From NCBI GenBank assembly GCA_900215285.1, contig OCMG01000004.1, positions 1 through 64,000 of the forward strand: a DNA stretch of 64,000 nt, written 5' to 3'. Shown here piece by piece: positions 1 to 64,000 of this stretch (the first letter of the stretch is position 1; each line of letters begins with the position of its first letter). Both the position numbers and the translations under genes were made by a program. This DNA comes from Ensifer adhaerens. GTDB lineage: Bacteria > Pseudomonadota > Alphaproteobacteria > Rhizobiales > Rhizobiaceae. Under the pieces are notes generated by a model, which did no database searches, had not been told where the DNA came from, and worked only from the letters and a program-made list of their open reading frames with translations.

Positions 1-168
1 CTTGCGAGGGCTTCGCGACCCCTTCCCGGACTTATTCATCCAGTGGCTCCCGTCGCGCGTTTCAGTCCTGCTACCGTTGCGGGGGCAGCGCCGGGATAGG
101 GTCTTGCAACCTTTACCGGCTTCCCAATTCTCCAGAGAGTTTCCTCACCTCCCCGGCACCTCAAGCAT
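1..168 (-). promoter_or_regulatory. Cobalamin (B12) riboswitch, partial
   Basis: Read on the minus strand, this stretch carries the conserved blocks of a cobalamin riboswitch in order: GGGAAGCCGGT, GGCGCTGCCCCCGCAACGG, GAGCCACTGG (the B12 box) and CCGGGAAGG. The 3' part, with the usual expression platform, runs off the left edge, so the regulated gene lies outside the window. Such elements normally turn off B12 transport or biosynthesis genes when adenosylcobalamin is plentiful. The nearby metH product needs B12, but metH is not downstream of this element. Confidence 0.88.
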
Positions 169-200
169 CGCGATATGACCACAGGAGAAAGGCCCGCGCG

Positions 201-216
201 ATGTCGTTTGCGACAT
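201..216. promoter_or_regulatory. Short inverted repeat upstream of the riboswitch
   Basis: ATGTCG and CGACAT form 6-bp arms around a TTTG centre, about 35 bp upstream of the riboswitch start on the minus strand and about 50 bp beyond the hicB stop. It may be an operator for the riboswitch-controlled transcript or chance. No T-run follows, so a terminator is unlikely. Confidence 0.25.
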
Positions 217-263
217 GGCGATGGCGTGGGAGGACAAAAGGTTGAAGACCAACGTGGGTACCG

Positions 264-593
264 CTACCCCACAGCTCGTTCAAGTGCCGATGTCACCCAT
301 TTGTTAAGGCTTACGCCATCCCGGCGCGCGGCGATCGTGAGCGCCTTGTGAAGGCTCGGGTCGGTTCTGATAACAAACTGGCCGGAGAACGGCTTTTCTG
401 CTTCTTCGCCACGCTCGGCACAAAAGGCCAGATAATCCTCGACCGACTCAGCAAGGGCCTGCTTCAACTCCTGCGCGGAGACACCCTGAAACGTGATGAC
501 ATCGCGCAGATTGATGACCTCGCCATGGAAAATCTCGGCATCCTCATCGAATTCCACGACGGCTTCATAGCCCTTGTAATGCATCATGCTCAT
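264..593 (-). CDS. hicB: HicB-family antitoxin
   Basis: This 109-aa protein has the HicB N-terminal fold (HYKGYEAVVEFDEDAEIFHG, then repeated acidic strands) and a C-terminal ribbon-helix-helix segment at about residues 70-108 (FVIRTDPSLHKAL, then SLNKWVTSALE). HicB proteins bind and neutralise HicA and repress their own operon through the C-terminal domain. The start at 593 is chosen because its ATG overlaps the hicA stop as ATGA, the usual arrangement for translational coupling; a longer upstream frame lies inside hicA and is not protein-like. Confidence 0.88.
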   Translation of the reverse strand: MSMMHYKGYEAVVEFDEDAEIFHGEVINLRDVITFQGVSAQELKQALAESVEDYLAFCAERGEEAEKPFSGQFVIRTDPSLHKALTIAARRDGVSLNKWVTSALERAVG

Positions 594-850
594 GGTCTGA
601 TCTCCGCTTCCTGCAGAAAGCGCCGCACCGATTTCACCGCGCCCTTGTCCGTTTCCTTTTGCGGATGAGGGCGATGGAACACTGCGCGCACGCCGTTCAG
701 CGCCACACGCACACGCGACCCCTGCCCTTCGCTGATCTCCGCGCCGCAAGCCTCCAGAAGAGCCTCGATGTCGCGCCAGACAATGCCGGCGCGGACAGGA
801 TCTGTGAAGATCGCTTCAAGCATCGCACGATGCTTTCTGCTCAATGACAT
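590..850 (-). CDS. hicA: HicA-family mRNA interferase toxin
   Basis: This 86-aa protein matches the HicA double-stranded-RNA-binding-like family: IVWRDIEALLEACGAEISEG, GSRVRVALNG, then FHRPHPQKETDKGAVKSVRRFL. HicA toxins cleave mRNA and are held inactive by HicB. In the classic family the catalytic histidine follows GS; here residues 44-46 are GSR, and His59 and His62 of FHRPHP are the conserved histidines of this subgroup. The first gene of the pair is the toxin, as usual for hicAB. The -10-like sequence TATAAT/TACTAT lies almost on the ATG, so the start could be a few codons downstream (Met10). Confidence 0.85.
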   Translation of the reverse strand: MSLSRKHRAMLEAIFTDPVRAGIVWRDIEALLEACGAEISEGQGSRVRVALNGVRAVFHRPHPQKETDKGAVKSVRRFLQEAEIRP

Positions 851-1002
851 TTATAGTATCACTTTTCGATATCAAGCCGCAAGACGAGGAGATTGCCGCG
901 TAGCTTTGCGCCATGAAATGAACAATACAACCGAATTGCAACTAAAGATACATATTGCGCTTGAGTGGGCGCAAGAGGACAAGAACAGGGACTTGCTGAA
1001 CC

Positions 1003-1482
1003 ATGAATGGACCCGTTTCAATGCCTGAAAGCGACATCGTCTCGGTCGGCAAGCCGTTGCCGCGTCTTAAGGAGGTGGTGGCGCTGGACGGGCGGAAGCT
1101 CCGTGTGATCTTTGAAGACGGCCATTCAAAGGTGGTGGACCTGACGGCCGCGTTGGAGAGCCGGCGCATTTACAAGCCGCTGCGCGAGGACGATGCGTTG
1201 TTTCGTTCGTTCCGCATCAGCGACTATCGCAACGCGCTGGAATGGAGCGACGAGCTCGACTTCTCTGCCATCTGGCTGAAGGCCCTGCCCTCTGTCGAAT
1301 TCAGCAATGCCGACTTCCGCGCCGCCATGGACGAGCTCGGCATGACGTTGGACGGCATGGCCGCAGCGCTCGAAGTCTCGCGCCGGCTGATTGCGGATTA
1401 CCGCAAGGACAAGCCTATTCCACAGCATATCAGCCTGGCGACGCGGTATCTGTTGGAGCACAGGGTGGGTCGGGTGGCGTAG
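1003..1482 (+). CDS. DUF2442 domain protein with C-terminal HTH-like region
   Basis: Residues about 18-95 resemble DUF2442 (LKEVVALDGRKLRVIFEDG, then VDLTAALESRRIYKPL), a small domain common near toxin-antitoxin and mobile genes. The C-terminal 60 residues (FRAAMDELGMTLDGMAAALEVSRRLIADYRKDKPIP) look like a Cro/XRE-type helix-turn-helix, so it may bind DNA. A second ATG at 1021 is an alternative start. It lies alone between two toxin-antitoxin loci on the opposite strand. The molecular role is unknown. Confidence 0.7.
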   Translation: MNGPVSMPESDIVSVGKPLPRLKEVVALDGRKLRVIFEDGHSKVVDLTAALESRRIYKPLREDDALFRSFRISDYRNALEWSDELDFSAIWLKALPSVEFSNADFRAAMDELGMTLDGMAAALEVSRRLIADYRKDKPIPQHISLATRYLLEHRVGRVA

Positions 1483-1485
1483 ACC

Positions 1486-1764
1486 TCACGCCACCGCCTT
1501 CGCCACCATATCAGGAAACTGTGCGATCACCCGGATATAGGCGATGGCGAAGTCCGGGGCGGTGGCGCGGGCCTGCTCCCAATCGCGCAGCGTCCCCACG
1601 GGGACATGAAAACGGGCGGCGAAATCCGTTTGCGACAGGCCGAGCGCCGTTCGGGTGCGACGGATCAGCCGGGCACGCTGACCACGATCCAGCGCCTCCG
1701 CGGTCACGTCGAAATCTTCGGCGTCGTCGGGATCAGCCGGCAGAATGATAGGCTCGTTCTTCAC
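1486..1764 (-). CDS. XRE-type helix-turn-helix antitoxin paired with BrnT
   Basis: This 92-aa protein has an acidic N-terminus and a helix-turn-helix at about residues 33-70 (LIRRTRTALGLSQTDFAARF, then VPVGTLRDWEQ). The GTG start at 1764 is supported by AGAAGGAG 8 nt upstream and lies inside the end of the BrnT gene in another frame (32-nt overlap), which implies coupling. In the classic BrnTA module the antitoxin is a ribbon-helix-helix protein (BrnA); here it is an HTH protein of the kind often found with BrnT-like toxins in Rhizobiales. It is expected to repress the pair via the palindrome at 2015-2037. Confidence 0.75.
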   Translation of the reverse strand: MKNEPIILPADPDDAEDFDVTAEALDRGQRARLIRRTRTALGLSQTDFAARFHVPVGTLRDWEQARATAPDFAIAYIRVIAQFPDMVAKAVA

Positions 1765-2008
1765 CCTTGTTGCTCCTTCTGACTGATATGAAACGCGGCA
1801 GATTATTTCGCCACGTGAACACACCCGTAAACAGCTTACCTTCCACGGTTCCAATGACCTTGAAACGCGCCTCTCCATCGATCTCGCGGATCGACGGAAG
1901 GATGAGGTGCTCACCATCTTCAAAAATGCGTTCTCCAAAGGCGAGCGGCAGCTTGTGCTTCTCGCGATTGATCGCATCTTTCGCGGGATCAAACCTGCTC
2001 TCAGACAT
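1733..2008 (-). CDS. brnT: BrnT-family ribonuclease toxin
   Basis: This 91-aa protein has the BrnT signature: FDPAKDAINREKHKLPLAFGERIFED, REIDGEARFKVIGTVEG, FTWRNNLPRFISVRRSNKGEERAY. BrnT toxins have a RelE-like fold and cut RNA, and the length fits the family. It is first in a two-gene minus-strand operon with the HTH gene that overlaps its 3' end. Confidence 0.85.
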   Translation of the reverse strand: MSESRFDPAKDAINREKHKLPLAFGERIFEDGEHLILPSIREIDGEARFKVIGTVEGKLFTGVFTWRNNLPRFISVRRSNKGEERAYHSAG

Positions 2009-2014
2009 GACGTC

Positions 2015-2037
2015 ACTATACGGGATTTCAGTATAGT
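2015..2037. promoter_or_regulatory. Putative operator of the BrnT operon
   Basis: ACTATAC and GTATAGT form perfect 7-bp arms around a 9-bp centre, 7 bp upstream of the BrnT start codon and overlapping the likely promoter. Position and symmetry fit autorepression by the HTH antitoxin, as in other toxin-antitoxin operons. Confidence 0.55.
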
Positions 2038-2207
2038 TCGCAATCGGCGAATGTTCGTCCTTTTCCTTTGGTCAGGTCATGTTGTCTCGAAAAGCATCCT
2101 GATTTGCTTTAACTGCTCCGGGACCGTCCCGGAGCTTTATCGTGTGAAGCTTCCCGATAGAGACCGAAACCCGCACTCAACCCAGGTCCGGCCTCGGAGC
2201 ATGATTG

Positions 2208-2588
2208 TCAGGCCTGCCGGGCCTTGCGGTTGGCGTAACGCTGATCGCGTTTGGCCTTTCGCTCCGCCTCGTCTTCGATCACGCGGGAGATCCGTGCCTT
2301 CTCGGCACCCTCGCGGGCCTCTATCTCGGCGGTGGCTGCAGCCTCGGCTGCCGCATGCCGTTCTGCGGCTTCGGTCTCGGCGCGGGTCCGCTCTTCGAGC
2401 TTCACGCGTTCACGTTCAAGGCGTCGTTCTTCGCGCGCTGCCGCGTTGGCGGTTCTTTCGGCCTGTCTTGCCAACCTGTCCGGTTCTGCGGCAGTCTTTG
2501 CTGCACGGTAGGCAGCAAGGAGTGCTGCCTTGGCGTCGGCGGATGCGGTGCTGCGGTCGGCAAGGTCTTTGTTTCTGGCGTTCTTCAT
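2208..2588 (-). CDS. DUF6481 family protein
   Basis: This 126-aa, highly charged, alanine- and arginine-rich protein is predicted to be mostly helical and coiled-coil. It has the DUF6481 pattern: KNARNKDLADRSTASADAKAALLAAYRAAK near the N-terminus and a basic KRDQRYANRKARQ end. DUF6481 genes sit beside cspA in many Rhizobiales, as here. Function is unknown. No signal peptide or membrane segment is seen. Confidence 0.75.
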   Translation of the reverse strand: MKNARNKDLADRSTASADAKAALLAAYRAAKTAAEPDRLARQAERTANAAAREERRLERERVKLEERTRAETEAAERHAAAEAAATAEIEAREGAEKARISRVIEDEAERKAKRDQRYANRKARQA

Positions 2589-2617
2589 TCTTATCCCAAT
2601 AATGAGTGAAGGAGAGA

Positions 2618-2842
2618 TCAGCGCATTTTGGCGCGCTTTGCGATGAGATTGGATGTGACCGACACACGATCGGCCACCTCTTTGGCAATGCGTGCCTCTC
2701 TCAGCCGGAGGGTCTTGGCATCCCGCGCGTAAGCGACGGATGCAAGCTCCTCTACCGCTTCATTCTTCGCAAAGAACTGCGTCTGAATGTTGCTGAAGGC
2801 GCGCTCCGCCTGCTGGCGGGATTTGCTATAAGTCTGGGTCAT
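2618..2842 (-). CDS. Small conserved protein of the cspA locus
   Basis: This 74-aa basic helical protein (TYSKSRQQAERAFSNIQTQF, then LREARIAKEVADRVSVTSNL) has no recognised domain. It lies between cspA and the DUF6481 gene, all on the minus strand, and is probably co-transcribed by readthrough of the hairpin at 2881-2905. Small basic proteins of this type recur after rhizobial cold-shock genes. The role is unknown. Confidence 0.6.
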   Translation of the reverse strand: MTQTYSKSRQQAERAFSNIQTQFFAKNEAVEELASVAYARDAKTLRLREARIAKEVADRVSVTSNLIAKRAKMR

Positions 2843-2855
2843 GGAAACCTCGCTG

Positions 2856-2905
2856 GTTTCAGCGTGAACGCCGAAACGAAAAGGCCAGGCAAAACGCCTG
2901 GCCTT
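2856..2905 (-). terminator. Hairpins between cspA and the 74-aa gene
   Basis: AAGGCCAGGC and GCCTGGCCTT pair around a 4-5 nt loop at 2881-2905. On the minus strand the stem is followed by TTTCG, so it resembles a weak intrinsic terminator about 60 nt after the cspA stop. A second inverted repeat (GTTTCAGCG with CGCCGAAAC, one wobble) follows at 2856-2877. Together they probably let most transcripts end after cspA while some continue. Confidence 0.65.
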
Positions 2906-2964
2906 AATGAAACAGCTTCCGGCAGTGCCAGTACATCCGTGGTCAAAGGGAAGCCAAATTCGAT

Positions 2965-3174
2965 TTAAGCGGCCTGAAGATTGATGGCCGCCATCTTGCC
3001 CGACTTCATGTCGCGCTCGAGCTCGAAGCCGATCTTCTGGCCTTCGACGAGTTCGCGCATCCCGGACCGTTCGACGGCCGAGATGTGAACGAATGCGTCA
3101 GCGCCGCCGTTGTCAGGCTGAATGAAGCCGAAGCCCTTGGTGGAATTGAACCATTTTACTGTGCCAGTGGTCAT
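2965..3174 (-). CDS. cspA: Cold shock protein, CspA family
   Basis: This 69-aa single cold-shock domain (OB fold) has both RNA-binding motifs: RNP1-like [10 protein letters not shown] and RNP2-like DAFVHISAV. Such proteins bind single-stranded RNA and melt secondary structure. The start [10 protein letters not shown] at 3174 follows GAAAGGG at a good distance and matches the family length; a frame five codons longer exists. The long leader upstream is typical of post-transcriptionally controlled csp genes. Confidence 0.93.
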
Positions 3175-3385
3175 GTTGAACCCTTTCAAAGCATAGATTG
3201 AGGTGCCGCGAAGCTCATGCTGCGCAGGTCGAAACCGACTATTTTTGAAAGAGAAGTTCGCTTAGGGCGCGGTGCCAATCGCGCGGTAGACAAAGCTCGG
3301 CAAGCAAAAGATCGATGAAACATACATAAGGGATCACGCCAAGGACGTCAACGAAAAGTTTTCATTTTCCCAATAATGCAACCTT
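3175..3385 (-). promoter_or_regulatory. Long leader and promoter region of cspA
   Basis: About 210 nt between cspA and the metH terminator contain no gene on either strand. The minus strand has A/T-rich blocks near 3345-3375 that could be the promoter. This would give a long 5' untranslated region, as in cold-shock mRNAs that act as RNA thermosensors. I see no conserved cold box by eye. Confidence 0.35.
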
Positions 3386-3425
3386 AAAGGGCGTTTTCTC
3401 ATCATGTATTGGAAACACCCTTTTT
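3386..3425. terminator. Intrinsic terminator after metH (probably bidirectional)
   Basis: AAAGGGCGTTTTC pairs with GGAAACACCCTTT (one mismatch, one wobble) around a 12-nt loop. It is about 55 nt downstream of the metH stop on the minus strand. T-runs are present on the plus-strand side (TTTTT) and weakly on the minus side. Confidence 0.6.
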
Positions 3426-3478
3426 GCCGAAGCCTTCCAGTGGTGGAGGCACAATTTGAGGAGCCGACCTTCAGCCCC

Positions 3479-6400
3479 TCACTCCGCTGCCTCATTCACC
3501 GGCACATAGTTCAGCACCGGCCCCAGCCAGCGCTCCACCTCGCCGACGCTCATGCCCTTGCGCGCCGCATAGTCCTCCACCTGGTCGCGCTCCACCTTCG
3601 CAACCCCGAAATAGTAGCTTTCGGGGTGGCTGAGGTAGAGGCCGGAGACGGAGGAGCCGGGCCACATGGCGTAGCTTTCGGTGAGCGTCACGCCGGTTGT
3701 CTGCTCGGCGTCGAGGAGGCGGAAGAGGGTCACCTTTTCGGTGTGGTCGGGCTGGGCGGGGTAGCCGGGTGCGGGGCGGATGCCCTGGTAGGGTTCACTG
3801 ACAAGCTCCTCGAGGGCGTAGGTCTCGTCTGACGCGTAGGCCCAAAATTCCTTGCGGACCTTTTCGTGCATGCGTTCGGCAAAGGCTTCGGCGAAGCGGT
3901 CGGCGAGGGCCTTGACCATGATCGACGAGTAGTCGTCATTGGCGCGTTCGAAGCGTTCGGCAATCGCCACTTCCTCGATGCCGGCGGTGACGACGAAGCC
4001 GCCGATATAGTCTCGCTTGCCGCTGTCGGCGGGGGCGACGAAATCGGCGAGCGCGACATTCGCCCTGCCCTCGCGCTTGGCCAGCTGCTGGCGCAGCGTG
4101 AAGAGCGTGGCGAGTTCCTCATTGCGGCTTTCGCCGGTGAAGAGGCGAATATCGTCGCCCACCGTATTGGCCGGCCAGAAGCCGATGACGGCGCGCGGCG
4201 CGAACCACTTCTCGTCGATGATCTTCTTCAGCATCGCTTGCGCATCGGCATAAAGCTGGCGGGCGGCCTCGCCCTGCTTTTCGTCGTTCAGGATATCCGG
4301 ATAGCGGCCCTTCAGCTCCCAGGTCTGGAAGAAAGGTGTCCAGTCGATATAGCGGGCGAGTTCGGCCAGATCCCAGGTCTCGAAGGTCTTCGTGCCGGTG
4401 AAGGTCGGCTTGGGCGGCGTGTAGCCGGCCCAGTCGATCTTGTGGGCATTGGCGCGGGCTGCCGCCAGACTGGTGCGCTTCTTGGCGGCCTCGGCCTTTT
4501 CATGCGCCTCGGCGACCTTGCGGTATTCGGCGCGCACGTTTTCGACATAGGCGGGCTTCATCTCGGCGCTGAGCAGGCTCGAAACGACGCCGACGGCGCG
4601 GCTGGCGTCGGTGACGTAGACGGCCTGACCCTTGTTGTAACGCGGGTGGATCTTGACCGCCGTGTGGACGCGGCTCGTGGTCGCACCACCGATCAGCAGC
4701 GGGATATCGAAGCCTTCGCGCTCCATCTCGGCGGCCATGTGGACCATTTCATCGAGCGAGGGCGTGATCAGGCCGGAAAGGCCGATGATATCGACCTTCT
4801 CGGCCCTGGCCGTTTCGAGGATCTTCGCCGCCGGCACCATGACGCCGAGGTCGATGATCTCGTAATTGTTGCAGGCGAGCACGACGCCGACAATGTTCTT
4901 GCCGATATCGTGGACGTCACCCTTGACGGTCGCCATGAGGATCTTGCCGGCCGTTTCGCGCTCTCCGGTGATGCCGTTGGCGGCGTTCGCGGCCTTTTCG
5001 GCTTCCATATAGGGCAGCAGCACGGCGACGGCCTGTTTCATCACGCGGGCGGATTTCACCACCTGCGGCAGGAACATCTTGCCGGAACCGAAGAGATCGC
5101 CGACGACATTCATGCCGGCCATGAGCGGGCCTTCGATGACGTGCAGCGGACGCTCGGCATTCTGCCGCGCCTCCTCCGTGTCGATATCGATGAATTCGGT
5201 GATACCGTTGACCAGCGCATGTTCCAGCCGCTTTTCAACCGGCCAGTCGCGCCATTTCAGGTCCTTTTCCTTGGCTTCCTTGCCGGCCGCACCCTTGTAG
5301 CGTTCGGCGATCTCCAGCATGCGCTCGGTCGCTTCCGGGGTGCGGTTCAGCACCACGTCCTCGCAGGCTTCGCGGAGCTCCGGGTCGATCGTTTCGTAGA
5401 CGGCGAGCTGGCCGGCGTTCACGATACCCATGTCCATGCCGGCCTGAATGGCGTGATAGAGGAAGACGGCATGCATCGCCTCGCGCACCGGCTCGTTGCC
5501 GCGGAAGGAGAAGGAGAGGTTCGAGACGCCACCCGAGACATGGACATGCGGGAGGTTCGCGATGATCTCGCGCGTTGCCTCGATGAAGTCGACGCCGTAA
5601 TTGTTGTGTTCCTCGATGCCGGTGGCGACGGCGAAGATATTGGGGTCGAAGACGATGTCTTCGGGCGCAAGCCCCGCCTTCTCGGTCAGCAGCTTGTAGG
5701 CGCGGGCGCAGATTTCCACCTTGCGCGCCTTCGTGTCCGCCTGCCCCTGCTCGTCGAAGGCCATGACGACGACGGCAGCACCGTATGCGCGCACCAGCTT
5801 GGCATGATGCAGGAACGCCTCTTCGCCTTCCTTCAGCGAAATGGAATTGACCAGCGGTTTGCCCTGAACGCATTTCAGGCCCGCCTCGATGACTTCCCAC
5901 TTGGATGAGTCGATCATGACCGGAACGCGGGAAATGTCGGGCTCGGCGGCGATGAGGTTAAGGTATTCGATCATCGCCTGTTTCGAGTCGATGAGCCCCT
6001 CGTCCATGTTGATGTCGATGATCTGCGCGCCGTTTTCGACCTGGTCGCGGGCGACGTCGAGGGCGCTAGCATAGTCGCCGGCGGTGATCAGCTTGCGGAA
6101 CTTGGCCGAGCCGGTGACGTTGGTGCGCTCGCCGACGTTCACGAAGGGAATGTCCTTGGTCAGCGTGAAGGGCTCGAGGCCGGAGAGGCGCATCAGCGGC
6201 GGGCGTTCCGGGATTTCGCGCGGCTTGTGTTTCGCGACAGCTTCAGCAATCGCCTTGATATGCTCCGGCGTCGAGCCGCAGCAGCCGCCGACGATGTTGA
6301 CGAGGCCTTCGCGGGCGAAACCTTCGACCTGCTCGGCCATGAATTCCGGGCTCTCGTCATATTGACCGAAGGCGTTGGGCAGGCCGGCATTGGGATAGGC

Positions 6401-7252
6401 GCAGATGAGCGTATCGGCGGCTTCGGACAGTTCCGCCAGATGCGGGCGCATGGCGGTGGCGCCTAGTGCGCAGTTGAGGCCGATGGTGAAGGGCTTGGCG
6501 TGGCGCACGGAATGCCAGAAGGCGGTCGGCGTCTGGCCGGACAGTGTACGGCCCGAAAGATCGGTGATCGTGCCTGAAATCATGATCGGCAGATCGACGC
6601 CCTTTTCCTCGAAGACCTCGAAACAGGCAAAGATCGCCGCCTTGGCGTTCAGCGTGTCGAAGATGGTTTCGATGAGGATGATATCCGCCCCGCCATCGAT
6701 CAGGCCGCGCAGCTGCTCGGCATAGGCGATGCGGAGATCATCGAAGGTGACGGCGCGATAGCCGGGATTGTTGACGTCGGGCGAGATGGAGGCCGTGCGG
6801 TTGGTCGGGCCCAAGGCGCCTGCGACGAAACGCGGCTTGCCGTCGATCTCTTCGGCGCGGCGCACCGCGCGCTTGGCCAGACGCGCACCATCGCGGTTCA
6901 GCTCATAGACCATGTCTTCCATGCCGTAATCGGCCTGGGCAATGGTGGTGGAGGAGAATGTGTTGGTCTCGACGATATCCGCGCCGGCAATCGCATATTT
7001 GAAATGGATTTCCTCGATCGCCGCCGGCTGGGTGAGGATCAGGAGGTCGTTATTGCCCTGCTGATGACAGGCGCAGGCGCCGAACCGATCGCCACGGAAG
7101 TGATCTTCCTTGAAGCCGAGCCCCTGGATCTGCGTGCCCATGGCGCCATCCAGCACGAGGATGCGCTCGCGCGCCGCCTCCATCAAACGCTCGCGCGCAG
7201 ACTTCTGAGGTGCGGCAGGAGAACCGAAGAGCGTTTCCATCACGGGGGACAT
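3479..7252 (-). CDS. metH: Cobalamin-dependent methionine synthase
   Basis: This full-length 1257-aa MetH transfers the methyl group of methyltetrahydrofolate to homocysteine through methylcobalamin in the cytoplasm. The homocysteine domain has GAMGT (36-40) and zinc ligands Cys260, Cys324 and Cys325 ([10 protein letters not shown]). The pterin domain begins near [13 protein letters not shown] (370-382). The B12 domain has GDVHDIGKN with the cobalt-ligand His781. The C-terminal reactivation domain holds [15 protein letters not shown] and [13 protein letters not shown]. It is transcribed alone on the minus strand, and its promoter carries the palindrome at 7266-7293. No key residue is missing. 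Confidence 0.97.
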
Positions 7253-7265
7253 GGGAGGCCTCTCA

Positions 7266-7293
7266 AATCATATAAAGGCATCCTTATATGATT
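7266..7293. promoter_or_regulatory. Palindromic operator in the metH promoter
   Basis: AATCATATAA and TTATATGATT form perfect 10-bp arms around an 8-bp centre (AGGCATCC), starting 14 bp upstream of the metH start codon. The CATATAA...TTATATG type resembles the sites assigned to ArsR-family methionine regulators (SahR/SamR) in alphaproteobacteria; that match is from memory and is an inference. The regulator gene is not in the window. Confidence 0.7.
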
Positions 7294-7314
7294 ATGGGGA
7301 CCGGGATGCAACAG

Positions 7315-7340
7315 AAACCTGTCTTATCTGCGACAGGTTT
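7315..7340. promoter_or_regulatory. Inverted repeat upstream of metH
   Basis: AAACCTGTC and GACAGGTTT form perfect 9-bp arms around an 8-nt centre, followed on the plus strand by TT. It is about 60 bp upstream of metH. It could be a second operator or a plus-strand terminator, but no plus-strand gene ends here, so an operator or leader hairpin is more likely. Confidence 0.4.
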
Positions 7341-7393
7341 TTCGCGGCCTGCGCCGCAGCCGACCGCATTCAAAGCCGACACAGAAAAAAGCA

Positions 7394-7481
7394 GCACCTG
7401 CGGGGGAACAGGTGCCGCTGACAAGACGACATGACTGGGGCAATAAGGCCATGCCGTCGCCCACGACCCATTGGGTCGTGG
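7394..7481. other. Two strong hairpins between metH and the DUF2171 gene
   Basis: GCACCTG pairs with CAGGTGC (7394-7415), and CCACGACCC pairs with GGGTCGTGG around ATT (7461-7481). The second lies 36-56 nt after the stop of the minus-strand DUF2171 gene and may terminate it, though no T-run follows. The rest of the 7341-7516 gap holds no credible gene. Confidence 0.4.
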
Positions 7482-7516
7482 TCAGACGCAAGGGCGCCCT
7501 AATGGCTGAAGGCCAC

Positions 7517-7753
7517 TCAGTTCTTCACGTCGGTCCAGGTGGCATGGACATCCGTGGCGTTCTTCGAGAGGTGAACATGGGCGTCGACATGATCGACCCA
7601 GTCGAGCGGGATTTCGTGATGCTTTCCATCGCGCGAATCCTGCTTTGTCAGTTTGATGCGGCTCTGGCCATCCATATGGTCGACCGTGCCGATATGCTTG
7701 CCGTCGAGCGACTTCACTTCCATGTGGTCCTTGATCTGGCTTGCGGAAATCAT
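7517..7753 (-). CDS. DUF2171 domain protein
   Basis: This 78-aa protein contains a DUF2171/PRC-barrel-like core: MISASQIKDHMEVKSLDGKHIGTVD, then KLTKQDSRDGKHHEIPLDWVDHVD. The start at 7753 is preceded by GGGAGA. These small histidine- and aspartate-rich proteins are common in rhizobia and are of unknown function; some are stress-induced. It is monocistronic on the minus strand. Confidence 0.75.
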   Translation of the reverse strand: MISASQIKDHMEVKSLDGKHIGTVDHMDGQSRIKLTKQDSRDGKHHEIPLDWVDHVDAHVHLSKNATDVHATWTDVKN

Positions 7754-7870
7754 GGTGTTTCTCCCTTTATCGTGTTCGCACAGGGTTAACTCGACACTGG
7801 GAGGATTGTTCCTCGGTGAGCCAACGCAGGCAGGCGGTCGGGGAGAAAGGCGCAAGACGCTCCCTGTTTT

Positions 7871-8551
7871 TCAAGCGCGACCGTCGCCCCTGAAGCGGAT
7901 TTCACCCTCGAAGCCGGCGGCCATCAGCAGGGCGACCAGATGCGTTGTGTTCTTGGCCCCGGTCTGCCGTTTCATCCTATCGATCCGGTGCTCGATGGTG
8001 CGGTGCGACAGGTTGAGCGCGACGGCAGTTTCCTTGGCGGAATGGCCTGCGGAGAGATGGAGGAAGATCGACTGATCGACATCATCGACCACCGGATTGC
8101 CTTCCGGGAGCGGCGAAAGGAACCGCCCGAAGCAGGCCGTCACAAGCCAGGACGGCTCCCCTTGCGACTTTTCGGGCAGAACGATCCTGTCGTAGATGAG
8201 CTTCATCCCCAGCAGCTTCGCCTCGACGCGATCAATGCCTGGCTGACGGCTTTGAATAACCGAGCGATATTGCGGGACGACCGCGTCCGCGATGTATCTC
8301 TGATCCGGTATGTCGCCCAGACGGCCGCCCTTGAAGATGGCGTTGAGATTGAGAAGCCGCGAGACGACACCCATTTGCTTAACCGGTTCAAGCACCCAGT
8401 CGGCAGGATCGGGGTGATCCAGTCGAATGACGGCGATGCGCCAACGAACGGAGACTCGAGATACAATTCCGCGATACAGCTGTTCCGGTGTGGGTTGCGG
8501 TTGACTGAGCCAATTGTCCAGAAAGACACGCGAAATTTCATTGAAACTCAT
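7871..8551 (-). CDS. LuxR-family transcriptional regulator
   Basis: The C-terminal segment of this 226-aa protein (about residues 160-215) is a LuxR/GerE helix-turn-helix: IFLHLSAGHSAKETAVALNL, then SHRTIEHRIDRMKRQTGAKN. The N-terminal 150 residues form no domain I can name; they could be a PAS-like sensor. There is no receiver aspartate pattern or autoinducer-binding motif. It lies between the DUF2171 gene and a flagellin gene, all on the minus strand, so control of the neighbouring flagellin is possible but unproven. Confidence 0.8.
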   Translation of the reverse strand: MSFNEISRVFLDNWLSQPQPTPEQLYRGIVSRVSVRWRIAVIRLDHPDPADWVLEPVKQMGVVSRLLNLNAIFKGGRLGDIPDQRYIADAVVPQYRSVIQSRQPGIDRVEAKLLGMKLIYDRIVLPEKSQGEPSWLVTACFGRFLSPLPEGNPVVDDVDQSIFLHLSAGHSAKETAVALNLSHRTIEHRIDRMKRQTGAKNTTHLVALLMAAGFEGEIRFRGDGRA

Positions 8552-8589
8552 AAAGTACCACCCTCACTGTGCCTCACCCCCCGGCATTC

Positions 8590-8613
8590 CTATTTTATCG
8601 ATTCGCAAAATAG
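8590..8613. promoter_or_regulatory. Inverted repeat upstream of the LuxR-type gene
   Basis: CTATTTT and AAAATAG form perfect 7-bp arms around 10 nt, 39 bp upstream of the regulator's start codon and 66 bp past the flagellin stop. It could be an operator for the regulator or part of the flagellin terminator. Confidence 0.35.
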
Positions 8614-8678
8614 AGACGTTTCCGCGCGCGTCATCCCCTCGATATTCAGGGAATTCCGGCGGATCGCATTTCACTCAC

Positions 8679-10448
8679 TCAGCGGAAGAGCGACATAAGG
8701 TTTGCGGACTGGGCATTGGCGATCTGCAGGCCCTGCTGGGCGAGTTGCTGCTGGGTCTGCAGCGCCTTCTGTCGCGTTGAAGCCATGGTCATGTCTGCAT
8801 CGACGAGGCGGCCTATTCCTTTCGTGATCGTGTCGCGGAGCCGGGACACGAAATCCGATTGAATGGATATGCTTTTCTGGAATGCACCGAGGGTCGTCGT
8901 GGCCTCGGTCACATTCTTGGAAACGATGTCGACATAGTTGATATAGCCATTGATCATGGAAGGGTTTTTGACGATATCGACCTTGTCGAGATCGAGGGTC
9001 GGAAGGGGTTCGTTGCTGACGCTGATGTTGTAGAAGCCGATACCGGTGCCGGAGCCGGACAGGCGATCGTAGTTGGGGTCAGACGAAAGCTGGACATTGC
9101 CGGAACTGTCCTTGGCGATGATGACGTGCGGCCAGTCGGGCGTCAAAAGCGACTGAAGCAAGGTGACCATTTCGTCGGGCGTTTCGATGGTCCCGTCGGA
9201 TTTGTTGAGAACCGAGTTCACGTAGGCGCGGTCGAAGGAATAGTGCTTTGCGGGTTCCTGATTGACGTGAAAGTCGAAGCTCACGGAGACGCCGCTCGGC
9301 AGGTTATCGTCCTTGTAATCCTCGAATTTCGTGAAAGGCAAGGTCATGGAAGAACCGCGGGTACCATAGGCCGAGAACGCCGAAAGCCCGCCATGGCCGA
9401 CGGTGCTGCTCAAGCCGGAAAGAGAAAGATAGGATCCGGTCAGTCCGCTGCTGCGGTCCTGATTGGTTGTCAGGTAGTAAGCTGTGGGGTCGGGACCAAC
9501 GCTGTACCAAATCGGAAAATCGGCAGAGGCACCCTTTCCGGCAAGCGCCTTGTTGAGAACAGCCGTGAAGTCTAAATTGTTGTTGATGACGCCGCCCGCA
9601 GACGGAAGGGCGGCGTCAACGGTGGCTCTGTCAATGACAATGTGCTGCGGCGTTCCGTTTTGCCACGGAGCTGGTACATCCGCATGATTATCTGAATCGA
9701 GCACCAGATCGAAGCTCAGCTGGTCAGATGCCGTGAGGAACTTGAGCGGGCCCGCAAAGTTGAAAGATTTTCTCGCGGCTGTTCCAACGTTATAGTTGGT
9801 GGGATACGGAACCTCCAGACCGGTCGTGTCATCCACATACGAATATGGCCTGATGCCTCCAATCGTCCCCAGATTGCGGCCGTCAGCCTGCAGCAGCCCG
9901 CCGCCGCTCTTGTTGAGCGCCGACAGCGCACCGACAACGACCTGCGACGTCTGAAGCTGGAAATCGCCCGCCCCTGTCCGCCCCGCCGACCACACCACTT
10001 CCTGATAATTGCGGCTCCGGTCCTTGACGTCGGGAAGATCGGTGTTGAGCCAACTGACGCCGTTAAAGCTTGCGCTGTCGACAGCGCTCCTGATGCCCGC
10101 CTTGATCTGATCCAGTTCTGCCTGAACCTTCGTCGCATCGACCCCTGGCTCCTTGGCGGCAACGAGGCGCGACATGAAATCGGAAAGCTGCTTGCCAATG
10201 GAATCGAGCGCAACATAGGTCGTGTCGGCAATGGCGGCGGTCATCCCGAGCCCATCCAGTACGCTCCCCAGCGCACGATTGTCGGAGCGCATGGTGGTGG
10301 AGATCGACCAGTATGCCGCATTGTCCGACGCCGTGGCGACGCGCAAGCCCGTTGCCGTCTGAGACTGCACGCCATCCAGCGCAGCGCCAACGGACCGCAA
10401 GGTCCGAAGGGCCGTAAACGCGCTTGCATTGGTGTGAATTGAGGTCAT
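8679..10448 (-). CDS. Flagellin with a large central insertion
   Basis: This 589-aa flagellin is exported and polymerises into the flagellar filament. The N-terminal D0/D1 helices (TSIHTNASAFTALRTL, then ASDNAAYWSISTTMR) and the C-terminal D1/D0 helices (LQTQQQLAQQGLQIANAQS, then NLMSLFR) are conserved, and it has rhizobial-type ends. Rhizobial flagellins are usually 300-430 aa. The excess here lies between about residues 170 and 500, a serine-, glycine- and asparagine-rich region expected to form surface D2/D3 domains. No other flagellar gene is in the window, so this is an isolated flagellin locus. The ATG at 10448 has only a weak ribosome-binding site. Confidence 0.9.
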   Translation of the reverse strand: MTSIHTNASAFTALRTLRSVGAALDGVQSQTATGLRVATASDNAAYWSISTTMRSDNRALGSVLDGLGMTAAIADTTYVALDSIGKQLSDFMSRLVAAKEPGVDATKVQAELDQIKAGIRSAVDSASFNGVSWLNTDLPDVKDRSRNYQEVVWSAGRTGAGDFQLQTSQVVVGALSALNKSGGGLLQADGRNLGTIGGIRPYSYVDDTTGLEVPYPTNYNVGTAARKSFNFAGPLKFLTASDQLSFDLVLDSDNHADVPAPWQNGTPQHIVIDRATVDAALPSAGGVINNNLDFTAVLNKALAGKGASADFPIWYSVGPDPTAYYLTTNQDRSSGLTGSYLSLSGLSSTVGHGGLSAFSAYGTRGSSMTLPFTKFEDYKDDNLPSGVSVSFDFHVNQEPAKHYSFDRAYVNSVLNKSDGTIETPDEMVTLLQSLLTPDWPHVIIAKDSSGNVQLSSDPNYDRLSGSGTGIGFYNISVSNEPLPTLDLDKVDIVKNPSMINGYINYVDIVSKNVTEATTTLGAFQKSISIQSDFVSRLRDTITKGIGRLVDADMTMASTRQKALQTQQQLAQQGLQIANAQSANLMSLFR

Positions 10449-10478
10449 CCGGTCCGGGGCATTGGGGCATTATTGTAA

Positions 10479-10510
10479 GGCTCACCAACCTTATGGTTCA
10501 CAAAACCTTA
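10479..10510 (-). promoter_or_regulatory. Tandem repeat in the flagellin promoter
   Basis: On the minus strand two near-identical copies of TAAGGTTNNGTGARCC (one differing by a 1-nt gap) stand head to tail 31-62 bp upstream of the flagellin start. This spacing of about one and a half helical turns suits binding of an activator dimer. The regulator is unknown. Confidence 0.4.
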
Positions 10511-10544
10511 ATGCCGCGCCCAAAGCAAGACGGGGAAAATACCC

Positions 10545-10655
10545 TCAGGTACACGAAATGGTTGTCAAAACGTGACGAATGAGGAGGCTCAGCGCCAGGC
10601 TGAAACCGAAGAACGCCAACAGGAACAGAAGCGCAATACCACTGTTGTCTGACAC
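10545..10655 (-). CDS. Possible small membrane peptide at the left prophage junction
   Basis: A GTG-started frame of 36 codons encodes a hydrophobic stretch (GIALLFLLAFFGFSLALSLL) typical of one transmembrane helix. Its first two codons lie inside the prophage end, so a host gene may have been cut here (see findings). There is no ribosome-binding site at the GTG. Treat it as a low-confidence remnant. Confidence 0.2.
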   Translation of the reverse strand: MSDNSGIALLFLLAFFGFSLALSLLIRHVLTTISCT

Positions 10656-10667
10656 TGGGTTTTAGAA
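10650..10667 (+). repeat. Left terminal inverted repeat of the prophage
   Basis: TGACACTGGGTTTTAGAA is an inverted copy of the right-end sequence, with one mismatch (T for C at position 7). Identity begins exactly at TG, as expected for the terminal transposase-binding site. Confidence 0.85.
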
Positions 10668-11109
10668 TAACCGGGCCGAGCCGGGATTATCCGGGAATAG
10701 GTGGGAAGTGCTGGGAAACCGGGCGTTTCAGCGGCATCGGCCGGACTTTGGCGGGTCTGTTGGCTCGGGCGGTTTGACACCGGACTCGCACTTTGGAGCC
10801 TCAAAATAGGCTCGACGAGCATCGCGAGGGATTTAGCGTGGACCGCGCCTCAAAATGCTTCGAGCGGTTTCAAAACCTGCCTCAAACCCCTTTCAAACAA
10901 GGTTTCAGGGAATTCGCGGCGCATGATGATCACGGCTCAAAATTTGCGGGAATCGGCCGCAGAACCCAATTCATTTCTTGCCATCTTGGCGAAAATAGCC
11001 TGAAACGAGGCAACCATTTGAAATCGTTTTTTATTTTTCATTGCGGACCCGGCCCTATTTTTTGCCATGCTTCTGCCGATCTATAGAATTGAATTGGCCT
11101 CTGCACAGC
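10668..11109. other. Non-coding left end of the prophage, probable transposase-binding region
   Basis: About 440 bp carries no gene. At 10775-10789 the sequence TGACACCGG repeats the first nine bases of the right terminus. GCCTCAAAATRSNTCGA-like repeats follow near 10798 and 10848, and a weaker GGCTCAAAATTTG lies near 10935. Mu-like phages have several subterminal transposase sites (L1-L3) at this end, so these are candidates for L2 and L3. Confidence 0.5.
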
Positions 11110-11877
11110 TCAAATAGCGCTGGCCGAAACGACGACTTTAGAGGTCGGATCATAATCGCAAAAATACGTCATATGCTTCCAGGCACCAAAGCCATTCTGA
11201 AATTTGATCTTGGTGCCGATGTAGGTCACGATGCCTTTAGCCTTATCCTTCCAGCGATACCGCTCCAACTTGGGCTCGGACCAGCTGTCCGTCCATTCAT
11301 AGTCCCATTTGGCGAGCGACTGAACGGCGACCTTGCAGGCGATTGAGGCGGATACGAAGGCGTCTTCGGCCCAGCATTGCAAATCCGCGCGACATTTGGC
11401 CTCTTGAGCCTTCTTGGCCTCGGCAGATGCAATCCTTTCAGCTTCTGCAGCCTCATCAGCCTTTTTCTGAGCGGACAGACGCTCCTGCTCTTCCTTGTCG
11501 GTTTTCTCTTTTGCTAACGCCGCCGCCGCCGCCCTTTCAGCAGCAGCTGCCTCGTCCGCCTTGGCTTTTTCGGCAAGGCGCCCCTTCTTCTCCTGATCTC
11601 GCTGGATCTTCCACGCCGCCGGATCGCTGATACCGGCCTTTCGCGCAGCGTTCTGGTCGGCCATATCTTCGTAGCCGGCCTCACGTGCGGCCTGGTCGCC
11701 CGCGTAGACAAGTCCAACAAGCGATGCCACAAGCAGAATACATCCCACACCCGCAAGCCTAAGCTTTTTGCGGCGCCTGCCCTTTGCAAAGACAACTCCG
11801 ACGAGATTCCAAACGATGAATCCAGCGGCCGCGACGAACCCCAAAAAAGCAAGCAACTGCATAACCATCCCCACCAA
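11110..11877 (-). CDS. Membrane-anchored coiled-coil protein, probable lysogeny cargo
   Basis: This 255-aa protein has two predicted membrane helices (about residues 4-30 and 41-60), an alanine-, lysine- and glutamate-rich coiled coil (about 75-165), and a C-terminal domain with CRADLQCWAEDAF, VQSLAKWDYEWTD and a late YFCDYDP that I cannot assign. It lies between the left end and the repressor, opposite to the early operon. That is where Mu-like phages carry genes expressed from the prophage, so superinfection exclusion or host modification is plausible but unproven. Confidence 0.65.
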   Translation of the reverse strand: MVGMVMQLLAFLGFVAAAGFIVWNLVGVVFAKGRRRKKLRLAGVGCILLVASLVGLVYAGDQAAREAGYEDMADQNAARKAGISDPAAWKIQRDQEKKGRLAEKAKADEAAAAERAAAAALAKEKTDKEEQERLSAQKKADEAAEAERIASAEAKKAQEAKCRADLQCWAEDAFVSASIACKVAVQSLAKWDYEWTDSWSEPKLERYRWKDKAKGIVTYIGTKIKFQNGFGAWKHMTYFCDYDPTSKVVVSASAI

Positions 11878-12029
11878 AAAAACAGTCCCAAAACCCTACG
11901 TCGAATTCATAAGGCGAGGCAATCGCCCTGTGAATAATGTTGATAAGCAAGAGCTTCATCAAAGCCGCCTTGCGCAACCGGCTGCAATGTTCCTACTTTG
12001 TTCACGCGCCAAGCGCGAAGGGAGACATT

Positions 12030-12221
12030 ATGAAACGACGCGTATTTTTGAGTTTTGTTCTGGCCTCGGCGCCAGTGAAAAGCATTGCAGCAGATCGCCT
12101 CAAGCGAGCACTCGACGAGCTGGAAAAGGCGACCCGCGCCGCCTACGGCAATATCGAGTTCGAGGCGGCCGTCAACGAGACGGAACGAACGCCTGTCTTT
12201 ATCCGCGTCCGACGCGCTTGA
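12030..12221 (+). CDS. Small protein with a signal peptide
   Basis: This 63-aa protein starts with a Sec-type signal (MKRRVFLSFVLASAPVKSIAA) followed by a 40-residue helical, charged mature part. The start at 12030 is preceded by AGGGAGA. Its last 23 nt overlap the end of the convergent repressor gene. It may be a second prophage-expressed envelope protein. No family is recognised. Confidence 0.5.
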   Translation: MKRRVFLSFVLASAPVKSIAADRLKRALDELEKATRAAYGNIEFEAAVNETERTPVFIRVRRA

Positions 12222-12564
12222 GGTTGATGGTTACGAAATCCAGGATATCGAGCTGCCGATCCTCCGGCAGCTTCTGAAAATCGGCAAGGAGCTGCGCCGC
12301 GCGGCCACTAACAGGTGCCGCCGATTCCAGCATCTCGCCGTCACCGCAAAACAACCAGTTCAGGTTGACCTTATGGCGCTCCCTGAGAGCGATCAAAAAC
12401 TCCGCATTAGGCTCGTTCTTTCCACGCTCGTATGAACCGTAGGTATCAACCTTCAAGGCGAACGATTCAGCGAAGGCTTGGCGGTCATTGCCGAAGCCTA
12501 ACCGCTCCCTTGCCTCTGCGAGCCGCTGTCCCAAGGGCGTGTTGAAAACTGGTTTCCGCGCCAT
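12199..12564 (-). CDS. Mu-like c repressor, XRE-type HTH protein
   Basis: This 121-aa protein has an N-terminal helix-turn-helix (LGQRLAEARERLGFGNDRQ, then VDTYGSYERGKNEPNAEFLI) and a C-terminal helical tail (AAQLLADFQKLPEDRQLDILDFV) that may oligomerise. It is divergent from ner with two palindromic operators between, so it is the likely lysogeny repressor. It lacks a peptidase (LexA/CI-type) domain, so SOS cleavage is not expected. Confidence 0.85.
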   Translation of the reverse strand: MARKPVFNTPLGQRLAEARERLGFGNDRQAFAESFALKVDTYGSYERGKNEPNAEFLIALRERHKVNLNWLFCGDGEMLESAAPVSGRAAQLLADFQKLPEDRQLDILDFVTINLKRVGRG

Positions 12565-12573
12565 TCAATCAAG

Positions 12574-12590
12574 AACGATATTTTATCGTT
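12574..12590. promoter_or_regulatory. Repressor operator 1
   Basis: AACGATATTTTATCGTT is a near-perfect 17-bp palindrome starting 10 bp upstream of the repressor start codon. A second copy stands 22 bp away, about two helical turns. It is probably bound by the c repressor to control its own promoter and the early promoter. Confidence 0.75.
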
Positions 12591-12595
12591 TACAA

Positions 12596-12612
12596 AACGA
12601 TTTTTTATCGTT
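12596..12612. promoter_or_regulatory. Repressor operator 2
   Basis: AACGATTTTTTATCGTT has the same AACGAT...ATCGTT arms as operator 1. A half-site TCGATAGATA follows near 12619 and may be a degenerate third copy nearer the early promoter. Confidence 0.75.
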
Positions 12613-12650
12613 ATTCCTTTCGATAGATACCGAACACAAACCCATTGAAA

Positions 12651-12673
12651 AGGGAGGCGTTGCAGGCCTCCCT
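12651..12673 (-). terminator. Hairpin in the ner leader, terminator-like on the minus strand
   Basis: AGGGAGGC and GCCTCCCT pair perfectly around a 7-nt loop. On the minus strand TTTTC follows, so it could stop transcripts heading leftward into the repressor. On the plus strand it would sit in the early mRNA leader, 20 nt before ner. Confidence 0.5.
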
Positions 12674-12693
12674 CTCAAAATCGAAGGGCGATT

Positions 12694-13032
12694 ATGCATA
12701 TGCGCATAGACAAGTCCATGCAGCGCCGGCTCGACGCCATCGCGAAGATCAAGGCCCGCCTCGTTCTGGCCGGCATCACCTTCCGCGACATTGACCGCCG
12801 TTACGGCCTCGCCCGTTGCACGGCCTCCCGCACTCTGCAGGAGCCCAATCTGGCCGGAGAACGCGCCATCGCAGCGGCCCTCAAGACCCACCCGCACCTC
12901 CTGTGGCGCGAGCGCTATCATGCCGATGGCCGCCGCAAGGATCCACAGCCGATGGAAAACTACCATCGCCCACTCACCCGCAAGAAGCGCCAGCGCGCTG
13001 TCGAGCCCGACCCCATCCAGGCGGCGGCCTAA
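12694..13032 (+). CDS. ner: Ner-like DNA-binding protein
   Basis: This 112-aa protein carries the Ner/Nlp helix-turn-helix: IKARLVLAGITFRDIDRRYG, ARCTASRTLQEP, AAALKTHPHLLWRERYH. Mu Ner lowers early and repressor transcription during lytic growth. It is the first gene rightward from the operator region, in the ner position. The basic C-terminal tail (LTRKKRQRAVEPD) is longer than in Mu. A second in-frame ATG at 12700 could also be the start. Confidence 0.85.
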   Translation: MHMRIDKSMQRRLDAIAKIKARLVLAGITFRDIDRRYGLARCTASRTLQEPNLAGERAIAAALKTHPHLLWRERYHADGRRKDPQPMENYHRPLTRKKRQRAVEPDPIQAAA

Positions 13033-13129
13033 CAGCGGCGGGGTGCTCTAGCCCTTCAGGTGTCCATTCCGGCAGGCCGATCCTCCCCTTTAGCCCAGGA
13101 AAGGTCGCCCGGCTGTCACCCCGCCGCTG
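13033..13129 (+). ncRNA. Candidate structured RNA between ner and the next gene
   Basis: CAGCGGCGGGGTG (13033-13045) is perfectly complementary to CACCCCGCCGCTG (13117-13129), giving a 13-bp GC-rich closing stem around 71 nt. Inside, CCGG/CCGG, CGATCC/GGTCG (one bulge) and CCTTT/AAAGG can pair in nested order, so the whole forms one long hairpin. It starts directly after the ner stop codon. No gene fits here. Confidence 0.45.
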
Positions 13130-13161
13130 AGACGAGAAAAGCAGAAATCGAAAGCCCGCAC

Positions 13162-13311
13162 ATGTCCAAACTGAAGTCCGAAATCGTCAAGCCGTTCATA
13201 CCCGCAATGAGCCCCGCCCTCTGCCGCGCCGCCGATTTGTTTTGCGTTTGGTCGGTCGCGGTGGCGGGGCTCGTTGCGGCCATTGCAGCCTTTGCGAGGG
13301 CCTATCTGTGA
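13162..13311 (+). CDS. Small membrane protein, early region
   Basis: This 49-aa protein has one predicted membrane helix (LFCVWSVAVAGLVAAIAAFA). The ATG at 13162 starts a frame whose stop overlaps the next gene's GTG. No family is recognised. Confidence 0.5.
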   Translation: MSKLKSEIVKPFIPAMSPALCRAADLFCVWSVAVAGLVAAIAAFARAYL

Positions 13312-13676
13312 ACCCCTATTCCGCCCAGGAACGGCTCGAAGCCCACATGTCCGCCTGCTACGTCGCGGTACAGGAGCATTTCAGCCATCTTCCCCTCCGC
13401 TTCATCATCAAGCCGCCGCATGGGCACTTCGACGCCGCACTTGCCCGGCAGTGCGCCATCCACATTGCTGTCACGCAGTTCAAGATCCCGCGAAAGCGCC
13501 TGAGCAGGCTGCTGGGCCGGCAGCGAACCTCGATCAGCTTCGCCATGCAGCGCGTTGAACGCCGTTGCCGCGAGCCGCTTTTCCGGGCGGCGTACGATCG
13601 GATGAGCGAACGCGCCGCATCCATTTTCCTCACCGACATGAAAGAGGCAGCCATGCGTATGGCTGATGCCGCATGA
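13308..13676 (+). CDS. DnaA C-terminal-like helix-turn-helix protein
   Basis: This 122-aa protein has a region at about residues 42-100 that resembles the DnaA DNA-binding domain (ALARQCAIHIAVTQFKIPRK, then RLSRLLGRQRTSISFAMQRV). It has no ATPase domain. The GTG start overlaps the previous stop (GTGA), and its end overlaps the ParB-like gene. In a transposing phage such a protein may help target or regulate replication; this is inference. Confidence 0.6.
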   Translation: MNPYSAQERLEAHMSACYVAVQEHFSHLPLRFIIKPPHGHFDAALARQCAIHIAVTQFKIPRKRLSRLLGRQRTSISFAMQRVERRCREPLFRAAYDRMSERAASIFLTDMKEAAMRMADAA

Positions 13677-14542
13677 CCGAGTTCAAAAGAATTCCACTCA
13701 AGGACATTTTCATCCCCGAACGCCTCCGCGACGTTGAGGATGACCATGCGCTCGTGATCGCCCGCTCAATCGAGCAGCATGGACTCATCAATCCTGTGAC
13801 AGTCCGCAAGACGCCTGCACAGAAGGCCGGCAAGTACACGCTTGTGGCCGGTGCACACCGCATCCGCGCCTTTAACCTCAGCGGATGGAGCGACATCGAC
13901 GCCATCATTGTTGAGGCTGATGCTCTTGAAGGCCAGTTGATCGAGGTGGCTGAAAACCTGTTCCGCAATGAGCTTTCCGTTATCGACAGAGCGATCTTTG
14001 TCCAATCCTACCGCGACATCTGGGAGCAGAAGCACGGAAAAATTGACCGTCGCAATAATCTGAAAGTGGGTGATCAACTCCCGAAGGGACAAGTTGTCCT
14101 TTCGGGAAAAAGCCAGGAAGCAGGCGATCCTATTGCGCCGCTTGTCGACATCATAGCCGAGAGCGCAGAGAGGGGGTTTGCTACGCATGTCGCAGACAGG
14201 ATGGGCGTGTCTGTCAAAAAGGTCACTCGACTCAACCAGATCGCTCAGAACCTTAATTCGAACCTGCGAGCGAAGCTGCGCGGGACACCTTGGGCGGATA
14301 ACCAGTCCATGCTTCTGAAGCTCGCAAAGATGGAGCCGAAGAAGCAGGCGGAGATATCGGTTGGCCTACAGTTTGGCGCTGATCTCGAAACCGCTCTCGA
14401 GGCCGTCGAAGACCCTCAACCGAAGCCCGACGCGCAGACAGTGCTCTTCTCCCGCCTCATCGATACCTGGCGGCGCGCCAGCGCCGAGACCAAGGCGAAA
14501 TTCATCGAGCATATCCAGCCTGTCATCGATGAGGCCGCCTGA
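13673..14542 (+). CDS. ParB/Spo0J-like nuclease-domain protein
   Basis: This 289-aa protein has the ParB N-terminal domain: IPLKDIFIPERLRDVEDDHA, IEQHGLINPVTVRK, and the phosphate-binding box LVAGAHRIRAFNLSGW. It continues with VAENLFRNELSVIDRA and a central helix-turn-helix (ADRMGVSVKKVTRLNQI). Such proteins bind DNA and some hydrolyse CTP. It is common in the early operon of rhizobial and rhodobacterial Mu-like phages, upstream of transposase A. There is no ParA partner. Confidence 0.8.
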   Translation: MTEFKRIPLKDIFIPERLRDVEDDHALVIARSIEQHGLINPVTVRKTPAQKAGKYTLVAGAHRIRAFNLSGWSDIDAIIVEADALEGQLIEVAENLFRNELSVIDRAIFVQSYRDIWEQKHGKIDRRNNLKVGDQLPKGQVVLSGKSQEAGDPIAPLVDIIAESAERGFATHVADRMGVSVKKVTRLNQIAQNLNSNLRAKLRGTPWADNQSMLLKLAKMEPKKQAEISVGLQFGADLETALEAVEDPQPKPDAQTVLFSRLIDTWRRASAETKAKFIEHIQPVIDEAA

Positions 14543-15003
14543 TGGCCCGCAACCCGCTCCAGTTCGAACTCTTCGACCAGGACAAGGCGAGCTTCCCTGT
14601 CCGCTCCGCCGTTGACCAACTCGACATCGAGAAGTTCCGCAGCCGCATCAAGCGCGCCATGGCCCGCGCCATCCGCGAATGCCCGCATGACCGCAGCGTC
14701 GTTGCCGCCCGCATGGCGCAATATCTCGGCCTGCCCAATATCAGCCGCGCCACGCTCGATGCCTACACGGCCGAGAGCAAGCCGCATGATCCTTCCCTCT
14801 CCCGCTTCAAGGCCTTCGTTCGCGCCACCGGCGCTTACTGGCTTTGGGATGAGGTCATCAAGGATGACGGTCTGACGCTGCTCGCCGGTGAAGAGGCGCT
14901 GCTGGCCCAGATCGGCGAGATCCAGAAGGAACGCGCAGAACTCGGCAAGCAGTTGAAGGCGCTGATGGCGACACGCATCAACGTGAAGGACGTGCGCCGA
15001 TGA
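14542..15003 (+). CDS. Early phage protein of unknown function
   Basis: This 153-aa protein opens with NPLQFELFDQDKASFP and has a central segment (MAQYLGLPNISRATLDAYT) like a helix-turn-helix, with a C-terminal coiled coil. It shares a stop/start overlap with the genes on both sides and belongs to the transposition operon. It may bind DNA or the transposase. No named family is recognised. Confidence 0.6.
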   Translation: MARNPLQFELFDQDKASFPVRSAVDQLDIEKFRSRIKRAMARAIRECPHDRSVVAARMAQYLGLPNISRATLDAYTAESKPHDPSLSRFKAFVRATGAYWLWDEVIKDDGLTLLAGEEALLAQIGEIQKERAELGKQLKALMATRINVKDVRR

Positions 15004-15245
15004 CAGCCCAGACAACAGCGAAGATCAGCCTCATCGGTCAGATTGCCGAGATCGACCGCGAGATTGGAGAGCGCCAGAAGCTCTACCCGCGCCTGGTCAA
15101 CGAAGGCAAGATGAAGGAAGAGCACCGCAAGATGCTCATGGACCGCATCCTGTCCGTCCGCGCCACGCTGCTTTGGGTCCAGAGCCACGAAGCTGACTTC
15201 CGTGCATGGATGGCGGAACAGAAACGCGAGGTCGCGCAACGATGA
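15000..15245 (+). CDS. Small coiled-coil early protein
   Basis: This 81-aa, almost entirely helical protein (IGQIAEIDREIGERQKLYPR, then MKEEHRKMLMDRILSVRATL) overlaps its neighbours by 4 nt each. It lies directly before transposase A. Function is unknown. Confidence 0.6.
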   Translation: MTAQTTAKISLIGQIAEIDREIGERQKLYPRLVNEGKMKEEHRKMLMDRILSVRATLLWVQSHEADFRAWMAEQKREVAQR

Positions 15246-17176
15246 CCCGCGAGTGGTTCACCATAGCCGAGCTTGCCGGCCTCAACCTGCCCGACCTGCC
15301 GCCATCCGAGCGACAGCTGGCACGGGAAGCAAAAAAGTGGGTAACTCACGCACGCAAGCGGGATAAAGACGGCAAGGGCAGACCTTGTCTTGAATACCAC
15401 ATCAACGCACTGCCCAACGCCGCCCGTCTGAAGCTGCAGATCATGGCCGTGGATCAGGCAAAGGCCGATCGCGCCGCCAATCCCGTCCGCGAGGCGCTCT
15501 GGTCACGCTACAACGCTCTTCCGGAAGCACATAAAATCATGTGTGAAGGCCGCTTGAAGGCCCTTCAGGAAGCCCTCGAACTGGAAGCTGCAGGCCTCTC
15601 GCAGACCGCCGCGATGCAGCTTGCCGCCGACCGTCACGATGTCAGCCTCGCCACGATCTACAATTGGTTCGGCATGGTGGTGAATATCCAGCGCGCCGAC
15701 TGGCTGCCGGCGCTCGCTCCAAACTACGCTGCCACAGCCAAGCGCGCCGATTGCCATCCTGACGCCTGGGATTTCCTGAAGTCCGACTTCCTGCGCAACA
15801 GCAAGTCCGGCTTCTCCAGCTGCTATCGCCGCATGCTCGACGCCGCCAAGAAGCAGAAATGGGCACCCATCCCCAACGAGCGTTCACTTCGCCGTCGCTT
15901 CGACGCAGAGGTGCCGGAGAGCGTGGTTATTCTCGCCCGCGACGGCGAGGAAAAGGCAAAGAAGCTCTTCCCTGCCCAGCGCCGCACGCGCACCCACCTT
16001 CATGCGATGCAGGCGGTCAATATGGACGGCCACAAGCTGGACGTTTTCGTCCGCGTGCCATGGTCCGACAAGGCGGTGCGCCTCTATCTCATCGGCATCC
16101 AGGATCTCTATTCCGGCAAGGTGCTGGCATGGCGCTTGACCGACGCCGAAACATGGGAGGCCGTGCGCCTCGTCATCGGCGACATGGTCGAGCAGTTCGG
16201 CATCCCCGACAAGATTTTCCTCGATAACGGCCGCGCCTTCGCATCGAAGTGGATCAGCGGTGGCACACGCACACGCTTCCGGTTCAAGGTCCGTGAGGAA
16301 GACCCGCGCGGCCTCCTGACGACGCTGGGTGTCGAAATTGTCTGGGCAACGCCTTATTCCGGCCAGTCCAAGCCGATCGAGCGCGCCTGGCGCGACCTGG
16401 CCGAGGAGATTTCCAAGCACCCCTATTGCGACGGGGCCTATACCGGCAACAACCCGATGGCCAAGCCCGAGAACTACGGCAACGCCGCCGTTCCTCTCGA
16501 TGGCTTCCGTGACCATGTCGCCCGCGAGATCGCCCGCCACAATGCCCGCGCCGGCCGCAAGGCGGTCGCCTGCAAGGGCCGCTCGTTCGACGAAACCTTC
16601 AGCGCCTCGATGGAAGACCTCTCATGGGTGGTCCGCTGGCCGACCGAAGGCCAGAAGAGCCTCTGGCTGCTCGCCTCTGATGTCGTGAGAGCCCAGCGCG
16701 GCTCCGGCGAAATCCACTTCCAGGGTAACCGCTACTGGAATGTCGCGCTCAACGCCCATGCGGGCCAGAAGGTGACGCTGCGCTTCGACCCGGACAAGCT
16801 GCACCAGCCCATACAGGTCTACGACCTCAAGAACCGCCTGATCTGCGAAGCAGCCTGCATCGAGGACACCGGCTTCGACAACCAGGACGCCGCCCGCAAC
16901 CATGCCCGCCTGCGTCGCGACCACATCAAGTCGGTCAAGGCCGCGACCGAGAGCCACAAGAAGCTCACCGCCCAGGAACTGGCCGACATTCTGGCGCGCG
17001 GCGAGCAGGCCAGCCAACCGCAGCCGGTTCGCCCGGCCGTCACCCGCATCGCCACCGGCAATCTCGCAACCGCCATCGAGCATGAGCCGATGCGGGCAGA
17101 CCAGCCGGAGGAGATCGATTTTACCAAGACATTCGGGCAGGCGCTGAGAGTGATCAGCGGCGGCCTCGACGACTGA
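15242..17176 (+). CDS. A: Mu-type transposase A (DDE recombinase)
   Basis: This 644-aa transposase begins with the Mu enhancer/end-binding HTH domains (EWFTIAELAGLNLPDLPPSE). The catalytic core has Asp262 (VNMDGHKLDVF), Asp328 (KIFLDNGRAFASK) and Glu380 (SGQSKPIERAWRD), close to the D269/D336/E392 spacing of MuA. A C-terminal part should contact the B ATPase. It joins the phage ends to target DNA for integration and replicative transposition. The ATG at 15242 overlaps the preceding stop (ATGA); a longer frame upstream lies in that gene. Confidence 0.95.
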   Translation: MTREWFTIAELAGLNLPDLPPSERQLAREAKKWVTHARKRDKDGKGRPCLEYHINALPNAARLKLQIMAVDQAKADRAANPVREALWSRYNALPEAHKIMCEGRLKALQEALELEAAGLSQTAAMQLAADRHDVSLATIYNWFGMVVNIQRADWLPALAPNYAATAKRADCHPDAWDFLKSDFLRNSKSGFSSCYRRMLDAAKKQKWAPIPNERSLRRRFDAEVPESVVILARDGEEKAKKLFPAQRRTRTHLHAMQAVNMDGHKLDVFVRVPWSDKAVRLYLIGIQDLYSGKVLAWRLTDAETWEAVRLVIGDMVEQFGIPDKIFLDNGRAFASKWISGGTRTRFRFKVREEDPRGLLTTLGVEIVWATPYSGQSKPIERAWRDLAEEISKHPYCDGAYTGNNPMAKPENYGNAAVPLDGFRDHVAREIARHNARAGRKAVACKGRSFDETFSASMEDLSWVVRWPTEGQKSLWLLASDVVRAQRGSGEIHFQGNRYWNVALNAHAGQKVTLRFDPDKLHQPIQVYDLKNRLICEAACIEDTGFDNQDAARNHARLRRDHIKSVKAATESHKKLTAQELADILARGEQASQPQPVRPAVTRIATGNLATAIEHEPMRADQPEEIDFTKTFGQALRVISGGLDD

Positions 17177-17179
17177 ATT

Positions 17180-17277
17180 CCCGGCCCTGCCGGGGATGGA
17201 CCGACATGTAGTGAGTACGGTTCCAAAAAAGAAAGGGCGGGAAAACCCGCCCGAATTGAGGGCTCCAAGCCCCTTTT
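17180..17277 (+). promoter_or_regulatory. Three tandem hairpins between transposase A and B
   Basis: CCCGGC/GCCGGG (17180-17194), GGGCGGG/CCCGCCC around AAAA (17235-17252), and GGGCT/AGCCC followed by CTTTT (17260-17277) stand in a row in the only gap between A and B. The last looks like an intrinsic terminator. They could lower B transcription or protect the A mRNA 3' end. Confidence 0.55.
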
Positions 17278-17293
17278 GACGAAGGAACCATAA

Positions 17294-18325
17294 ATGAACA
17301 TCGCAGCGAACACAACCACAGTAAACACCAGCGCCTGGGAACTGGCAGCGACCGCGCCCGAACTCACGGCCAACCGCACGGCTGAGCAGATCGACGACTG
17401 GCGCCGGCTGACCGAGCGCCTCAAGCAGCTCTCGGAGGAAAAGGGCTGGTCGAAGGCCGAAGCCGCCCGCCGCATCGGCATGGCCGATGGCACCTTCAGC
17501 CAGTGGTTTTCCGGCAAATACGGCGGCCGCCTGGATACGACCAACGCCCAGGTCGCAAAATTCATCGACCAACAGGACGAGCAGGCGAACTTCTTCGCCT
17601 CCATCCCGCAATCACCCCCTTATTTCCCGACAAAGACAAGCCGGGAGGTCATGGAAGCGCTCGCTTGGGCACATGTCGCGAGCGATCTCGTCACCATCAC
17701 GCTCGGCGCGGGCATGGGCAAGTCGCAGTCCTGCAAGGAATACAAGGCGCGTCGGCCCAACGTCTGGATGACCACGGTTTCGGAATACACGAAAACCGTC
17801 AACGCCATGCTGGTCGAAATCGTCGCGACCCTCGGCATTCATGAACACAACCCGGCCCGGCTTGTCCGCGCGATCGGCGAACGGCTCAAGGCCTCCGGCA
17901 ATGCGCTGCTCATCATTGACGAGGCGCAGCACCTGATCCCCGAGGCCATCAATCAGCTCCGGCATTTCTCAGATCTCTACGAATGCGGCATCGCGCTCGT
18001 CGGCAATAACGAGATTTACGACCGGGTGCGCGACAACAAGGAAAAGAAACGCACCTATGCGCAGCTTCGCCGCCGCGTCGGCATGCGCCTTGACCGGTTG
18101 ACCCCCTATCCCGAGGACATCGCAGCCTCGATCGCGGCCTGGGGCATCAAGGACGACGCGTGCGTCAAGCTGCTCACCGGCATCGGCAAAAAGCCCGGCG
18201 CGCTCGGCCAGATCGACAAGACAATGCGGGCCGCCACCATGCTGGCGCTGGCAACGGGCGAGTCGGTCGGCTTCAAGCACATTTCCGCGGCCTGGAAGAA
18301 CCGCAACGTGGAGGACTTCGCATGA
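17294..18325 (+). CDS. B: Mu-type transposition ATPase B (AAA+)
   Basis: This 343-aa protein has an N-terminal helix-turn-helix (SEEKGWSKAEAARRIGMADG), Walker A GAGMGKS (138-144) and Walker B LLIIDE (205-210). MuB binds target DNA with ATP, stimulates the transposase and gives target immunity. The start follows GAAGGAACC. It is longer than Mu B (312 aa) because of the N-terminal extension. Confidence 0.92.
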   Translation: MNIAANTTTVNTSAWELAATAPELTANRTAEQIDDWRRLTERLKQLSEEKGWSKAEAARRIGMADGTFSQWFSGKYGGRLDTTNAQVAKFIDQQDEQANFFASIPQSPPYFPTKTSREVMEALAWAHVASDLVTITLGAGMGKSQSCKEYKARRPNVWMTTVSEYTKTVNAMLVEIVATLGIHEHNPARLVRAIGERLKASGNALLIIDEAQHLIPEAINQLRHFSDLYECGIALVGNNEIYDRVRDNKEKKRTYAQLRRRVGMRLDRLTPYPEDIAASIAAWGIKDDACVKLLTGIGKKPGALGQIDKTMRAATMLALATGESVGFKHISAAWKNRNVEDFA

Positions 18326-18627
18326 GCGCCGTCCTCTCGGAAAACCTCGACACGCTCTCCGGTGACATGATGCTCGGCCACATCTCGCCGGCCTATGCGT
18401 CCGCCCAGCTCCGCCTGCTGGCGGAAATGGCGCGGCTGCTGGAGCAGGAGGTCGAAGCCTTCCGGGTGCTGGAATGCAACCGCGCCTTCACCAGGAGCCT
18501 CGAAGCCGAGTCGATGCGCAGCCTGCACGAGCTGGCCCGCATGCCAGACCCGAACTACAGGCCGATCAAGACAGGTGCCGATATCGTCACATTGCACCCC
18601 AAGACGGGAGGTCGCGACGATGGCTGA
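18322..18627 (+). CDS. Small early protein
   Basis: This 101-aa helical protein (SAQLRLLAEMARLLEQEVEA) starts at an ATGA overlap with the B gene. No family is recognised. The region suggests an accessory role in transposition or early take-over. Confidence 0.55.
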   Translation: MSAVLSENLDTLSGDMMLGHISPAYASAQLRLLAEMARLLEQEVEAFRVLECNRAFTRSLEAESMRSLHELARMPDPNYRPIKTGADIVTLHPKTGGRDDG

Positions 18628-18949
18628 CCTGAAACCCTCCGCCGATCTCGCCGCGTTGATCAAGAAACTGCACACCGTTCAGGCGATGTGCGCCGAGCTG
18701 GAAGAAGAAGTGACGATCTCGCAACGGGCCTTTGGAGACATGCCCGCCGCATCGGTTCGCCGCCCCACCAGCGAAGTCGCCGTCCTCGTCGCAGGACGCC
18801 GCGTGCGGGGCCTTGGGCCGACCATCAAGGCGCTCAATAGCGCCTGGGACACCTATGAGCGGTCGCTCTTCACGCCCGGCGAACGCCAGGCCTACCTCAA
18901 CCTCAATCTCAGACTGAACGCGCTCCAGGCAGCGCTGAAGGGAGCATGA
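18620..18949 (+). CDS. Small early protein
   Basis: This 109-aa protein is predicted helical with a basic centre (VAVLVAGRRVRGLGPTIKAL). It overlaps the previous gene by 8 nt. No family is recognised. Confidence 0.55.
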   Translation: MADLKPSADLAALIKKLHTVQAMCAELEEEVTISQRAFGDMPAASVRRPTSEVAVLVAGRRVRGLGPTIKALNSAWDTYERSLFTPGERQAYLNLNLRLNALQAALKGA

Positions 18950-18951
18950 CC

Positions 18952-19611
18952 ATGGAAGCTGTTATTCTGGAAGAACCCCGCGCCGACGGCATCACGATGA
19001 TCAACGGCAAGGAATGGGTCAATACCGCTGATGGCGGCATGATGCCGCTGGAGCTGGTCAAGGTCGAAGACTGGCTGGAAGACCAGATGGTCCGCAAGAT
19101 CATCGGCTTTGCCAAGCCCCTCTCCGAGCAGATCGCCCGCTTCAAGAAGCATACCCGCGCCGATATCGCTGAATTCGATGCGGATCTGGAAGCGAAATAC
19201 GGGCTGGTCAAGCGCGGCCGCAAGGGCGCGGGCAACCAGCAATACAAGACGATCGACGGCCTGATGATGGTCGAGACCAAGATCAACAAGCTGATCGAGT
19301 TCGGCCCACAGCTGCAAGTCGCCAAGCAGCTGATCGATGAATGCCTTCTCGAATGGACCGAGGAAGGTCGGGCCGAGGTGCGCGGCCTGATCAACCAGGC
19401 CTTCAAGACCGACCAGGCCGGCAATATCGACAAGACGGCCGTCCTGCGCCTCCTGAAGATCGAGAGCGCCGATGGCCGCTGGCAGCGCGCCATGGAAGCG
19501 ATCGAGGCAGCCGTCCGCGTCATCGGCTCGAAGGAATATCTGCATTTCAAGGTCAAGACCGACCGCGACTCCGACTGGATCGCGATCTCCATCAACATCG
19601 CGAATGCGTGA
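18952..19611 (+). CDS. DUF3164 family protein
   Basis: This 219-aa protein belongs to DUF3164, a family found after the B gene in Mu-like phages: MINGKEWVNTADGGMMPLE, FKKHTRADIAEFDADLEAKY, then KIESADGRWQRAMEAI. A start at 18952 is preferred to 18946 because AGGGAG lies 8 nt upstream of it. Function is unknown; conservation beside transposition genes suggests an early lytic role. Confidence 0.85.
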   Translation: MEAVILEEPRADGITMINGKEWVNTADGGMMPLELVKVEDWLEDQMVRKIIGFAKPLSEQIARFKKHTRADIAEFDADLEAKYGLVKRGRKGAGNQQYKTIDGLMMVETKINKLIEFGPQLQVAKQLIDECLLEWTEEGRAEVRGLINQAFKTDQAGNIDKTAVLRLLKIESADGRWQRAMEAIEAAVRVIGSKEYLHFKVKTDRDSDWIAISINIANA

Positions 19612-19618
19612 GGCTGCC

Positions 19619-20038
19619 ATGAACATCAACAACGAACTCGCCGAAGAAGAAGCCCGCATCGCAGCTATCTATCCGCTGGGTGGCATGGGCTCCCCTGAAA
19701 ATCCGCCGGAATGGTTCGAGGATCTGTACGACGATCTCTGCGACGCCGACGATCCCCTTTTTGATATCTTCCCGGAACTGAAAAAGCTCCAGGAGACCGG
19801 CGTCGATTCGAATGAAGAATGGGCCTATGCGCTCTTCTACAAACGTCGCTCTGGTTATCTGGTCCGCATGGAGGTTTGCGTCCGCGACTATCGCAGCGCC
19901 AGCTCGTTCTTCTCTGGCTGGGGCCATGTCCAGCTTCATTGGGTTTACGTCGAGGAGATGTCGGAACTGCCGGAGGCTGTGCTTGCAGCCGCCCGCCAGC
20001 AGCACGAGGCCGAAGCCCTCAAGGCAGGTGCCAAATGA
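19619..20038 (+). CDS. Early protein, acidic, unknown
   Basis: This 139-aa protein has a strongly acidic N-terminal half (WFEDLYDDLCDADDPLFDIF) and an aromatic-rich centre. Anti-restriction or DNA-mimic roles are sometimes linked to such acidity, but nothing here proves it. It ends with the KAGAK codons of the shared junction motif described at 20021. Confidence 0.5.
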   Translation: MNINNELAEEEARIAAIYPLGGMGSPENPPEWFEDLYDDLCDADDPLFDIFPELKKLQETGVDSNEEWAYALFYKRRSGYLVRMEVCVRDYRSASSFFSGWGHVQLHWVYVEEMSELPEAVLAAARQQHEAEALKAGAK

Positions 20039-20298
20039 CCGTCGCCGCCCAAACCCTCGCCGGCCGCTACCATGCGCGGCTTGAAGCCCTCACCCTGTGC
20101 CCCGTCTGCGGCGGGACGGCAGCGCCCTCCGGACGAGTTCCGAACCTGCGTCGCTTCGAATGCGGCTCGGCCTTTGCCTATTCGAAGATCACGATGGCAA
20201 TCGAGCCGGCCGATCCGTGCCCGGTGCCGTCGCGCATCCAGGCAAAGCAACTTTCGGCCGAGGCCGAGCAGCTCACGGAAATGGCAGGTGCAGCATGA
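20035..20298 (+). CDS. Small protein with a CxxC pair
   Basis: This 87-aa protein has CPVC at residues 22-25 and one further Cys at 43, suggesting a partial zinc ribbon. It is preceded by the AAGGCAGGTG linker and ends at the next one. No family is recognised. Confidence 0.5.
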   Translation: MTVAAQTLAGRYHARLEALTLCPVCGGTAAPSGRVPNLRRFECGSAFAYSKITMAIEPADPCPVPSRIQAKQLSAEAEQLTEMAGAA

Positions 20299-20600
20299 GC
20301 GAGCGCATCGAAGAACTTGAGCGCCTGATCAAGCTGATCAGGCAGCGCATCACCGACCTACCGAAGCTGCCCGATTTTCGCGATCGGGAGGCCTGGGCAT
20401 CACGCTCGTGCGCAGTCGAGCAGATTTTCATCGATCTGGCCCAGGCCGAAGACGCGCGGGTGCGCAACGACACGCATAGCGCATCCATCCGCCTCGCCAA
20501 GATCAGCTCGTCTTCGACCACCGGCATCGTCGGCGCGCTCCAAAATTGGATTAAGGCCGCTGAAAAGAAGGTCGAACAGATCAAGGCAGGTGCAGCATGA
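20295..20600 (+). CDS. Small helical early protein
   Basis: This 101-aa protein starts MSERIEELERLIKLIRQRI, a coiled-coil N-terminus, and ends with the KAGAA junction. No family is recognised. Confidence 0.5.
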   Translation: MSERIEELERLIKLIRQRITDLPKLPDFRDREAWASRSCAVEQIFIDLAQAEDARVRNDTHSASIRLAKISSSSTTGIVGALQNWIKAAEKKVEQIKAGAA

Positions 20601-20791
20601 GCGAGCGCCGCAGCAAGATCGAGCAGCTCCTCGTCGAGGAGTTTTCCCGCGACGGCTACGAGTGCTTCGAGTTCAAGGGCCAGACCTTCGCCCGCCTCAC
20701 GCTGGATGGCTCGGAAGTCGCCATGACCGACGTTTGCCTCTCCCGCCTGGCCAGAGAGATCGAGCGCGGCCTCGAACGGAGGGGCCTATGA
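20597..20791 (+). CDS. Small early protein
   Basis: This 64-aa protein (YECFEFKGQTFARLTLDGSE) has a start identical in context to the preceding gene (CAGCATGAGCGAGCG). No family is recognised. Confidence 0.5.
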   Translation: MSERRSKIEQLLVEEFSRDGYECFEFKGQTFARLTLDGSEVAMTDVCLSRLAREIERGLERRGL

Positions 20792-21030
20792 GCGACGAAC
20801 TTCAAGATCGTCAGCGCTTGGCTCTTGTCTCGGCCAGTCAGGCCGGGGCGGCACTTGCCGAGCTACTGCGTTTCTCTGTCGAAGGGCCAGCTCTTTCCGG
20901 CTTCACGTTCGACGAGAACGTCGTCGAGCTGCTGCTGGACGCCGCGAAGGTAGCAATCATGGTCACGAAGGACGAGCGCGACGCTGAAATTCTGGTCGCC
21001 ATCAACGCGCGACTGGAGGGCTGGGCATGA
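20788..21030 (+). CDS. Small early protein
   Basis: This 80-aa helical protein (LALVSASQAGAALAELLRFS) overlaps both neighbours by 4 nt and is preceded by GGAGGGG. No family is recognised. Confidence 0.5.
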   Translation: MSDELQDRQRLALVSASQAGAALAELLRFSVEGPALSGFTFDENVVELLLDAAKVAIMVTKDERDAEILVAINARLEGWA

Positions 21031-21662
21031 GCGCCGCCACCAAAGCCATTCACGCCGGCTGCCGCCAGCTCGGCATCGACGAAGACGGACGCCGCGCGAT
21101 CTACCTGCGCGTCGTCGGCAAAGAGAGCCAGTCCGATATGACGGAGGCCGAGAAGGAACGCATCGTTGCCGAGCTGCGCACGCTCGGCTTCGAGCGCCGC
21201 GATGCCCGCCGCCCGGATGGCCGGCTGAAGCTGTCGGGCAAATATGCGCCCAAGCTTCAGGCCCTTTGGATCGCGGGATGGAACCTCGGGATCTTCGAAA
21301 ACAGGGACGATGCCGCCCTGGAAGCTTTCGTGAAGCGCCAGACCGGGCTCGACGCTGTCCGCTTTTGCCGCGACCAAGCTGATGCGAATAAGGCGATCGA
21401 GGCGCTGAAAGCAATTCTCGCGCGCGACGGCGGCGTGGATTGGACCGTGTCCCAGTTCAGGCCACCACACACCCAGAACGACGGATATCGCATCGGGCGC
21501 GCGCAGTGGGAAAAACTCTACGGCCTGAGCGGCTTTATCCAGGAAGCGCACAAGATTGCAGGTCGGCCTGGCAACTTCTCACGCGAACTTACCCGCGAAG
21601 AGTACATCGTCGTGATGAACGAACTCGGCAAGCGGATCCGCGCCGCGAAGGCAGGTGCGTGA
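21027..21662 (+). CDS. gemA: GemA / Mu gp16 family protein
   Basis: This 211-aa protein matches the GemA family (DUF1018): IHAGCRQLGIDEDGRRAIYL, AELRTLGFERR, KLQALWIAGWNLG, then a second half with GLDAVRFCRDQADANKAIEA. In Mu, GemA/Mor-region products affect host gyrase and replication gene expression. Its place between small early ORFs and mor fits Mu order. Confidence 0.85.
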   Translation: MSAATKAIHAGCRQLGIDEDGRRAIYLRVVGKESQSDMTEAEKERIVAELRTLGFERRDARRPDGRLKLSGKYAPKLQALWIAGWNLGIFENRDDAALEAFVKRQTGLDAVRFCRDQADANKAIEALKAILARDGGVDWTVSQFRPPHTQNDGYRIGRAQWEKLYGLSGFIQEAHKIAGRPGNFSRELTREEYIVVMNELGKRIRAAKAGA

Positions 21663-21982
21663 TGGCCGCACTTTTCTGTTCACACTGCGGCGGCGTGACA
21701 AACGACTATTCCCGCATCGAAATTCGCAGCATGAGCCCGATACAGCTACGCTTGCTCGATGCTCTCGTCGCCGGGAAGAACCGCTACCAGTCCAAAAGCG
21801 TGCTGATTGAGAAGATCTACGCGGACGATCCAGATGGCGGACCTGACGATGCGGTGCGGCACTTGCGAGTCCATATCCATAAACTGCGCTCCAAACTGGA
21901 GAAGGCAGGGTTCGACATCGAAGTCAATTGGGGCGTGGGTTATCGGCTGATCCAGATCACCGAAAAGGCAGGTGCGCAATGA
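21662..21982 (+). CDS. Receiver-less OmpR/PhoB-type winged-helix protein
   Basis: This 106-aa protein has a short N-terminal CSHCGG motif and then a Trans_reg_C winged helix (SPIQLRLLDALVAGK, DDAVRHLRVHIHKLRSKLEK, VNWGVGYRLI). There is no receiver domain and no kinase nearby. It probably binds DNA and could regulate early or middle phage genes. It uses the shared linker at both ends. Confidence 0.75.
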   Translation: MAALFCSHCGGVTNDYSRIEIRSMSPIQLRLLDALVAGKNRYQSKSVLIEKIYADDPDGGPDDAVRHLRVHIHKLRSKLEKAGFDIEVNWGVGYRLIQITEKAGAQ

Positions 21983-22692
21983 GCCACCGCCTCGCCTCCC
22001 CGGCCGTCACCAACCAGCGCCACCAGGCTGCCGCCAGTCTCGACTATTTCCCCACGCCGCCCTTCGCCGCCCGCGCGCTGATGCGTGAGTTGATCATCCC
22101 GATCGTCGGCCCGGTTTCCCATCTGGTCGCTGATGACCCGGCATGCGGAGAGCTGCACCTGGTCGAAGGCCTGATGGATAGTTTCGCCTGGGTTCAATAT
22201 TCGGACGTCGAGGATTGGGGCCGTCAGCCGCCGCTCCGCGACTTCACATTCCAGACCCGCGCCTCTCTCCTCGAACGGGGCGCGGTCGTTCCGGACTGGA
22301 TCATCACCAACCCGCCCTTCAATCTCCTGGAAGAGTTCATTCTGAAGGCGCTGGAGATCGCCAAAGTCGGCGTGGCGATGTTCGTCCGCATAAACGCCCT
22401 GCCCGGCCAGGGCCGCTACAATCGGATTTACCGCGACACGCCGCCGACCGTCGTCGGCGTCTTCGCCGAGCGCATCGCTCTCATCGAGGGCGCTTGGGAC
22501 CCGGAAGCCTCGACTGCGACCGATTACATCTGGCTCGTCTTCATCAAGGGCGAAGCACCCCGGCCGACCTTTTTCTTCCCGCCCGGCATGGCCGCGAAAT
22601 ACACGCGCCTGTCCGATCTCCGCCTCGCCAAACCCGGCGAAGCCGCCCGCCGCGCCGCCGCACGCAAACAAGCTTCCAAGGGAGACAAGTGA
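21979..22692 (+). CDS. N6-adenine methyltransferase-like protein
   Basis: This 237-aa protein has LDYFPTPPFAARALM near the N-terminus, a motif I-like DPACGEL (53-59) and catalytic NPPF (111-114), all in the order of phage N6-adenine methyltransferases. No target-recognition domain is evident. It may methylate phage DNA against restriction. It is one of two methylase genes in the prophage (the other is at 50287). Confidence 0.7.
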   Translation: MSHRLASPAVTNQRHQAAASLDYFPTPPFAARALMRELIIPIVGPVSHLVADDPACGELHLVEGLMDSFAWVQYSDVEDWGRQPPLRDFTFQTRASLLERGAVVPDWIITNPPFNLLEEFILKALEIAKVGVAMFVRINALPGQGRYNRIYRDTPPTVVGVFAERIALIEGAWDPEASTATDYIWLVFIKGEAPRPTFFFPPGMAAKYTRLSDLRLAKPGEAARRAAARKQASKGDK

Positions 22693-23129
22693 TGGTGGCT
22701 TACGGTTTCAAACCCTTTTTTGAGGCACAGATCATCGCCGGCCTGAAGCCCCAAACGGTGCGCGGCGATCGCCGCCGTCATGCCCATCCGGGGGAGTATC
22801 TCCAGCTCTATGTCGGCCTGCGCACGCGCCACTGCCGCAAGATCATCTCGGACCGGCGTTGCCTGTCGGTACAGCCGATCGTGATCGAGAGCACGGACCT
22901 GATCGGCGCAGGCATCGCCTTCATCGAGATCAATGGCCGACCTCTCAACCGCGACGAGATTGAGGAGTTTGCTTGCCTCGATGGCTTCCGGCCAGAGTGG
23001 GTGAATGGGCAGGCCAGGTTCCTGACCGGCAAAACGGCAAGGGAAAACATGGGGGCCTTTTGGCGCGCAAGCCATCCCGAGGTCCGTCGCTTTCAGGGAA
23101 CATTGATCAGCTGGGAACCGCCGGTATGA
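22692..23129 (+). CDS. ASCH-like domain protein
   Basis: This 145-aa protein shows the ASCH-type core: EAQIIAGLKPQTVRGDRRRH, then HPGEYLQLYVGLRTRHCRKI. ASCH domains have a PUA-like barrel and bind RNA or modified nucleotides. It overlaps the methyltransferase-like gene, so the two may act together on nucleic acid modification. The assignment is by motif only. Confidence 0.6.
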   Translation: MVAYGFKPFFEAQIIAGLKPQTVRGDRRRHAHPGEYLQLYVGLRTRHCRKIISDRRCLSVQPIVIESTDLIGAGIAFIEINGRPLNRDEIEEFACLDGFRPEWVNGQARFLTGKTARENMGAFWRASHPEVRRFQGTLISWEPPV

Positions 23130-23323
23130 GCCAGCCCGATATTTCGATCCTGCGACAGCTCATCGCCAAGGCCGAAGACAAGGTCGCAACACGTCAGAAT
23201 GAGCTCGCCATGGCTGCGGCCGCGCTTTCGGCCGTGGTCGGACCTTTGGCCACCGCCCACCGCTTGGCAGAGCTGGCGCTGGAGATGGCCGAGCTTGCCG
23301 AACAGGAGGGCGAACAATCATGA
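23126..23323 (+). CDS. Small coiled-coil protein
   Basis: This 65-aa, fully helical protein (LRQLIAKAEDKVATRQNELA) overlaps its neighbours by 4 nt. No family is recognised. Confidence 0.5.
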   Translation: MSQPDISILRQLIAKAEDKVATRQNELAMAAAALSAVVGPLATAHRLAELALEMAELAEQEGEQS

Positions 23324-23547
23324 CCGCCCTTCCCCGCCCCTTCGATCGCGAGCTTGACCTGTTCCAGACCGTGGAAAATCGCGCGGCTTTGAAGAGCCTT
23401 GAAGAGCGCCGTAAAGCGCTTTTGAAGTCTCTTCAAAACGCCCGCGCCGGTTCGCATCGACGCTGGAAGATCGAGGCGCGTCTTTGCGATGTCACGACAG
23501 AACTCATGCGCCGGCAGCTGCTCGATGGCACTGGAGGGAGGCCATGA
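23320..23547 (+). CDS. Small basic early protein
   Basis: This 75-aa helical protein (KSLEERRKALLKSLQNARAG) lies directly before mor with 4-nt overlaps on both sides. No family is recognised. Confidence 0.5.
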   Translation: MTALPRPFDRELDLFQTVENRAALKSLEERRKALLKSLQNARAGSHRRWKIEARLCDVTTELMRRQLLDGTGGRP

Positions 23548-23918
23548 GCATCGACGAAACCCGAGACCTCGAGTCGGAACTCATGGAAGCCCTGGGCGAA
23601 GAGCGCCTGATCCAGCTCGCCGAAAAGGTCGGCGGCTTCCGATTCTACGTTCCGCAGAATGCCGACTATTCCTTCGACAAATACAAGGTCGGACACGACA
23701 CCCTACAGGTACTTGCGCGTCTCTACGGCGGCGAATATATCATAGTGCCGTTGGCGAAGCGTCTCAGGGCGCAGAAGCTGTGGCTGGGTGGCGCTTCCTA
23801 TGCCGAGATCGCTCGCGAGCTCGTGATGACGGAGAACGGGGTTTTCAAGCTTCTGAAAAAGGCACCCAAGCCGCCACGCAAGCGCAAAGTCGATACCCGC
23901 CAGATGGACCTGTTCTAG
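23544..23918 (+). CDS. mor: Mor/C-family transcription activator
   Basis: This 124-aa protein belongs to the Mor family: LAEKVGGFRFYVPQNADYSF (dimerisation region), then a C-terminal HTH (LGGASYAEIARELVMTENGV, FKLLKKA) with a basic tail. In Mu, Mor activates the middle promoter and its paralogue C activates four late promoters. Only one such gene is seen here. It is the last gene of the early operon, 2 nt before the first of four identical palindromes, so it may do the job of C. Confidence 0.85.
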   Translation: MSIDETRDLESELMEALGEERLIQLAEKVGGFRFYVPQNADYSFDKYKVGHDTLQVLARLYGGEYIIVPLAKRLRAQKLWLGGASYAEIARELVMTENGVFKLLKKAPKPPRKRKVDTRQMDLF

Positions 23919-23920
23919 CT

Positions 23921-23942
23921 CATGCCTGCCAAGGCATACATG
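23921..23942 (+). promoter_or_regulatory. Late-promoter palindrome 1 (lysis/packaging unit)
   Basis: This 22-bp site has arms CATGCCTGCC and GGCATACATG around 2 nt. It starts 2 nt after the mor stop and ends 48 nt before the endolysin. A -10-like TACTTT stands about 24 nt downstream. It is the most degenerate of the four copies (one arm mismatch). Confidence 0.75.
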
Positions 23943-23990
23943 ACGCGCACGCCGTCGCATTGACTACTTTGCTCCGAAACGGAGCAAATC

Positions 23991-24821
23991 ATGTCCCAAC
24001 TCTCCCTCAAGATCACCCCGGCCGTGCTGATGCAGATCGGCGGCGTCAAGAACGCCGCCGCTATCCACAACACGACCGCGCTCTGCAGCGGGCTTGCTGC
24101 CCTCCTTGACCAGTGGGCCATCAATACGCCGCTGCGACTGGCGCATTTCACGTCACAGTGCGCCCATGAGAGCGACGGCTTCAACACCCTCACCGAATAT
24201 GCCTCCGGCGCTGCCTATGAAGGCCGCACGGATCTCGGCAACTTCATGTCGGGCGATGGGAAGCGGTTCAAGGGCCGTGGCTGCATTCAGGTCACCGGCC
24301 GCGCGAACTATCGGGCGTTCACTGTCTGGGTTCGCGAACATGGATATCCGGATGCGCCGGACTTCGAAAAGTCGCCGGAGATGCTCGTCGAGGCGCCCTG
24401 GGCCGCGATGTCCGCGATCTGGTATTGGACCTCCCATGATCTCAACACGCTTGCGGACGCCGACAACCTGGTTGCGGTGATGCGTTGTATCAACGGCGGT
24501 ACCAACGGCCTTTCCGATCGGGCGGCCAAGCTTGCCCGCGCCAAGTCCATCATCATCCCGCTCGCTGCCGATACGATCGCAGACCAGCAATGGGGCCTGC
24601 TGGTCCTGCATCGTGGCATGAAAGGCGACGAGATTGCCCACCTTCAGGGCGACCTCGCGCAGCTCGGTTTCCATCATGGCGCGATTGATGGTGACTTCGG
24701 CCCTGCAACGGAAGCCTCCGTCATTGCCTTCCAGAAGGCAAAGGGGCTCACCGTAGACGGGATCGCGGGCGGCAAGACACTAGCCGCAATCCTTTCCGCC
24801 AAGTCCGGAGGCAAGGCCTGA
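23991..24821 (+). CDS. Endolysin, GH19-like with peptidoglycan-binding domain
   Basis: This 276-aa lysin has an N-terminal glycoside hydrolase 19-type domain with catalytic-type Glu60 (QCAHESDGF) and Glu69 (LTEYASGAAYEGR), plus GRGCIQVTGRANYRAF. A C-terminal peptidoglycan-binding domain spans about residues 209-270 (GDEIAHLQGDLAQLGF, then IDGDFGPATEASVIAFQ). It cuts the cell-wall glycan for lysis. No signal peptide is seen, so it needs a holin. Confidence 0.9.
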   Translation: MSQLSLKITPAVLMQIGGVKNAAAIHNTTALCSGLAALLDQWAINTPLRLAHFTSQCAHESDGFNTLTEYASGAAYEGRTDLGNFMSGDGKRFKGRGCIQVTGRANYRAFTVWVREHGYPDAPDFEKSPEMLVEAPWAAMSAIWYWTSHDLNTLADADNLVAVMRCINGGTNGLSDRAAKLARAKSIIIPLAADTIADQQWGLLVLHRGMKGDEIAHLQGDLAQLGFHHGAIDGDFGPATEASVIAFQKAKGLTVDGIAGGKTLAAILSAKSGGKA

Positions 24822-25111
24822 TGGAAAAGCCGCGCTACTCCACATCCAAAGCCGCCCTCTGGCTTTCCTCCGCCTGCGCCTGGCTCGTGATCTTCGTCCT
24901 GGCCGCCGGCGCTGCCATCTTCAAATCCGAACAGGCGGTCGCCTTCGGCAACATTACCGTGCCGTCCATGGTCGGCTTGATCCTGGGCATCCTCGGAATT
25001 CATCGCATCGGCGGTTCGTTCGATATGCGCAACGCGCTGAAATACGCCCGTGACCAGCCGGCGAGCGGCTCCAGTAATAACGCCGCAACGGATGGGACCG
25101 CGTCGCCATGA
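24821..25111 (+). CDS. Probable holin or lysis membrane protein
   Basis: This 96-aa protein has two predicted membrane helices (ALWLSSACAWLVIFVLAAGA and VPSMVGLILGILGIHRIG) and a hydrophilic tail. It lies between the endolysin and the spanin genes, the usual holin position. No specific holin family is matched. Confidence 0.65.
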   Translation: MEKPRYSTSKAALWLSSACAWLVIFVLAAGAAIFKSEQAVAFGNITVPSMVGLILGILGIHRIGGSFDMRNALKYARDQPASGSSNNAATDGTASP

Positions 25112-25494
25112 CCAGCTTTTTCGCTGACCTTCCCGGAAAGGCCGCCGCAGCCGCTCTCATTTTCCTCCTTGCCGCCGGGCTCTGCGTGGCGGCAGGCGCG
25201 GTCGCCCTCCAAGCCAGCCAGAACTTCAAGGACGTGACGGCCGAAGCGGTCGCCTCCGCCAAGGCCGAGCGTGACGCCTATTGGAAAGGCGAGATCGCCA
25301 GGAGCAACGAGGAAGCCGCAAATCAGAAAGCCATCCAGGCCGAGAGCGCCATGCGTCTTGAGGCGCTCACCAGCTCGAAGATCCGCGATGCGGAAGCCCA
25401 ACAGAAAACTACGGAGAATGCAAATGCGGCCCTGCCGTCTGTTAGCGGTTGCGGCCTGCGCCGCGATCGTGTCCGCGTGCTCAACGCACAGTGA
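25108..25494 (+). CDS. Inner-membrane spanin (Rz-like)
   Basis: This 128-aa protein has one N-terminal membrane helix (AAAALIFLLAAGLCVAAGAV) and a long periplasmic helix (AKAERDAYWKGEIARSNEEA). It fits the i-spanin that fuses the membranes at lysis. The overlapping Rz1-like gene in another frame confirms the pair. Confidence 0.75.
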   Translation: MTSFFADLPGKAAAAALIFLLAAGLCVAAGAVALQASQNFKDVTAEAVASAKAERDAYWKGEIARSNEEAANQKAIQAESAMRLEALTSSKIRDAEAQQKTTENANAALPSVSGCGLRRDRVRVLNAQ

Positions 25495-25699
25495 GGCGCC
25501 CGTCGTCAGGACGGTCGCCATCCGGCCCGTCCTGCCGCCATCGTCGAAAATCCCTTGCGCGGATCCGGCCATGTTGCCGGATCGCGACTTGTCCGATCTG
25601 GAAACGGGCCAGCTTTGGTCTCGTGACCGATCGAACCTGCGCACCTGCGAGCAGCGCAGGGCGGCGGCCGTCCTGGCCGCCGAAGGAGCCGCAAAATGA
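25424..25699 (+). CDS. Outer-membrane spanin lipoprotein (Rz1-like)
   Basis: This 91-aa protein starts within the Rz gene in another frame. The signal MRPCRLLAVAACAAIVSAC ends in a lipobox (VSAC), and a proline-containing mature part follows. The ATG at 25424 has GGAG 7 nt upstream and is preferred to the ATG at 25418. Embedded Rz1 genes are the rule for two-component spanins. At 91 aa it is longer than most Rz1 proteins. Confidence 0.75.
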   Translation: MRPCRLLAVAACAAIVSACSTHSEAPVVRTVAIRPVLPPSSKIPCADPAMLPDRDLSDLETGQLWSRDRSNLRTCEQRRAAAVLAAEGAAK

Positions 25700-25917
25700 T
25701 GGAGCGTTGCGACGAGATCGAGCGCGCAGCGCACTATGTCGAGGCCGAGACCGCCCGCACGATCGCCGAGGCGCGCGCCGCACTTGGTGCGTCCGGAACG
25801 GCTGAGTGCATTGATTGCGGCCGCGAGATTGAACCGAAGCGCCGCGCCGTCCATCCGGCCGCGCGCCGCTGTGTCGAATGCCAGAGCCTGATCGAGGCGG
25901 AGAAGTATCACAGATGA
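25696..25917 (+). CDS. TraR/DksA-type zinc-finger protein
   Basis: This 73-aa protein has four cysteines (Cys38, 41, 59, 62: ECIDCG and RCVEC) in the C4 zinc finger of TraR/DksA proteins. TraR-like proteins bind the RNA polymerase secondary channel. It overlaps the spanin gene by 4 nt. Similar small genes occur in this spot in many Mu- and P2-like phages. Confidence 0.75.
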   Translation: MMERCDEIERAAHYVEAETARTIAEARAALGASGTAECIDCGREIEPKRRAVHPAARRCVECQSLIEAEKYHR

Positions 25918-26249
25918 TTTTCGATGTTACCGCGATCGGCGTTCTGATCTCTCTCCTGATGAACAGCGTCAACCTGGGCATTGTCGTCAAGAACATGCTT
26001 TCCGCCGGGGAGAAAAAGCTCGAAGAGCGCCTGGTGAAAGCGGAGACCAAGATGGTCGAATACGACCGGCGCATCCAATCGCTTGAGGGAGAGCTGAAGC
26101 ACCTTCCAGACAGAGACGCCGCCCATCGGCTGGAACTGGCGATCGAGAAGATGAACGGGCGACTCGATACGATGGCCGAGGCGCTGAAGCCGGTGGCGAG
26201 CACCAATCAACGTTTGCAGGAATTCCTATTGGAGCAGGGTCAGAAATGA
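25914..26249 (+). CDS. DUF2730 family protein (Mu gp25-like)
   Basis: This 111-aa protein has one N-terminal membrane helix (IGVLISLLMNSVNLGIVVKN) and a long coiled coil. It matches the DUF2730 family found before the packaging genes of Mu-like phages. The role is unknown. Confidence 0.75.
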   Translation: MIFDVTAIGVLISLLMNSVNLGIVVKNMLSAGEKKLEERLVKAETKMVEYDRRIQSLEGELKHLPDRDAAHRLELAIEKMNGRLDTMAEALKPVASTNQRLQEFLLEQGQK

Positions 26250-26572
26250 ACAAACTCGGCATAGATTTCGCGGAGAAGTTCCGCCAGGACGCCCGCCTCA
26301 TCATTCTGAAGGCGCTCGCCGAGCAGAGCAACGATACGCTGGCCAGCAACGTCCTTCAGGACACAGTGCTCCCGATTTTCGGGATCAAGCAGGACCGGCC
26401 TTGGGTCCATCTGCAGCTTGACTATCTTGCCAATCTCGGCGCGGTGAGCTTGGTCACCGCCGGCACCGTCAAGATCGCGACTCTGACCAAGCTGGGCGCG
26501 CGTCATCTCGACAGAGGGACGGGCGTAGCACTTCCCGGCGTCACACGTCCGTCCATGGCCGGAGAAGAATAA
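26246..26572 (+). CDS. Mu gp26-like phage protein
   Basis: This 108-aa protein (DARLIILKALAEQSNDTLAS, then HLQLDYLANLGAVSL) resembles the gp26/VpaChn25_0724 family, with a winged-helix look. It lies directly upstream of the terminase genes as in Mu and may take part in packaging control. Confidence 0.75.
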   Translation: MNKLGIDFAEKFRQDARLIILKALAEQSNDTLASNVLQDTVLPIFGIKQDRPWVHLQLDYLANLGAVSLVTAGTVKIATLTKLGARHLDRGTGVALPGVTRPSMAGEE

Positions 26573-27207
26573 TGGCCAAGGGACGCGGTCGCCTGACTGC
26601 CATCGATCTGCTGCCGGAAGAATGTGAAGAGGTCATCACCTGGGCATCGGGCGAACTGGCGGCACGCGAGCGGACGCAGGTGGACATCTACGGCGAGTTC
26701 AAGCGCAAGCTGATCGCTGTCCAGGGCGAGACCGGCGCGAGCTTCGACATCCCGTCCTTCTCCGCCTTCAACCGCTATTCGCTGCGACTCTCGGTTCTGT
26801 CGCGCCGGCTCGAACAGACGCGAGAGATCGCCGCCACCTTGTCCGAACGCTTTGATGCGACCGGCTCCGACGATCTGACGCTCATCGCCGCCGAGGCCAT
26901 CAAGACCCTGATCCTGGAGACATTGCAGATGTCGGGTGAAGGCAAGCTCTCGCCGAAGGGCGCGATGGAACTTGCCAACGCGCTGCGCGCTGCCTCGGCC
27001 GCCCAGGTCACGAGCTCGAATCGCCGGCTGAAGCTGGAAGCGGAGGAAAAGGCCCGCCGCGTCGAGGCCGACATGAAGGCGAAGGCAGAGGCGGCCCTGG
27101 ACCATCTGGCCTCCGAGCCAGGCATTTCGCGCGAAGCCATTGCCCGCGCCCGTCGCGAGTTCCTGGGCGTCCGGCCGAAGAAGAAGGCCGAGCCGAGCGA
27201 TGGTTGA
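26572..27207 (+). CDS. Terminase small subunit, DUF3486 (Mu gp27)
   Basis: This 211-aa protein has the DUF3486 pattern: RGRLTAIDLLPEECEEVITW, then RTQVDIYGEFKRKL and FSAFNRYSLRL. These proteins recognise packaging sites for headful packaging with the large subunit. It overlaps the terminase large gene by 8 nt. Confidence 0.88.
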   Translation: MAKGRGRLTAIDLLPEECEEVITWASGELAARERTQVDIYGEFKRKLIAVQGETGASFDIPSFSAFNRYSLRLSVLSRRLEQTREIAATLSERFDATGSDDLTLIAAEAIKTLILETLQMSGEGKLSPKGAMELANALRAASAAQVTSSNRRLKLEAEEKARRVEADMKAKAEAALDHLASEPGISREAIARARREFLGVRPKKKAEPSDG

Positions 27208-28867
27208 TTTCACGAAAACCGAGTGGACGGACCCGCCCGTCCTCGGACGCGATCCGGAGGACCTGCCGGAGGAATTGCCGCGTGGTGGCGAAATTCCGGA
27301 AGATCTCGATCCTCTGGCCGAAGGCGTTCTCATGGAACACCAGGCCGAATGGATCGCCGACGAAAGCGACCTGAAGGTTTGTGCCAAAGGTCGCCGAACA
27401 GGCATCACGTTCGCCGAGGCGCTGGACTGCACGCTCATAGCAGCCGCGAAGCGTTCCGCCGGCGGCCAGAACGTCTTCTATATTCCAGACACCAAGCCGA
27501 AGGGTCGAGAGTTCATCGGCTATGCCGCGCATTTCGCCAAGATCGTTTCGAAGGAATTGCTGAAGATCGAGGACGGCATCTTTTTCGATCAGCGGGCCGA
27601 CGGCACAACAAAAGCGATCTCCAGCTACATCATCCGGTTTGCATCCGGCTTTCGCATCGAAGCCCTTTCCTCCCGGCCGGAAAACATCCGCGGTCTCCAG
27701 GGCACGGTTGTCATCGACGAGGCCGCGTTCCACAGTGACGTGCGCGAGGTGATCGACGCTGTCGGTGCGCTTCTCATCTGGGGCGGCAAGATCCGCATCA
27801 TCTCGTCGCATAATGGCCTTTCGAGCCCCTTCAACGAACTGATCAAGGAAGCCGAGGCCAAGAAAAACGGCTTCAAGGTCCATACCTATTCCTTCGGCGA
27901 TGCTGTCCGTAACGGGCTCTATAAGCGCGTCTGCCTGATCAAGGGCGAGGAATGGACGGCTGAAGCCGAAGCGGCCTGGGAAGCAAAGATACGCTCGGCC
28001 TACGGCACGCGCACAGCCAAGATGCGCCAGGAGCTCGATGCGATTCCGGCCGAGACCGAAGGTGCTGCCCTCACCCGCGTGCTGATCGAGAGCTGCATGA
28101 GTCGGGATCTTCCGCCGGTCATTCGTTGGGACCGACCGGACGAATTCAAAAGCCTGTCGGATTTCGAGCGCGAAGCCCAGGCTGAAGAATTCTGTGAAGG
28201 CATGTTGAGGCCTCTTTTAGAGCGCCTCGACAAGCGACGGGAGCATTGCTTCGGCGAGGACTTCGCCCGCTCCGGTGACAAGACCGCGATCATCGTCTTC
28301 GAGATCGGCCAGGATCTCATCCGCCGCGCCCGACTGACAGTCGAGCTGAAGAACATTCCCTTCGATCAGCAGCGTGACATTCTCTTTTACATCGGGGATC
28401 GGCTGCCTCGCATGACGGGCGGCGCTCTCGATGCGCGTGGCAACGGACAATACCTTGCCGAAAAGGCGCGCCAGCGCTGGGGTGGTGGCATCCACGAAGT
28501 GATGCTGTCGGCGAAATGGTATGCGCTCAACATGCCTGCCTATATCGAGGCCTTCACCGACAAGAGCCTGCTTCTTCCGTTCGACGCGGATGTTCTCGCC
28601 GATCATCAGGCTCTCGCCTACGTCAATGGCATCATCAAGGTGCCGGACGAATACTCGTCGAAGGGTGCGGACGGTTACGACCGCCACGGCGACACGGCGC
28701 CGGCGGGTGCACTGGCATGGTTTGCCAGCATGCAGGACGTCTTTGACTACGCCTATGAGGCCGTCACTCGCGACCCGATGAAAGGTCACAATGGCGGGCC
28801 GCCGCTCGAACACGCTGAGGATCGGCCCGGCCAGTCAATCAACATTTTCCTGAGAGGATCAATCTGA
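27200..28867 (+). CDS. Terminase large subunit (Mu gp28)
   Basis: This 555-aa protein has a Walker A-like KGRRTGIT (63-70), Walker B VVIDEAA (170-176) and a nuclease-domain motif GEDFARSGDKTA with Asp354. It pumps DNA into the procapsid and cuts it. The ATG at 27200 is chosen over a longer frame that lies inside the small-subunit gene. Confidence 0.92.
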   Translation: MVDFTKTEWTDPPVLGRDPEDLPEELPRGGEIPEDLDPLAEGVLMEHQAEWIADESDLKVCAKGRRTGITFAEALDCTLIAAAKRSAGGQNVFYIPDTKPKGREFIGYAAHFAKIVSKELLKIEDGIFFDQRADGTTKAISSYIIRFASGFRIEALSSRPENIRGLQGTVVIDEAAFHSDVREVIDAVGALLIWGGKIRIISSHNGLSSPFNELIKEAEAKKNGFKVHTYSFGDAVRNGLYKRVCLIKGEEWTAEAEAAWEAKIRSAYGTRTAKMRQELDAIPAETEGAALTRVLIESCMSRDLPPVIRWDRPDEFKSLSDFEREAQAEEFCEGMLRPLLERLDKRREHCFGEDFARSGDKTAIIVFEIGQDLIRRARLTVELKNIPFDQQRDILFYIGDRLPRMTGGALDARGNGQYLAEKARQRWGGGIHEVMLSAKWYALNMPAYIEAFTDKSLLLPFDADVLADHQALAYVNGIIKVPDEYSSKGADGYDRHGDTAPAGALAWFASMQDVFDYAYEAVTRDPMKGHNGGPPLEHAEDRPGQSINIFLRGSI

Positions 28868-30468
28868 TGGCGTCAATCAAGGATTGGCTCGGCCGAGCCA
28901 TCAACATGCTGTCTCTCACAACGCCGATCGCCACGGCGGACGCAGGGGCACAGCGTCCGTGGATCTCCGGAAACCCCGCCGACGGCCTGACGCCGCAGCG
29001 CCTCGCAAGGATTCTGCGCTCGGCAGATCTTGGCGATCCGCTCGCCTATTTCGAGCTGGCCGAAGACATCGAGGAACGCGACGCGCATTACCTGTCGGTT
29101 CTGGCCACGCGCCGGCGCTCGGTGGCGCAGCTGCCGATCACGGTCAAGGCCGGCTCGGACGATGCCGCGCACAAGAAGCATGCCGAGTTCGTTCAGTCCT
29201 GGATCGACGACGGCATTCTTCGGGCATCGCTGTTCGACATGCTCGATGCGATCGGCAAGGGCCTGTCCGTGATGGAGGTCGATTGGGCCTATCAGACAGG
29301 CGGGATGTTGCCGCAGGAACTGATTTACCGGACCCCGCGCTGGTTTACCTTCGACCGCAATGATGGCGAAACGGTTCTTCTTCGCGAAGGCGTCGGCGGC
29401 GTCCCGCTTCCTCCCCACAAGTTCGTCGTCCACCGCCACAAGTCGAAGTCGGGTCTGACGATCAGATCGGGCATCGCGCGGGTCGCGCTGTGGGCCTGGA
29501 TGTTCAAATCCTTCACACAGAAGGACTGGGCAATCTTCTGCCAGAATTTCGGTCAGCCGATCCGCATCGGCCGCTATGGCCGTGGCGCGAGCGAAGAGGA
29601 AAAGGAAGTGCTTCGTCGCGCCGTCTTCGGCATTGCAGGCGATTGCGCTGCAATCTTGCCGGAACGCATGGGCATCGAGCTTGTCGAAGTTGCCTCGAAG
29701 GGAGCATCGACCGATCTGTTCGAACGACGCGCCGACTGGTACGACCGCCAGACATCCAAGATCGTGCTCGGCCAGACAACGACCACTGATGCGGTCTCGG
29801 GCGGGCATGCGGTCAGCCGCGAGCATCGTCTCGTCCAGGAGGACATCGAGCGCGACGACGCCGGCGTCTTGACGACGACGATCAACAAGCAGCTCATCCG
29901 CAACATCGTCGCCTTTAACTTCGGGCCGCAGGAACGTTACCCACATGTCCAGATCGGCCGGCCGGATGAAGTGCCGCTAATCGATTTTGCCAAGGCGTTC
30001 TCGCTGCTGGCCGCCCAGGGACTGACAGCGGAAGAGAGTTTCATCCGTGATCGAATGGGCATTCCGACGCCTGGTGCGAACGCGGTGTTGATCGGAGGTC
30101 GCAAGACTGGAGGCAGCGCGGCTGCCGATCCGGCGCCAAGCGACAACACCGCCGACACCACCGGGCAGACCGCGCTGCAGATGACCTTCGACAATCTGTT
30201 CAAGTCGGCTCATTCGGTTCAGAAGAAGGACACGGCCGAGATCCTCGCCGACAGGCTGGAACAGGATGCGGCCTCAGCGCTCGACGGCATGATCGACGAG
30301 GTGCGGCTTGCCCTGATGCATGCGACGGATCTTCGGGATGCTGCAGAGCGCCTGGCACGTCTCCAGCTCGCCCCCGATGCGCTGGCCGAAGCGATGGCAA
30401 GAGGCATGGCGCTTGCGCACCTGGCAGGACAAGCCGCGCTCATCGACGACATCAAGAGAGCAAGATGA
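28867..30468 (+). CDS. Portal protein, DUF935 (Mu gp29)
   Basis: This 533-aa protein has the DUF935 signature (DPLAYFELAEDIEERDAHYL, EVDWAYQTGGMLPQELIYR, FGQPIRIGRYGRGASEEEKE). The portal dodecamer forms the DNA channel of the head. Its ATG overlaps the preceding terminase stop as ATGATG/TGATG, and it is coupled to the F gene by a 4-nt overlap. Confidence 0.93.
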   Translation: MASIKDWLGRAINMLSLTTPIATADAGAQRPWISGNPADGLTPQRLARILRSADLGDPLAYFELAEDIEERDAHYLSVLATRRRSVAQLPITVKAGSDDAAHKKHAEFVQSWIDDGILRASLFDMLDAIGKGLSVMEVDWAYQTGGMLPQELIYRTPRWFTFDRNDGETVLLREGVGGVPLPPHKFVVHRHKSKSGLTIRSGIARVALWAWMFKSFTQKDWAIFCQNFGQPIRIGRYGRGASEEEKEVLRRAVFGIAGDCAAILPERMGIELVEVASKGASTDLFERRADWYDRQTSKIVLGQTTTTDAVSGGHAVSREHRLVQEDIERDDAGVLTTTINKQLIRNIVAFNFGPQERYPHVQIGRPDEVPLIDFAKAFSLLAAQGLTAEESFIRDRMGIPTPGANAVLIGGRKTGGSAAADPAPSDNTADTTGQTALQMTFDNLFKSAHSVQKKDTAEILADRLEQDAASALDGMIDEVRLALMHATDLRDAAERLARLQLAPDALAEAMARGMALAHLAGQAALIDDIKRAR

Positions 30469-31676
30469 ACAGAGGCCCGCTGGCGCGTTTTTTTGGTCTC
30501 GACGTGCGGACGCGCGCGCCAACCCGAGAAAACGCGCCCAGCGCCTTCAAATCATCTTCAATTTCGATGCAAAGCTTCATCGCTCGGATGACTTCGACTG
30601 CTTCGGCGCTGGATCTGCCATTCGATGAGGCGATCCGCTTTTTCCGGGACAAGGCTTCGGTCCCTACGAAAAGCTGGCGTGACGTCTGGAACGCGGCTCA
30701 TGCCAAGATGTTCATGGTCGCCGGGGCCAACTCAGAGGCGCTGGTGAATGACTTCAAGGAAGCGATCGCCAAAGCACTTGAGCAAGGTACCACGCTCGAC
30801 GAGTTCCGGAAAGACTTCGATCAGATCGTCAAGAAGCACGGCTGGTCCTATAAGGGCGAGCGCGGCTGGCGCAGCCGGACGATCTTCGAGACCAACCTCA
30901 GTACGGCTTACGCGGCCGGCCGGTATGCGAAGCTCACCGCACCGGACACTTTGGCGGTCTTTCCCTATTGGCAATACAATCACTCCGGCGCCGTGCATCC
31001 ACGCGTCCAGCACAAGGCCTGGGACGGTGACGTCTATCCGGCCGGCGATGCCTTCTGGACGGTCGCCTATCCCCCGAACGGCTTTGGCTGCGGCTGTTTC
31101 GTGACGCCAGTTTCGCGAAGCGGTCTCAAGCGCCTCGGCAAGTCAGCGCCGGATACGTCGCCAAATCTAGATCAGCTCGGCACTGACCAGCCGCTCGGCG
31201 TCGATCCATCCTTCGCCTATAACCCGGGCCAAGCCTGGATGGCGCAGACAGCGCCTGGCCCCAAGGCTGTTTCTGCCAAGGAGGCGAATGTCGCAGCGTT
31301 TGTCCGGTCGTCACTGAAGGGCAAGTGGCCGGATGGAGCCTGGACGACGGTTGCCACTGCCAGAAAACAGGTTGCCGCCGATCTCGATGTTGCAGCGGGA
31401 ACGGAGGTGCGCCTGTCGGCCGACACAATCCGGAGCCACGTCAAGCACACCATCGCCACGCCGGATGCCTATGGCGTCCTGCCGAAATGGCTGGCTGAGC
31501 ATGGGAAGCTTGTCTTCGATCGGCAGAACCGTCCGTCTTTTGTCGGCGAATACGACGGCAAGCTTTACCGTGCGGCCGTGAAGGTCGTGACCCGTGCCGA
31601 CAGCAAGCAGATTTACCTCGTGTCGTTGCGTCGAACCGACAAGCGGCAATTGCTCAGAGATTTTGGATTGAAGTGA
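30465..31676 (+). CDS. F: Minor head protein F with possible C-terminal nuclease domain
   Basis: The N-terminal 260 residues of this 403-aa protein are the SPP1 gp7/Mu F head-morphogenesis domain (WRSRTIFETNLSTAYAAGRY, then PYWQYNHSG and the cysteine-containing PPNGFGCGCFVTPVS). The last 95 residues (VRLSADTIRSHVKHTI, GKLVFDRQNRPSFVGE, LYRAAVKVV, IYLVSLRRTDKRQL) resemble the barnase/EndoU/colicin-type nuclease domains described at the end of phage head proteins. Such a domain could be delivered with the DNA. That part is a motif-level judgement. Confidence 0.88.
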   Translation: MNRGPLARFFGLDVRTRAPTRENAPSAFKSSSISMQSFIARMTSTASALDLPFDEAIRFFRDKASVPTKSWRDVWNAAHAKMFMVAGANSEALVNDFKEAIAKALEQGTTLDEFRKDFDQIVKKHGWSYKGERGWRSRTIFETNLSTAYAAGRYAKLTAPDTLAVFPYWQYNHSGAVHPRVQHKAWDGDVYPAGDAFWTVAYPPNGFGCGCFVTPVSRSGLKRLGKSAPDTSPNLDQLGTDQPLGVDPSFAYNPGQAWMAQTAPGPKAVSAKEANVAAFVRSSLKGKWPDGAWTTVATARKQVAADLDVAAGTEVRLSADTIRSHVKHTIATPDAYGVLPKWLAEHGKLVFDRQNRPSFVGEYDGKLYRAAVKVVTRADSKQIYLVSLRRTDKRQLLRDFGLK

Positions 31677-31745
31677 CGCGCCGGGGGGCCGGAAATCGCC
31701 TGGTCCCAATCACCCTGAAGGATGTGCTTCCTGCTCGGCGCGTCA
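31674..31745 (+). ncRNA. Candidate structured RNA between F and G
   Basis: TGACGCGCCG (31674-31683, including the F stop codon) is perfectly complementary to CGGCGCGTCA (31736-31745). Within the 52-nt interior GGGGCC can pair with GGTCCC, and GAAG with CTTC, giving a three-way-junction shape of 72 nt. It fills the only large gap in this operon; the remaining 38 nt lead to the GTG start of G. No T-run follows, so it is not a standard terminator. Confidence 0.45.
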
Positions 31746-31783
31746 CGACAACAATATAGGCCAGCAAGGCCGGAAAGGCAAAT

Positions 31784-32287
31784 GTGAGCGGCGTTTCGAT
31801 CTCGGTGACAGTCGTTGACGCTCAGGTTCGCAGAGGCTTCGATCAGCTGGCGGTCCACATGGGTAACACGCAGCCCGTCATGGCCGCAATCGGCACGGCG
31901 GTGGTGTCATCTACCCATATGCGCTTCGTCACGCAGACTGATCCAGATGGAATGGCCTGGCGCGCGCTGAACACCGAGTACGCAAAGGACAAACGCAATA
32001 CCCGCATCCTGACCGAAAGCGGCAGGCTTCGGGACAGCATCTCAGACCGAGCTGGCCGAGACGAGGTTACGATCGGGACCAATTTGATTTACGCGGCCAT
32101 CCACCAGTTGGGCGGCACAATAGTGCCAGTCAGAGCAACGCACTTGGTATTCCGGATCGGCGGTCATCTCGTCCAGGTCCTCAGTGTCACCTTGCCCGCG
32201 CGGCCATTCCTCGGTATATCCGAGCAGGACGAAGCCGAGATCGCGGAAATCGTGTTTGCCTTCGTCGATCGCTACATTCCCCGCTGA
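31784..32287 (+). CDS. Virion morphogenesis protein G (Mu gpG-like)
   Basis: This 167-aa protein matches the phage virion morphogenesis/tail completion family: MRFVTQTDPDGMAWRALNTE, YAKDKRNTRILTESGRLRDS, YAAIHQLGGTIVP, ARPFLGISEQDEAEI. It acts in head-tail joining. The GTG at 31784 is the only start that fits; the overlapping ATG at 31782 is closed at once by TGA. Confidence 0.88.
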   Translation: MSGVSISVTVVDAQVRRGFDQLAVHMGNTQPVMAAIGTAVVSSTHMRFVTQTDPDGMAWRALNTEYAKDKRNTRILTESGRLRDSISDRAGRDEVTIGTNLIYAAIHQLGGTIVPVRATHLVFRIGGHLVQVLSVTLPARPFLGISEQDEAEIAEIVFAFVDRYIPR

Positions 32288-32292
32288 AGCGA

Positions 32293-32314
32293 CATGCCTG
32301 CCGTGGCAGACATG
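32293..32314 (+). promoter_or_regulatory. Late-promoter palindrome 2 (head/tail-tube unit)
   Basis: This 22-bp site has arms CATGCCTGCC and GGCAGACATG around GT. It begins 5 nt after the G stop and ends 33 nt before the protease gene. A -10-like CAGTTT follows at the same spacing as in the other copies. Confidence 0.8.
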
Positions 32315-32347
32315 ATATGAGATCGGGCCGCATGGCAGTTTGCCGCC

Positions 32348-33391
32348 ATGCGAAAGAACATCAATTCCCTGATCATTGCCCTGCACGCAGCCGAAAACGG
32401 CGGCGTTCCGGAGTGGCTGAACCTGCTCCCGGCCACGTCGTTCGAAGGCGTGGACGGTCGCGGTCCTTATGCTGCCCCCAACATCCCGGCATTGATCGCG
32501 CTCTTCCAGCGTGAGGGCGTAAAGCTTCCGATCGACGAGAACCACGCCATCGACCTGGCCGGCAAGGCCGGCATGCCGTCGCCGGCACGCGGCTGGATCG
32601 TCGATATGCAGGCACGCGCCGATGGCCTTTGGGGCAGGGTCGAATGGACCGCCGCCGGCGAGGCAATGGTTGCCGGCAAGGACTACGGCTACATCTCGCC
32701 GGTGTTCACGCATTCCGAGAGCTCGCCCTACGTCATCGGCAAGATACTGCGCGTTGCTCTGACCAACGATCCCAATCTCAAATTCCTCAAATCTCTTCAC
32801 TCGAACCAGGAGACTGAAATGCTCGAAGAGCTCCGGAAGGCTTTAGGCCTTCCCGAGACGGCGACGGAGGCCGATGTCCTCAACGCCGTCAAATCCGCCC
32901 ATCAGGCCAATGCTGCCAATGTCGCGTTGATGGCCCGCGTTCGCGAAGCGGCCGGCGTTCCCGCCACGGCCGACGAAACCGTTCTCGTGACAGCACTCCA
33001 GTCTCGCGGCAAGGCGACGGCCGCCGAGGCCGAGGTTGCCGAGCTTAAGGGGCAGGTTGTCTCTCTCCAGACCACCCTCAGCCAGTTCACGAAAAACGCC
33101 GCCGCCGAGAAGGCGACCGCCTTCATCGAGGGCGCGCTGAAGGAAGGCAAGATCGTCCCGGCGCAGCGCGACTCGATGATCGCCTGGCACCAGCGCGATC
33201 CGCAGGCCGCCGAGGACTTCATCAAGAACCAGCCCGCCCTGAACGCCGGCGGCCTGGGCGGCAAGAAGCCGGCCGGCGAAGGCGAGAACGTCCGTTCGAC
33301 CGAGGACGACGCGGTGCTCGCCCAGATGGGTCTCGACCCCACGGCCTTCGAAACCCAGAAGAAGGCCCTTCATTCGAAAGGACTGATCTGA
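32348..33391 (+). CDS. I: Head maturation protease with scaffold tail (Mu gpI)
   Basis: The N-terminal half of this 347-aa protein matches the Mu I / U35-type head protease (PIDENHAIDLAG, then PARGWIVDMQARADGLWGRV, YGYISPVFTHS). The C-terminal half is a helical scaffold ending in a capsid-contact region (TAFETQKKALHSKGL). It matures the procapsid by cutting the scaffold. It is the first gene after late palindrome 2. Confidence 0.88.
   Translation: MRKNINSLIIALHAAENGGVPEWLNLLPATSFEGVDGRGPYAAPNIPALIALFQREGVKLPIDENHAIDLAGKAGMPSPARGWIVDMQARADGLWGRVEWTAAGEAMVAGKDYGYISPVFTHSESSPYVIGKILRVALTNDPNLKFLKSLHSNQETEMLEELRKALGLPETATEADVLNAVKSAHQANAANVALMARVREAAGVPATADETVLVTALQSRGKATAAEAEVAELKGQVVSLQTTLSQFTKNAAAEKATAFIEGALKEGKIVPAQRDSMIAWHQRDPQAAEDFIKNQPALNAGGLGGKKPAGEGENVRSTEDDAVLAQMGLDPTAFETQKKALHSKGLI
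32819..33391 (+). CDS. Z: Nested scaffold protein (Mu gpZ-like), same frame as the protease
   Basis: ATG at 32819 begins MLEELRKALGLPETATEADV in the protease frame and is preceded by CAGGAG with 7-nt spacing, a stronger site than that of the protease itself. The 190-aa product would be the scaffold alone, as Mu makes gpZ from within gpI. Coiled-coil content is high (about residues 75-110). Confidence 0.65.
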   Translation: MLEELRKALGLPETATEADVLNAVKSAHQANAANVALMARVREAAGVPATADETVLVTALQSRGKATAAEAEVAELKGQVVSLQTTLSQFTKNAAAEKATAFIEGALKEGKIVPAQRDSMIAWHQRDPQAAEDFIKNQPALNAGGLGGKKPAGEGENVRSTEDDAVLAQMGLDPTAFETQKKALHSKGLI

Positions 33392-33392
33392 C

Positions 33393-33788
33393 ATGGCCGC
33401 CTCTACCGATATTCGCGCCAAGAAGAAGCCGCAGTTCGTGCGGCGCTATGGCCTGCCGGTTCTCGCAAACGTCGTCATCTATGGTGGCGCAGCGGTCGGC
33501 CTCACCTCGGGCGGCTATGCCGTGCCGGCCGGCCACGCCTCTGCGGTGAAGCTGATCGGCTTTGCCGAGGAGCGCGCTGACAATACCGGCGGCGCAAACG
33601 GCGATGTCACCGTATCCGTGGAACGGGACGTCCGCGCCATCCCGCTCGCCGGCGCGACCGTCGCAAACATCGGGGCGACCGTCTACGCCAGCGCCGATGA
33701 CACCTTCACCCTGACCGCCGGCAGCCTGCTCGCGCTCGGCACGATCGACATGGTCGATGCCGAGGGTGTCTGGCTCAAGACCCTCTGA
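33393..33788 (+). CDS. Capsid decoration or cement protein
   Basis: This 131-aa, beta-rich protein (LANVVIYGGAAVGLTSGGYA, then VPAGHASAVKLIGFAEERAD) resembles DUF2190-type decoration proteins. It lies between scaffold and major capsid, where such genes usually are. Confidence 0.65.
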   Translation: MAASTDIRAKKKPQFVRRYGLPVLANVVIYGGAAVGLTSGGYAVPAGHASAVKLIGFAEERADNTGGANGDVTVSVERDVRAIPLAGATVANIGATVYASADDTFTLTAGSLLALGTIDMVDAEGVWLKTL

Positions 33789-33800
33789 GGAAACCCGCAC

Positions 33801-34694
33801 ATGGATATCAATGCCGCCTCGCTGCGCTCGATCTACACGGGTCTGAGCACCGCCTTCAACGCGCAGTTCCAGATCGCCGCCGCCTATTACGACCTGGTCG
33901 CCATGACCGTGCCGTCCACCACCGCGATGAATGAGTATCCGCGTCTCGACGATCTGCCGGGTTATCGCGAATGGCTGGGCGACCGCATCGTCTACGATCT
34001 CGGCGCCAGCACCTATATCATCAAGAACCGCGAATTCGAAAAGACCATCTCGATCAAGCGGTCGCAGATCGAGGATGACCAGATCGGCATCTTCACGCCT
34101 GTCGCGGGCCAGATCGGCCAGGACGCGAAGCAGTTCCCCGATACGCTGGTCTGGCCGCTCTTCAAGAAGGGCGACACGACGAAGTGCTATGACGGGCAGT
34201 ATTTCTTCGACACGGACCATGGCGGCTACGACAGTGCCGGTAACGGGATCTCCGTTTCGAACTTCTTCGATGGCGCAGGTCCGGCCTGGTATCTGATCGA
34301 CGACAGCCAGGTCATGAAGCCGATGGTCTATCAGCCCCGTCGTTCCTTCGCGCTGACGCCTCTCACCAGTCCCGATGATCCGAACGTCGCCTACCAGGGC
34401 AAGTTCATCTTCGCATCCGATGGGCGCGCGAACGCGGGTTACGGCCTCTGGCAGCTCGCCGTGAAGAGCAAGGCGACACTTAACGAAGCCAACTTCGTGG
34501 CGGCCTGGACGGCCATGACGACCCAGTTCCGTCGTGACGGCAATCCGCTGATCATCAAGCCCACGAAGCTGCTCGTGCCGTCGTCGTTGCGTCTCACGGC
34601 GAAGAAGCTTCTCGAAGCCGAGCTGATCAACGGCGGCGAAACCAACGTGCTCGCGAAGAGCGTTCAGGTCATCGAAGTGCCTTACCTCAACTGA
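33801..34694 (+). CDS. T: Major capsid protein (Mu gpT)
   Basis: This 297-aa protein matches the Mu-like major head subunit family: LRSIYTGLSTAFNAQFQIAA, NEYPRLDDLPGYREWLGDR, TISIKRSQIEDDQIGIFTP, LLVPSSLRLTAKKLLEAELI. It forms the icosahedral shell. The start is preceded by GAGGAAAC. Strong hairpins follow the stop. Confidence 0.94.
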   Translation: MDINAASLRSIYTGLSTAFNAQFQIAAAYYDLVAMTVPSTTAMNEYPRLDDLPGYREWLGDRIVYDLGASTYIIKNREFEKTISIKRSQIEDDQIGIFTPVAGQIGQDAKQFPDTLVWPLFKKGDTTKCYDGQYFFDTDHGGYDSAGNGISVSNFFDGAGPAWYLIDDSQVMKPMVYQPRRSFALTPLTSPDDPNVAYQGKFIFASDGRANAGYGLWQLAVKSKATLNEANFVAAWTAMTTQFRRDGNPLIIKPTKLLVPSSLRLTAKKLLEAELINGGETNVLAKSVQVIEVPYLN

Positions 34695-34722
34695 TCGAGG
34701 CTCTCGGCCTCATCGAGCCAAT

Positions 34723-34782
34723 CCGCCGGCCGCAACGCCGGCGGGTTTCCGGAAAGCGGGATTGCCCGTTTTCCCGAAACCC
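34723..34782 (+). terminator. Two overlapping hairpins after the capsid gene
   Basis: CCGCCGGC pairs with GCCGGCGG and is followed by GTTT (34723-34748). A second 18-bp imperfect stem joins 34743-34760 to 34765-34782 around ATTG (GGGTTTCCGG side with CCGAAACCC). They share 34743-34745, so only one can form at a time. They probably stop or process part of the mRNA, favouring capsid over downstream genes. Confidence 0.6.
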
Positions 34783-34795
34783 GAAAGGAAAGACG

Positions 34796-35257
34796 ATGGT
34801 TCAGAAGATCCAGATTATTTGCTCCTCGCCCGGTATGCGGCGCAACGGTGTCACGCATCCGGCCAGCGCTTTCTACGATGAGGGCCACTGGACCGAAAAG
34901 CAGATGGAGGCCTTCAAGGCAGACCCGGCATTCACGATCCGCGAAGTCACCGACGGGGACACCGGAACAACGGAAGCCGATTTCGAGCTCCGTGTAAAGT
35001 CCGAGGTCGAGCGCCTCTCGGCGGAAAAGGCCAATCTGCTGCAGGCGGCTTTTGACCAGGCTGTGTCGGACAAGGTTGCCGAGCAGCTCGCCCTGATCAA
35101 GACCGATTACGAACAGCAGATCTCGGACCTCACGAAGCAGCTCGGCACCGCCAATGATGCGCTCGCCAAAGTGACCGTTGAGCCGGCCGGCGGCTACGGT
35201 TCCGGAGACGGTGCCGCGTCCGAATCTGCCGCGAAACCCGGCAAGTCGAAGGCATAA
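34796..35257 (+). CDS. Mu gp35/HI1506-like protein
   Basis: The N-terminal domain of this 153-aa protein (IICSSPGMRRNGVTHPASAF, then WTEKQMEAFKADPAFTI) is the Mu gp35/FluMu motif. A coiled coil and a flexible tail follow. It is a structural or assembly protein between capsid and gp36 in the Mu order. Confidence 0.85.
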   Translation: MVQKIQIICSSPGMRRNGVTHPASAFYDEGHWTEKQMEAFKADPAFTIREVTDGDTGTTEADFELRVKSEVERLSAEKANLLQAAFDQAVSDKVAEQLALIKTDYEQQISDLTKQLGTANDALAKVTVEPAGGYGSGDGAASESAAKPGKSKA

Positions 35258-35277
35258 CCCCCCGCTGCGACGACCCA

Positions 35278-35303
35278 ACGGGGCGGCGATATGGCCGCCC
35301 CGT
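35278..35303 (+). terminator. Hairpin between gp35-like and gp36-like genes
   Basis: ACGGGGCGGC and GCCGCCCCGT form a perfect 10-bp stem around GATATG, 20 nt after the gp35-like stop. No T-run follows. It may be an mRNA stabiliser or a weak, Rho-type polarity site. Confidence 0.45.
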
Positions 35304-35328
35304 ATCTCAAATCGAAGTTGACCCTCTG

Positions 35329-35763
35329 ATGTACGCCACCGTTTCCGACATGATCGCCCGTTTCGGCGAAACCCAGATGATCCGGCTTTCGCGGCCCGAG
35401 GATCGCACCGCCGAGACCATTGATGAGGTCAAGGTCGGAACGGCGTTGACCGACGCGTCTGCGCGCATCGATGGTTATCTCCGCGCACGCTACCTCGTGC
35501 CGATCGCAGCGCCTCCCGTCGAGATCGTCCGCGCAGCATGCATTCTCGCGCGCTATGACCTCGCCCAGGGCGAGCATACCGATCCTTCAGAGGAAATGGC
35601 CAAGGGCGTCACAGACGTCATCAGCTGGCTCGAAAAGATCGCGCGCGAAACTGTTCATCTCGACATCCCGGCCGCAGAGACTTCCGGCGCTGCCGTCGGT
35701 TCTGGCCCGGCCATGTCCGATCGTTGCCGTATCTTCTCAACCGATGGCTTGCGGGGCTTCTGA
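35329..35763 (+). CDS. Mu gp36-like protein, DUF1320
   Basis: This 144-aa protein has the DUF1320 head-tail connector pattern: MYATVSDMIARFGETQMIRL, ALTDASARIDGYLRARY, AACILARYDLA. It joins the portal to the tail. ATG at 35329 is the only good start. Confidence 0.88.
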   Translation: MYATVSDMIARFGETQMIRLSRPEDRTAETIDEVKVGTALTDASARIDGYLRARYLVPIAAPPVEIVRAACILARYDLAQGEHTDPSEEMAKGVTDVISWLEKIARETVHLDIPAAETSGAAVGSGPAMSDRCRIFSTDGLRGF

Positions 35764-36344
35764 TGGATCTCTCCAAAGCGCCCATTGCCCGCATGGAGAC
35801 CGCGATCACCGAACGGTTGCGTCTCGCATTCCCGGAAAAGACCTTCACGATCGAGCGCGTTCCGCAGGTGCTGACGATCAAGGAATTCGAGCGGCTGTCG
35901 CGGATCTCCCCATTCATCGGTCTCGCCTGGACGGGCATGAAGCCGGACAGCGATACGGGCCGCAGCCTTGAGGGCAAGATGACCTGGCGTCTGATCCTCA
36001 TCTACCGGGCTTCGAGCACGCCTGAAGCCCGCTTCAAGGGTGACCGTCGCGGCCTCGGCCTCGATTCGATGATCGATGTTTCCATGGCCCTTCTCCACGG
36101 ATGGACGTTGCCAGGCGTCGGCCGCGCGGCCGTGACGCTCGCCAATAGCGTCATTGCTGATGGCTGGAGCGATGATCTGTTGGTGATTGCGCAGGTCGAT
36201 TTCGAGATCCGGTTCAATGCACCCGTCGCCGACTATGACCTGGTAACCGCCGAGGAGCTCAAGACGCTTGCGACCACCTGGGCGCTCGATGACAGCGCCG
36301 AGACGGTAACCGACACGATCAATATCCCGCAGGAGAACCCATGA
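35763..36344 (+). CDS. Mu gp37-like protein, DUF1834
   Basis: This 193-aa protein (IARMETAITERLRLAFPEKT, MTWRLILIYRASSTPEARFK, VIAQVDFEIRF) matches the DUF1834 head-tail joining family. It overlaps the DUF1320 stop by one nucleotide and the next gene by 4 nt. Confidence 0.85.
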   Translation: MDLSKAPIARMETAITERLRLAFPEKTFTIERVPQVLTIKEFERLSRISPFIGLAWTGMKPDSDTGRSLEGKMTWRLILIYRASSTPEARFKGDRRGLGLDSMIDVSMALLHGWTLPGVGRAAVTLANSVIADGWSDDLLVIAQVDFEIRFNAPVADYDLVTAEELKTLATTWALDDSAETVTDTINIPQENP

Positions 36345-36574
36345 ACAAGTTCCTGAAGCCGGCCCCCGGCCGGACTGTCGATCAGTTGAGCGGCGAGCCT
36401 TGGCCCGCCGACGGGATGGAGGCTGAAGACACAATCTTCACCCGCCGACGCCTGCGCAATGGCGACCTGGTCGAATGCGGCCGCCCGGCCGCACCGCAGG
36501 AAGCCGCAGTCGAAAGCACCGAAACGCAGGACGCCGGCGAACCCGCCAAGTCCAAGAAAGCCAAGGAGGCCTGA
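36341..36574 (+). CDS. Mu gp38-like protein, DUF2635
   Basis: This 77-aa protein (LKPAPGRTVDQLSGEPWPAD, then RRLRNGDLVE) matches DUF2635. It sits between gp37-like and the sheath as in Mu. It may be a tail initiator. Confidence 0.82.
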   Translation: MNKFLKPAPGRTVDQLSGEPWPADGMEAEDTIFTRRRLRNGDLVECGRPAAPQEAAVESTETQDAGEPAKSKKAKEA

Positions 36575-36577
36575 TCC

Positions 36578-38074
36578 ATGGATTTCGATGAAATCCCCTA
36601 CAACTGGCGCCAGCCCGGAACCTATCTTGAGGTCAAGCCGAACTATCAGAACGCCGGCATTTTCGATTGGCCGGAACGGGCGCTGCTGATGGGCCAGAAG
36701 CTGGCAGGCGGAGCTTTGGCCGCCGGCACGGTCGCCGAGGTGACCCGTCCCGAGGATGGCATTGCGCTGTTCGGCCGAGGCTCGGTTGGAGCCAAGGTTG
36801 TCGAAGCCTACCGCAAGGCCAACAAGACGACGCCTCTCTATGTGATGGCTCTGGCTGACGCTGAAGACGCCGTCGTGGCAACGGGCACGTTCACCTTTAC
36901 CGGCACGGTCTCGGCCGCAACGGTACTGCGCTTCAAGATCGGCGGCCGGCAGGTGCGGATCACGGCTTTGACGACGGATACACTGACATCGCTTGCTACC
37001 AAGCTGGCCGCAGCGATCAACGCGGATCTCGATATGGAGGTGACTGCAGCGTCGGCCGCCGGCGTCGTCACCTGCACCGCGCGCCATGGCGGTGAGGTTG
37101 GCAACGAGATTGATCTTCGCGTCGATGCAGAGGCGCAGCCCCTTCCTCCGGGTCTGAATTGCGCTATCGTCGCCATGGCGGGCGGATCGGGCAACCCCGA
37201 TATTCAGAGCGCGCTTGACGTTCTGACAAGCACCTGGGTGACCACCGTCGGCATTCCTTGGGCGGACACCGCGAACGTCACTGCCCTCGCGAACTGGGCA
37301 AAGGCCCGTTACACGGCGACGGCGAAGATGGATGTCCAGTGCTTTGTCTTCAAGCGAGGCACCTATGGGCAGATGGGCACGTTCGGCGACCTGACGAATT
37401 GTGCCTTCCTCACCTGCGCCGGGATGGAGGGCATGCCCGAGACCGCCTACTGGTTCATGGCATCGACCATGGGCGTCTTCTCATATTACCGCACGGCCGA
37501 TCCGGCGCGCCAGCTCCGCTCGCTCGTGGTGCCCAACGTGACAGCGCCCGCCGCAGCGGATCAGTTCCTTGAGGAAGAGAAGAACCTTCTGCTCTACCAT
37601 GGCATTTCGAGCTTCGATTTCCTGGCTGACGGAACGGTGACGATCTCGCGCCTGATCACGACCTACAAGAAGTCGAGCCTCAATGTCGACGACAAGGCCT
37701 GGCTCGACATCATGACGCCGGCAACGCTGTCGCGCATCCGCTACGACTGGTCGAACTATGTGTCGCTGATCTATCCGCGCGCCAAGCTGGTCGACGATGA
37801 AACCATGGCCGCCTTCGTGACGACAGCCACGGCCGGCGATGATGACGCCAGCGTCACGAGCTCGGTCGTTTCGCCCGGCCGCATGCATGCGACCTGGGCC
37901 GCTCGCTGCCAGGTCTACGGCAAGAAGGTCTGGATCATGGACGTTGCGAAGAAGGTGAAACAGAGCGTCTTCGCGATCTCTAGTGACGACAAGAACCGCC
38001 TGGAAAGCCGTCAGCAGGTCAACATCGCGGGCAACATGATGGTTCTGGCCGGCAGCCTGGAATTCCAGGTCTAA
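36578..38074 (+). CDS. L: Contractile tail sheath protein (Mu gpL)
   Basis: This 498-aa protein has a sheath N-terminus (IPYNWRQPGTYLEVKPNYQN), a central insertion with the tail-sheath Ig-like region (TGTFTFTGTVSAATVLRFKI) and the conserved C-terminal sheath end (VKQSVFAISSDDKNRLESRQ). It forms the contracting outer tube, so the virion is a myovirus. Confidence 0.94.
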   Translation: MDFDEIPYNWRQPGTYLEVKPNYQNAGIFDWPERALLMGQKLAGGALAAGTVAEVTRPEDGIALFGRGSVGAKVVEAYRKANKTTPLYVMALADAEDAVVATGTFTFTGTVSAATVLRFKIGGRQVRITALTTDTLTSLATKLAAAINADLDMEVTAASAAGVVTCTARHGGEVGNEIDLRVDAEAQPLPPGLNCAIVAMAGGSGNPDIQSALDVLTSTWVTTVGIPWADTANVTALANWAKARYTATAKMDVQCFVFKRGTYGQMGTFGDLTNCAFLTCAGMEGMPETAYWFMASTMGVFSYYRTADPARQLRSLVVPNVTAPAAADQFLEEEKNLLLYHGISSFDFLADGTVTISRLITTYKKSSLNVDDKAWLDIMTPATLSRIRYDWSNYVSLIYPRAKLVDDETMAAFVTTATAGDDDASVTSSVVSPGRMHATWAARCQVYGKKVWIMDVAKKVKQSVFAISSDDKNRLESRQQVNIAGNMMVLAGSLEFQV

Positions 38075-38091
38075 GAAAGGGGTAGCAACAT

Positions 38092-38457
38092 ATGGCACAG
38101 ACAGTCGGCATCATCGATATCGTCTGGAACGGACGATACATGGCCTGCAAGAAGGGCTCCAGCGCCCGGCTCGGGGGCATCAAGAACAACGCCGTGACAC
38201 ACGGCCGCAAAGTCAGCCGCGCCCAGGAATATCAGGGCTCGGAAATCAAGGCCAAGGTCCCCTTTGAACGCGGCCAGAAGCTTGCCGACGTCTGGACCGA
38301 GGGCGAAGGTGAACTGCAGGTGCGCCTCGACACCGGACAGACCTATGTCCTCAGCGACGCGTTTCTGTCTGGCGACCGCCCGACCATCACCGAAGGCGAC
38401 GGCGGCGATATCGACCTTGTCTGGTCAGGTGGCACGCCTGAAGAGGTGATCGCATGA
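38092..38457 (+). CDS. M: Tail tube protein (Mu gpM)
   Basis: This 121-aa protein (GIIDIVWNGRYMACKKGSSA, then NNAVTHGRKVSRAQEYQGSE) matches the Mu-like tail tube family. It forms the inner tube. It overlaps the tail assembly gene by 4 nt. Confidence 0.92.
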   Translation: MAQTVGIIDIVWNGRYMACKKGSSARLGGIKNNAVTHGRKVSRAQEYQGSEIKAKVPFERGQKLADVWTEGEGELQVRLDTGQTYVLSDAFLSGDRPTITEGDGGDIDLVWSGGTPEEVIA

Positions 38458-38936
38458 CCGGCGCGATCAACAAGGGCACACGGGTCAAGATCGACCTGGA
38501 CGAAGACGCCGGCGGCGCGCCGGCTGAACTCGGTGAAGCATCGAGCGGCGACATCATCGAACATGATGGCAAGGCGGACATCATTGATGCGGACGGAGAC
38601 CCGCGCGACAAGCTGCCTGATCGCGCCCGCAAGAACGCCGACGGCTCCGTTACCCTACCGTTGCTCTATCCGCAGACCTTGACCCTCCGCAAGGATGGCA
38701 AGGTGAAAGAAGAAAACTACGCCGAGCTGAGATTCTACCGCCTTCGCGGTGAAGATCAGATGGCGATGGCAAACACGTCTGAAGACAAGCAGGTCGTGGT
38801 AGCCTTTGCCCGCTCGACACGCACACGCGAAATGGTGATGGAAGCATTGTTCAAGAAAATGGACTTGGCTGACATCGCTGACGGTGGTCGGGTGCTCAAC
38901 CATTTTTTGACGAGTGGCCCGACGACTGGCCGGTAA
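38454..38936 (+). CDS. Tail assembly chaperone (Mu gp41-like), unshifted product
   Basis: This 160-aa protein matches the Mu-like tail assembly (gp41) family (TLPLLYPQTLTLRKDGKVKE, then REMVMEALFKKMDLADIADG). It assists tape-measure packing before tube growth. Near its end lies the slippery heptamer T TTT TTG at 38903-38909, where ribosomes can shift by -1 into the longer product. Confidence 0.88.
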   Translation: MTGAINKGTRVKIDLDEDAGGAPAELGEASSGDIIEHDGKADIIDADGDPRDKLPDRARKNADGSVTLPLLYPQTLTLRKDGKVKEENYAELRFYRLRGEDQMAMANTSEDKQVVVAFARSTRTREMVMEALFKKMDLADIADGGRVLNHFLTSGPTTGR

Positions 38937-39067
38937 TCCTCGGCGGCATCGCCGAGGGAACTGGATTTTCTGCTGCCGAGATTGAAAGCTTTACCTTCGA
39001 TCGGGCGAACTTCTGGTGGAACGCTATCATGGCGTTCCGCAAATTGGTGAATGAAAAAGATGAGTAG
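38454..39067 (+). CDS. Tail assembly chaperone, -1 frameshift fusion product
   Basis: After TTG at 38907-38909 a -1 shift reads GAC GAG TGG and continues for 52 codons (DEWPDDWPVILGGIAEG, FSFDR-like ESFTFDRANFWWNAIM, AFRKLVNEKDE) to the TAG at 39065-39067, giving a 204-aa fusion. The tail is tryptophan-rich, like other G-T or E-E' chaperone extensions. The extended frame ends 3 nt before late palindrome 3, which supports its being real. No own start codon precedes it. Confidence 0.78.
38903..38909 (+). other. Programmed -1 frameshift slippery site
   Basis: T TTT TTG fits the X XXY YYZ rule in the zero frame of the gp41-like gene, and the same heptamer is used by the P2 E/E' tail chaperone genes. 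Downstream pairing was not computed. Confidence 0.75.
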
Positions 39068-39070
39068 ACC

Positions 39071-39092
39071 CATGTCTGCCACGGCAGACATG
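39071..39092 (+). promoter_or_regulatory. Late-promoter palindrome 3 (tape measure/baseplate unit)
   Basis: This 22-bp site has arms CATGTCTGCC and GGCAGACATG around AC. The arms are exact reverse complements, so this is the cleanest of the four copies. It lies 3 nt after the frameshift-frame stop and 54 nt before the tape measure. A (GC)n tract and GATAG follow at 39099-39116. Confidence 0.82.
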
Positions 39093-39146
39093 GGCTTCAG
39101 TGCGCGCGCGCGATAGTTTTCGCCATCCCAGGGGCGCGCAGCAATC

Positions 39147-41507
39147 ATGTCAAATCGCAATATGCAGCTGGACGTGATCGTCCGTCTCAAGGATCTCCTC
39201 AGCGGACCTTTGAGAGGTCTTCGAGGCGCGCTCGAAGGCGTCGCGAACATGGCCAAGAAGATTGGCCTGGTAGGCGTTGCGGTCGCCGGGATTTCCTTCA
39301 TGGGTCCGATCCATGAAGCGGCGGCCTTCCAGCAGAAGCTGCTCGATATTGCCGGAACCTCGCAGTTGTCGGGCAAAGCCGCCTTCGAATATGTGGACAA
39401 GGCGAAAGGCCAGTTCGAAGGCTTAGCGCTTAAATACGGGCAGTTTTCGGAGACGATTGCAGAAGGTGCCGGCAAGATGATTGCTGCCGGCGTCGCTGAA
39501 GACGTCGTCAACGCCTCGATGGGGAGCATCGCGAAGGCGACCAAGGCGGCCAATGCCTCCTTCGATGATATGTCTGGCGTCGCCATCTCGCTCGTCCAGA
39601 CCCTCAAAGTGCCGGCCTCGCAGCTCGATGACATCTTCGCTGCCCTGATCGTCGCCGGCAAGGAAGGCTCGTTCGAGCTGAAGGATATGGCGCGTTACTT
39701 CCCGACATTGACGGGACAGATGGCGAAGCTTGGTATCACCGGCAAGGAAGCGGCAGTGCAGTTGGCGTCGATGCTGGAAATCGCTCGCAAAGGCACGGCC
39801 GAACCGGCGGAAGCGGCCAACAACCTCAACAACTTCCTGTCGAAGATAACGTCTCCGGAGACCATCAAGAATTTCAAGAAGATGAATGTGGACATCGTCG
39901 GCGTCATGCAGGACGCCGCGACGAAAGGCATTAACCCGATCGAGGCCGTGATCCAGAAGATCAGCAAATTGGCGGGCGTGTCGGGCAAGGAAATCAACGG
40001 AATGATGAAGAAGGCCAAGGCGGCGGGCATGACGGACGCCGAAGCCTTGGAAGACACGCGGAAGAAGCTGATCGCGATCCACGGCTCAGCCGCACTCGGC
40101 GGTCTCTTCTCCGACATGCAGGTCATGGGCTTCCTTATCCCGATGCTGGCCAACATCGAAGAGTACAAACGGATCAAGGAGGAGGTTGGGAAGGCCACCG
40201 GAGCCATGTCCGACAAGGACTTCGAAACCCAGATGGCGGGTCTCAACACCCAGCTGATGATGTTCAATGAAATCGGCACCCAGGCGATGCGTGAGGTCGG
40301 CTTCGCCTTCGGCACCTGGCTTCCGCAGATCAACGAGAACCTCCAGGCGGCGCTCGGTTGGGTCCGCGAGCTGGATAAAAGTAGCGGCGGCATGGTCAAG
40401 CAGTTCCTTGCCTGGGCCGGCGCCGGTGTTCTTGTCGCCGGCGCATTGGGCGTCCTGGGTGTGATCCTGCCCGTCATCGGAGCTGGTCTTTCACTCCTGG
40501 CGAGCCCGGCCGCCCTCGTCATCGGTGGGTTGGCAGCCGCCGGCGTCTGGCTCTTCCGCAACTGGAGCACTTACGGGCCTCGCATCATGGCCCTATGGAA
40601 CAGGCTGAAGACCGGATTGGTCGACCTGGGCAACGCCACATTAGATTACGGGCGCAAGGCTTACGCCACTGTCCGGGATCTCGCGACGCGATATGGTCCC
40701 ATGATCGCGGACGGTCTCGGCAACGCCTGGACGAAGGCCATCAACGGGCTTCGGGCGGGCTATCAGAGCGTCCGCGATTTCGGGGCCGGCTTCGCGATCA
40801 ATCTCCCGAAGATCAGCGGCAACATCGATGAGACGATCAGCGCGATCACGCGGATCGCCTCGGCATTCATGCGCCTGGCGCGGGCCGGAGCTGCGCTGCT
40901 CAACATCGATTTGCCGGCGACCGAGAACTTTTTCCGTGGGCTCGGCACCGTGTTTGGGGCGATGACCGCGGACCTGACGGGCGGAATAGCCAAAGTCGCT
41001 GACGTGATCGCCAGTGTAACGGAGGTCTTGGCAGATCTTGCTGAAGGCAAGCGGAAGCTGTCGGACATCGCCAACGAGCTTGATAAGACCTTCAACTTCT
41101 CAGGCTTCATCGCGGCTGCCCGACAAATCCCGACGCAGATGGTGGCGATCGGGTCCGAGATCATCCAGTCACTCTGGGATGGAATGAAGGCCAAGTTCGA
41201 TGAGGTCATTGCGTGGTTCTCGGGCCTCGGCCAGAGGATCAAGGATGCAATCGGCAGCATCAAGCTCGATATCCAAGTCCCGGAGATCTTCAAGAGGTTC
41301 GGGGGAATGTTCGGAACGGACAGCGAGCCACCGAAGCCCGCAAACAGCAACACGATCGCGCCGGCCCAAGCGCCGCCACAGCGTCTCGACGTGAAGGTGA
41401 ACTCGACGATCAAGGTCGATGGCCCCGGCAAGGTTGTCAGCGAAAACACTGAGGTCAAGAAGCCTTCCGGCCCGATCGACACCGGCCGCGTGCTCGGGAG
41501 AAACTGA
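39147..41507 (+). CDS. Tail tape measure protein
   Basis: This 786-aa protein is long, mostly helical and has hydrophobic central segments (LAWAGAGVLVAGALGVLGVI, then LPVIGAGLSLLASPAALVIG). It begins with a repeated phage tail tape pattern (LDVIVRLKDLLSGPLRGLRG, then SGKAAFEYVDKAKGQF). Its length sets the tail length and it may aid DNA entry. It is the first gene after late palindrome 3. Confidence 0.9.
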   Translation: MSNRNMQLDVIVRLKDLLSGPLRGLRGALEGVANMAKKIGLVGVAVAGISFMGPIHEAAAFQQKLLDIAGTSQLSGKAAFEYVDKAKGQFEGLALKYGQFSETIAEGAGKMIAAGVAEDVVNASMGSIAKATKAANASFDDMSGVAISLVQTLKVPASQLDDIFAALIVAGKEGSFELKDMARYFPTLTGQMAKLGITGKEAAVQLASMLEIARKGTAEPAEAANNLNNFLSKITSPETIKNFKKMNVDIVGVMQDAATKGINPIEAVIQKISKLAGVSGKEINGMMKKAKAAGMTDAEALEDTRKKLIAIHGSAALGGLFSDMQVMGFLIPMLANIEEYKRIKEEVGKATGAMSDKDFETQMAGLNTQLMMFNEIGTQAMREVGFAFGTWLPQINENLQAALGWVRELDKSSGGMVKQFLAWAGAGVLVAGALGVLGVILPVIGAGLSLLASPAALVIGGLAAAGVWLFRNWSTYGPRIMALWNRLKTGLVDLGNATLDYGRKAYATVRDLATRYGPMIADGLGNAWTKAINGLRAGYQSVRDFGAGFAINLPKISGNIDETISAITRIASAFMRLARAGAALLNIDLPATENFFRGLGTVFGAMTADLTGGIAKVADVIASVTEVLADLAEGKRKLSDIANELDKTFNFSGFIAAARQIPTQMVAIGSEIIQSLWDGMKAKFDEVIAWFSGLGQRIKDAIGSIKLDIQVPEIFKRFGGMFGTDSEPPKPANSNTIAPAQAPPQRLDVKVNSTIKVDGPGKVVSENTEVKKPSGPIDTGRVLGRN

Positions 41508-42745
41508 TGCGCATTGACGATCTCGACAGCGCCGAAGGGCTGCTTCCGGGGATGTATCGCGGGATTTCGCTGTCGATCGTCGATTCCGCAAGCGAGCATG
41601 GCCGACGCCTGGTCGAGTATCTTTTCCCCGGAGTGGACGCCGCAGCCTATGATGATTTTGGCGTGGCTCCGAGCGTCATCACCATAGAGGCGCTCTACAT
41701 CGCGGATGACTACAAGGCGGCAGCCGTGATGCTCGCGACGGCCTTCGAGACGGCCGGACCCGGCCTTCTCGTGCACCCATGGCTCGGCCCCATGTCCGTG
41801 ATGATGGAAGAGCCTGCCGAAATCAGGTTCTCCGAACGCGAACTCCGCGTCATCCGCGTGTCAGCCCGGTTCAAGCGCGCCCCGGTCGCCTCCTTCCAGT
41901 CGTCCTCCTCAGGCCTACTTTCCGCAGGCGTCCTGGGGCTCGTGAGTGCCGCCTCCGCCATTGCACTGGCGATCTCGTCGAGCGTCATTTCATCGGCCAA
42001 GACGTCAGCTGTGATCAGGAGCCGGCGGGTCGTGGCCGCAGCTGCGGCCTCGATCGCTTCGCCCAAGGATGCAAGGTCTGCTCTTTCGGCATTGCGCACG
42101 TCACTGGCCTCTTCGTCGCCGTCGGCACCTTTGAGCTTCGATGCATGGCTGATCGATGCAGCCGCTGTCGTCTCTCAGGTGCAGGAAATCCCGGCAGTCG
42201 CTCCCGTCTCCGAAGCCTCCGCGACACCGTCCGCCCAGGCCCTGATGACGATCGGGATCTCGCTCGTGAATAGGCTACTCGACCAGGCGCGTTCGGTGCC
42301 ATCGAATATCGATGGCCTTCTTCTGATCGAGGCGGCTGCGCATTTCATCGCCCAGGTCGCAGCGCAATCCGCCTATGCGGATTTCGCGTCTCGGCAGGAG
42401 GCGCTGTCGTTTCGATCCGGGATGACATCGGCGTTGAAGCAGCTGGTCGACCGGATCGAGGAGATCGGCACGGATCAGATGCAGGGGCCGGTGACCGATC
42501 TCGTGCGTGCCTCAACGTCGCTTTCGGCGAGCATCGTCTCGGACATCAACGAAATCATCGGCCGCCTTCCTAGCGTGCGGCGGATCCTGGCACCGCGAAA
42601 CGCCGACACCTTTGCGGTCGCCCAGCATCTCGCCGGCGACACGCCTTCGAAAATCGAGGCGGTCTATCTCGACCTCGTGACCCGCAACGATCCAGTGCAT
42701 CCCGCGCAACTGCCTGCCGGCTATATCGAGTTCCTGGAGTTCTGA
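41507..42745 (+). CDS. N: Mu gpN-like DNA circularisation/tail protein
   Basis: The N-terminal 125 residues of this 412-aa protein match the DNA_circ_N family (GISLSIVDSASEHGRRLVEY, LFPGVDAAAYDDFG, LVHPWLGPMSVMMEE). In Mu, N is injected and takes part in protecting incoming DNA and in tail assembly. The central part is serine- and alanine-rich. Confidence 0.86.
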   Translation: MRIDDLDSAEGLLPGMYRGISLSIVDSASEHGRRLVEYLFPGVDAAAYDDFGVAPSVITIEALYIADDYKAAAVMLATAFETAGPGLLVHPWLGPMSVMMEEPAEIRFSERELRVIRVSARFKRAPVASFQSSSSGLLSAGVLGLVSAASAIALAISSSVISSAKTSAVIRSRRVVAAAAASIASPKDARSALSALRTSLASSSPSAPLSFDAWLIDAAAVVSQVQEIPAVAPVSEASATPSAQALMTIGISLVNRLLDQARSVPSNIDGLLLIEAAAHFIAQVAAQSAYADFASRQEALSFRSGMTSALKQLVDRIEEIGTDQMQGPVTDLVRASTSLSASIVSDINEIIGRLPSVRRILAPRNADTFAVAQHLAGDTPSKIEAVYLDLVTRNDPVHPAQLPAGYIEFLEF

Positions 42746-42747
42746 TC

Positions 42748-43950
42748 ATGGCAAAAAGTCTTCAGCTCTATCTGGACGGTCAGCGCTATGATCAGTGGAC
42801 ATCGGGCGAAGTGACGCGCGATCTGAAGGACTTCTCCGGGTCTTTCAGTTTTACATTCCGCGATGGGCAGGCATCCTCGGCGGCGCTTGCATTCGCCAGC
42901 GTACCGATCCTGAAGCGGCTGAAGTCGCAGATGAAGGCGGTCATCAAGATCGGCAATCGAACCGTCCTGAAAGGTCATGTCGAAGAGGTCGACAAGGATC
43001 TCAGTGAAGGCCAGGCAACTGTCACGATTTCAGGGCGCGATAAGACTGGCGATCTGATCGACTCCGCAGCTCTTCCCGATGGTCAGCAGGCCGAATTGAA
43101 GAAGGTGAAGCTCGAAGCGGCTGCCAAGAAGATCGCAGCGCCGTTCGGGCTGACGGTGAAGGCAGATGTCGATACCGGTGATGTCTTTGATCGTTACGCC
43201 ATCGATCTCGGCGAAACCGCCTTCTCCGCGATCGAGAAGGGCACCCGTTCGCGCGGCGTCCTGGTCCTCTCCGATGGCATAGGCGGCATCGTCATCACGC
43301 GCGCTGGAACGACCCGCGCGCCGGCAGACCTCGAACAGCCCGGCAATGTTCTCAGATCGAGCGGCAAGGAGTCGACCACGCGGCGTTACTCCAAGACGAC
43401 GGTGCGCGGACAGTCGGAGCGGGCCGCAAAGGCGCGTGGAGCCGCCACGCTTGATGCAACCGCAGAACCTCTCGATGTCGGCTCAAGAACGGAGAGCACG
43501 AGCAGTTCGGCAACGGACAATGAACGCAAGGGCACGGTTGCCACAGGCATGGCAACGGATAGCGAGATCGAGCGCTATCGGCCTGCGGTTTACCTAGCGC
43601 GTAGCAAGGCCGACAAATCATCGGCCCAAAGCGAAGCGGACTGGAGATGCCGCACGGCCAAAGGCGAAGGCGAAGAACTGACCCACACGGTCAAGGGCCA
43701 TACCGTCAACGGCAGCCTCTGGACCGTCAACCAACTCGTGCATGTCTCGGATGCCTTTCTCGATGTCGAGCGCGACCAGCTGATTTCACGTACCCGTTAT
43801 GCCGAGGATCAGTCCGGAGCGACGACAGACATCACCAGCTGCAGGCCGGAGGCGTTCGATCCAAAGGCGAAAGGCAGCTCGGGCAACCAGCGCAGCCGGA
43901 AGTCAACGGCATCGTCAGGAGCGCTGGACAGCAAGGCGGAGCCCTTATGA
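42748..43950 (+). CDS. P: Baseplate hub protein (Mu gpP / late control D-like)
   Basis: This 400-aa protein (SGSFSFTFRDGQ, IKIGNRTVLKGHVEEVDKDL, TISGRDKTGDLIDSAALPDG, VSDAFLDVERDQLIS) matches the Mu P baseplate family, related to P2 gpD. It forms the hub at the tail base. A serine- and threonine-rich stretch (residues about 235-270) looks like a linker. Confidence 0.87.
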   Translation: MAKSLQLYLDGQRYDQWTSGEVTRDLKDFSGSFSFTFRDGQASSAALAFASVPILKRLKSQMKAVIKIGNRTVLKGHVEEVDKDLSEGQATVTISGRDKTGDLIDSAALPDGQQAELKKVKLEAAAKKIAAPFGLTVKADVDTGDVFDRYAIDLGETAFSAIEKGTRSRGVLVLSDGIGGIVITRAGTTRAPADLEQPGNVLRSSGKESTTRRYSKTTVRGQSERAAKARGAATLDATAEPLDVGSRTESTSSSATDNERKGTVATGMATDSEIERYRPAVYLARSKADKSSAQSEADWRCRTAKGEGEELTHTVKGHTVNGSLWTVNQLVHVSDAFLDVERDQLISRTRYAEDQSGATTDITSCRPEAFDPKAKGSSGNQRSRKSTASSGALDSKAEPL

Positions 43951-44459
43951 GCGAGGTGATGAACAAGCTCCGCGGCCTCATCCGGCGTGTCACCGTCAAG
44001 AACATCAAGGACGGTGGTCAGATGCAAACGGCTTCGGCCGAGGTGGCGGAGGGCATCTGGCGCGACGATGTAGAAATCTGGCATCCCTATGGCCTCGTCT
44101 CTGTGCCCGACGAGGATGGCGCTCTGGGAATCGCACTCTCAATCGGCGGAGACGAGGGCGACATGGCACTTCTGGCACTTTCCAACCCGTCGCAGCGAAT
44201 GGGCGGCCTCTTGAAGGGCGATGTCGGGCTTGCAAACAAGCACGGAGATCGCGTTTTGGTTCGCGCCTCTGGAGGCGTCGAAGTCAAGGCCGCGAACTCA
44301 TTCACCGCAAAGATAGGTGGCGTGACCTTCACCGTCACCTCGGCCGGCGTCGATATCGACGGCGGTTATCTGAAGAACAACGGGATCGATGTCGGCAGCA
44401 CCCATACGCACGGTGGCGTCGTCGAGGGCGACGACCAGAGCGATGTCCCGGTCGGCTAA
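43947..44459 (+). CDS. Baseplate spike protein (Mu gp45)
   Basis: This 170-aa protein has an OB-like N-terminus and a beta-helix end with the apex motif THTHGG (HxH), which in Mu gp45 coordinates iron at the spike tip used to puncture the outer membrane. It overlaps gene P by 4 nt and closes the third late unit. Confidence 0.9.
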   Translation: MSEVMNKLRGLIRRVTVKNIKDGGQMQTASAEVAEGIWRDDVEIWHPYGLVSVPDEDGALGIALSIGGDEGDMALLALSNPSQRMGGLLKGDVGLANKHGDRVLVRASGGVEVKAANSFTAKIGGVTFTVTSAGVDIDGGYLKNNGIDVGSTHTHGGVVEGDDQSDVPVG

Positions 44460-44461
44460 GA

Positions 44462-44483
44462 CATGCCTGCCGTGGCAGTCATG
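44462..44483 (+). promoter_or_regulatory. Late-promoter palindrome 4 (baseplate/fibre unit)
   Basis: This 22-bp site has arms CATGCCTGCC and GGCAGTCATG around GT. It starts 2 nt after the gp45-like stop and ends 34 nt before the gp46-like gene. It is followed, like copy 3, by a (GC)n tract and GATAG (44503-44507). Confidence 0.82.
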
Positions 44484-44517
44484 ATGCGAGACGCGCGCGC
44501 GCGATAGCGTCCGCACC

Positions 44518-44985
44518 ATGAGCAACTTTCTCGATATCGCCCTTGCCTACGACCCGGAGCAGCGCTGCTGCGATCTGGTGCTCGGTGACGATTTCGATCT
44601 CGTCCTCGATGAGACCCCGCTCACGCCCATGTTTCTGTCGGTAGGGCTCGATCGTCGCGCCTCGCCCGATGATGATCTGCCCGAAGGGCGCACCCAGTTC
44701 CTGGCGCCGACCTCGTTTTCAGAACGGCGCGGAGCGGTCCTGGACGGTCTGAACCCTGCCGGAAAAATGGCTGGCTGCAAGATGTGGCTTCTCGATCGTG
44801 CCAAGGAAACCGAAACCACAAGGCAGCTCGCCATCTACTATCTTTCCGAGGGGCTGGATTGGGTCGGACCGGAGATCGGTGAGCCTGCGACCGTCGAGGC
44901 CTGGTGGGTCAAGCGTGGCGTCCTCGGCTACCGCACAGAGATCCAGGACACGTCGATCGAGTTGACCAGAAAGGTGGCTGCCTGA
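44518..44985 (+). CDS. Mu gp46-like baseplate protein
   Basis: This 155-aa protein (YDPEQRCCDLVLGDDFDLVL, SVGLDRRASPDDDLPEGRT, RRGAVLDGLNPAGKMAGCKM) matches the phage GP46 family of baseplate wedge proteins. It overlaps the J gene by one nucleotide. Confidence 0.87.
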   Translation: MSNFLDIALAYDPEQRCCDLVLGDDFDLVLDETPLTPMFLSVGLDRRASPDDDLPEGRTQFLAPTSFSERRGAVLDGLNPAGKMAGCKMWLLDRAKETETTRQLAIYYLSEGLDWVGPEIGEPATVEAWWVKRGVLGYRTEIQDTSIELTRKVAA

Positions 44986-46121
44986 TGGTCTGGAAGATCC
45001 CCGCTGCCTCGAAGATCTTTGCGCGGATGGCCGCTGCAGCCGAGACAGGCATCCTGACGCTTCGCCCAGGCGCAGAAATCACTGCGGTCTCGCGGGCGGT
45101 CCGCTCCGCCAAGGGCGTTTTTGCGCATTTCTTCTCCCCGATCGCGGCCGAGATCCGCGAATTGCATGACCATCAGGCGTGGTGGGGCCGTCAGTATATG
45201 CCGGATAGCGCGGATGACGAGGCCATGATCCTTCGCCATGCCAACATCTGGGGCGTCCAGCCTCGTGAGGCGGTAAAGGCGGTCGGGTCGGTTGCGATCG
45301 AGGCCGCGAGCGGCACGATCATGGAAAGCGGCATCGAGCTTTCATCCTCGACGGGCGTCCTCTACATCACAACGGTCGGCGGTACGGTCGGTGTCAGCGG
45401 CGTCATAACGCTTTCAGCCAGGGCGCAGGCCGGGGGCGCGGATGGTAATCTTGAAGCCGGCGTGAAGCTGTCCACGGTCGACGCCTATCCCGAGATCACC
45501 GGGGTTACCGTGGTCACCGCCTTTTCCGGCGGCACCGACGATGAAGCGCCGGAGAGCGTCCAGGCGCGCTATCTTGAACGCATTCGCGAGCCGCCGAAGG
45601 GCGGCGCTGCCCCTGACTACAAGGCATGGGCGCTGGAAGTCGCTGATGTCTACGCCGTCAATGTCGTCGAAGATTGGATAGGTCGAGGATCGGTTGGCGT
45701 CGTTATCGTGATGAAGGACGAGGCCGGCAATCCGCGCGTTCCGACGGTCGAAGAGCTCGACGCTATCGCCTCTTACATTGGCCCCCAGGGAAGTCAGACC
45801 GGCGTTCGGCCTGTGACGGCCAGGGTGATCATGGTGGCCGGCGAGCTCGTCGAGATCCCCATCACTGTAGCGCCCCGGCCGAACACAGCAACGGTGAAAG
45901 CAGCGATTGCCAGCGCTTTTGCGCGGTTTGTTGCGACGATTGGCGACGATGACGATGAGGAGAATGCGAGCCCGATCGGCGCGGCAATCGAACCATCCCG
46001 CATCTCGGAGGCGATCTCCGCTGCGGACGGTGAATATGCCCACGATCTCGCAATCCCGGCTGCGCGTTATGTGCTCGGTTCGAAACAGTGCCCGATTCCG
46101 GGCACGATAACGTGGGCTTGA
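44985..46121 (+). CDS. Baseplate J-like wedge protein (Mu gp47)
   Basis: This 378-aa protein (DDEAMILRHANIWGVQPREA, AGGADGNLEAGVKLS, GGTDDEAPESVQARYLERIR, PGTITW) matches the baseplate J family. ATG at 44985 overlaps the previous stop (TGATG). It forms the baseplate wedge around the hub. Confidence 0.9.
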   Translation: MVWKIPAASKIFARMAAAAETGILTLRPGAEITAVSRAVRSAKGVFAHFFSPIAAEIRELHDHQAWWGRQYMPDSADDEAMILRHANIWGVQPREAVKAVGSVAIEAASGTIMESGIELSSSTGVLYITTVGGTVGVSGVITLSARAQAGGADGNLEAGVKLSTVDAYPEITGVTVVTAFSGGTDDEAPESVQARYLERIREPPKGGAAPDYKAWALEVADVYAVNVVEDWIGRGSVGVVIVMKDEAGNPRVPTVEELDAIASYIGPQGSQTGVRPVTARVIMVAGELVEIPITVAPRPNTATVKAAIASAFARFVATIGDDDDEENASPIGAAIEPSRISEAISAADGEYAHDLAIPAARYVLGSKQCPIPGTITWA

Positions 46122-46135
46122 GGGGGCTTTGAAGC

Positions 46136-46732
46136 GTGGCCAGAAGCCCCGAAGCGATTGTCAAAAGCATCCGCCAGAAGATGGCGACTGGATGGGCCTT
46201 GCGGCGAAAAGGCGGCGTGATCGACCTCATCCTGAACGCCGTGGCCACGGCACTGGCTGACGTAGAAGCGGATGCGGAAAGCCTGATGAGCGAAACCGAT
46301 CCACGCCGCGCCAGCGCGATCCTTGCCGATTTCGAGCGCTGCCTTGGGCCGGATCCCTGCGGCCGCGATCCCTCCGAACTGACTGTCGATCAGCGTCGCC
46401 TTCTGGCCTTCCAGCGCTGGACGGCGCGAGGCGGGCAGTCAATTCCGTACTTCATCTCCATTGCCGCAGCACTGGGCATCGCGATCACGATCGACGAATT
46501 CTGGCCGTCAAAGGCAGGCGGCCTTCGAGCCGGCCAGCGGCTGCGGCCGGAAGGGTGCCAGTTCGTCTGGCGCGTGAATATTCCGGGCGTCGTTACGGTC
46601 GTCAATTTCAAGGCGGGCGCCAGTCGCGCCGGTCAAAGCCTGGGCTGGTTCGCAGTCTCGGCCATCGAATGTGTGATCAGGCGTTCCAAGCCGGCGCACA
46701 CCACCGTTGTCTTTAATTATGGGGAAGCCTGA
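46136..46732 (+). CDS. Mu gp48-like tail protein, DUF2313/YmfQ family
   Basis: This 198-aa protein (DADAESLMSETDPRRASAIL-like VEADAESLMSETDPRRAS, then LADFERCLGPDPCG, VDQRRLLAFQRWTARGGQS) matches DUF2313. It starts at a GTG. Products of this kind link the baseplate to the fibres. Confidence 0.85.
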   Translation: MARSPEAIVKSIRQKMATGWALRRKGGVIDLILNAVATALADVEADAESLMSETDPRRASAILADFERCLGPDPCGRDPSELTVDQRRLLAFQRWTARGGQSIPYFISIAAALGIAITIDEFWPSKAGGLRAGQRLRPEGCQFVWRVNIPGVVTVVNFKAGASRAGQSLGWFAVSAIECVIRRSKPAHTTVVFNYGEA

Positions 46733-47838
46733 TGGATCGGGTGAATGGCGCAGATCATGTCGATATCGGCGGCGGCCGGCGTGGCTTCAAAGACGAAGAT
46801 CTCAGCATAGGCGCCGACGGCACGGAGGTAACGGCGGACTGGCTCAACAGCGTCCAGGAAGAGATCATGGGCGTGATCGAGGCGGCTGGACTTGTCGCCG
46901 ACCCGACCAAATGGAACCAGCTCGTCAAAGTGATCCGCTCGCAGAAGCTCAACTATTTCGACGCAGCCGGCTCCGCCAACGCACTGACAGTCAGTCTGAC
47001 GCCAGCACCTACGTCGTGGGCTGAACTCGTAGGTGTGCCGATCCGATTGAAAATCGCCACGCCGAACACAGATGCTGTGACGCTATCCCCCAACGAGCTG
47101 GCGCCAAAGGCCATCGTATCTCTTGGAAACAACGCACTGAAGCCGGGCCAGTTACCGGGCGGCGCAATTGTGACGGCGATTTACGATGGCGCCAATGTGC
47201 AGGTGTCAGCGCCACTCGCACCGCGCTTTTCGACAAGCTTGACGATCATCAGCGCGGCCGGCGCGGGCAACTATGTCGTGCCGGCCGGTGTGTATCGGAT
47301 CGGCGTATATCTTTGGGCGGGAGCGCCCGGAGGCGGTGGTGGCTCCAATACGAACAATGGTTATTGCGGCTCGTGTGGGGCCGGCTCCGGTTATGCCTAC
47401 AAGGAAATCGATGTAACGCCTGGCCAGATCATCCCCTATTTCAACGGCGCCGGCGGAATTGGAGGTTCTCCCGGCAATTCCGGTGGGACCGGGCAGACGA
47501 CATCCTTCGGCTCATACTTCTCGGCCACGCCGGGCGAGCCCGGCATTCACGGCAAGTTCGCCATCGTCGGCAACGTGACCACCGGAGGTATCGGCATAGG
47601 GGGAGATATCAACGTACGAGGCGGCAATGGCGCAGGCTGCCTGCCGGCTGCCGCCGATGGCACGGGGATTGGCGGCGGCGGCGGCGGATCACCCTTTGGT
47701 GCGCCACCTGTTCCGCCGTCCGGTGGTCCCGGCGTCGATGGGTCATGGCCGGGCGGCGGCGGCGGCGGCGCTGGCGGCACGGGTGGCAATAACGGCGGCA
47801 AGGGTGCCAACGGCGGCATCATCATCAAGGTTCTGTGA
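46732..47838 (+). CDS. Tail fibre protein with polyglycine tip
   Basis: This 368-aa protein starts as a Mu-like fibre attachment region (VDIGGGRRGFKDEDLSIGAD, NSVQEEIMGVIEAAGLVADP). The last 180 residues are glycine-rich (many GGxG and runs of 5-6 Gly), like the polyglycine-II adhesin tips of T-even phages. It probably binds the host receptor. The ATG overlaps the previous stop by one nucleotide. Confidence 0.78.
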   Translation: MDRVNGADHVDIGGGRRGFKDEDLSIGADGTEVTADWLNSVQEEIMGVIEAAGLVADPTKWNQLVKVIRSQKLNYFDAAGSANALTVSLTPAPTSWAELVGVPIRLKIATPNTDAVTLSPNELAPKAIVSLGNNALKPGQLPGGAIVTAIYDGANVQVSAPLAPRFSTSLTIISAAGAGNYVVPAGVYRIGVYLWAGAPGGGGGSNTNNGYCGSCGAGSGYAYKEIDVTPGQIIPYFNGAGGIGGSPGNSGGTGQTTSFGSYFSATPGEPGIHGKFAIVGNVTTGGIGIGGDINVRGGNGAGCLPAAADGTGIGGGGGGSPFGAPPVPPSGGPGVDGSWPGGGGGGAGGTGGNNGGKGANGGIIIKVL

Positions 47839-47846
47839 GGCAGATC

Positions 47847-48410
47847 ATGTTTTACGCACGTATTCAAAACGGCATTGCGGTTGAAGTCGTCGATCTCGGT
47901 AACTTGCTGCCGGAGGCCGTCTACCATCCGGATATCTCCGCCGATTTCATTTCCGCCTCAGAGGCGGTCCATACGGGATGGCGATGGGACGGCAAGACTT
48001 TCTTGCCGCCGCTGCCCAGCGAGGCCACTGAAGAGGCTTTAAACGACCTCAAGCGAGCACTTGTCCAGGAGGTTAACGCAGCCGCCGAGGCCGAGCGTAA
48101 ACGGTACATCACCGCCGGCGAAGGCCAGGCCATGACCTACACGGAGAAGCTAGCCCAGGCGCGAGCCTTTCTGGCGATCGCCGGAGCCGATCCGGGCGAT
48201 TATCCGATGATTGCCAATGAGGTCGGCATTACAGCCACCAGCGCCGCCGGCGTCGCGGAGGCGGTCATTGCTGCATATACCGCCTGGGCGACGATCGGCG
48301 CGGCCATCGAGAAGGTCCGAATGACCGCCAACAAGGCGATCATGGACGCTGCCGACCCCGATGCAGCCCGCGCGATCAGAGACACCATCATTTGGCCGGC
48401 GGCCGGCTGA
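47847..48410 (+). CDS. Tail fibre-associated or assembly protein
   Basis: This 187-aa protein starts MFYARIQNGIAVEVVDLG like proteins beside tail fibres, and continues with a helical DUF4376-like part (AAEAERKRYITAGEGQAM, then AIMDAADPDAARAIRDTI). The ATG at 47847 follows GAGG; a GTG at 47835 is an alternative. It probably helps fibre folding or capping. Confidence 0.6.
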   Translation: MFYARIQNGIAVEVVDLGNLLPEAVYHPDISADFISASEAVHTGWRWDGKTFLPPLPSEATEEALNDLKRALVQEVNAAAEAERKRYITAGEGQAMTYTEKLAQARAFLAIAGADPGDYPMIANEVGITATSAAGVAEAVIAAYTAWATIGAAIEKVRMTANKAIMDAADPDAARAIRDTIIWPAAG

Positions 48411-48421
48411 GGAGCAACTAC

Positions 48422-48685
48422 ATGGCACAGAGACTCTCCACGACGGATGCCACATATACCAGCCCGGCCTTCACGCCGACCGGCGATTCCATTTTCCAAT
48501 TTTCCTCAGGAAACGCTCAGGCGACCGTCGACATCGAGACCAAGCTGAATGCTGCCGCGCCTTGGGCCGTGATCGATACGATGCATGCGACCAGCCGCCA
48601 GATCGTCCGCGTCGCCCAGCTTCCGACGGTGCGTTTTACGCTCCGGGACGGCAAAGGCGATTCCTACGTTTGGGATGCCGAGTGA
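48422..48685 (+). CDS. Small beta-rich structural protein
   Basis: This 87-aa protein (LSTTDATYTSPAFTPTGDSI, then VRVAQLPTVRFTLRDGKGDS) is beta-rich and lies between the fibre and the hydrolase genes. It is likely a virion or fibre component. No family is recognised. Confidence 0.5.
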   Translation: MAQRLSTTDATYTSPAFTPTGDSIFQFSSGNAQATVDIETKLNAAAPWAVIDTMHATSRQIVRVAQLPTVRFTLRDGKGDSYVWDAE

Positions 48686-48861
48686 TGCTTTCGGCCGGCC
48701 TTGCAATGCCAATCGCGCTTCCGGTCTCCGAAGCGACGGCAGTTCGCTCGTTCCCTGACGCCCTCGCTCAGGGTGTGCCTGCAACCGTCCTTCGGTCGCC
48801 CATCACTGGTCAGCCCATGACCTCACCCGTGACCGGTCAGCTAATGACGCGCCCCGCCTAA
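48685..48861 (+). CDS. Small phage protein with TGQxMT repeats
   Basis: This 58-aa protein ends with SPITGQPMTSPVTGQLMTRP, a short internal repeat. The ATG overlaps the preceding stop (TGATG). It is hypothetical; a flexible linker or fibre accessory role is possible. Confidence 0.45.
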   Translation: MLSAGLAMPIALPVSEATAVRSFPDALAQGVPATVLRSPITGQPMTSPVTGQLMTRPA

Positions 48862-48871
48862 AGGATCAGCC

Positions 48872-50098
48872 ATGACCTATCCCGTTATGACCGCAGCAGA
48901 CGTGGCAGCAGCAGAGCCGCTGTACCGCAAGGCTCAACTTCTGGCGTCTGCCGCTGCCCGTGCCAAGCGCAACAATGCTTTCACCCGTGGCGTCATGTCG
49001 TCGCCTCCGACCGTGACGGCAAACGGAACGACAAACCCGCTGAGCGCGTCCGTGAACAAGAGCGTCCTATCGAACGCATCAGTCTTTACGACAGCCGGGT
49101 CTTTCTATTTTTCAGGCGGCGTTTACCGCCTGAAAACTGCAAAGATCGGCGCGACAGGCGGCAACCTCGGGCTCAATGATGGCTCGCAGTGCAGTGCTGG
49201 ACGTATCTCGGTCATGATCGACAGCACAAAGGTTGCCTTCCGTGTCATGCCGACGACGGCAAAATATCGTTTTCTCGTCAACGGTCAGTATGTCGATATG
49301 GCCGGCACACAGACGGCAGCGACGACCGGCAACACGCATGAATATATCCTGCTCGATTTTACCTCGGCGGGCGGTAAAGCCACGCGAGAAATCGCGATTG
49401 AAATGCAGTCAGCCTGCGGCCTCGTCGGTGTTTATGCTGATGCAGCGGGCAGGATTTACCCACTTCCAAAATCGTCAGCGTTCCTGCGCGGCGTAGCAGT
49501 GGGTGATAGCTACATCGGCGGGAACACGCAGATGAGTGCGCTCGGCAACCTCTACTGCCTTCAGATGGCTGATCATCTAGGGATCGACCTCATGATGGCA
49601 TCAGGCTCGGGCGGTACGAAATGGGCCGCTGACAACGCTGGAGCATTGTCTTTCGGAAATCGCATCGCAGCGGGCGATATCGGACTGATTGGCGCAGCGC
49701 CGGACTACGTCTTCCTTATGGCCTCGATCAACGACAGCGCAAGTTTAGGCAGTGCCATCACAGCCAACTCTGCTGCGGCTATCCAGTTCATCAGGAATAC
49801 CTATCCGAACGCCCTGATTTTCTGCTTTGGCTGCTACGATCCAACAGGCGGCAGCAACGCCACGCCTTATCAGGCTTCCGAGAATGCGTTTTTCGCAGGG
49901 GTCGATGCCAGCGGCGTAACCAAGGGCATCGCTAAAATCCCGATTACGACGGACGCTGATGGTTCGTGGATCACCTCCGGCAACAAGGCCGATATCATCG
50001 GGGCCGACAATACGCATATGGGTGACGCTGGGAACGCGACGGCTGGTCTGTGGCAGGCTAACGCGGTGGTGCGGGCGTTGGCGTCTATGACGTTTTAA
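48872..50098 (+). CDS. SGNH/GDSL-type hydrolase, tail-associated esterase
   Basis: This 408-aa protein has an N-terminal beta-rich domain (about 1-200) followed by an SGNH hydrolase: block I GVAVGDSYIGG with Ser213, block III-like Asn287 (MASINDS), and block V ADNTHMGDAG with Asp379 and His382. Such enzymes remove acetyl groups from surface polysaccharides. Its place after the fibre genes suggests receptor or capsule deacetylation during adsorption. Confidence 0.78.
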   Translation: MTYPVMTAADVAAAEPLYRKAQLLASAAARAKRNNAFTRGVMSSPPTVTANGTTNPLSASVNKSVLSNASVFTTAGSFYFSGGVYRLKTAKIGATGGNLGLNDGSQCSAGRISVMIDSTKVAFRVMPTTAKYRFLVNGQYVDMAGTQTAATTGNTHEYILLDFTSAGGKATREIAIEMQSACGLVGVYADAAGRIYPLPKSSAFLRGVAVGDSYIGGNTQMSALGNLYCLQMADHLGIDLMMASGSGGTKWAADNAGALSFGNRIAAGDIGLIGAAPDYVFLMASINDSASLGSAITANSAAAIQFIRNTYPNALIFCFGCYDPTGGSNATPYQASENAFFAGVDASGVTKGIAKIPITTDADGSWITSGNKADIIGADNTHMGDAGNATAGLWQANAVVRALASMTF

Positions 50099-50160
50099 GC
50101 CCATCCATCCCTCTCATCAAATGTGGCCACCGGCGGCGACCACAAGCAAAACACCAGGTG

Positions 50161-50254
50161 CCGGCCTAAGCCGGAGGCGGGCCAAAGATTGGCGTCCAAA
50201 CCCGCCCGGAAGCAAGAAGACTTAACTTCACCACCCGTAGCCCCGTAGGGCTGC
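50161..50254 (+). promoter_or_regulatory. Structured leader of the Dam methylase gene
   Basis: The 188-nt gap before the methylase contains CCGGC/GCCGG around CTAA (50161-50174), GGCGGG/CCCGCC (50176-50206) and GTAGCCC/GGGCTGC around CGTA (50237-50254). The third hairpin stands 32 nt before the ATG. In Mu the methylating gene mom is under translational and methylation control, so a regulated leader here is plausible. No gene is seen in the gap. Confidence 0.45.
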
Positions 50255-50286
50255 GCGGCTTGTGAGCGAGTCAAGGTAAATGCACA

Positions 50287-51093
50287 ATGGCTGACACAGC
50301 CCTTCGCAACGTTATCCCCGCGAATCCCCCGGCCGCCTATATTGGCGGGAAGCGAGTGCTCTCAAGGACTATTATAGAGCGGCTGCGCTCGATCCCACAC
50401 GACGGCTACGCAGAGCCGTTCGTCGGCATGGGTGGCGTCTTTCTGCGCCGGCCGTTCCAGCCAAAGCTTGAGGTCATCAATGACATCAACGGCGAGGTCG
50501 CGAACCTCTTCAGGATCTTGCAGCGGCACTATCCGCAGTTCATGGACACGCTGCGATTCCAGATTACGTCTCGGCGCGAATTCGAGCGACTGCAGCGCTG
50601 CGATCCATCGACCTTGACGGATCTGGAACGGGCGGCGCGCTTCCTCTATCTCCAACGAACAGCATTCGGCGGCAAGGTCGAGGGGCAGACATTTGGCGTA
50701 ACGAGAACTACCGGTTCCCGGTTCAATGTGTCAAAGCTTGGCCCGCTGTTGGAAGATGTGCACGAACGCCTCGCCGGCGTCGTCATCGAGAACCTGCCCT
50801 GGGCGAAATTCATTGACCGTTATGACCGGGAAGGGATGCTCTTCTATTTCGACCCACCCTATTATGGGAATGAAGGCGATTATGGGCCAGGCGTGTTCGG
50901 CCGAGGAGACTTTGAGCACATGGCAGATATCTTGAAGAGGCTTCGAGGCCACTTCATACTGTCTTTGAATGCGGTTCAAGGAGTGTACGAAACATTCCGC
51001 GCCTTCTCGATCGAGGAAGTGGAGTGTACCTATTCGATCAGCGGCGGGCCTGGTAAGAAGGTTCGCGAAGTCATCATCTCGGGAACTCGTTGA
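50287..51093 (+). CDS. N6-adenine DNA methylase, Dam/D12 class
   Basis: This 268-aa protein has AYIGGKR (17-23), motif I EPFVGMGG (43-50), the D12 block VINDINGEV, and catalytic DPPY (189-192). It should methylate adenines in DNA. In Mu the DNA-modifying mom gene occupies this right-end site, so this methylase probably protects phage DNA from host restriction. Confidence 0.88.
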   Translation: MADTALRNVIPANPPAAYIGGKRVLSRTIIERLRSIPHDGYAEPFVGMGGVFLRRPFQPKLEVINDINGEVANLFRILQRHYPQFMDTLRFQITSRREFERLQRCDPSTLTDLERAARFLYLQRTAFGGKVEGQTFGVTRTTGSRFNVSKLGPLLEDVHERLAGVVIENLPWAKFIDRYDREGMLFYFDPPYYGNEGDYGPGVFGRGDFEHMADILKRLRGHFILSLNAVQGVYETFRAFSIEEVECTYSISGGPGKKVREVIISGTR

Positions 51094-51378
51094 ATGCTAC
51101 TTGTCACAGTCAGTGCAGCGCTTCTAGCGGCGGCCGCAGTGGAACAGTCAAACGATGAGAAGCTGCTCTTGGCCGCATGGATAGAATGGGGAGCCGCACA
51201 CTGCAATGTTTCCGAGATCCCGGCTTTAAATATCATGTTCGCGAACACGGTCATCGGAGGATCAGATAAGGAGGCTGTCGATGCGGTTCGTCTGCGGCTT
51301 TTGGAATGGGTCAAAGTCGCACATCATGGCGATGAAGCGAGCGCTTGCAAAGAATTTGCCGATTCAATTAGGAAGTGA
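51094..51378 (+). CDS. Last prophage gene, small protein of unknown function
   Basis: This 94-aa protein has an N-terminal hydrophobic stretch (LLVTVSAALLAAAAV) and a mostly helical remainder. It begins at the methylase stop with no gap and ends 27 nt before the right terminus. No family is recognised. Confidence 0.45.
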   Translation: MLLVTVSAALLAAAAVEQSNDEKLLLAAWIEWGAAHCNVSEIPALNIMFANTVIGGSDKEAVDAVRLRLLEWVKVAHHGDEASACKEFADSIRK

Positions 51379-51387
51379 CTTTGAGTG

Positions 51388-51405
51388 TTCTAAAACCCGG
51401 TGTCA
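51388..51405 (-). repeat. Right terminal inverted repeat of the prophage
   Basis: On the minus strand TGACACCGGGTTTTAGAA is the inverted partner of the left end, differing at one position. Identity stops at TG, marking the outer boundary at 51405. Confidence 0.85.
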
Positions 51406-51496
51406 AAAGTTCAAAAGCGCGCGACCCGCTACAACCACACACATCAAAGTGCCGGTGGCAGCCTGCTTCGAGACCGAAATTTTCAGGGGAATTAGC

Positions 51497-51573
51497 TGGT
51501 CGGAGTGGAGTGATTCGAACACTCGACCCCCACGTCCCGAACGTGGTGCGCTACCAGACTGCGCTACACTCCG
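51497..51573 (-). tRNA. tRNA-Pro(CGG)
   Basis: On the minus strand the 77-nt sequence folds as a cloverleaf: acceptor CGGAGTG with CACTCCG, anticodon stem CCACG/CGTGG with loop TTCGGGA (anticodon CGG), T-loop GTTCGAATC, discriminator A and an encoded CCA. It lies 91 bp outside the right prophage end; the two are not joined, as expected for a transposing phage. Confidence 0.95.
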
Positions 51574-51731
51574 ATGCCAGCGAGGGGGTCTATAAACCAG
51601 CGATTTTGAAACCACAAGCGCCCTGATGATGGTTTTTCGATTTTTTTTCGAGGTCAGGCGGTCAGACCTCGACAAACGCCTTAACCTCGCCCCGTAAATG
51701 CCATAAAGCATTGGCGGCAAAGGAGATTGCC

Positions 51732-52211
51732 ATGAGATTGCTTTTCCGGCCTCTGGCGGCGCTGGCCGCCTGCCTTGTCGTGGCGGGCTGCACGACGACC
51801 GAGGATGCGCAGCGCAGCGTGGCGCAACGCTGGCCGGGGCAGCCGGTGGACAGCTTCTTCTCGGCCTACGGGCCGCCTGTGTCGAGCTACAAGCTGAGCG
51901 GCGGGCGCACCATCTATACGTGGCGCGGCGGGCGGATGGACAAGTATATTCCGCCGGATTACGAAATCGTCCGGCGTGACCCGTTCTACGACCCCATGTT
52001 CGGCCCCCGTTTCGGACCGCGTTTCGGCCCCTGGTACGGCGATCCGGAAATGGTGATGGTCGCACCCGGTCGCGATGTTCGACTGCAATGCGAGGCGCAG
52101 ATCACGGTCAACAAGGCGCGCATCATCCAGTCGATCAGCCTCTCGGGCGATACCGAGGGCGACGGCATTTCGCGTTCGCGCTGCGCCGAGGTGTTCGGCG
52201 TCACGAAATAG
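51732..52211 (+). CDS. Lipoprotein of unknown function (first of a related pair)
   Basis: This 159-aa protein has a lipoprotein signal (MRLLFRPLAALAACLVVAGC, lipobox VAGC) and then PGQPVDSFFSAYGPPVSSYK. Its middle holds the repeats PRFGPRFGP. It shares W.G...FF.AYGPP with the next gene, so the two are diverged copies. The start follows AAAGGAG. It should be an outer-membrane lipoprotein. Confidence 0.75.
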   Translation: MRLLFRPLAALAACLVVAGCTTTEDAQRSVAQRWPGQPVDSFFSAYGPPVSSYKLSGGRTIYTWRGGRMDKYIPPDYEIVRRDPFYDPMFGPRFGPRFGPWYGDPEMVMVAPGRDVRLQCEAQITVNKARIIQSISLSGDTEGDGISRSRCAEVFGVTK

Positions 52212-52387
52212 GCTGGAGGCGGCGCGTCTGCGGGCGCGCTTTTCAACAGCCGGCCGCAGAAGACCGGGGATTGGCTGCAACAATCGGCATTTTTTGCATC
52301 GCAACCGTTGCAACCCCCGTTGCGAATCCTGCAAACCTGTCATCGGCGATTCGGCGTTAGCGGCCGATCAATATCGAGTGGGCGATC

Positions 52388-52798
52388 ATGAAACTGAAAT
52401 TCCTCGCGTTGGCAGCAGTTGCTGCGTCACTTTCGGCCTGTGCGACAACAGGCGGCAGCATGGGCGATCCGATCGCCTCGGCATGGGTCGGCAAATCTGC
52501 GGGCAAGTTCTTCGCAGCCTACGGGCCGCCGCTGGCTGACGACGGGACCGGTTCGGTCTTCACCTGGAAGGGCGGCTACAAGCGCGTGCGCGGCGAATAC
52601 AAGAGCTGCTCGGCCACGATCGCCGTGACCACCGACTACAACATCCGCTCCATTACCATCACCAGCGACCGCAAGGGCGAATTCAGCCCATCCTATTGCC
52701 GCGAATTGCTGGCGCCAGGCAGCGTCAAGCCGACGCCGGCTCCCGCCCCGGCAAAGACTGTCGCCAAGGGCGCGGACAAGACGGCAAAGAAGTCGTGA
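52388..52798 (+). CDS. Lipoprotein of unknown function (second of the pair)
   Basis: This 136-aa protein has a lipoprotein signal (MKLKFLALAAVAASLSAC, lipobox LSAC), then WVGKSAGKFFAAYGPPLADD and a lysine- and proline-rich tail. Two cysteines of the mature part (about 66 and 98) may form a disulfide. It is separated from the first copy by 176 bp and ends before a strong terminator. Confidence 0.75.
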   Translation: MKLKFLALAAVAASLSACATTGGSMGDPIASAWVGKSAGKFFAAYGPPLADDGTGSVFTWKGGYKRVRGEYKSCSATIAVTTDYNIRSITITSDRKGEFSPSYCRELLAPGSVKPTPAPAPAKTVAKGADKTAKKS

Positions 52799-52862
52799 GA
52801 TCACGCTTTGGGCCAGCGGAGCGCATCAGCGCTTAAGCCTGCCCCGGCAACCGGAACATGAG

Positions 52863-52895
52863 AACGCGGGGCGATGCCATCATCGCCCCGCGTTT
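52863..52895. terminator. Terminator between lipoprotein and GGDEF-EAL genes
   Basis: AACGCGGGGCGATG and CATCGCCCCGCGTT form a perfect 14-bp stem around CCAT, followed on the plus strand by TCCGTTTGT. The neighbours are convergent, so it can end both transcripts. Confidence 0.8.
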
Positions 52896-52942
52896 CCGTT
52901 TGTATCTCCGTCCGTGCTCGCTCGCCGCCTCGGCAAGCGGCC

Positions 52943-54970
52943 TCACTCGTGCGTCGTTTGCCTTGCGGCGGCGCGGGCTGCGTCGCCCTCGCCTTCGAGA
53001 CGGATGTTTGCCATTTCCGGAGCGAGGGGGCGCGAAAAATAATAGCCCTGCATGGAGTCCACGCCCAGAGCCTTCAGAACGCGCACCTCCTCCTCGCGCT
53101 CCACGCCCTCGGCAATCGCCGTCAGGCCCATTTCGTTGCAGAGTGTGAGAACCGATTTGACGATCTTGAAGCTCGCCGGGCGTTCGTCGATATGATCGAC
53201 GAAGCAGCGGTCGATCTTGATCTTGGAGAGCGGCAGCTTGTGCACGTGGTTGAGGCTGGAATAGCCCGTTCCGAAATCATCGAGCGATACCTGGCAGCCC
53301 AGCGCGCGCAACAACTCGATAGAATGCGCCGCCTGATCGAAATCGTGCATGATGGCGGTTTCGGTGATCTCGAAATTGATCCGGCTGGGTGCGATGCCGC
53401 TGGCATTGACGGCCGCGATGATCCGCAGAACGTTTTCCTCCATCGCGAGATCGTGCGGTGAAAGGTTGAAGGAGAGATAGGTCTCGCCCGGCCATGACCT
53501 GGCTTCTGCAAGCGCGCGCGTGAGCAGCAGGCGGGTAATCAGGTTGACGCGGCCATGCTGCTCGGCGATCGGAATGAATTCCGCCGGAGAGACGGGGCCG
53601 AGCGCCGGGCTTGTCCAGCGGGCCAATGCTTCGAAGCCCACGGTTCGCCCCGATTGCGCGGCAACGATCGGCTGGTAGGCCAGCGACAATTCCTGCTCGA
53701 GATCGGCAGCAAACAGCACGTCCTCGACCTGCCGCTGGCGGAACAGAGCCCGGGCCTGGTGCGCATTGAAGATCACGACGCTGGCGCGGTTCTCGCGCTT
53801 TGCGCTGTAGAGGGCATAATCGGCGCGTTCGTAGAGATCCTGCCCGCTGACGCCGACGTCCGGATAGACCGCGATGCCCATGGAGCCGGTCACGTGAACG
53901 ACGCTGTTGCCGATCATGATCGGCGCCGAGATGCTGGCACAGACGCGCATGCCGAAGTCGAGCAGCGACTTCTCGTCCATACCGTCCATATCGACCAGCA
54001 GCGCAAACTCGTCGCCGCCCAGGCGAAAGACGCTGCAACCGGCGTGATCGAACGTGGACAGGCGATCTGCCACCTCGACCAGAACCTTGTCGCCGGCCGA
54101 ATGTCCGTAGAGATCGTTGACAGGCTTGAAGCCGTCGAGGTCAACAATGCCGATCGCCAGCCGTCCGTCTTCTGCTCGGGCGTGGTCGAAGGCGGAGGCA
54201 AGGTTGGAAAAGAAGCTGCGGCGATTGGCAATCTGGGTCAGGCTGTCGAGATTGGCGAGCCGCAGGTTTTCGTCCGAAAGCAACTGCATCTCGCGGTTCT
54301 TGTCGCGCAACGCTTCCTGCTGGGCGAGAAGCGTCAGGCGCTGCTCGTTCAGCTTGGCGAAGTCGGAATAGTGGCGCAGCAGGATCGCGATCATGGCAAG
54401 CGATACGAGGAACATATTGACCGCCGTAGCGATCAGCGTCGGCTCGCCGGACATGCCCATGACGACGGCGAAGGGCGTGATCACCAGGAACGTGACCATG
54501 AGCGCCGCAGAGCGCAGATGCATGAGACAGAAGATGACGCCAATGACGGTGATCGACATGAAGAAGGCGACATGCGCCTTCTGATAGTCATTGCCATAGG
54601 GGATCAGGGCTACGGACCAGGCGACGGACAGCACGGCAATGGGCAGGACGAGGCGGTTGGTGGAGACCAGCCGGCGATAGGCATAGGCGGCATCCACCGT
54701 CTTGCGCGATTCGCTGATCCAGCCCAGGCCGCGGACGGTGAAAACCACCGCGAAAATCGCGGGGACCACTTTTACCAGCCAGAAGGGCGCGCTGTTCTGA
54801 TGCGTGCCGGCCAGCGACAGCATGTTCGTCAGCAGAATGAAGTAGAGAAGCGGGACCTGTTTCGAGAAGGCCTTGAACTGCGCGAGCGTCAATTCAGGAT
54901 TGTCGTTCGGAACCGTGATGAGACGCTTCACCGCCTGATACAGCTTCACTCCTCCCCATCCCCCATTCAT
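52943..54970 (-). CDS. Membrane GGDEF-EAL cyclic-di-GMP protein
   Basis: This about 675-aa protein has six predicted membrane helices (about residues 40-200), a coiled-coil linker, a GGDEF domain with intact GGDEF (318-322) and an EAL domain with EAL (447-449), SLDDFGTGYSS and EGVE. It could make or break cyclic-di-GMP; both sites look intact. A canonical RxxD I-site is not seen. ATG at 54970 is used; GTG at 54949 with GGGGAGG just upstream is an alternative. Confidence 0.88.
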   Translation of the reverse strand: MNGGWGGVKLYQAVKRLITVPNDNPELTLAQFKAFSKQVPLLYFILLTNMLSLAGTHQNSAPFWLVKVVPAIFAVVFTVRGLGWISESRKTVDAAYAYRRLVSTNRLVLPIAVLSVAWSVALIPYGNDYQKAHVAFFMSITVIGVIFCLMHLRSAALMVTFLVITPFAVVMGMSGEPTLIATAVNMFLVSLAMIAILLRHYSDFAKLNEQRLTLLAQQEALRDKNREMQLLSDENLRLANLDSLTQIANRRSFFSNLASAFDHARAEDGRLAIGIVDLDGFKPVNDLYGHSAGDKVLVEVADRLSTFDHAGCSVFRLGGDEFALLVDMDGMDEKSLLDFGMRVCASISAPIMIGNSVVHVTGSMGIAVYPDVGVSGQDLYERADYALYSAKRENRASVVIFNAHQARALFRQRQVEDVLFAADLEQELSLAYQPIVAAQSGRTVGFEALARWTSPALGPVSPAEFIPIAEQHGRVNLITRLLLTRALAEARSWPGETYLSFNLSPHDLAMEENVLRIIAAVNASGIAPSRINFEITETAIMHDFDQAAHSIELLRALGCQVSLDDFGTGYSSLNHVHKLPLSKIKIDRCFVDHIDERPASFKIVKSVLTLCNEMGLTAIAEGVEREEEVRVLKALGVDSMQGYYFSRPLAPEMANIRLEGEGDAARAAARQTTHE

Positions 54971-55083
54971 AGACGCATATCCCGAAAATTCTATTAGAAT
55001 ACCCGAAAATAAAGGCCGTTTGTTAATTTTCCTCCAAGTGAAACGGCGCATTCTAACTCGGCTCGTTTCCGGCTCAACAGCCT

Positions 55084-55662
55084 TTAGCGACCGAGCGTGT
55101 AGAACTCATCATTGGGACGCATGCTCGTTACATTCGCCATTCGGTTCGAGAAGCCGAAAAGACCAGTGATCGCCATGATGTCCCAGATGTCCTCCTCATC
55201 GAAACCCTGATCCTTCAACGCATCGAAATCCGTCTCATCAACAGCATAGGCGGTCGTGCAGACCTTCATGGCGAAGTCCAGCATGGCTTTCTGGCGGGGC
55301 GTGATGTCGGCCTTGCGGTAGTTGATCGCCACCTGATCGGCGATCAGCGGGTTCTTGGCCCGGATGCGCAGGATCGCGCCATGGGCAATCACGCAATACT
55401 GGCACTGGTTGGCAGCGCTTGTGGTCACCACGATCATCTCGCGCTCGGCCTTCGTCAGATTGCCGGGCTTGTCCATCAGCGCATCGTGATAGGCGAAGAA
55501 GGCACGGAACTCGTCCGGCCGGCGGGCGAGCACGAGGAAGACATTGGGCACGAAGCCTGACTTCTCCTGCACGGCCTCGATACGCTCGCGAATATCGGCC
55601 GGAAGGCTGGTAAGCGCCGGGATCGGATAGCGGCTGATCGGAGGCGCGGTGTCATTGCTCAT
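55084..55662 (-). CDS. AhpD-like peroxidase-related protein
   Basis: This 192-aa protein matches the peroxidase-related/carboxymuconolactone decarboxylase-like group: SGFVPNVFLVLARRPDEFRA, VTTSAANQCQYCVIAHGA with the CxxC redox pair, and ITGLFGFSNRMANVT. It probably reduces peroxides in the cytoplasm. It lies downstream of cysNC on the same strand, 44 nt away, and may be in the same transcript. Confidence 0.82.
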   Translation of the reverse strand: MSNDTAPPISRYPIPALTSLPADIRERIEAVQEKSGFVPNVFLVLARRPDEFRAFFAYHDALMDKPGNLTKAEREMIVVTTSAANQCQYCVIAHGAILRIRAKNPLIADQVAINYRKADITPRQKAMLDFAMKVCTTAYAVDETDFDALKDQGFDEEDIWDIMAITGLFGFSNRMANVTSMRPNDEFYTLGR

Positions 55663-55706
55663 GTTCTCGGCCCTCCTCCGGCCTTTGACGTATATGCCCG
55701 TATGCT

Positions 55707-57584
55707 CTAGCCCTGCATGAGCCGTTCGCCCATGAAATCGGCAATGCGGCGGGCAAGATCGTCCGGTTCTTCGCTGAGCGTATCCAGCCGCAGCTCGGGG
55801 TTTTCCGGCGGCTCATAGGGCGAACTGATGCCGGTGAAGTTGGCAATCTTGCCTTCACGCGCCTTCTTGTAAAGCCCCTTGGGGTCGCGCCGGGCGCATT
55901 CCTCGATCGGCGTGTCGACGAAAATCTCGATGAACTCGCCCTCCTCCATCATGTCGCGCGCCAGCCGGCGCTCCGCCTTGAAGGGCGAAATGAAGGAGAC
56001 GATGACGATCAGTCCGGCATCGGCCATGAGTTTGGCGACCTCGGCGACACGGCGGATGTTTTCCACGCGGTCGGCCTCGGTGAAGCCGAGATCGCGGTTG
56101 AGCCCATGGCGCACATTGTCGCCGTCGAGCATGTAGGTGTGGCGGCCCTCCGCGTGCAGAAGCTTTTCGAGGCTGTTGGCGATCGTCGACTTGCCGGAGC
56201 CGGAGAGCCCGGTGAACCAGAGGACGGCGGGGCGCTGGCCCTTGATCTCGGCGCGCGCCTGCTTGTTGACCTCCATGGCCTGCCAGTGGACGTTTTCGGC
56301 CCGGCGCAGCGGGAAATCGATCATCCCGGCGCCAAGCGTGGCGTTGCTGTAGCGGTCGATCAGGATGAAGTTGCCGGTCGACCGGTTGTCCCTGTAGGCA
56401 TCGAAGGCAATGGGCGATTGAAGCGACAGATTGCACACACCGACGCCGTTCATGGAGAGCGCGCGCGCCGCATCACGGGCCAGCGTGTTGACATTCACCT
56501 CGTGCTTCAAGGCGGTGACGGTGCAGTTCACCGTGTCGGTCTCGGTGCGCAGGATATAGGAGCGGCCGGGGATGAGCGGCTTTGAGTCGAACCACACGAG
56601 ATGGGCCTGAAGCTGGTCGGCGACATGCGGGCGATCGGTGGGTGCGACCAGCATGTTGCCGCGCGACAATTCGATCTCGTCGGCGAGCACAATTGTCACC
56701 GCCTGCCCCTCGACCGCCTCACCCAAGTCACCGTCTTTCGTGACGATTCGGGCGATGCGAGAGGTCTTGCCGGATTTGGCGGCGACGACCGGATCGCCGA
56801 CCGCAATGCGTCCGCCGGCGACCTGCCCGGCAAAGCCGCGAAAATCCTGGTTGGGCCGGACGACCGACTGGATGGGGAAGCGGAAGGGCCGGTCAACACC
56901 CCTGCCTGCGATCTGAACCGTTTCGAGATGGCCGAGCAGCGTCGGTCCGGCATACCACGGCGTGTTTGGCGAGCGGGCGATGACGTTGTCGCCGAAGCGC
57001 GCAGAGAGAGGGATTGCGACGACGGTCTCGAAGTCGAGTTCGGCGGCGAAGGCGCGATAGTCCGCTGCAATGGCGTCAAAGACCGCCTGATTATAGTCGA
57101 GAAGATCGAGCTTGTTGACCGCCAGAACCACATGGCGGATGCCCAGAAGCGAGGCGATGTAGCTGTGGCGGCGGGTCTGGGTCAGCACCCCGCGCCGGGC
57201 ATCGACCAGCACGACGGCGAGATCGGCGGTCGAGGCGCCGGTCGCCATGTTGCGCGTATATTCCTCGTGGCCGGGTGTGTCGGCGACGATGAATTTGCGC
57301 TTGTCGGTGGCGAAGAAGCGGTAGGCGACATCGATGGTGATGCCCTGCTCGCGCTCGGCCTCCAGCCCGTCCATGAGTAGGGCAAAATCCAGCGCCTCGC
57401 CATTCGTGCCATGCTTGCGACTGTCGCTGGCGAGCGTGGCAAGCTGATCCTCGAAGAGAAGCTTCGTGTCGTAGAGCAACCGGCCGATCAGCGTCGATTT
57501 GCCGTCATCGACCGAACCGCAGGTGAGAAAGCGCAGCGTGGACTTTTCTTCCTGCGCGCGCAGATAGGCCGCAAGATCAGTCAT
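55707..57584 (-). CDS. cysNC: CysN-CysC fusion: ATP sulfurylase GTPase subunit and APS kinase
   Basis: The N-terminal GTPase part of this 625-aa protein has GSVDDGKST (23-31), [11 protein letters not shown] and NKLDLL. The C-terminal APS kinase has its P-loop GLSGSGKST (459-467). With CysD it turns sulfate into APS and then PAPS. The fused form is that of NodQ in rhizobia. It starts at 57584, overlapping the cysD stop by one nucleotide (TGATG). Confidence 0.95.
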
Positions 57585-58504
57585 CAGAAATAGCCCTCGC
57601 GCTTCTTCTTCTCCATCGAGCCCGCCTCGTCCTTGTCGATGGCGCGGCCCTGGCGCTCCGAGGTGGTCGCGGCCAGCATCTCGGCGACGACCTTTTCCAG
57701 CGTATCGGCCTGCGAGGGGACTGCGCCGGTCAGCGGATAGCAGCCGAGCGTACGGAAGCGGACGGAGCGTTCCTCCACCTTGTCCTGCGGCCTCAGCGGC
57801 ATACGCTCGTCATCGACCATGATCAGCATGCCGTCGCGCTCGACGACCGGACGCTTCGATGCCAGATAAAGCGGCACGATGGGAATATTTTCCTTCAGGA
57901 TATATTGCCAGATATCCAGCTCGGTCCAGTTGGAGAGCGGAAAGACGCGGATCTCCTCACCCTTCTGGATCCGGGTGTTATAGGTCTTCCACATTTCCGG
58001 CCTCTGGGCCTTCGGGTCCCAAGCGTGTTCGTGCGTGCGGAAGGAGAAGATGCGCTCCTTGGCGCGTGACTTCTCCTCGTCGCGGCGCGCGCCCCCAAAG
58101 GCCGCGTCGAACCCGTATTTGTCGAGCGCCTGCCGCAGCGCCAGCGTCTTCATGACATGGGTGTGGTGGCTTGAGCCATGGGTGAAGGGATTGACGTTGT
58201 CCGCAATGCCGTCGGGGTTGATGTGGACCAGCAGATCGAAGCCGAGTTCGGCCGCGATGCGGTCGCGAAAGACGATCATTTCCTTGAACTTCCAGCGCGT
58301 GTCGACATGCAGAAGCGGGAACGGCGGACGGGCGGGATAAAACGCCTTCATCGCCAGATGCAGCATGACGGAGGAATCCTTGCCGATCGAATAGAGCATG
58401 ACCGGTTTCGCGAAACTCGCTGCCACTTCCCGCATCACATGGATCGCCTCGGCCTCCAGTCTTTCCAGATGGGGCCGATCGGGATGGATCAGTTTCGTCA
58501 ACAC
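57584..58504 (-). CDS. cysD: ATP sulfurylase small subunit
   Basis: This 306-aa protein has the PP-loop GKDSS (41-45), then [11 protein letters not shown] and [20 protein letters not shown]. It adenylates sulfate in complex with CysN. The GTG at 58504, with GGAGG 7 nt before, gives the family length; a longer ATG frame to 58585 encodes an unlikely extension. Confidence 0.94.
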
Positions 58505-58633
58505 GGTCAGTCCTCCGGGCCGCGACCCGGATGGTGGCCACGGCCGCTTCAAGCATGCTGGGGAGGATGAATAGCCGGGCTGCATTGCCCGGAACTTGTT
58601 TGAGACGCCCGTTCGGGCTGCCTGGCGATGAGA

Positions 58634-59599
58634 TCAGGCAGCGTTGATGGAGGTGTTTTCCCCTGCAAGCCGCAGGCCGCTCTTGCCCTCGGCCTTCACC
58701 CGGTAAAGGGCCTGGTCGGCAAGGGCGAAAACATCCTTCGACGCGGCATACATGCCAATCATCGCGGCGCCCACGGAGGCTGTAAGCTTGACCTTTCTGG
58801 AGCCGCGCCCCCACCAGTATTCCAGCGCGGCAACGAGGCGATCGCCCAGTTCCTGCAGGGCTTCGGGCGAGGCGCAGTCATGAATGACGGCAAACTCGTC
58901 ACCACCGATACGCGCCACAAGCCTGGCGCCGGGAACAGCCTTGCGGAGTTTTTCTCCCGCCATCATGAGGCAGCTGTCGCCGGCCTGATGTCCGAGCCGG
59001 TCGTTGACCGTCTTGAAGCCATCGAGATCGACGAGGAGAAGTCCGTGGGAGCCCGCGCCGCTGCTTGCGCACACATCCTCGAAGACGCTCTCGAATTTTG
59101 CGCGCGAGGCGAGCCCGGTCACGGGGTCGATCTCGGCGGTCCGGCGGATCTGGTCGAACATGGTCTTTTCGGCGGTAATGTCCTGCTTCATGCCGAAAAT
59201 GCGCTTCGCCACGCCCTCTTCCCGCTCGACGACCGCGGTAATCCGGATCCAGCGCCGGTTGCCCTTGGCGGTGACGATTTCCGCATCAAGGTTGAAGCCG
59301 TCGCCGTCACGGATCGCCGCGGACCGGAGGGTGCCCAAAGCCTCGCGCGAGGCCTGCGTGTAGAGGGAAACGATATCGTCGCGACGCAATGGCGCCTGTG
59401 GATCGAGATCGAAGAGTTCGAAAACCGTATCTGTCCAGGTCAGCCTCTCATCCGGCAGGGTGCAGACCCAAATCCCGACCCTGGCGGCCTTGAATGTCTG
59501 GTCGAACAGGTCCTGTATCCGATGGAACTGCTCCATGGGCGGCGCATTGCCAGCCGCAATGTCTCCCGTCGTGCCACGGGCAACCAGTTGAGAATTCAT
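58634..59599 (-). CDS. PAS-GGDEF diguanylate cyclase
   Basis: This 321-aa soluble protein has a PAS/PAC domain (about 24-145: VGIWVCTLPDERLTWTDTVF, then IFGMKQDITAEK) and a GGDEF domain with intact GGDEF (232-236). It should make cyclic-di-GMP in response to an unknown signal. The start at 59599 has GAGGTCGGG before it. An RxxD I-site is not seen. Confidence 0.88.
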   Translation of the reverse strand: MNSQLVARGTTGDIAAGNAPPMEQFHRIQDLFDQTFKAARVGIWVCTLPDERLTWTDTVFELFDLDPQAPLRRDDIVSLYTQASREALGTLRSAAIRDGDGFNLDAEIVTAKGNRRWIRITAVVEREEGVAKRIFGMKQDITAEKTMFDQIRRTAEIDPVTGLASRAKFESVFEDVCASSGAGSHGLLLVDLDGFKTVNDRLGHQAGDSCLMMAGEKLRKAVPGARLVARIGGDEFAVIHDCASPEALQELGDRLVAALEYWWGRGSRKVKLTASVGAAMIGMYAASKDVFALADQALYRVKAEGKSGLRLAGENTSINAA

Positions 59600-59807
59600 T
59601 TCCCGACCTCGTTCAATCCGCCACGCGTCTGATAATTCCGCGTCGCAACGCGCATTATGGCGAGCGATCGTTAGCGTATCGTTTCCGGGGGCAGATGTAC
59701 GGTCTTGTCCACAGACCATCGGGCATTACGGTTAAGACCTCGTGAGGATCGCCATAAGGGGCAAGGGGCAGCCCGGGGGCAGCAGGAGCGATCCGCCGCC
59801 GGCGTCG

Positions 59808-60590
59808 TCAGCCACGCAGCCGCGACAGGAGATGCCAGGAGCCGGCGCGCAACAGCGCGTAGGCCATGCGCCATATGTTTTCCAGCCCCTTGAAAAGGTA
59901 GGACGGGACGCGCGCAAGCTTGAAGAACTTGACGGAGCGATATTCCTCCGACGTGCCGACGAGGGTGACGCCGCGCTGTCCATCCATGAACGGCAGGAGG
60001 TTTTCGCGCAGCGTGAGAACATCGACGCCGGTCGACCAGGCGCGCTCCATCGCGACATCGACGGGCAAGGACATCAGGCGCAGGCGGCGCAGCAGACGGC
60101 GCGCACCCTCCCGGGTCACGAGATAGGCGGCCGTTGAGCCCTGCGGCCCCATGCAGCACACGCCGACTTCCAGCGCCTCTGCCGGTCTCTCCAGCGGCAG
60201 GAACCCGCCAGAGCGATGATGCACGAGCTTCAGGACAGCACGCTTCGGCATCAGCCCGACCAACGCACGAACGGCCTCCTTCAGACCATCGGCAAATTCC
60301 ACGTCGTCTTCCATGACCAGCGCAGCTGGCGCGCTGCCTTCGGCGATCTGGCGCAGGGTCTCCAGGTGACTGCGGTAGCAGCCATATTCGCCGGGCAACG
60401 ATCTGCGTCCGCAGCGCAGCCGGAAAAGCAGTTCGCTCAGACCATGACGTTCCCCGGCCGGTACCGAACGTCCGTCCACCGCAGCAACCCGGATGAATTC
60501 GATCCCGTGCTGGAGCGCCGAGCGCTCAATCTTCGCCAGTCTGTCGGCGGAGCGGTCGAGATTGATGACGTAAACCGGTATGGAGGGCAT
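59808..60590 (-). CDS. Family 25 glycosyltransferase
   Basis: This 260-aa protein matches the LPS-type GT25 family: IPVYVINLDRSADRLAKI, EYGCYRSHLETLRQI, and the DxD-like VMEDDVEF. It probably adds a sugar to lipo- or exopolysaccharide. The start at 60590 (MPSIPVYVINLD) is preferred; a frame to 60605 also exists. Confidence 0.85.
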   Translation of the reverse strand: MPSIPVYVINLDRSADRLAKIERSALQHGIEFIRVAAVDGRSVPAGERHGLSELLFRLRCGRRSLPGEYGCYRSHLETLRQIAEGSAPAALVMEDDVEFADGLKEAVRALVGLMPKRAVLKLVHHRSGGFLPLERPAEALEVGVCCMGPQGSTAAYLVTREGARRLLRRLRLMSLPVDVAMERAWSTGVDVLTLRENLLPFMDGQRGVTLVGTSEEYRSVKFFKLARVPSYLFKGLENIWRMAYALLRAGSWHLLSRLRG

Positions 60591-60890
60591 AATATCTTCT
60601 GTCATGGGCCACGAGTCAGGTTTAACGACAGCCCCGCCGCACGACAATATCATTCCTTGGACTTAGTCTTCTGGACGATGGAAAAACACAAGAATATTGG
60701 GCGAAACTGCGATGCACCACCATTCCTCGATTTTCTGAACTGTCGCTGAGGGGAAAAATCTTCAGGCGTGCAGGACCCGCGCACGCCCTCTTACTTGGAC
60801 AGAGCGCGTGGCGCTTGGTGAAGACGCATCTGCCGTGATAACGGTTCGACTCTTGGAATTTCGCAAACAGGACGAGCCCGGTTTACCTGC
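60591..60890. other. Intergenic region before nadE
   Basis: This 300-bp gap lies between the divergent glycosyltransferase and nadE. The plus strand has CAGGCGTGCAGGACC near 60764 and TTGGACAG near 60796 as weak promoter hints. I see no gene, repeat or hairpin here that I can support. Confidence 0.4.
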
Positions 60891-62969
60891 ATGACGCCAT
60901 CTCTTCTCAATGCCGACACTTTCGCCTCCCTCTATGCACAAGGCATGGCGCGTGTCGCCGTCGCGACGCCGCTTGTCCACATCACCGACCCGATGGCCAA
61001 TGCACAGGCCCATGTGGCACTGGCGCAGAAGGCAAGCGACAAGGGCGCAGCCGTCGTGCTGTTCACCGAAATGGGCCTGACCGGCTATTCGATCGACGAC
61101 CTTTTCCATCAGGACGCCCTGCTTGCTGCGACCGAAGCAGCACTGGCATATCTTGTAGACTGCTCGAAGGAGCTCTTGCCGATCCTTTTCGTGGGTGCGC
61201 CGCTGCGGGTGGGCACCGGCCTTTGCAACTGCGCCATCGCCATTCATCGCGGCCGCATCCTGGGCATCCTTCCCAAGAGCTATCTGCCGAACTACCGGGA
61301 ATTCTACGATCCGCGCTACTTCACGCCCGCAGGCGCGGTTGCGCAGATCGACAACCTGGTGGTCTGCGGACAGACCGTGCCATTCGGGATCGATCTCCTG
61401 TTCGAGGCCAGCGATTGCCGTGGGCTCGTGATCGCCACGGAGATCTGCGAGGATGCGTGGACGCCCATCCCGCCTTCGACGCGCGCGGCCATGGCCGGCG
61501 CCACCGTGATCGTCAATCTCTCCGCTTCGAATGCTACGGTCGGCAAGGCGCATTTTCGGCATTCGCTGTGCGAAGTGCAATCCAGCCAATGCCTCGCCGC
61601 CTACCTCTATTCGGCTGCCGGCGAAGGCGAATCCACGACGGACCTCGCCTGGGACGGGCATGCGATGATCTATGAAAATGGCGCGCTGCTGACGCAGGCA
61701 GAGCGTTTCCTCGACCGGCCCAACATGGTCATGGCCGATATCGATCTGGAGCGGCTGTCGGGTGAACGCATCCGCTCCGGCTCCTTCCAGGAGTGCGGCC
61801 GAACGAACCCGCCGGGCAAGCCCTATCGCCGCGTCCGGTTCGAACTCAACCCGCCGCTGACCGACCTCGGCCTGATGCGACCGCTGTCGCGCTTTCCCTA
61901 TGTGCCGAGCGACATCGCCCGGCTCGATGAGCTGTGTTTCGAGGCTTACAACATTCAGGTCCAGGGCCTGACGCAACGCCTGCGCTCGTCGGGGATGAAC
62001 AAGATCGTCATCGGCGTATCAGGCGGCCTAGATTCCTCACATGCGCTGATTGTCGCCGCACGAGCCTTCGACCGTCTGAACCTTCCGCGCAAGAACATTC
62101 TTGCCTACACGCTCCCCGCCTTCGCCACCTCCGACCACACCAAGTCGAATGCGTGGAAGCTGATGAATGCGCTGGGCGTCAGCGCCCAGGAAATCGACAT
62201 CGCAGCGGCGGCGACGCAGATGCTGCAGGATATCGGGCACAAGGCCGCAGAAGGCGAAAAGCTCTACGATATCACCTTCGAAAACGTGCAGGCCGGTGCG
62301 CGCACATCGCTTCTCTTCCGCCTGGCAAACCAGAACAACGCCCTGGTGCTGGGAACGGGCGATCTGTCAGAACTGGCTCTCGGCTGGTGCACCTATGGCG
62401 TGGGCGACCACATGAGCCATTACAATGTGAACGCCTCGGTGCCGAAGACGCTGATCCAGCATCTGATCCGCTGGGTCGTGGCCAAGGATCTGTTCGGCGA
62501 AGAGGCTTCTCGAACGCTGGAATCCATCGTCGATACCGAGATCAGCCCCGAACTGGTGCCGGGGGACGGAGATACTCCGACCCAGAAGACGGAAGACTTC
62601 GTCGGGCCTTACGCGCTGCAGGACTTCAACCTCTTCCACACGATCCGCTATGGGCTGCGCCCCTCCAAGATTGCCTTCCTGTCCTGGCACACCTGGCGTG
62701 CGGACAGCGATGCGCCCTGGCCGCCGAACATGCGGGCGGACAAGATGCAGTCCTATGACCTGGAAACGATCCGCTTCTGGCTGCGCTCCTTCCTTCGCCG
62801 TTTTTTCCTGACGAGCCAGTTCAAGCGTTCGGCCGTTCCGAACGGGCCGAAAATCTCGTCGGGAGGATCTCTGTCGCCCCGCGGCGACTGGCGTGCGCCG
62901 TCCGACGGCACGGCCGAGGTATGGATTTCCGAGCTTGACCGGGTGTTGCCGCCGCCTGCGCGCCCCTGA
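60891..62969 (+). CDS. nadE: Glutamine-dependent NAD+ synthetase
   Basis: This 692-aa enzyme has an N-terminal nitrilase-type glutaminase with Glu60, Lys129 and Cys186 (ATEICEDAW) and a C-terminal NAD synthetase with the ATP loop SGGLDSS (377-383). It amidates nicotinic acid adenine dinucleotide to NAD+. It resembles the long mycobacterial-type form in length and residue spacing. The ATG at 60891 fits this length. Confidence 0.95.
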   Translation: MTPSLLNADTFASLYAQGMARVAVATPLVHITDPMANAQAHVALAQKASDKGAAVVLFTEMGLTGYSIDDLFHQDALLAATEAALAYLVDCSKELLPILFVGAPLRVGTGLCNCAIAIHRGRILGILPKSYLPNYREFYDPRYFTPAGAVAQIDNLVVCGQTVPFGIDLLFEASDCRGLVIATEICEDAWTPIPPSTRAAMAGATVIVNLSASNATVGKAHFRHSLCEVQSSQCLAAYLYSAAGEGESTTDLAWDGHAMIYENGALLTQAERFLDRPNMVMADIDLERLSGERIRSGSFQECGRTNPPGKPYRRVRFELNPPLTDLGLMRPLSRFPYVPSDIARLDELCFEAYNIQVQGLTQRLRSSGMNKIVIGVSGGLDSSHALIVAARAFDRLNLPRKNILAYTLPAFATSDHTKSNAWKLMNALGVSAQEIDIAAAATQMLQDIGHKAAEGEKLYDITFENVQAGARTSLLFRLANQNNALVLGTGDLSELALGWCTYGVGDHMSHYNVNASVPKTLIQHLIRWVVAKDLFGEEASRTLESIVDTEISPELVPGDGDTPTQKTEDFVGPYALQDFNLFHTIRYGLRPSKIAFLSWHTWRADSDAPWPPNMRADKMQSYDLETIRFWLRSFLRRFFLTSQFKRSAVPNGPKISSGGSLSPRGDWRAPSDGTAEVWISELDRVLPPPARP

Positions 62970-63015
62970 AAGGGCCCACAGGGCGTAACCCGTCTTCAAC
63001 ACAATGACGGAGAAT

Positions 63016-63040
63016 GGTGCGTCCTGGCTGCGGACGCACC
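63016..63040 (+). terminator. Terminator after nadE
   Basis: GGTGCGTCC and GGACGCACC form a perfect 9-bp stem around TGGCTGC, 47 nt after nadE, followed by GCATGCTTTCTTGC. The T-run is interrupted but the position fits. Confidence 0.65.
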
Positions 63041-63184
63041 GCATGCTTTCTTGCATTTTCCCGCGCGACGGTCCAAATAGGCGCGAATTGGGATCACGGC
63101 CCTAACTCGATGATGTGGGATCGATGATTTGCCGTTGGATCCGTCGCCCAACAGTTTCGCGCGACGCGAAAGGCCAAACGCTCA

Positions 63185-64000
63185 ATGCTGCAAAAAATTC
63201 TGTCTTCCGCCAATGAGAGCCTTCTCAAGCGTCTGCTCGCGGAAAATTTCCGGAAACAGGCTCCGTGGTACGGCATCGCCATCGCCTCCATGATCGTCGT
63301 GGCGCTCACGACCTCGCTCAGCGCCTGGATGCTGCGCGATGTGGTCAACGCGACCGTGGTCAGCAAGGACCTGAACAAGGTTCTCGGCGTGGCAATGCTG
63401 GTGGCGCTGATCTTCGTCGCCAAGGGAGCCGCGACCTATGTTCAGTCCATCTTCCTGAACAGGGCCGGCAACAACATCATCGCACTGGCGCAGCGGCGGA
63501 TTTTCGATCACGTGCTAAAGCAGGATGTAGGCTTCTATTCGCGGATGGAATCATCCGATCTCGTCATGCGCCTGACTACGAACGCGCAGGCCGCTCGCTC
63601 GGTGATCGATCTCGTGGTGACGTCCTTCGTGCGCGACCTGTTCACGCTTCTCGGCCTTCTCGCCGTCATGGTGATCCAGCAGCCCGTCCTGTTTCTTGTC
63701 TCCTCCATCGTCGGCCCGGCAGCGCTGATCGGCGTTCGCATGCTCACGCGCCAGGTTCGCCGGATCATGGAGCAGGAACTCGCCTCGCTGGGCAAGATCA
63801 TCGAAAACGTCCAGGAAACCGCGACCGGCATCCGCGTCGTCAAGACCTTCGGGCTGGAAGGCTACATGAGCGACCGCATGCGCCGCCATGTTTCGGACGT
63901 CGAGCACCGCTCGAACCAGATGGCGAAGCTGGAAGCCGCCTCCAGTCCGATCATGGAAACGCTGTCGGGCCTGGCGATTGCGGGCGTGATCGCGCTGAAC
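63185..64000 (+). CDS. ABC exporter, MsbA/HlyB-like, 5' part only
   Basis: The open frame starts at ATG 63185 and runs off the right edge, giving 272 residues. It has the type-I exporter membrane domain: APWYGIAIASMIVVALTTSL, VLKQDVGFYSRMESSDLVMR, then ENVQETATGIRVVKTFGLE. The ATPase domain is outside the window. It is probably a lipid A or peptide exporter. There is only a distant GAAAGG before the ATG, so the start is somewhat uncertain. Confidence 0.85.
   Translation, partial: MLQKILSSANESLLKRLLAENFRKQAPWYGIAIASMIVVALTTSLSAWMLRDVVNATVVSKDLNKVLGVAMLVALIFVAKGAATYVQSIFLNRAGNNIIALAQRRIFDHVLKQDVGFYSRMESSDLVMRLTTNAQAARSVIDLVVTSFVRDLFTLLGLLAVMVIQQPVLFLVSSIVGPAALIGVRMLTRQVRRIMEQELASLGKIIENVQETATGIRVVKTFGLEGYMSDRMRRHVSDVEHRSNQMAKLEAASSPIMETLSGLAIAGVIALN

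Follow-up and report, generated by a model that had tools for sequence, protein, structure and literature searches.

Four shared palindromes before the late operons of a Mu-like prophage of Ensifer adhaerens are predicted operators of a single Mor-type activator

Introduction

The late genes of bacteriophage Mu are served by one activator, C, at the promoters Plys, PI, PP and Pmom, which share a dyad upstream of a weak -10 element (PMC4461284, PMC4287176). According to the account in PMC4287176, the Mor protein of Mu opens the promoter Pm and not the late promoters, which are opened by C. In Pm, which PMC4390567 describes as having no -35 element, the Mor dyad is centred at -43.5 and replaces this element. 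Mu late genes come on after replication starts (PMC4461284). A coupling of late transcription to the replication machinery has been described for T4, in which gp33 and gp55 carry a C-terminal clamp-binding tail on a variable linker and the sliding clamp is gp45 (PMC7892883, PMC2988020). Why no phages other than those of the T4 type are known to couple transcription to a clamp is described as a puzzle in the review PMC2988020.

Here, we analyse the late region of a Mu-like prophage located in the first 64,000 nucleotides of contig OCMG01000004.1 of Ensifer adhaerens (assembly GCA_900215285.1), termed the window in the following.

Results

A 22-bp palindrome directly precedes each of the lysis, protease (gpI), tape-measure and gp46 operons of the prophage, one shared dyad for each operon (Table 1). 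All four copies, which had been noticed in a sequence-only reading, match CATGYCTGCCNNGGCAKWCATG without mismatches. If up to three mismatches are allowed, no site is added in the window and the four are matched on either strand (8 matches), compared to a mean of 0.05 in shuffles. Copies spread through the host genome had been named as evidence against a late-promoter role; a whole-genome search with CATGNCTGCCNNGGCANNCATG found no further copy in 5.19 Mb. Dyad symmetry alone is common in the window, with 23 22-mers having at least 9 of 11 pairs, copies 2–4 among them; copy 1, with 8 of 11 pairs, is the least symmetric of the four, and in copy 3 the 10-bp arms are fully complementary. The case for the palindromes is made by their shared sequence and their placing and not by dyad symmetry as such. 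As first reported, they start 2–5 nt after a stop codon and end 33–54 nt before a start codon: the gaps are 2, 5, 3 and 2 nt to the preceding stop and 48, 33, 54 and 34 nt to the following ATG for copies 1–4. Copy 3 is preceded by a stop codon that does not belong to an ATG-started ORF but closes what is probably a -1 frameshift extension of the tail chaperone.

Table 1. Coordinates of the predicted activator gene, the palindromes, the -10-like blocks and the first genes of the late units in the window
Feature	Position	Strand	Basis or remark
mor, predicted single late activator, 124 aa, HTH near C-terminus	23544..23918	+	Pfam PF08765, PHROG 836
Predicted recognition helix codons, residues 97-104	23832..23855	+	AlphaFold2 helix, alignment
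C-terminal QMDLF tail codons, clamp-binding-like motif	23901..23915	+	sequence
Palindrome copy 1, late promoter before lysis operon (role predicted)	23921..23942	.	sequence match
-10-like block GACTACTT, copy 1	23962..23969	+	aligned hexamer CTACTT at 23964
Endolysin, first gene of unit 1	23991..24821	+	
Palindrome copy 2, before gpI protease	32293..32314	.	sequence match
-10-like block GGCAGTTT, copy 2	32334..32341	+	aligned hexamer CAGTTT at 32336
Mu gpI-like protease/scaffold, first gene of unit 2	32348..33391	+	PF10123, E 1.6e-51
Palindrome copy 3, before tape measure	39071..39092	.	sequence match
CG tract ahead of -10 hexamer, copy 3	39103..39112	+	
-10-like block GATAGTTT, copy 3	39112..39119	+	hexamer TAGTTT at 39114
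Tape-measure protein, first gene of unit 3	39147..41507	+	
Palindrome copy 4, before gp46 baseplate gene	44462..44483	.	sequence match
CG tract ahead of -10 hexamer, copy 4	44492..44503	+	
-10-like block GATAGCGT, copy 4	44503..44510	+	hexamer TAGCGT at 44505
GP46-like baseplate wedge, first gene of unit 4	44518..44985	+	PF07409, E 1.2e-15

Behind every palindrome a block follows in the same register, reading GACTA, GGCAG, GATAG and GATAG for copies 1–4. It starts exactly 19 nt behind each copy, and the distance of 20–24 nt given before has to be corrected; the hexamer follows at 21 nt, and the distance from dyad centre to -10 is 32.5 bp. The hexamers of copies 1 and 2 (CTACTT, CAGTTT) are poor. 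No sigma-70 promoter was called at copies 1–3 in a scan of 23700–43600, which fits promoters without a usable -35 element. RNA families at gathering score were not found across 23000–46000.

The Mor protein of the window (searched as the 144-aa ORF from 23484) matched PF08765, the family of Mor/C transcription activators, with 33.6 bits (curated cut-off 24.9), and the window protein matched the late transcriptional activators of PHROG 836 with an E value of 3.4e-17. It is divergent, since a six-frame family search at E 0.01 missed it. The Mu Mor fold 1rr7 gave a weak match to a profile of 41 relatives (E 0.74), fold searches with Foldseek and VIA-align returned HTH matches with no Mor among the matches listed, and tblastn of Mor in phages as well as Mor scans of genome and viral contigs yielded nothing useful. 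The 24-kb late region of the prophage contains one Mor, in line with the earlier statement that there is only one Mor/C-type gene, and a separate C gene was not found. A Mor search of the own genome returned Mor itself and one 37% relative on another contig, a search in which a very divergent C could be missed.

The arrangement resembles that of Mu in several respects. As in Mu Pm, a Mor-family activator is predicted to act at a dyad in place of the -35 element, and the distance from dyad centre to -10 is close to that of Pmom (32.5 and 31.5 bp, respectively). Compared to the C-dependent late promoters, the lysis and gpI places are the same, whereas the tape-measure and gp46 places differ from those of PP and Pmom as located here; the C sites have TTAT/ATAA arms, the window sites CATGYCTGCC arms, and at window sites 3 and 4, different from the Mu late promoters, a CG tract precedes the -10. 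In addition, Mu has separate Mor and C genes. In our scan of Mu, Pmom was located before com, and the best candidate for PP was a ATAACCCC site within N that lies 388 nt upstream of P; the gap ahead of Mu gp42, in which no late-promoter-like site was found, was rejected as PP.

For the comparison with relatives, 80 gpT loci led to 45 records used, and stretches were taken for 43 of these (44 stretches, without L164/G689 and L211/G714). No Mor was found in six of the 44 stretches, one weak match (L294) was left out and another (L291, E 0.02) was kept. The comparison set of 47 consists of 37 viral phages, nine genome prophages and the window, and is redundant (L166 and G017 have the same Mor). 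Synteny is conserved: many related Mu-like phages have a dyad behind mor and matching ones ahead of gpI, the tape-measure gene or gp46. Site 3 was not found in several relatives, and more than one Mor was found in no late region examined. In 33 phages of this redundant set of 47, the regions behind mor and before gpI have a dyad-like 20-mer in common whose score exceeds that of each of 10 shuffles; a model of the window-type dyad also fits 33 of 47, but these are different sets. Among the shared 20-mers, those of L194 and L196 look like terminators, L166 and G017 have a different repeat, and the one of G629 is doubtful. The 14 phages in which the model did not fit at both places together, some of them with other dyads, were omitted from the dyad alignment, and weak rows (L217, L224, L229, G505, G662 and site 2 of G471) were kept.

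The -10 register is seen in the relatives as well. Among 60 distinct sites, which were placed by dyad letters alone, TANNNT occurs at offset 21 in 11 and at offset 22 in 7, while every other offset from 0 to 33 has at most two; site 4 of G481 has TATAAT at offset 21. The letters of the dyad vary between phages but agree within one phage. This agreement was reached by 7 of 20,000 permutations for sites 1–2 (14 distinct phages) and by 25 of 20,000 for sites 2–4 (11 distinct phages); since the score that selected the sites for this test includes -10 and CATG terms, TA counts from it were not used. At these places in Mu-like phages of related bacteria the dyad mostly reads CCGCC, and the window site is its CTGCC variant. 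The search in related Mu-like prophages, proposed as a check in the earlier reading, revealed dyads at the same places in many and the CTGCC form in one other prophage (G566/G732, assembly 66% complete). The Mor of this prophage is only 38% identical to that of the window, and in the 2.8 Mb the window palindrome, with at most two mismatches, is present three times, each time at one of the four places; the overlap of site 1 with the mor reading frame caused the automatic scan to miss this site. Elsewhere, the palindrome was found in 34 single-copy stretches of genome contigs, only one of them (L089) with Mu-like late genes, and in two single matches in viral contigs, without Mor or late-gene matches in the surrounding DNA examined. 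The residue in the Mor motif GVxKL is Y in G471, G723 and G728, which have CCTCC, and F in the window with CTGCC; a one-residue specificity code linking an aromatic residue here to CCT half-sites was dropped, as G566 has E and also CTGCC.

The phages RS1 and ThpS-P1, tested with the Mor profile built here (the PHROG 836 match being that of the window protein), were compared at lysis and gpI. Both have a Mor orthologue before an endolysin/amidase gene, an element shared by the two places and a QxxLF-type tail like the window Mor, whereas their dyad differs from that of the window and their tail genes are annotated differently.

The window Mor ends in QMDLF, at the very end of the protein, which resembles the bacterial sliding-clamp-binding motif Q-phi-x-[LM]-[FL] (QL(S/D)LF type). 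Of 57 Mor/C clusters, 46 have a Qxx[LM][FL] tail, among them those of Mu Mor and Mu C, compared to about 1.4 in shuffled tails. In Mu the tails read QPSLL and QPDLF, and their second residue, P, departs from the canonical form. The last Mor residues have a pLDDT of about 54–62 (AlphaFold2), fitting a flexible tail.

Discussion

The four palindromes are very probably operators of the one Mor-type activator of the phage, each being the upstream half of a late promoter. The activator would come from the last gene of the early operon (MuA, MuB, GemA, mor), and a Mor dimer would bind each dyad, in place of a -35 element. The dyad centre would lie about 44.5 bp upstream of the transcript start if the -10 hexamer begins at -12, and bound Mor would help the host RNA polymerase to use a weak -10 at fixed spacing. 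The lysis, head, tail and baseplate units would start together, resulting in a two-step order from early to late. The arrangement is best read as a simplified, re-keyed relative of the Mor-to-C cascade of Mu: Mu Mor opens Pm alone, whereas all four late units appear to respond directly to the window Mor. The -10 register, the dyads of relatives and the uniqueness in the genome all support the earlier proposal that a single Mor-like activator runs the late programme. The recognition site was also proposed to be new; its letters are unlike those of the Mu sites, but it does not stand alone, variants of the dyad being present at these places in many Mu-like phages.

Another phage protein might use the sites as operators, for instance the ParB-like protein (13673–14542) in segregation or repression. 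ParB sites are palindromic, and 27 of the 28 genomes or records searched contain a ParB relative, although some of the whole-genome matches may be chromosomal ParB. Mor is favoured instead by the fixed -10 spacing, the Mu-like geometry and the location of the first site immediately after mor, and also by the presence of Mor and a shared element before lysis and gpI in RS1 and ThpS-P1; we consider a role in ParB binding very unlikely. In its distribution, ParB is about as widespread as Mor.

Intrinsic termination of the preceding operons, with RNA hairpins behind the last stop, would agree with the position just past a stop codon and with copy 3, which folds far better than shuffles (z -4.9); furthermore, some more distant relatives have a hairpin and a T run there (L194 behind mor, L196 before gpI). 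However, shuffles fold about as well as copies 1, 2 and 4 (z -0.5, -0.2 and -0.7), the palindrome centre consists of two bases, no T run directly follows any copy, and a scan of 23700–43600 called none of copies 1–3 (copy 4 is outside the scan). A terminator requires neither a kept sequence, unpaired outer bases included, nor a fixed -10 distance, and both are seen in relatives; termination is thus even less probable, and terminators and ParB sites fit worse than Mor/C-type late promoters. Least probable of all is that a host transcription factor or sigma factor reads the sites and not Mor: the -10 blocks imply host polymerase and nothing specific favours such a factor, while the host genome has no further copy and dyad letters differ between prophages in genomes of one bacterial family.

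The C-terminal tail of Mor raises the tentative possibility, to which we give somewhat less than an even chance, that Mor/C activators of Mu-like phages are tethered to the clamp and that late promoters fire on replicating phage copies. With its QxxLF tail, a Mor dimer on the palindrome would hold on to the beta sliding clamp of the host on freshly replicated DNA, and replication and late transcription may be linked in this way, as they are in T4. The T4 late-transcription factor has a C-terminal clamp-binding tail, and the Mor tail is similar, its binding being putative; T4 brings its own clamp and a sigma-like factor, whereas here a DNA-bound activator would use the clamp of the host. If true, T4 would be joined by a second example of clamp-coupled late transcription, built independently and including Mu, and the DNA sites of Mor would be re-keyed freely between lineages while the clamp tail stays. 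Since the tail is common to Mu Mor, Mu C and most relatives compared, the question why such coupling is known only from T4 becomes testable in a laboratory phage.

With the relatives included, the motif of one phage becomes a testable rule for a group of Mu-like phages. Activator and operators change their letters together while place and spacing stay fixed, providing a natural series for changes in activator specificity.

Results

Gene and profile matches place a Mu-like prophage within the window. The named relatives (Hyphomicrobiales, Jiella, Ahrensia, Azorhizobium) point to an alphaproteobacterial host. Downstream of GemA the gene order is mor, endolysin, gp27, portal, F-like, gpI protease, gpT, sheath and tube, followed by tape measure, DNA-circularisation protein, gpP, gp46, Baseplate J and gp48. 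A ParB-like gene lies upstream of the transposase, and relatives of it were found in 27 of the 28 genomes or records searched.

Coordinates of the features discussed
Feature	Position	Detail
ParB-like gene	13673-14542	
MuA-type transposase	15206-17176	
MuB	17294-18325	
GemA	21027-21662	
mor	23544-23918 (+)	C-terminus QMDLF
Palindrome copy 1 (lysis unit)	23921	gaps: stop 2 nt, ATG 48 nt; block GACTACTT; hexamer CTACTT
Palindrome copy 2 (gpI unit)	32293	gaps: stop 5 nt, ATG 33 nt; block GGCAGTTT; hexamer CAGTTT
Tail-assembly chaperone, probable -1 frameshift	38454-39067	ORF 38454-38936, extension to 39067; slippery CATTTTTTG at 38901
Palindrome copy 3 (tape-measure unit)	39071	gaps: stop (of frameshift extension) 3 nt, ATG 54 nt; block GATAGTTT; hexamer TAGTTT
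CG dinucleotide tract, site 3	39103-39112	directly before -10
Palindrome copy 4 (gp46 unit)	44462	gaps: stop 2 nt, ATG 34 nt; block GATAGCGT; hexamer TAGCGT
CG dinucleotide tract, site 4	44492-44503	directly before -10
Second Mor locus (L097)	G000:C3, about 628535-631270	own genome, another contig
ThpS-P1 gene 033	L342, 26254-26643	annotated hypothetical

The four palindromes fit the arms given in the sequence-only reading without a mismatch, and with up to three mismatches allowed they are the only ones in the window (0.05 expected). Their placing just behind a stop codon and shortly before the next start was confirmed, and a spread of copies through the host was looked for: even the looser form CATGNCTGCCNNGGCANNCATG has no further copy in the 5.19-Mb genome. 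The -10-like block does stand at a constant distance but not at the 20-24 nt first described; it starts exactly 19 nt behind each of the four copies, thus the register is tighter than first noted.

With the -10 hexamer taken at offset 21 (nucleotides behind the palindrome end), the hexamer of every copy lies 32.5 bp from the dyad centre, compared with 31.5 bp, measured likewise, in Mu Pmom; in Mu Plys the distance from ATAA to the -10 equals that of Pmom. According to PMC4390567 and PMC4287176, Mu Pm has a dyad centred at -43.5 and a -10 but no -35, and for Mu C a related dyad is present in four late promoters. A scan of 23700-43600 called neither a sigma-70 promoter nor an intrinsic terminator at copies 1-3. 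Among high-scoring sites of the phages compared, a CG tract before the -10 was seen in 7 of 8 at site 3, 11 of 11 at site 4, 1 of 19 at site 1 and 0 of 28 at site 2.

The lysis and gpI places match those of Mu, where late-promoter words lie 64 nt before lys and 66 nt before I. The scan of Mu found no such word in front of gp42 (tape measure); its best PP candidate, by word ATAACCCC, falls within N at 388 nt upstream of P, and Pmom lies 62 nt before com. Units 3 and 4 of the window thus start at new places.

Scanning viral contigs for gpT yielded 80 loci, and in a family-level search 21 of 297 genomes, the window's own among them, had a Mor match; the Mor adjoining the late region was located by iterated profile. 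In 47 phages the stretch behind mor was set against the stretch before gpI, and the best shared dyad-like 20-mer exceeded the best of 10 shuffles in 33 of them; in a second analysis, a loose model of the window-type dyad fitted both places in 33 of the 47, a few weakly. Over 60 distinct sites TANNNT stood at offset 21 in 11, at offset 22 in 7 and at any other offset in at most 2, and a looser form at offset 21 in 28 (runner-up offset 23 with 9); site 4 of genome G481 has TATAAT at offset 21.

Most relatives carry CCGCC in place of the window's CTGCC: 33 gpT loci (L151-L183) contain CCGCCNNGGCGG 44 times and CTGCCNNGGCAG once, the window CTGCCNNGGCAG three times (copies 2-4) and CCGCCNNGGCGG never. 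More distant phages show quite different dyads at the late-promoter places, for example GTCCGATTTCGGAC in L219, L223 and L227, and in ThpS-P1 CAACT(T/A)GTTGCGCATG is common to the pre-lysis and pre-gpI places. In G017/L166, GAAAACCGGTTCCCACTTTTC is an exact repeat upstream of the late dyads of G017, and G392 has a similar repeat behind mor and at two further places; in L166, G017 and G392 this repeat is a second upstream element.

Within one phage, sites 1 and 2 share 11.86 of 14 core letters, against 10.98 when permuted (14 distinct phages; reached in 7 of 20,000 permutations), and sites 2 and 4 in 12.27 (permuted 11.24; 11 phages; 25 of 20,000), which shows that the sites of one phage move together, but because shared ancestry inflates these permutation tests they do not give the manner.

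The palindrome search in related bacteria that had been proposed, with CATGNCTGCCNNGGCAGNCATG in a species-genome collection, returned 34 single-copy stretches, one of which, L089, is an independent hit flanked by gpG and gpI in a Mu-like prophage (Hyphomicrobiales isolate NORP147, genome G566, the same as G732; 66% complete). Its Mor is 38% identical to that of the window. At up to two mismatches the palindrome occurs in exactly three places of this 2.8-Mb assembly: one lies inside the 3' end of the mor frame, another precedes gpI and the third precedes gp46. Site 3 was not found; offset 21 reads TAAACC behind the pre-gpI and TAGGTT behind the pre-gp46 site.

Discussion

On sequence grounds we read the palindromes, with high confidence, as operator and promoter sites of a late regulon under the control of Mor. 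The proposal of a single activator agrees with the late regions compared, each of which has no more than one Mor. Since the Pfam profile performs poorly in this clade (the family search missed the window's own Mor), a very divergent second activator may have been overlooked. Because mor follows the early operon and precedes the late promoters, we infer a two-step programme that would replace the early-middle-late programme of Mu.

The own genome has two Mor matches, the window Mor and a 37% relative directly behind a tape-measure homologue (67.5% identical). Near the latter the window palindrome core CTGCCNNGGCAG was not found and its protein is without a QxxLF tail; this locus is probably the remnant of another Mu-like prophage. 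In ThpS-P1, the product of gene 033 is orthologous to Mor (profile E 1.7e-32) and ends in QLSLF, whereas the ThpS-P1 paper gives Mor as absent (PMC5488378).

When aligned, 41 Mor proteins have a variable linker followed by a conserved RQxxLF terminus. Bacterial clamp-binding motifs are given as QL(S/D)LF and Q-aliphatic-x-[LM][FL] in PMC9690074 and PMC11139829. In the last 35 residues of 57 clusters (70% identity), Qxx[LM][FL] occurs in 46 (a mean of 1.37 and at most 5 in shuffled tails), Qx[SDE][LM][FL] in 42 (shuffled 0.26), the canonical Q[AVLIM]x[LM][FL] in 30 (0.41) and exact QL[SD]LF in 10 (0.01); outside these residues the counts are 1, 1, 0 and 0. The 11 clusters without Qxx[LM][FL] have in part near forms (QLDFF), in part none, and a wider set including database proteins has the strict motif in 51 of 87. 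Of the 259 window ORFs with 100 aa or more, mor alone carries the strict motif at its end; in 33 late regions 5 of 939 plus-strand ORFs do, and in the Mu stretch Mor, C and a gp25-frame ORF. QPSLL forms the end of Mu Mor, and in Mu C QPDLF stands six residues from the C-terminus. AlphaFold models most of residues 11-100 of the window Mor with pLDDT over 90, the end being poorly defined.

This arrangement of linker and clamp-motif-like tail resembles T4 gp33 and gp55, which carry clamp-binding tails on linkers (PMC7892883, PMC2988020); according to PMC2988020, no further natural example of clamp-coupled transcription had come to light. Among the 10 best-matching openly accessible papers none covered both Mor and the sliding clamp, and among the 15 titles listed, of 24, for the clamp-motif literature none was about Mu. 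Mu C activates in the in vitro transcription assays described in PMC4461284, in which no mention of a clamp was noticed, so a strict need for the clamp in Mu is unlikely. The boldest reading compatible with these data is that the tails of Mor and C may bind the clamp. The proposed Mor-driven late regulon of the window is a new form of the Mu type, and it occurs in many related Mu-like phages.
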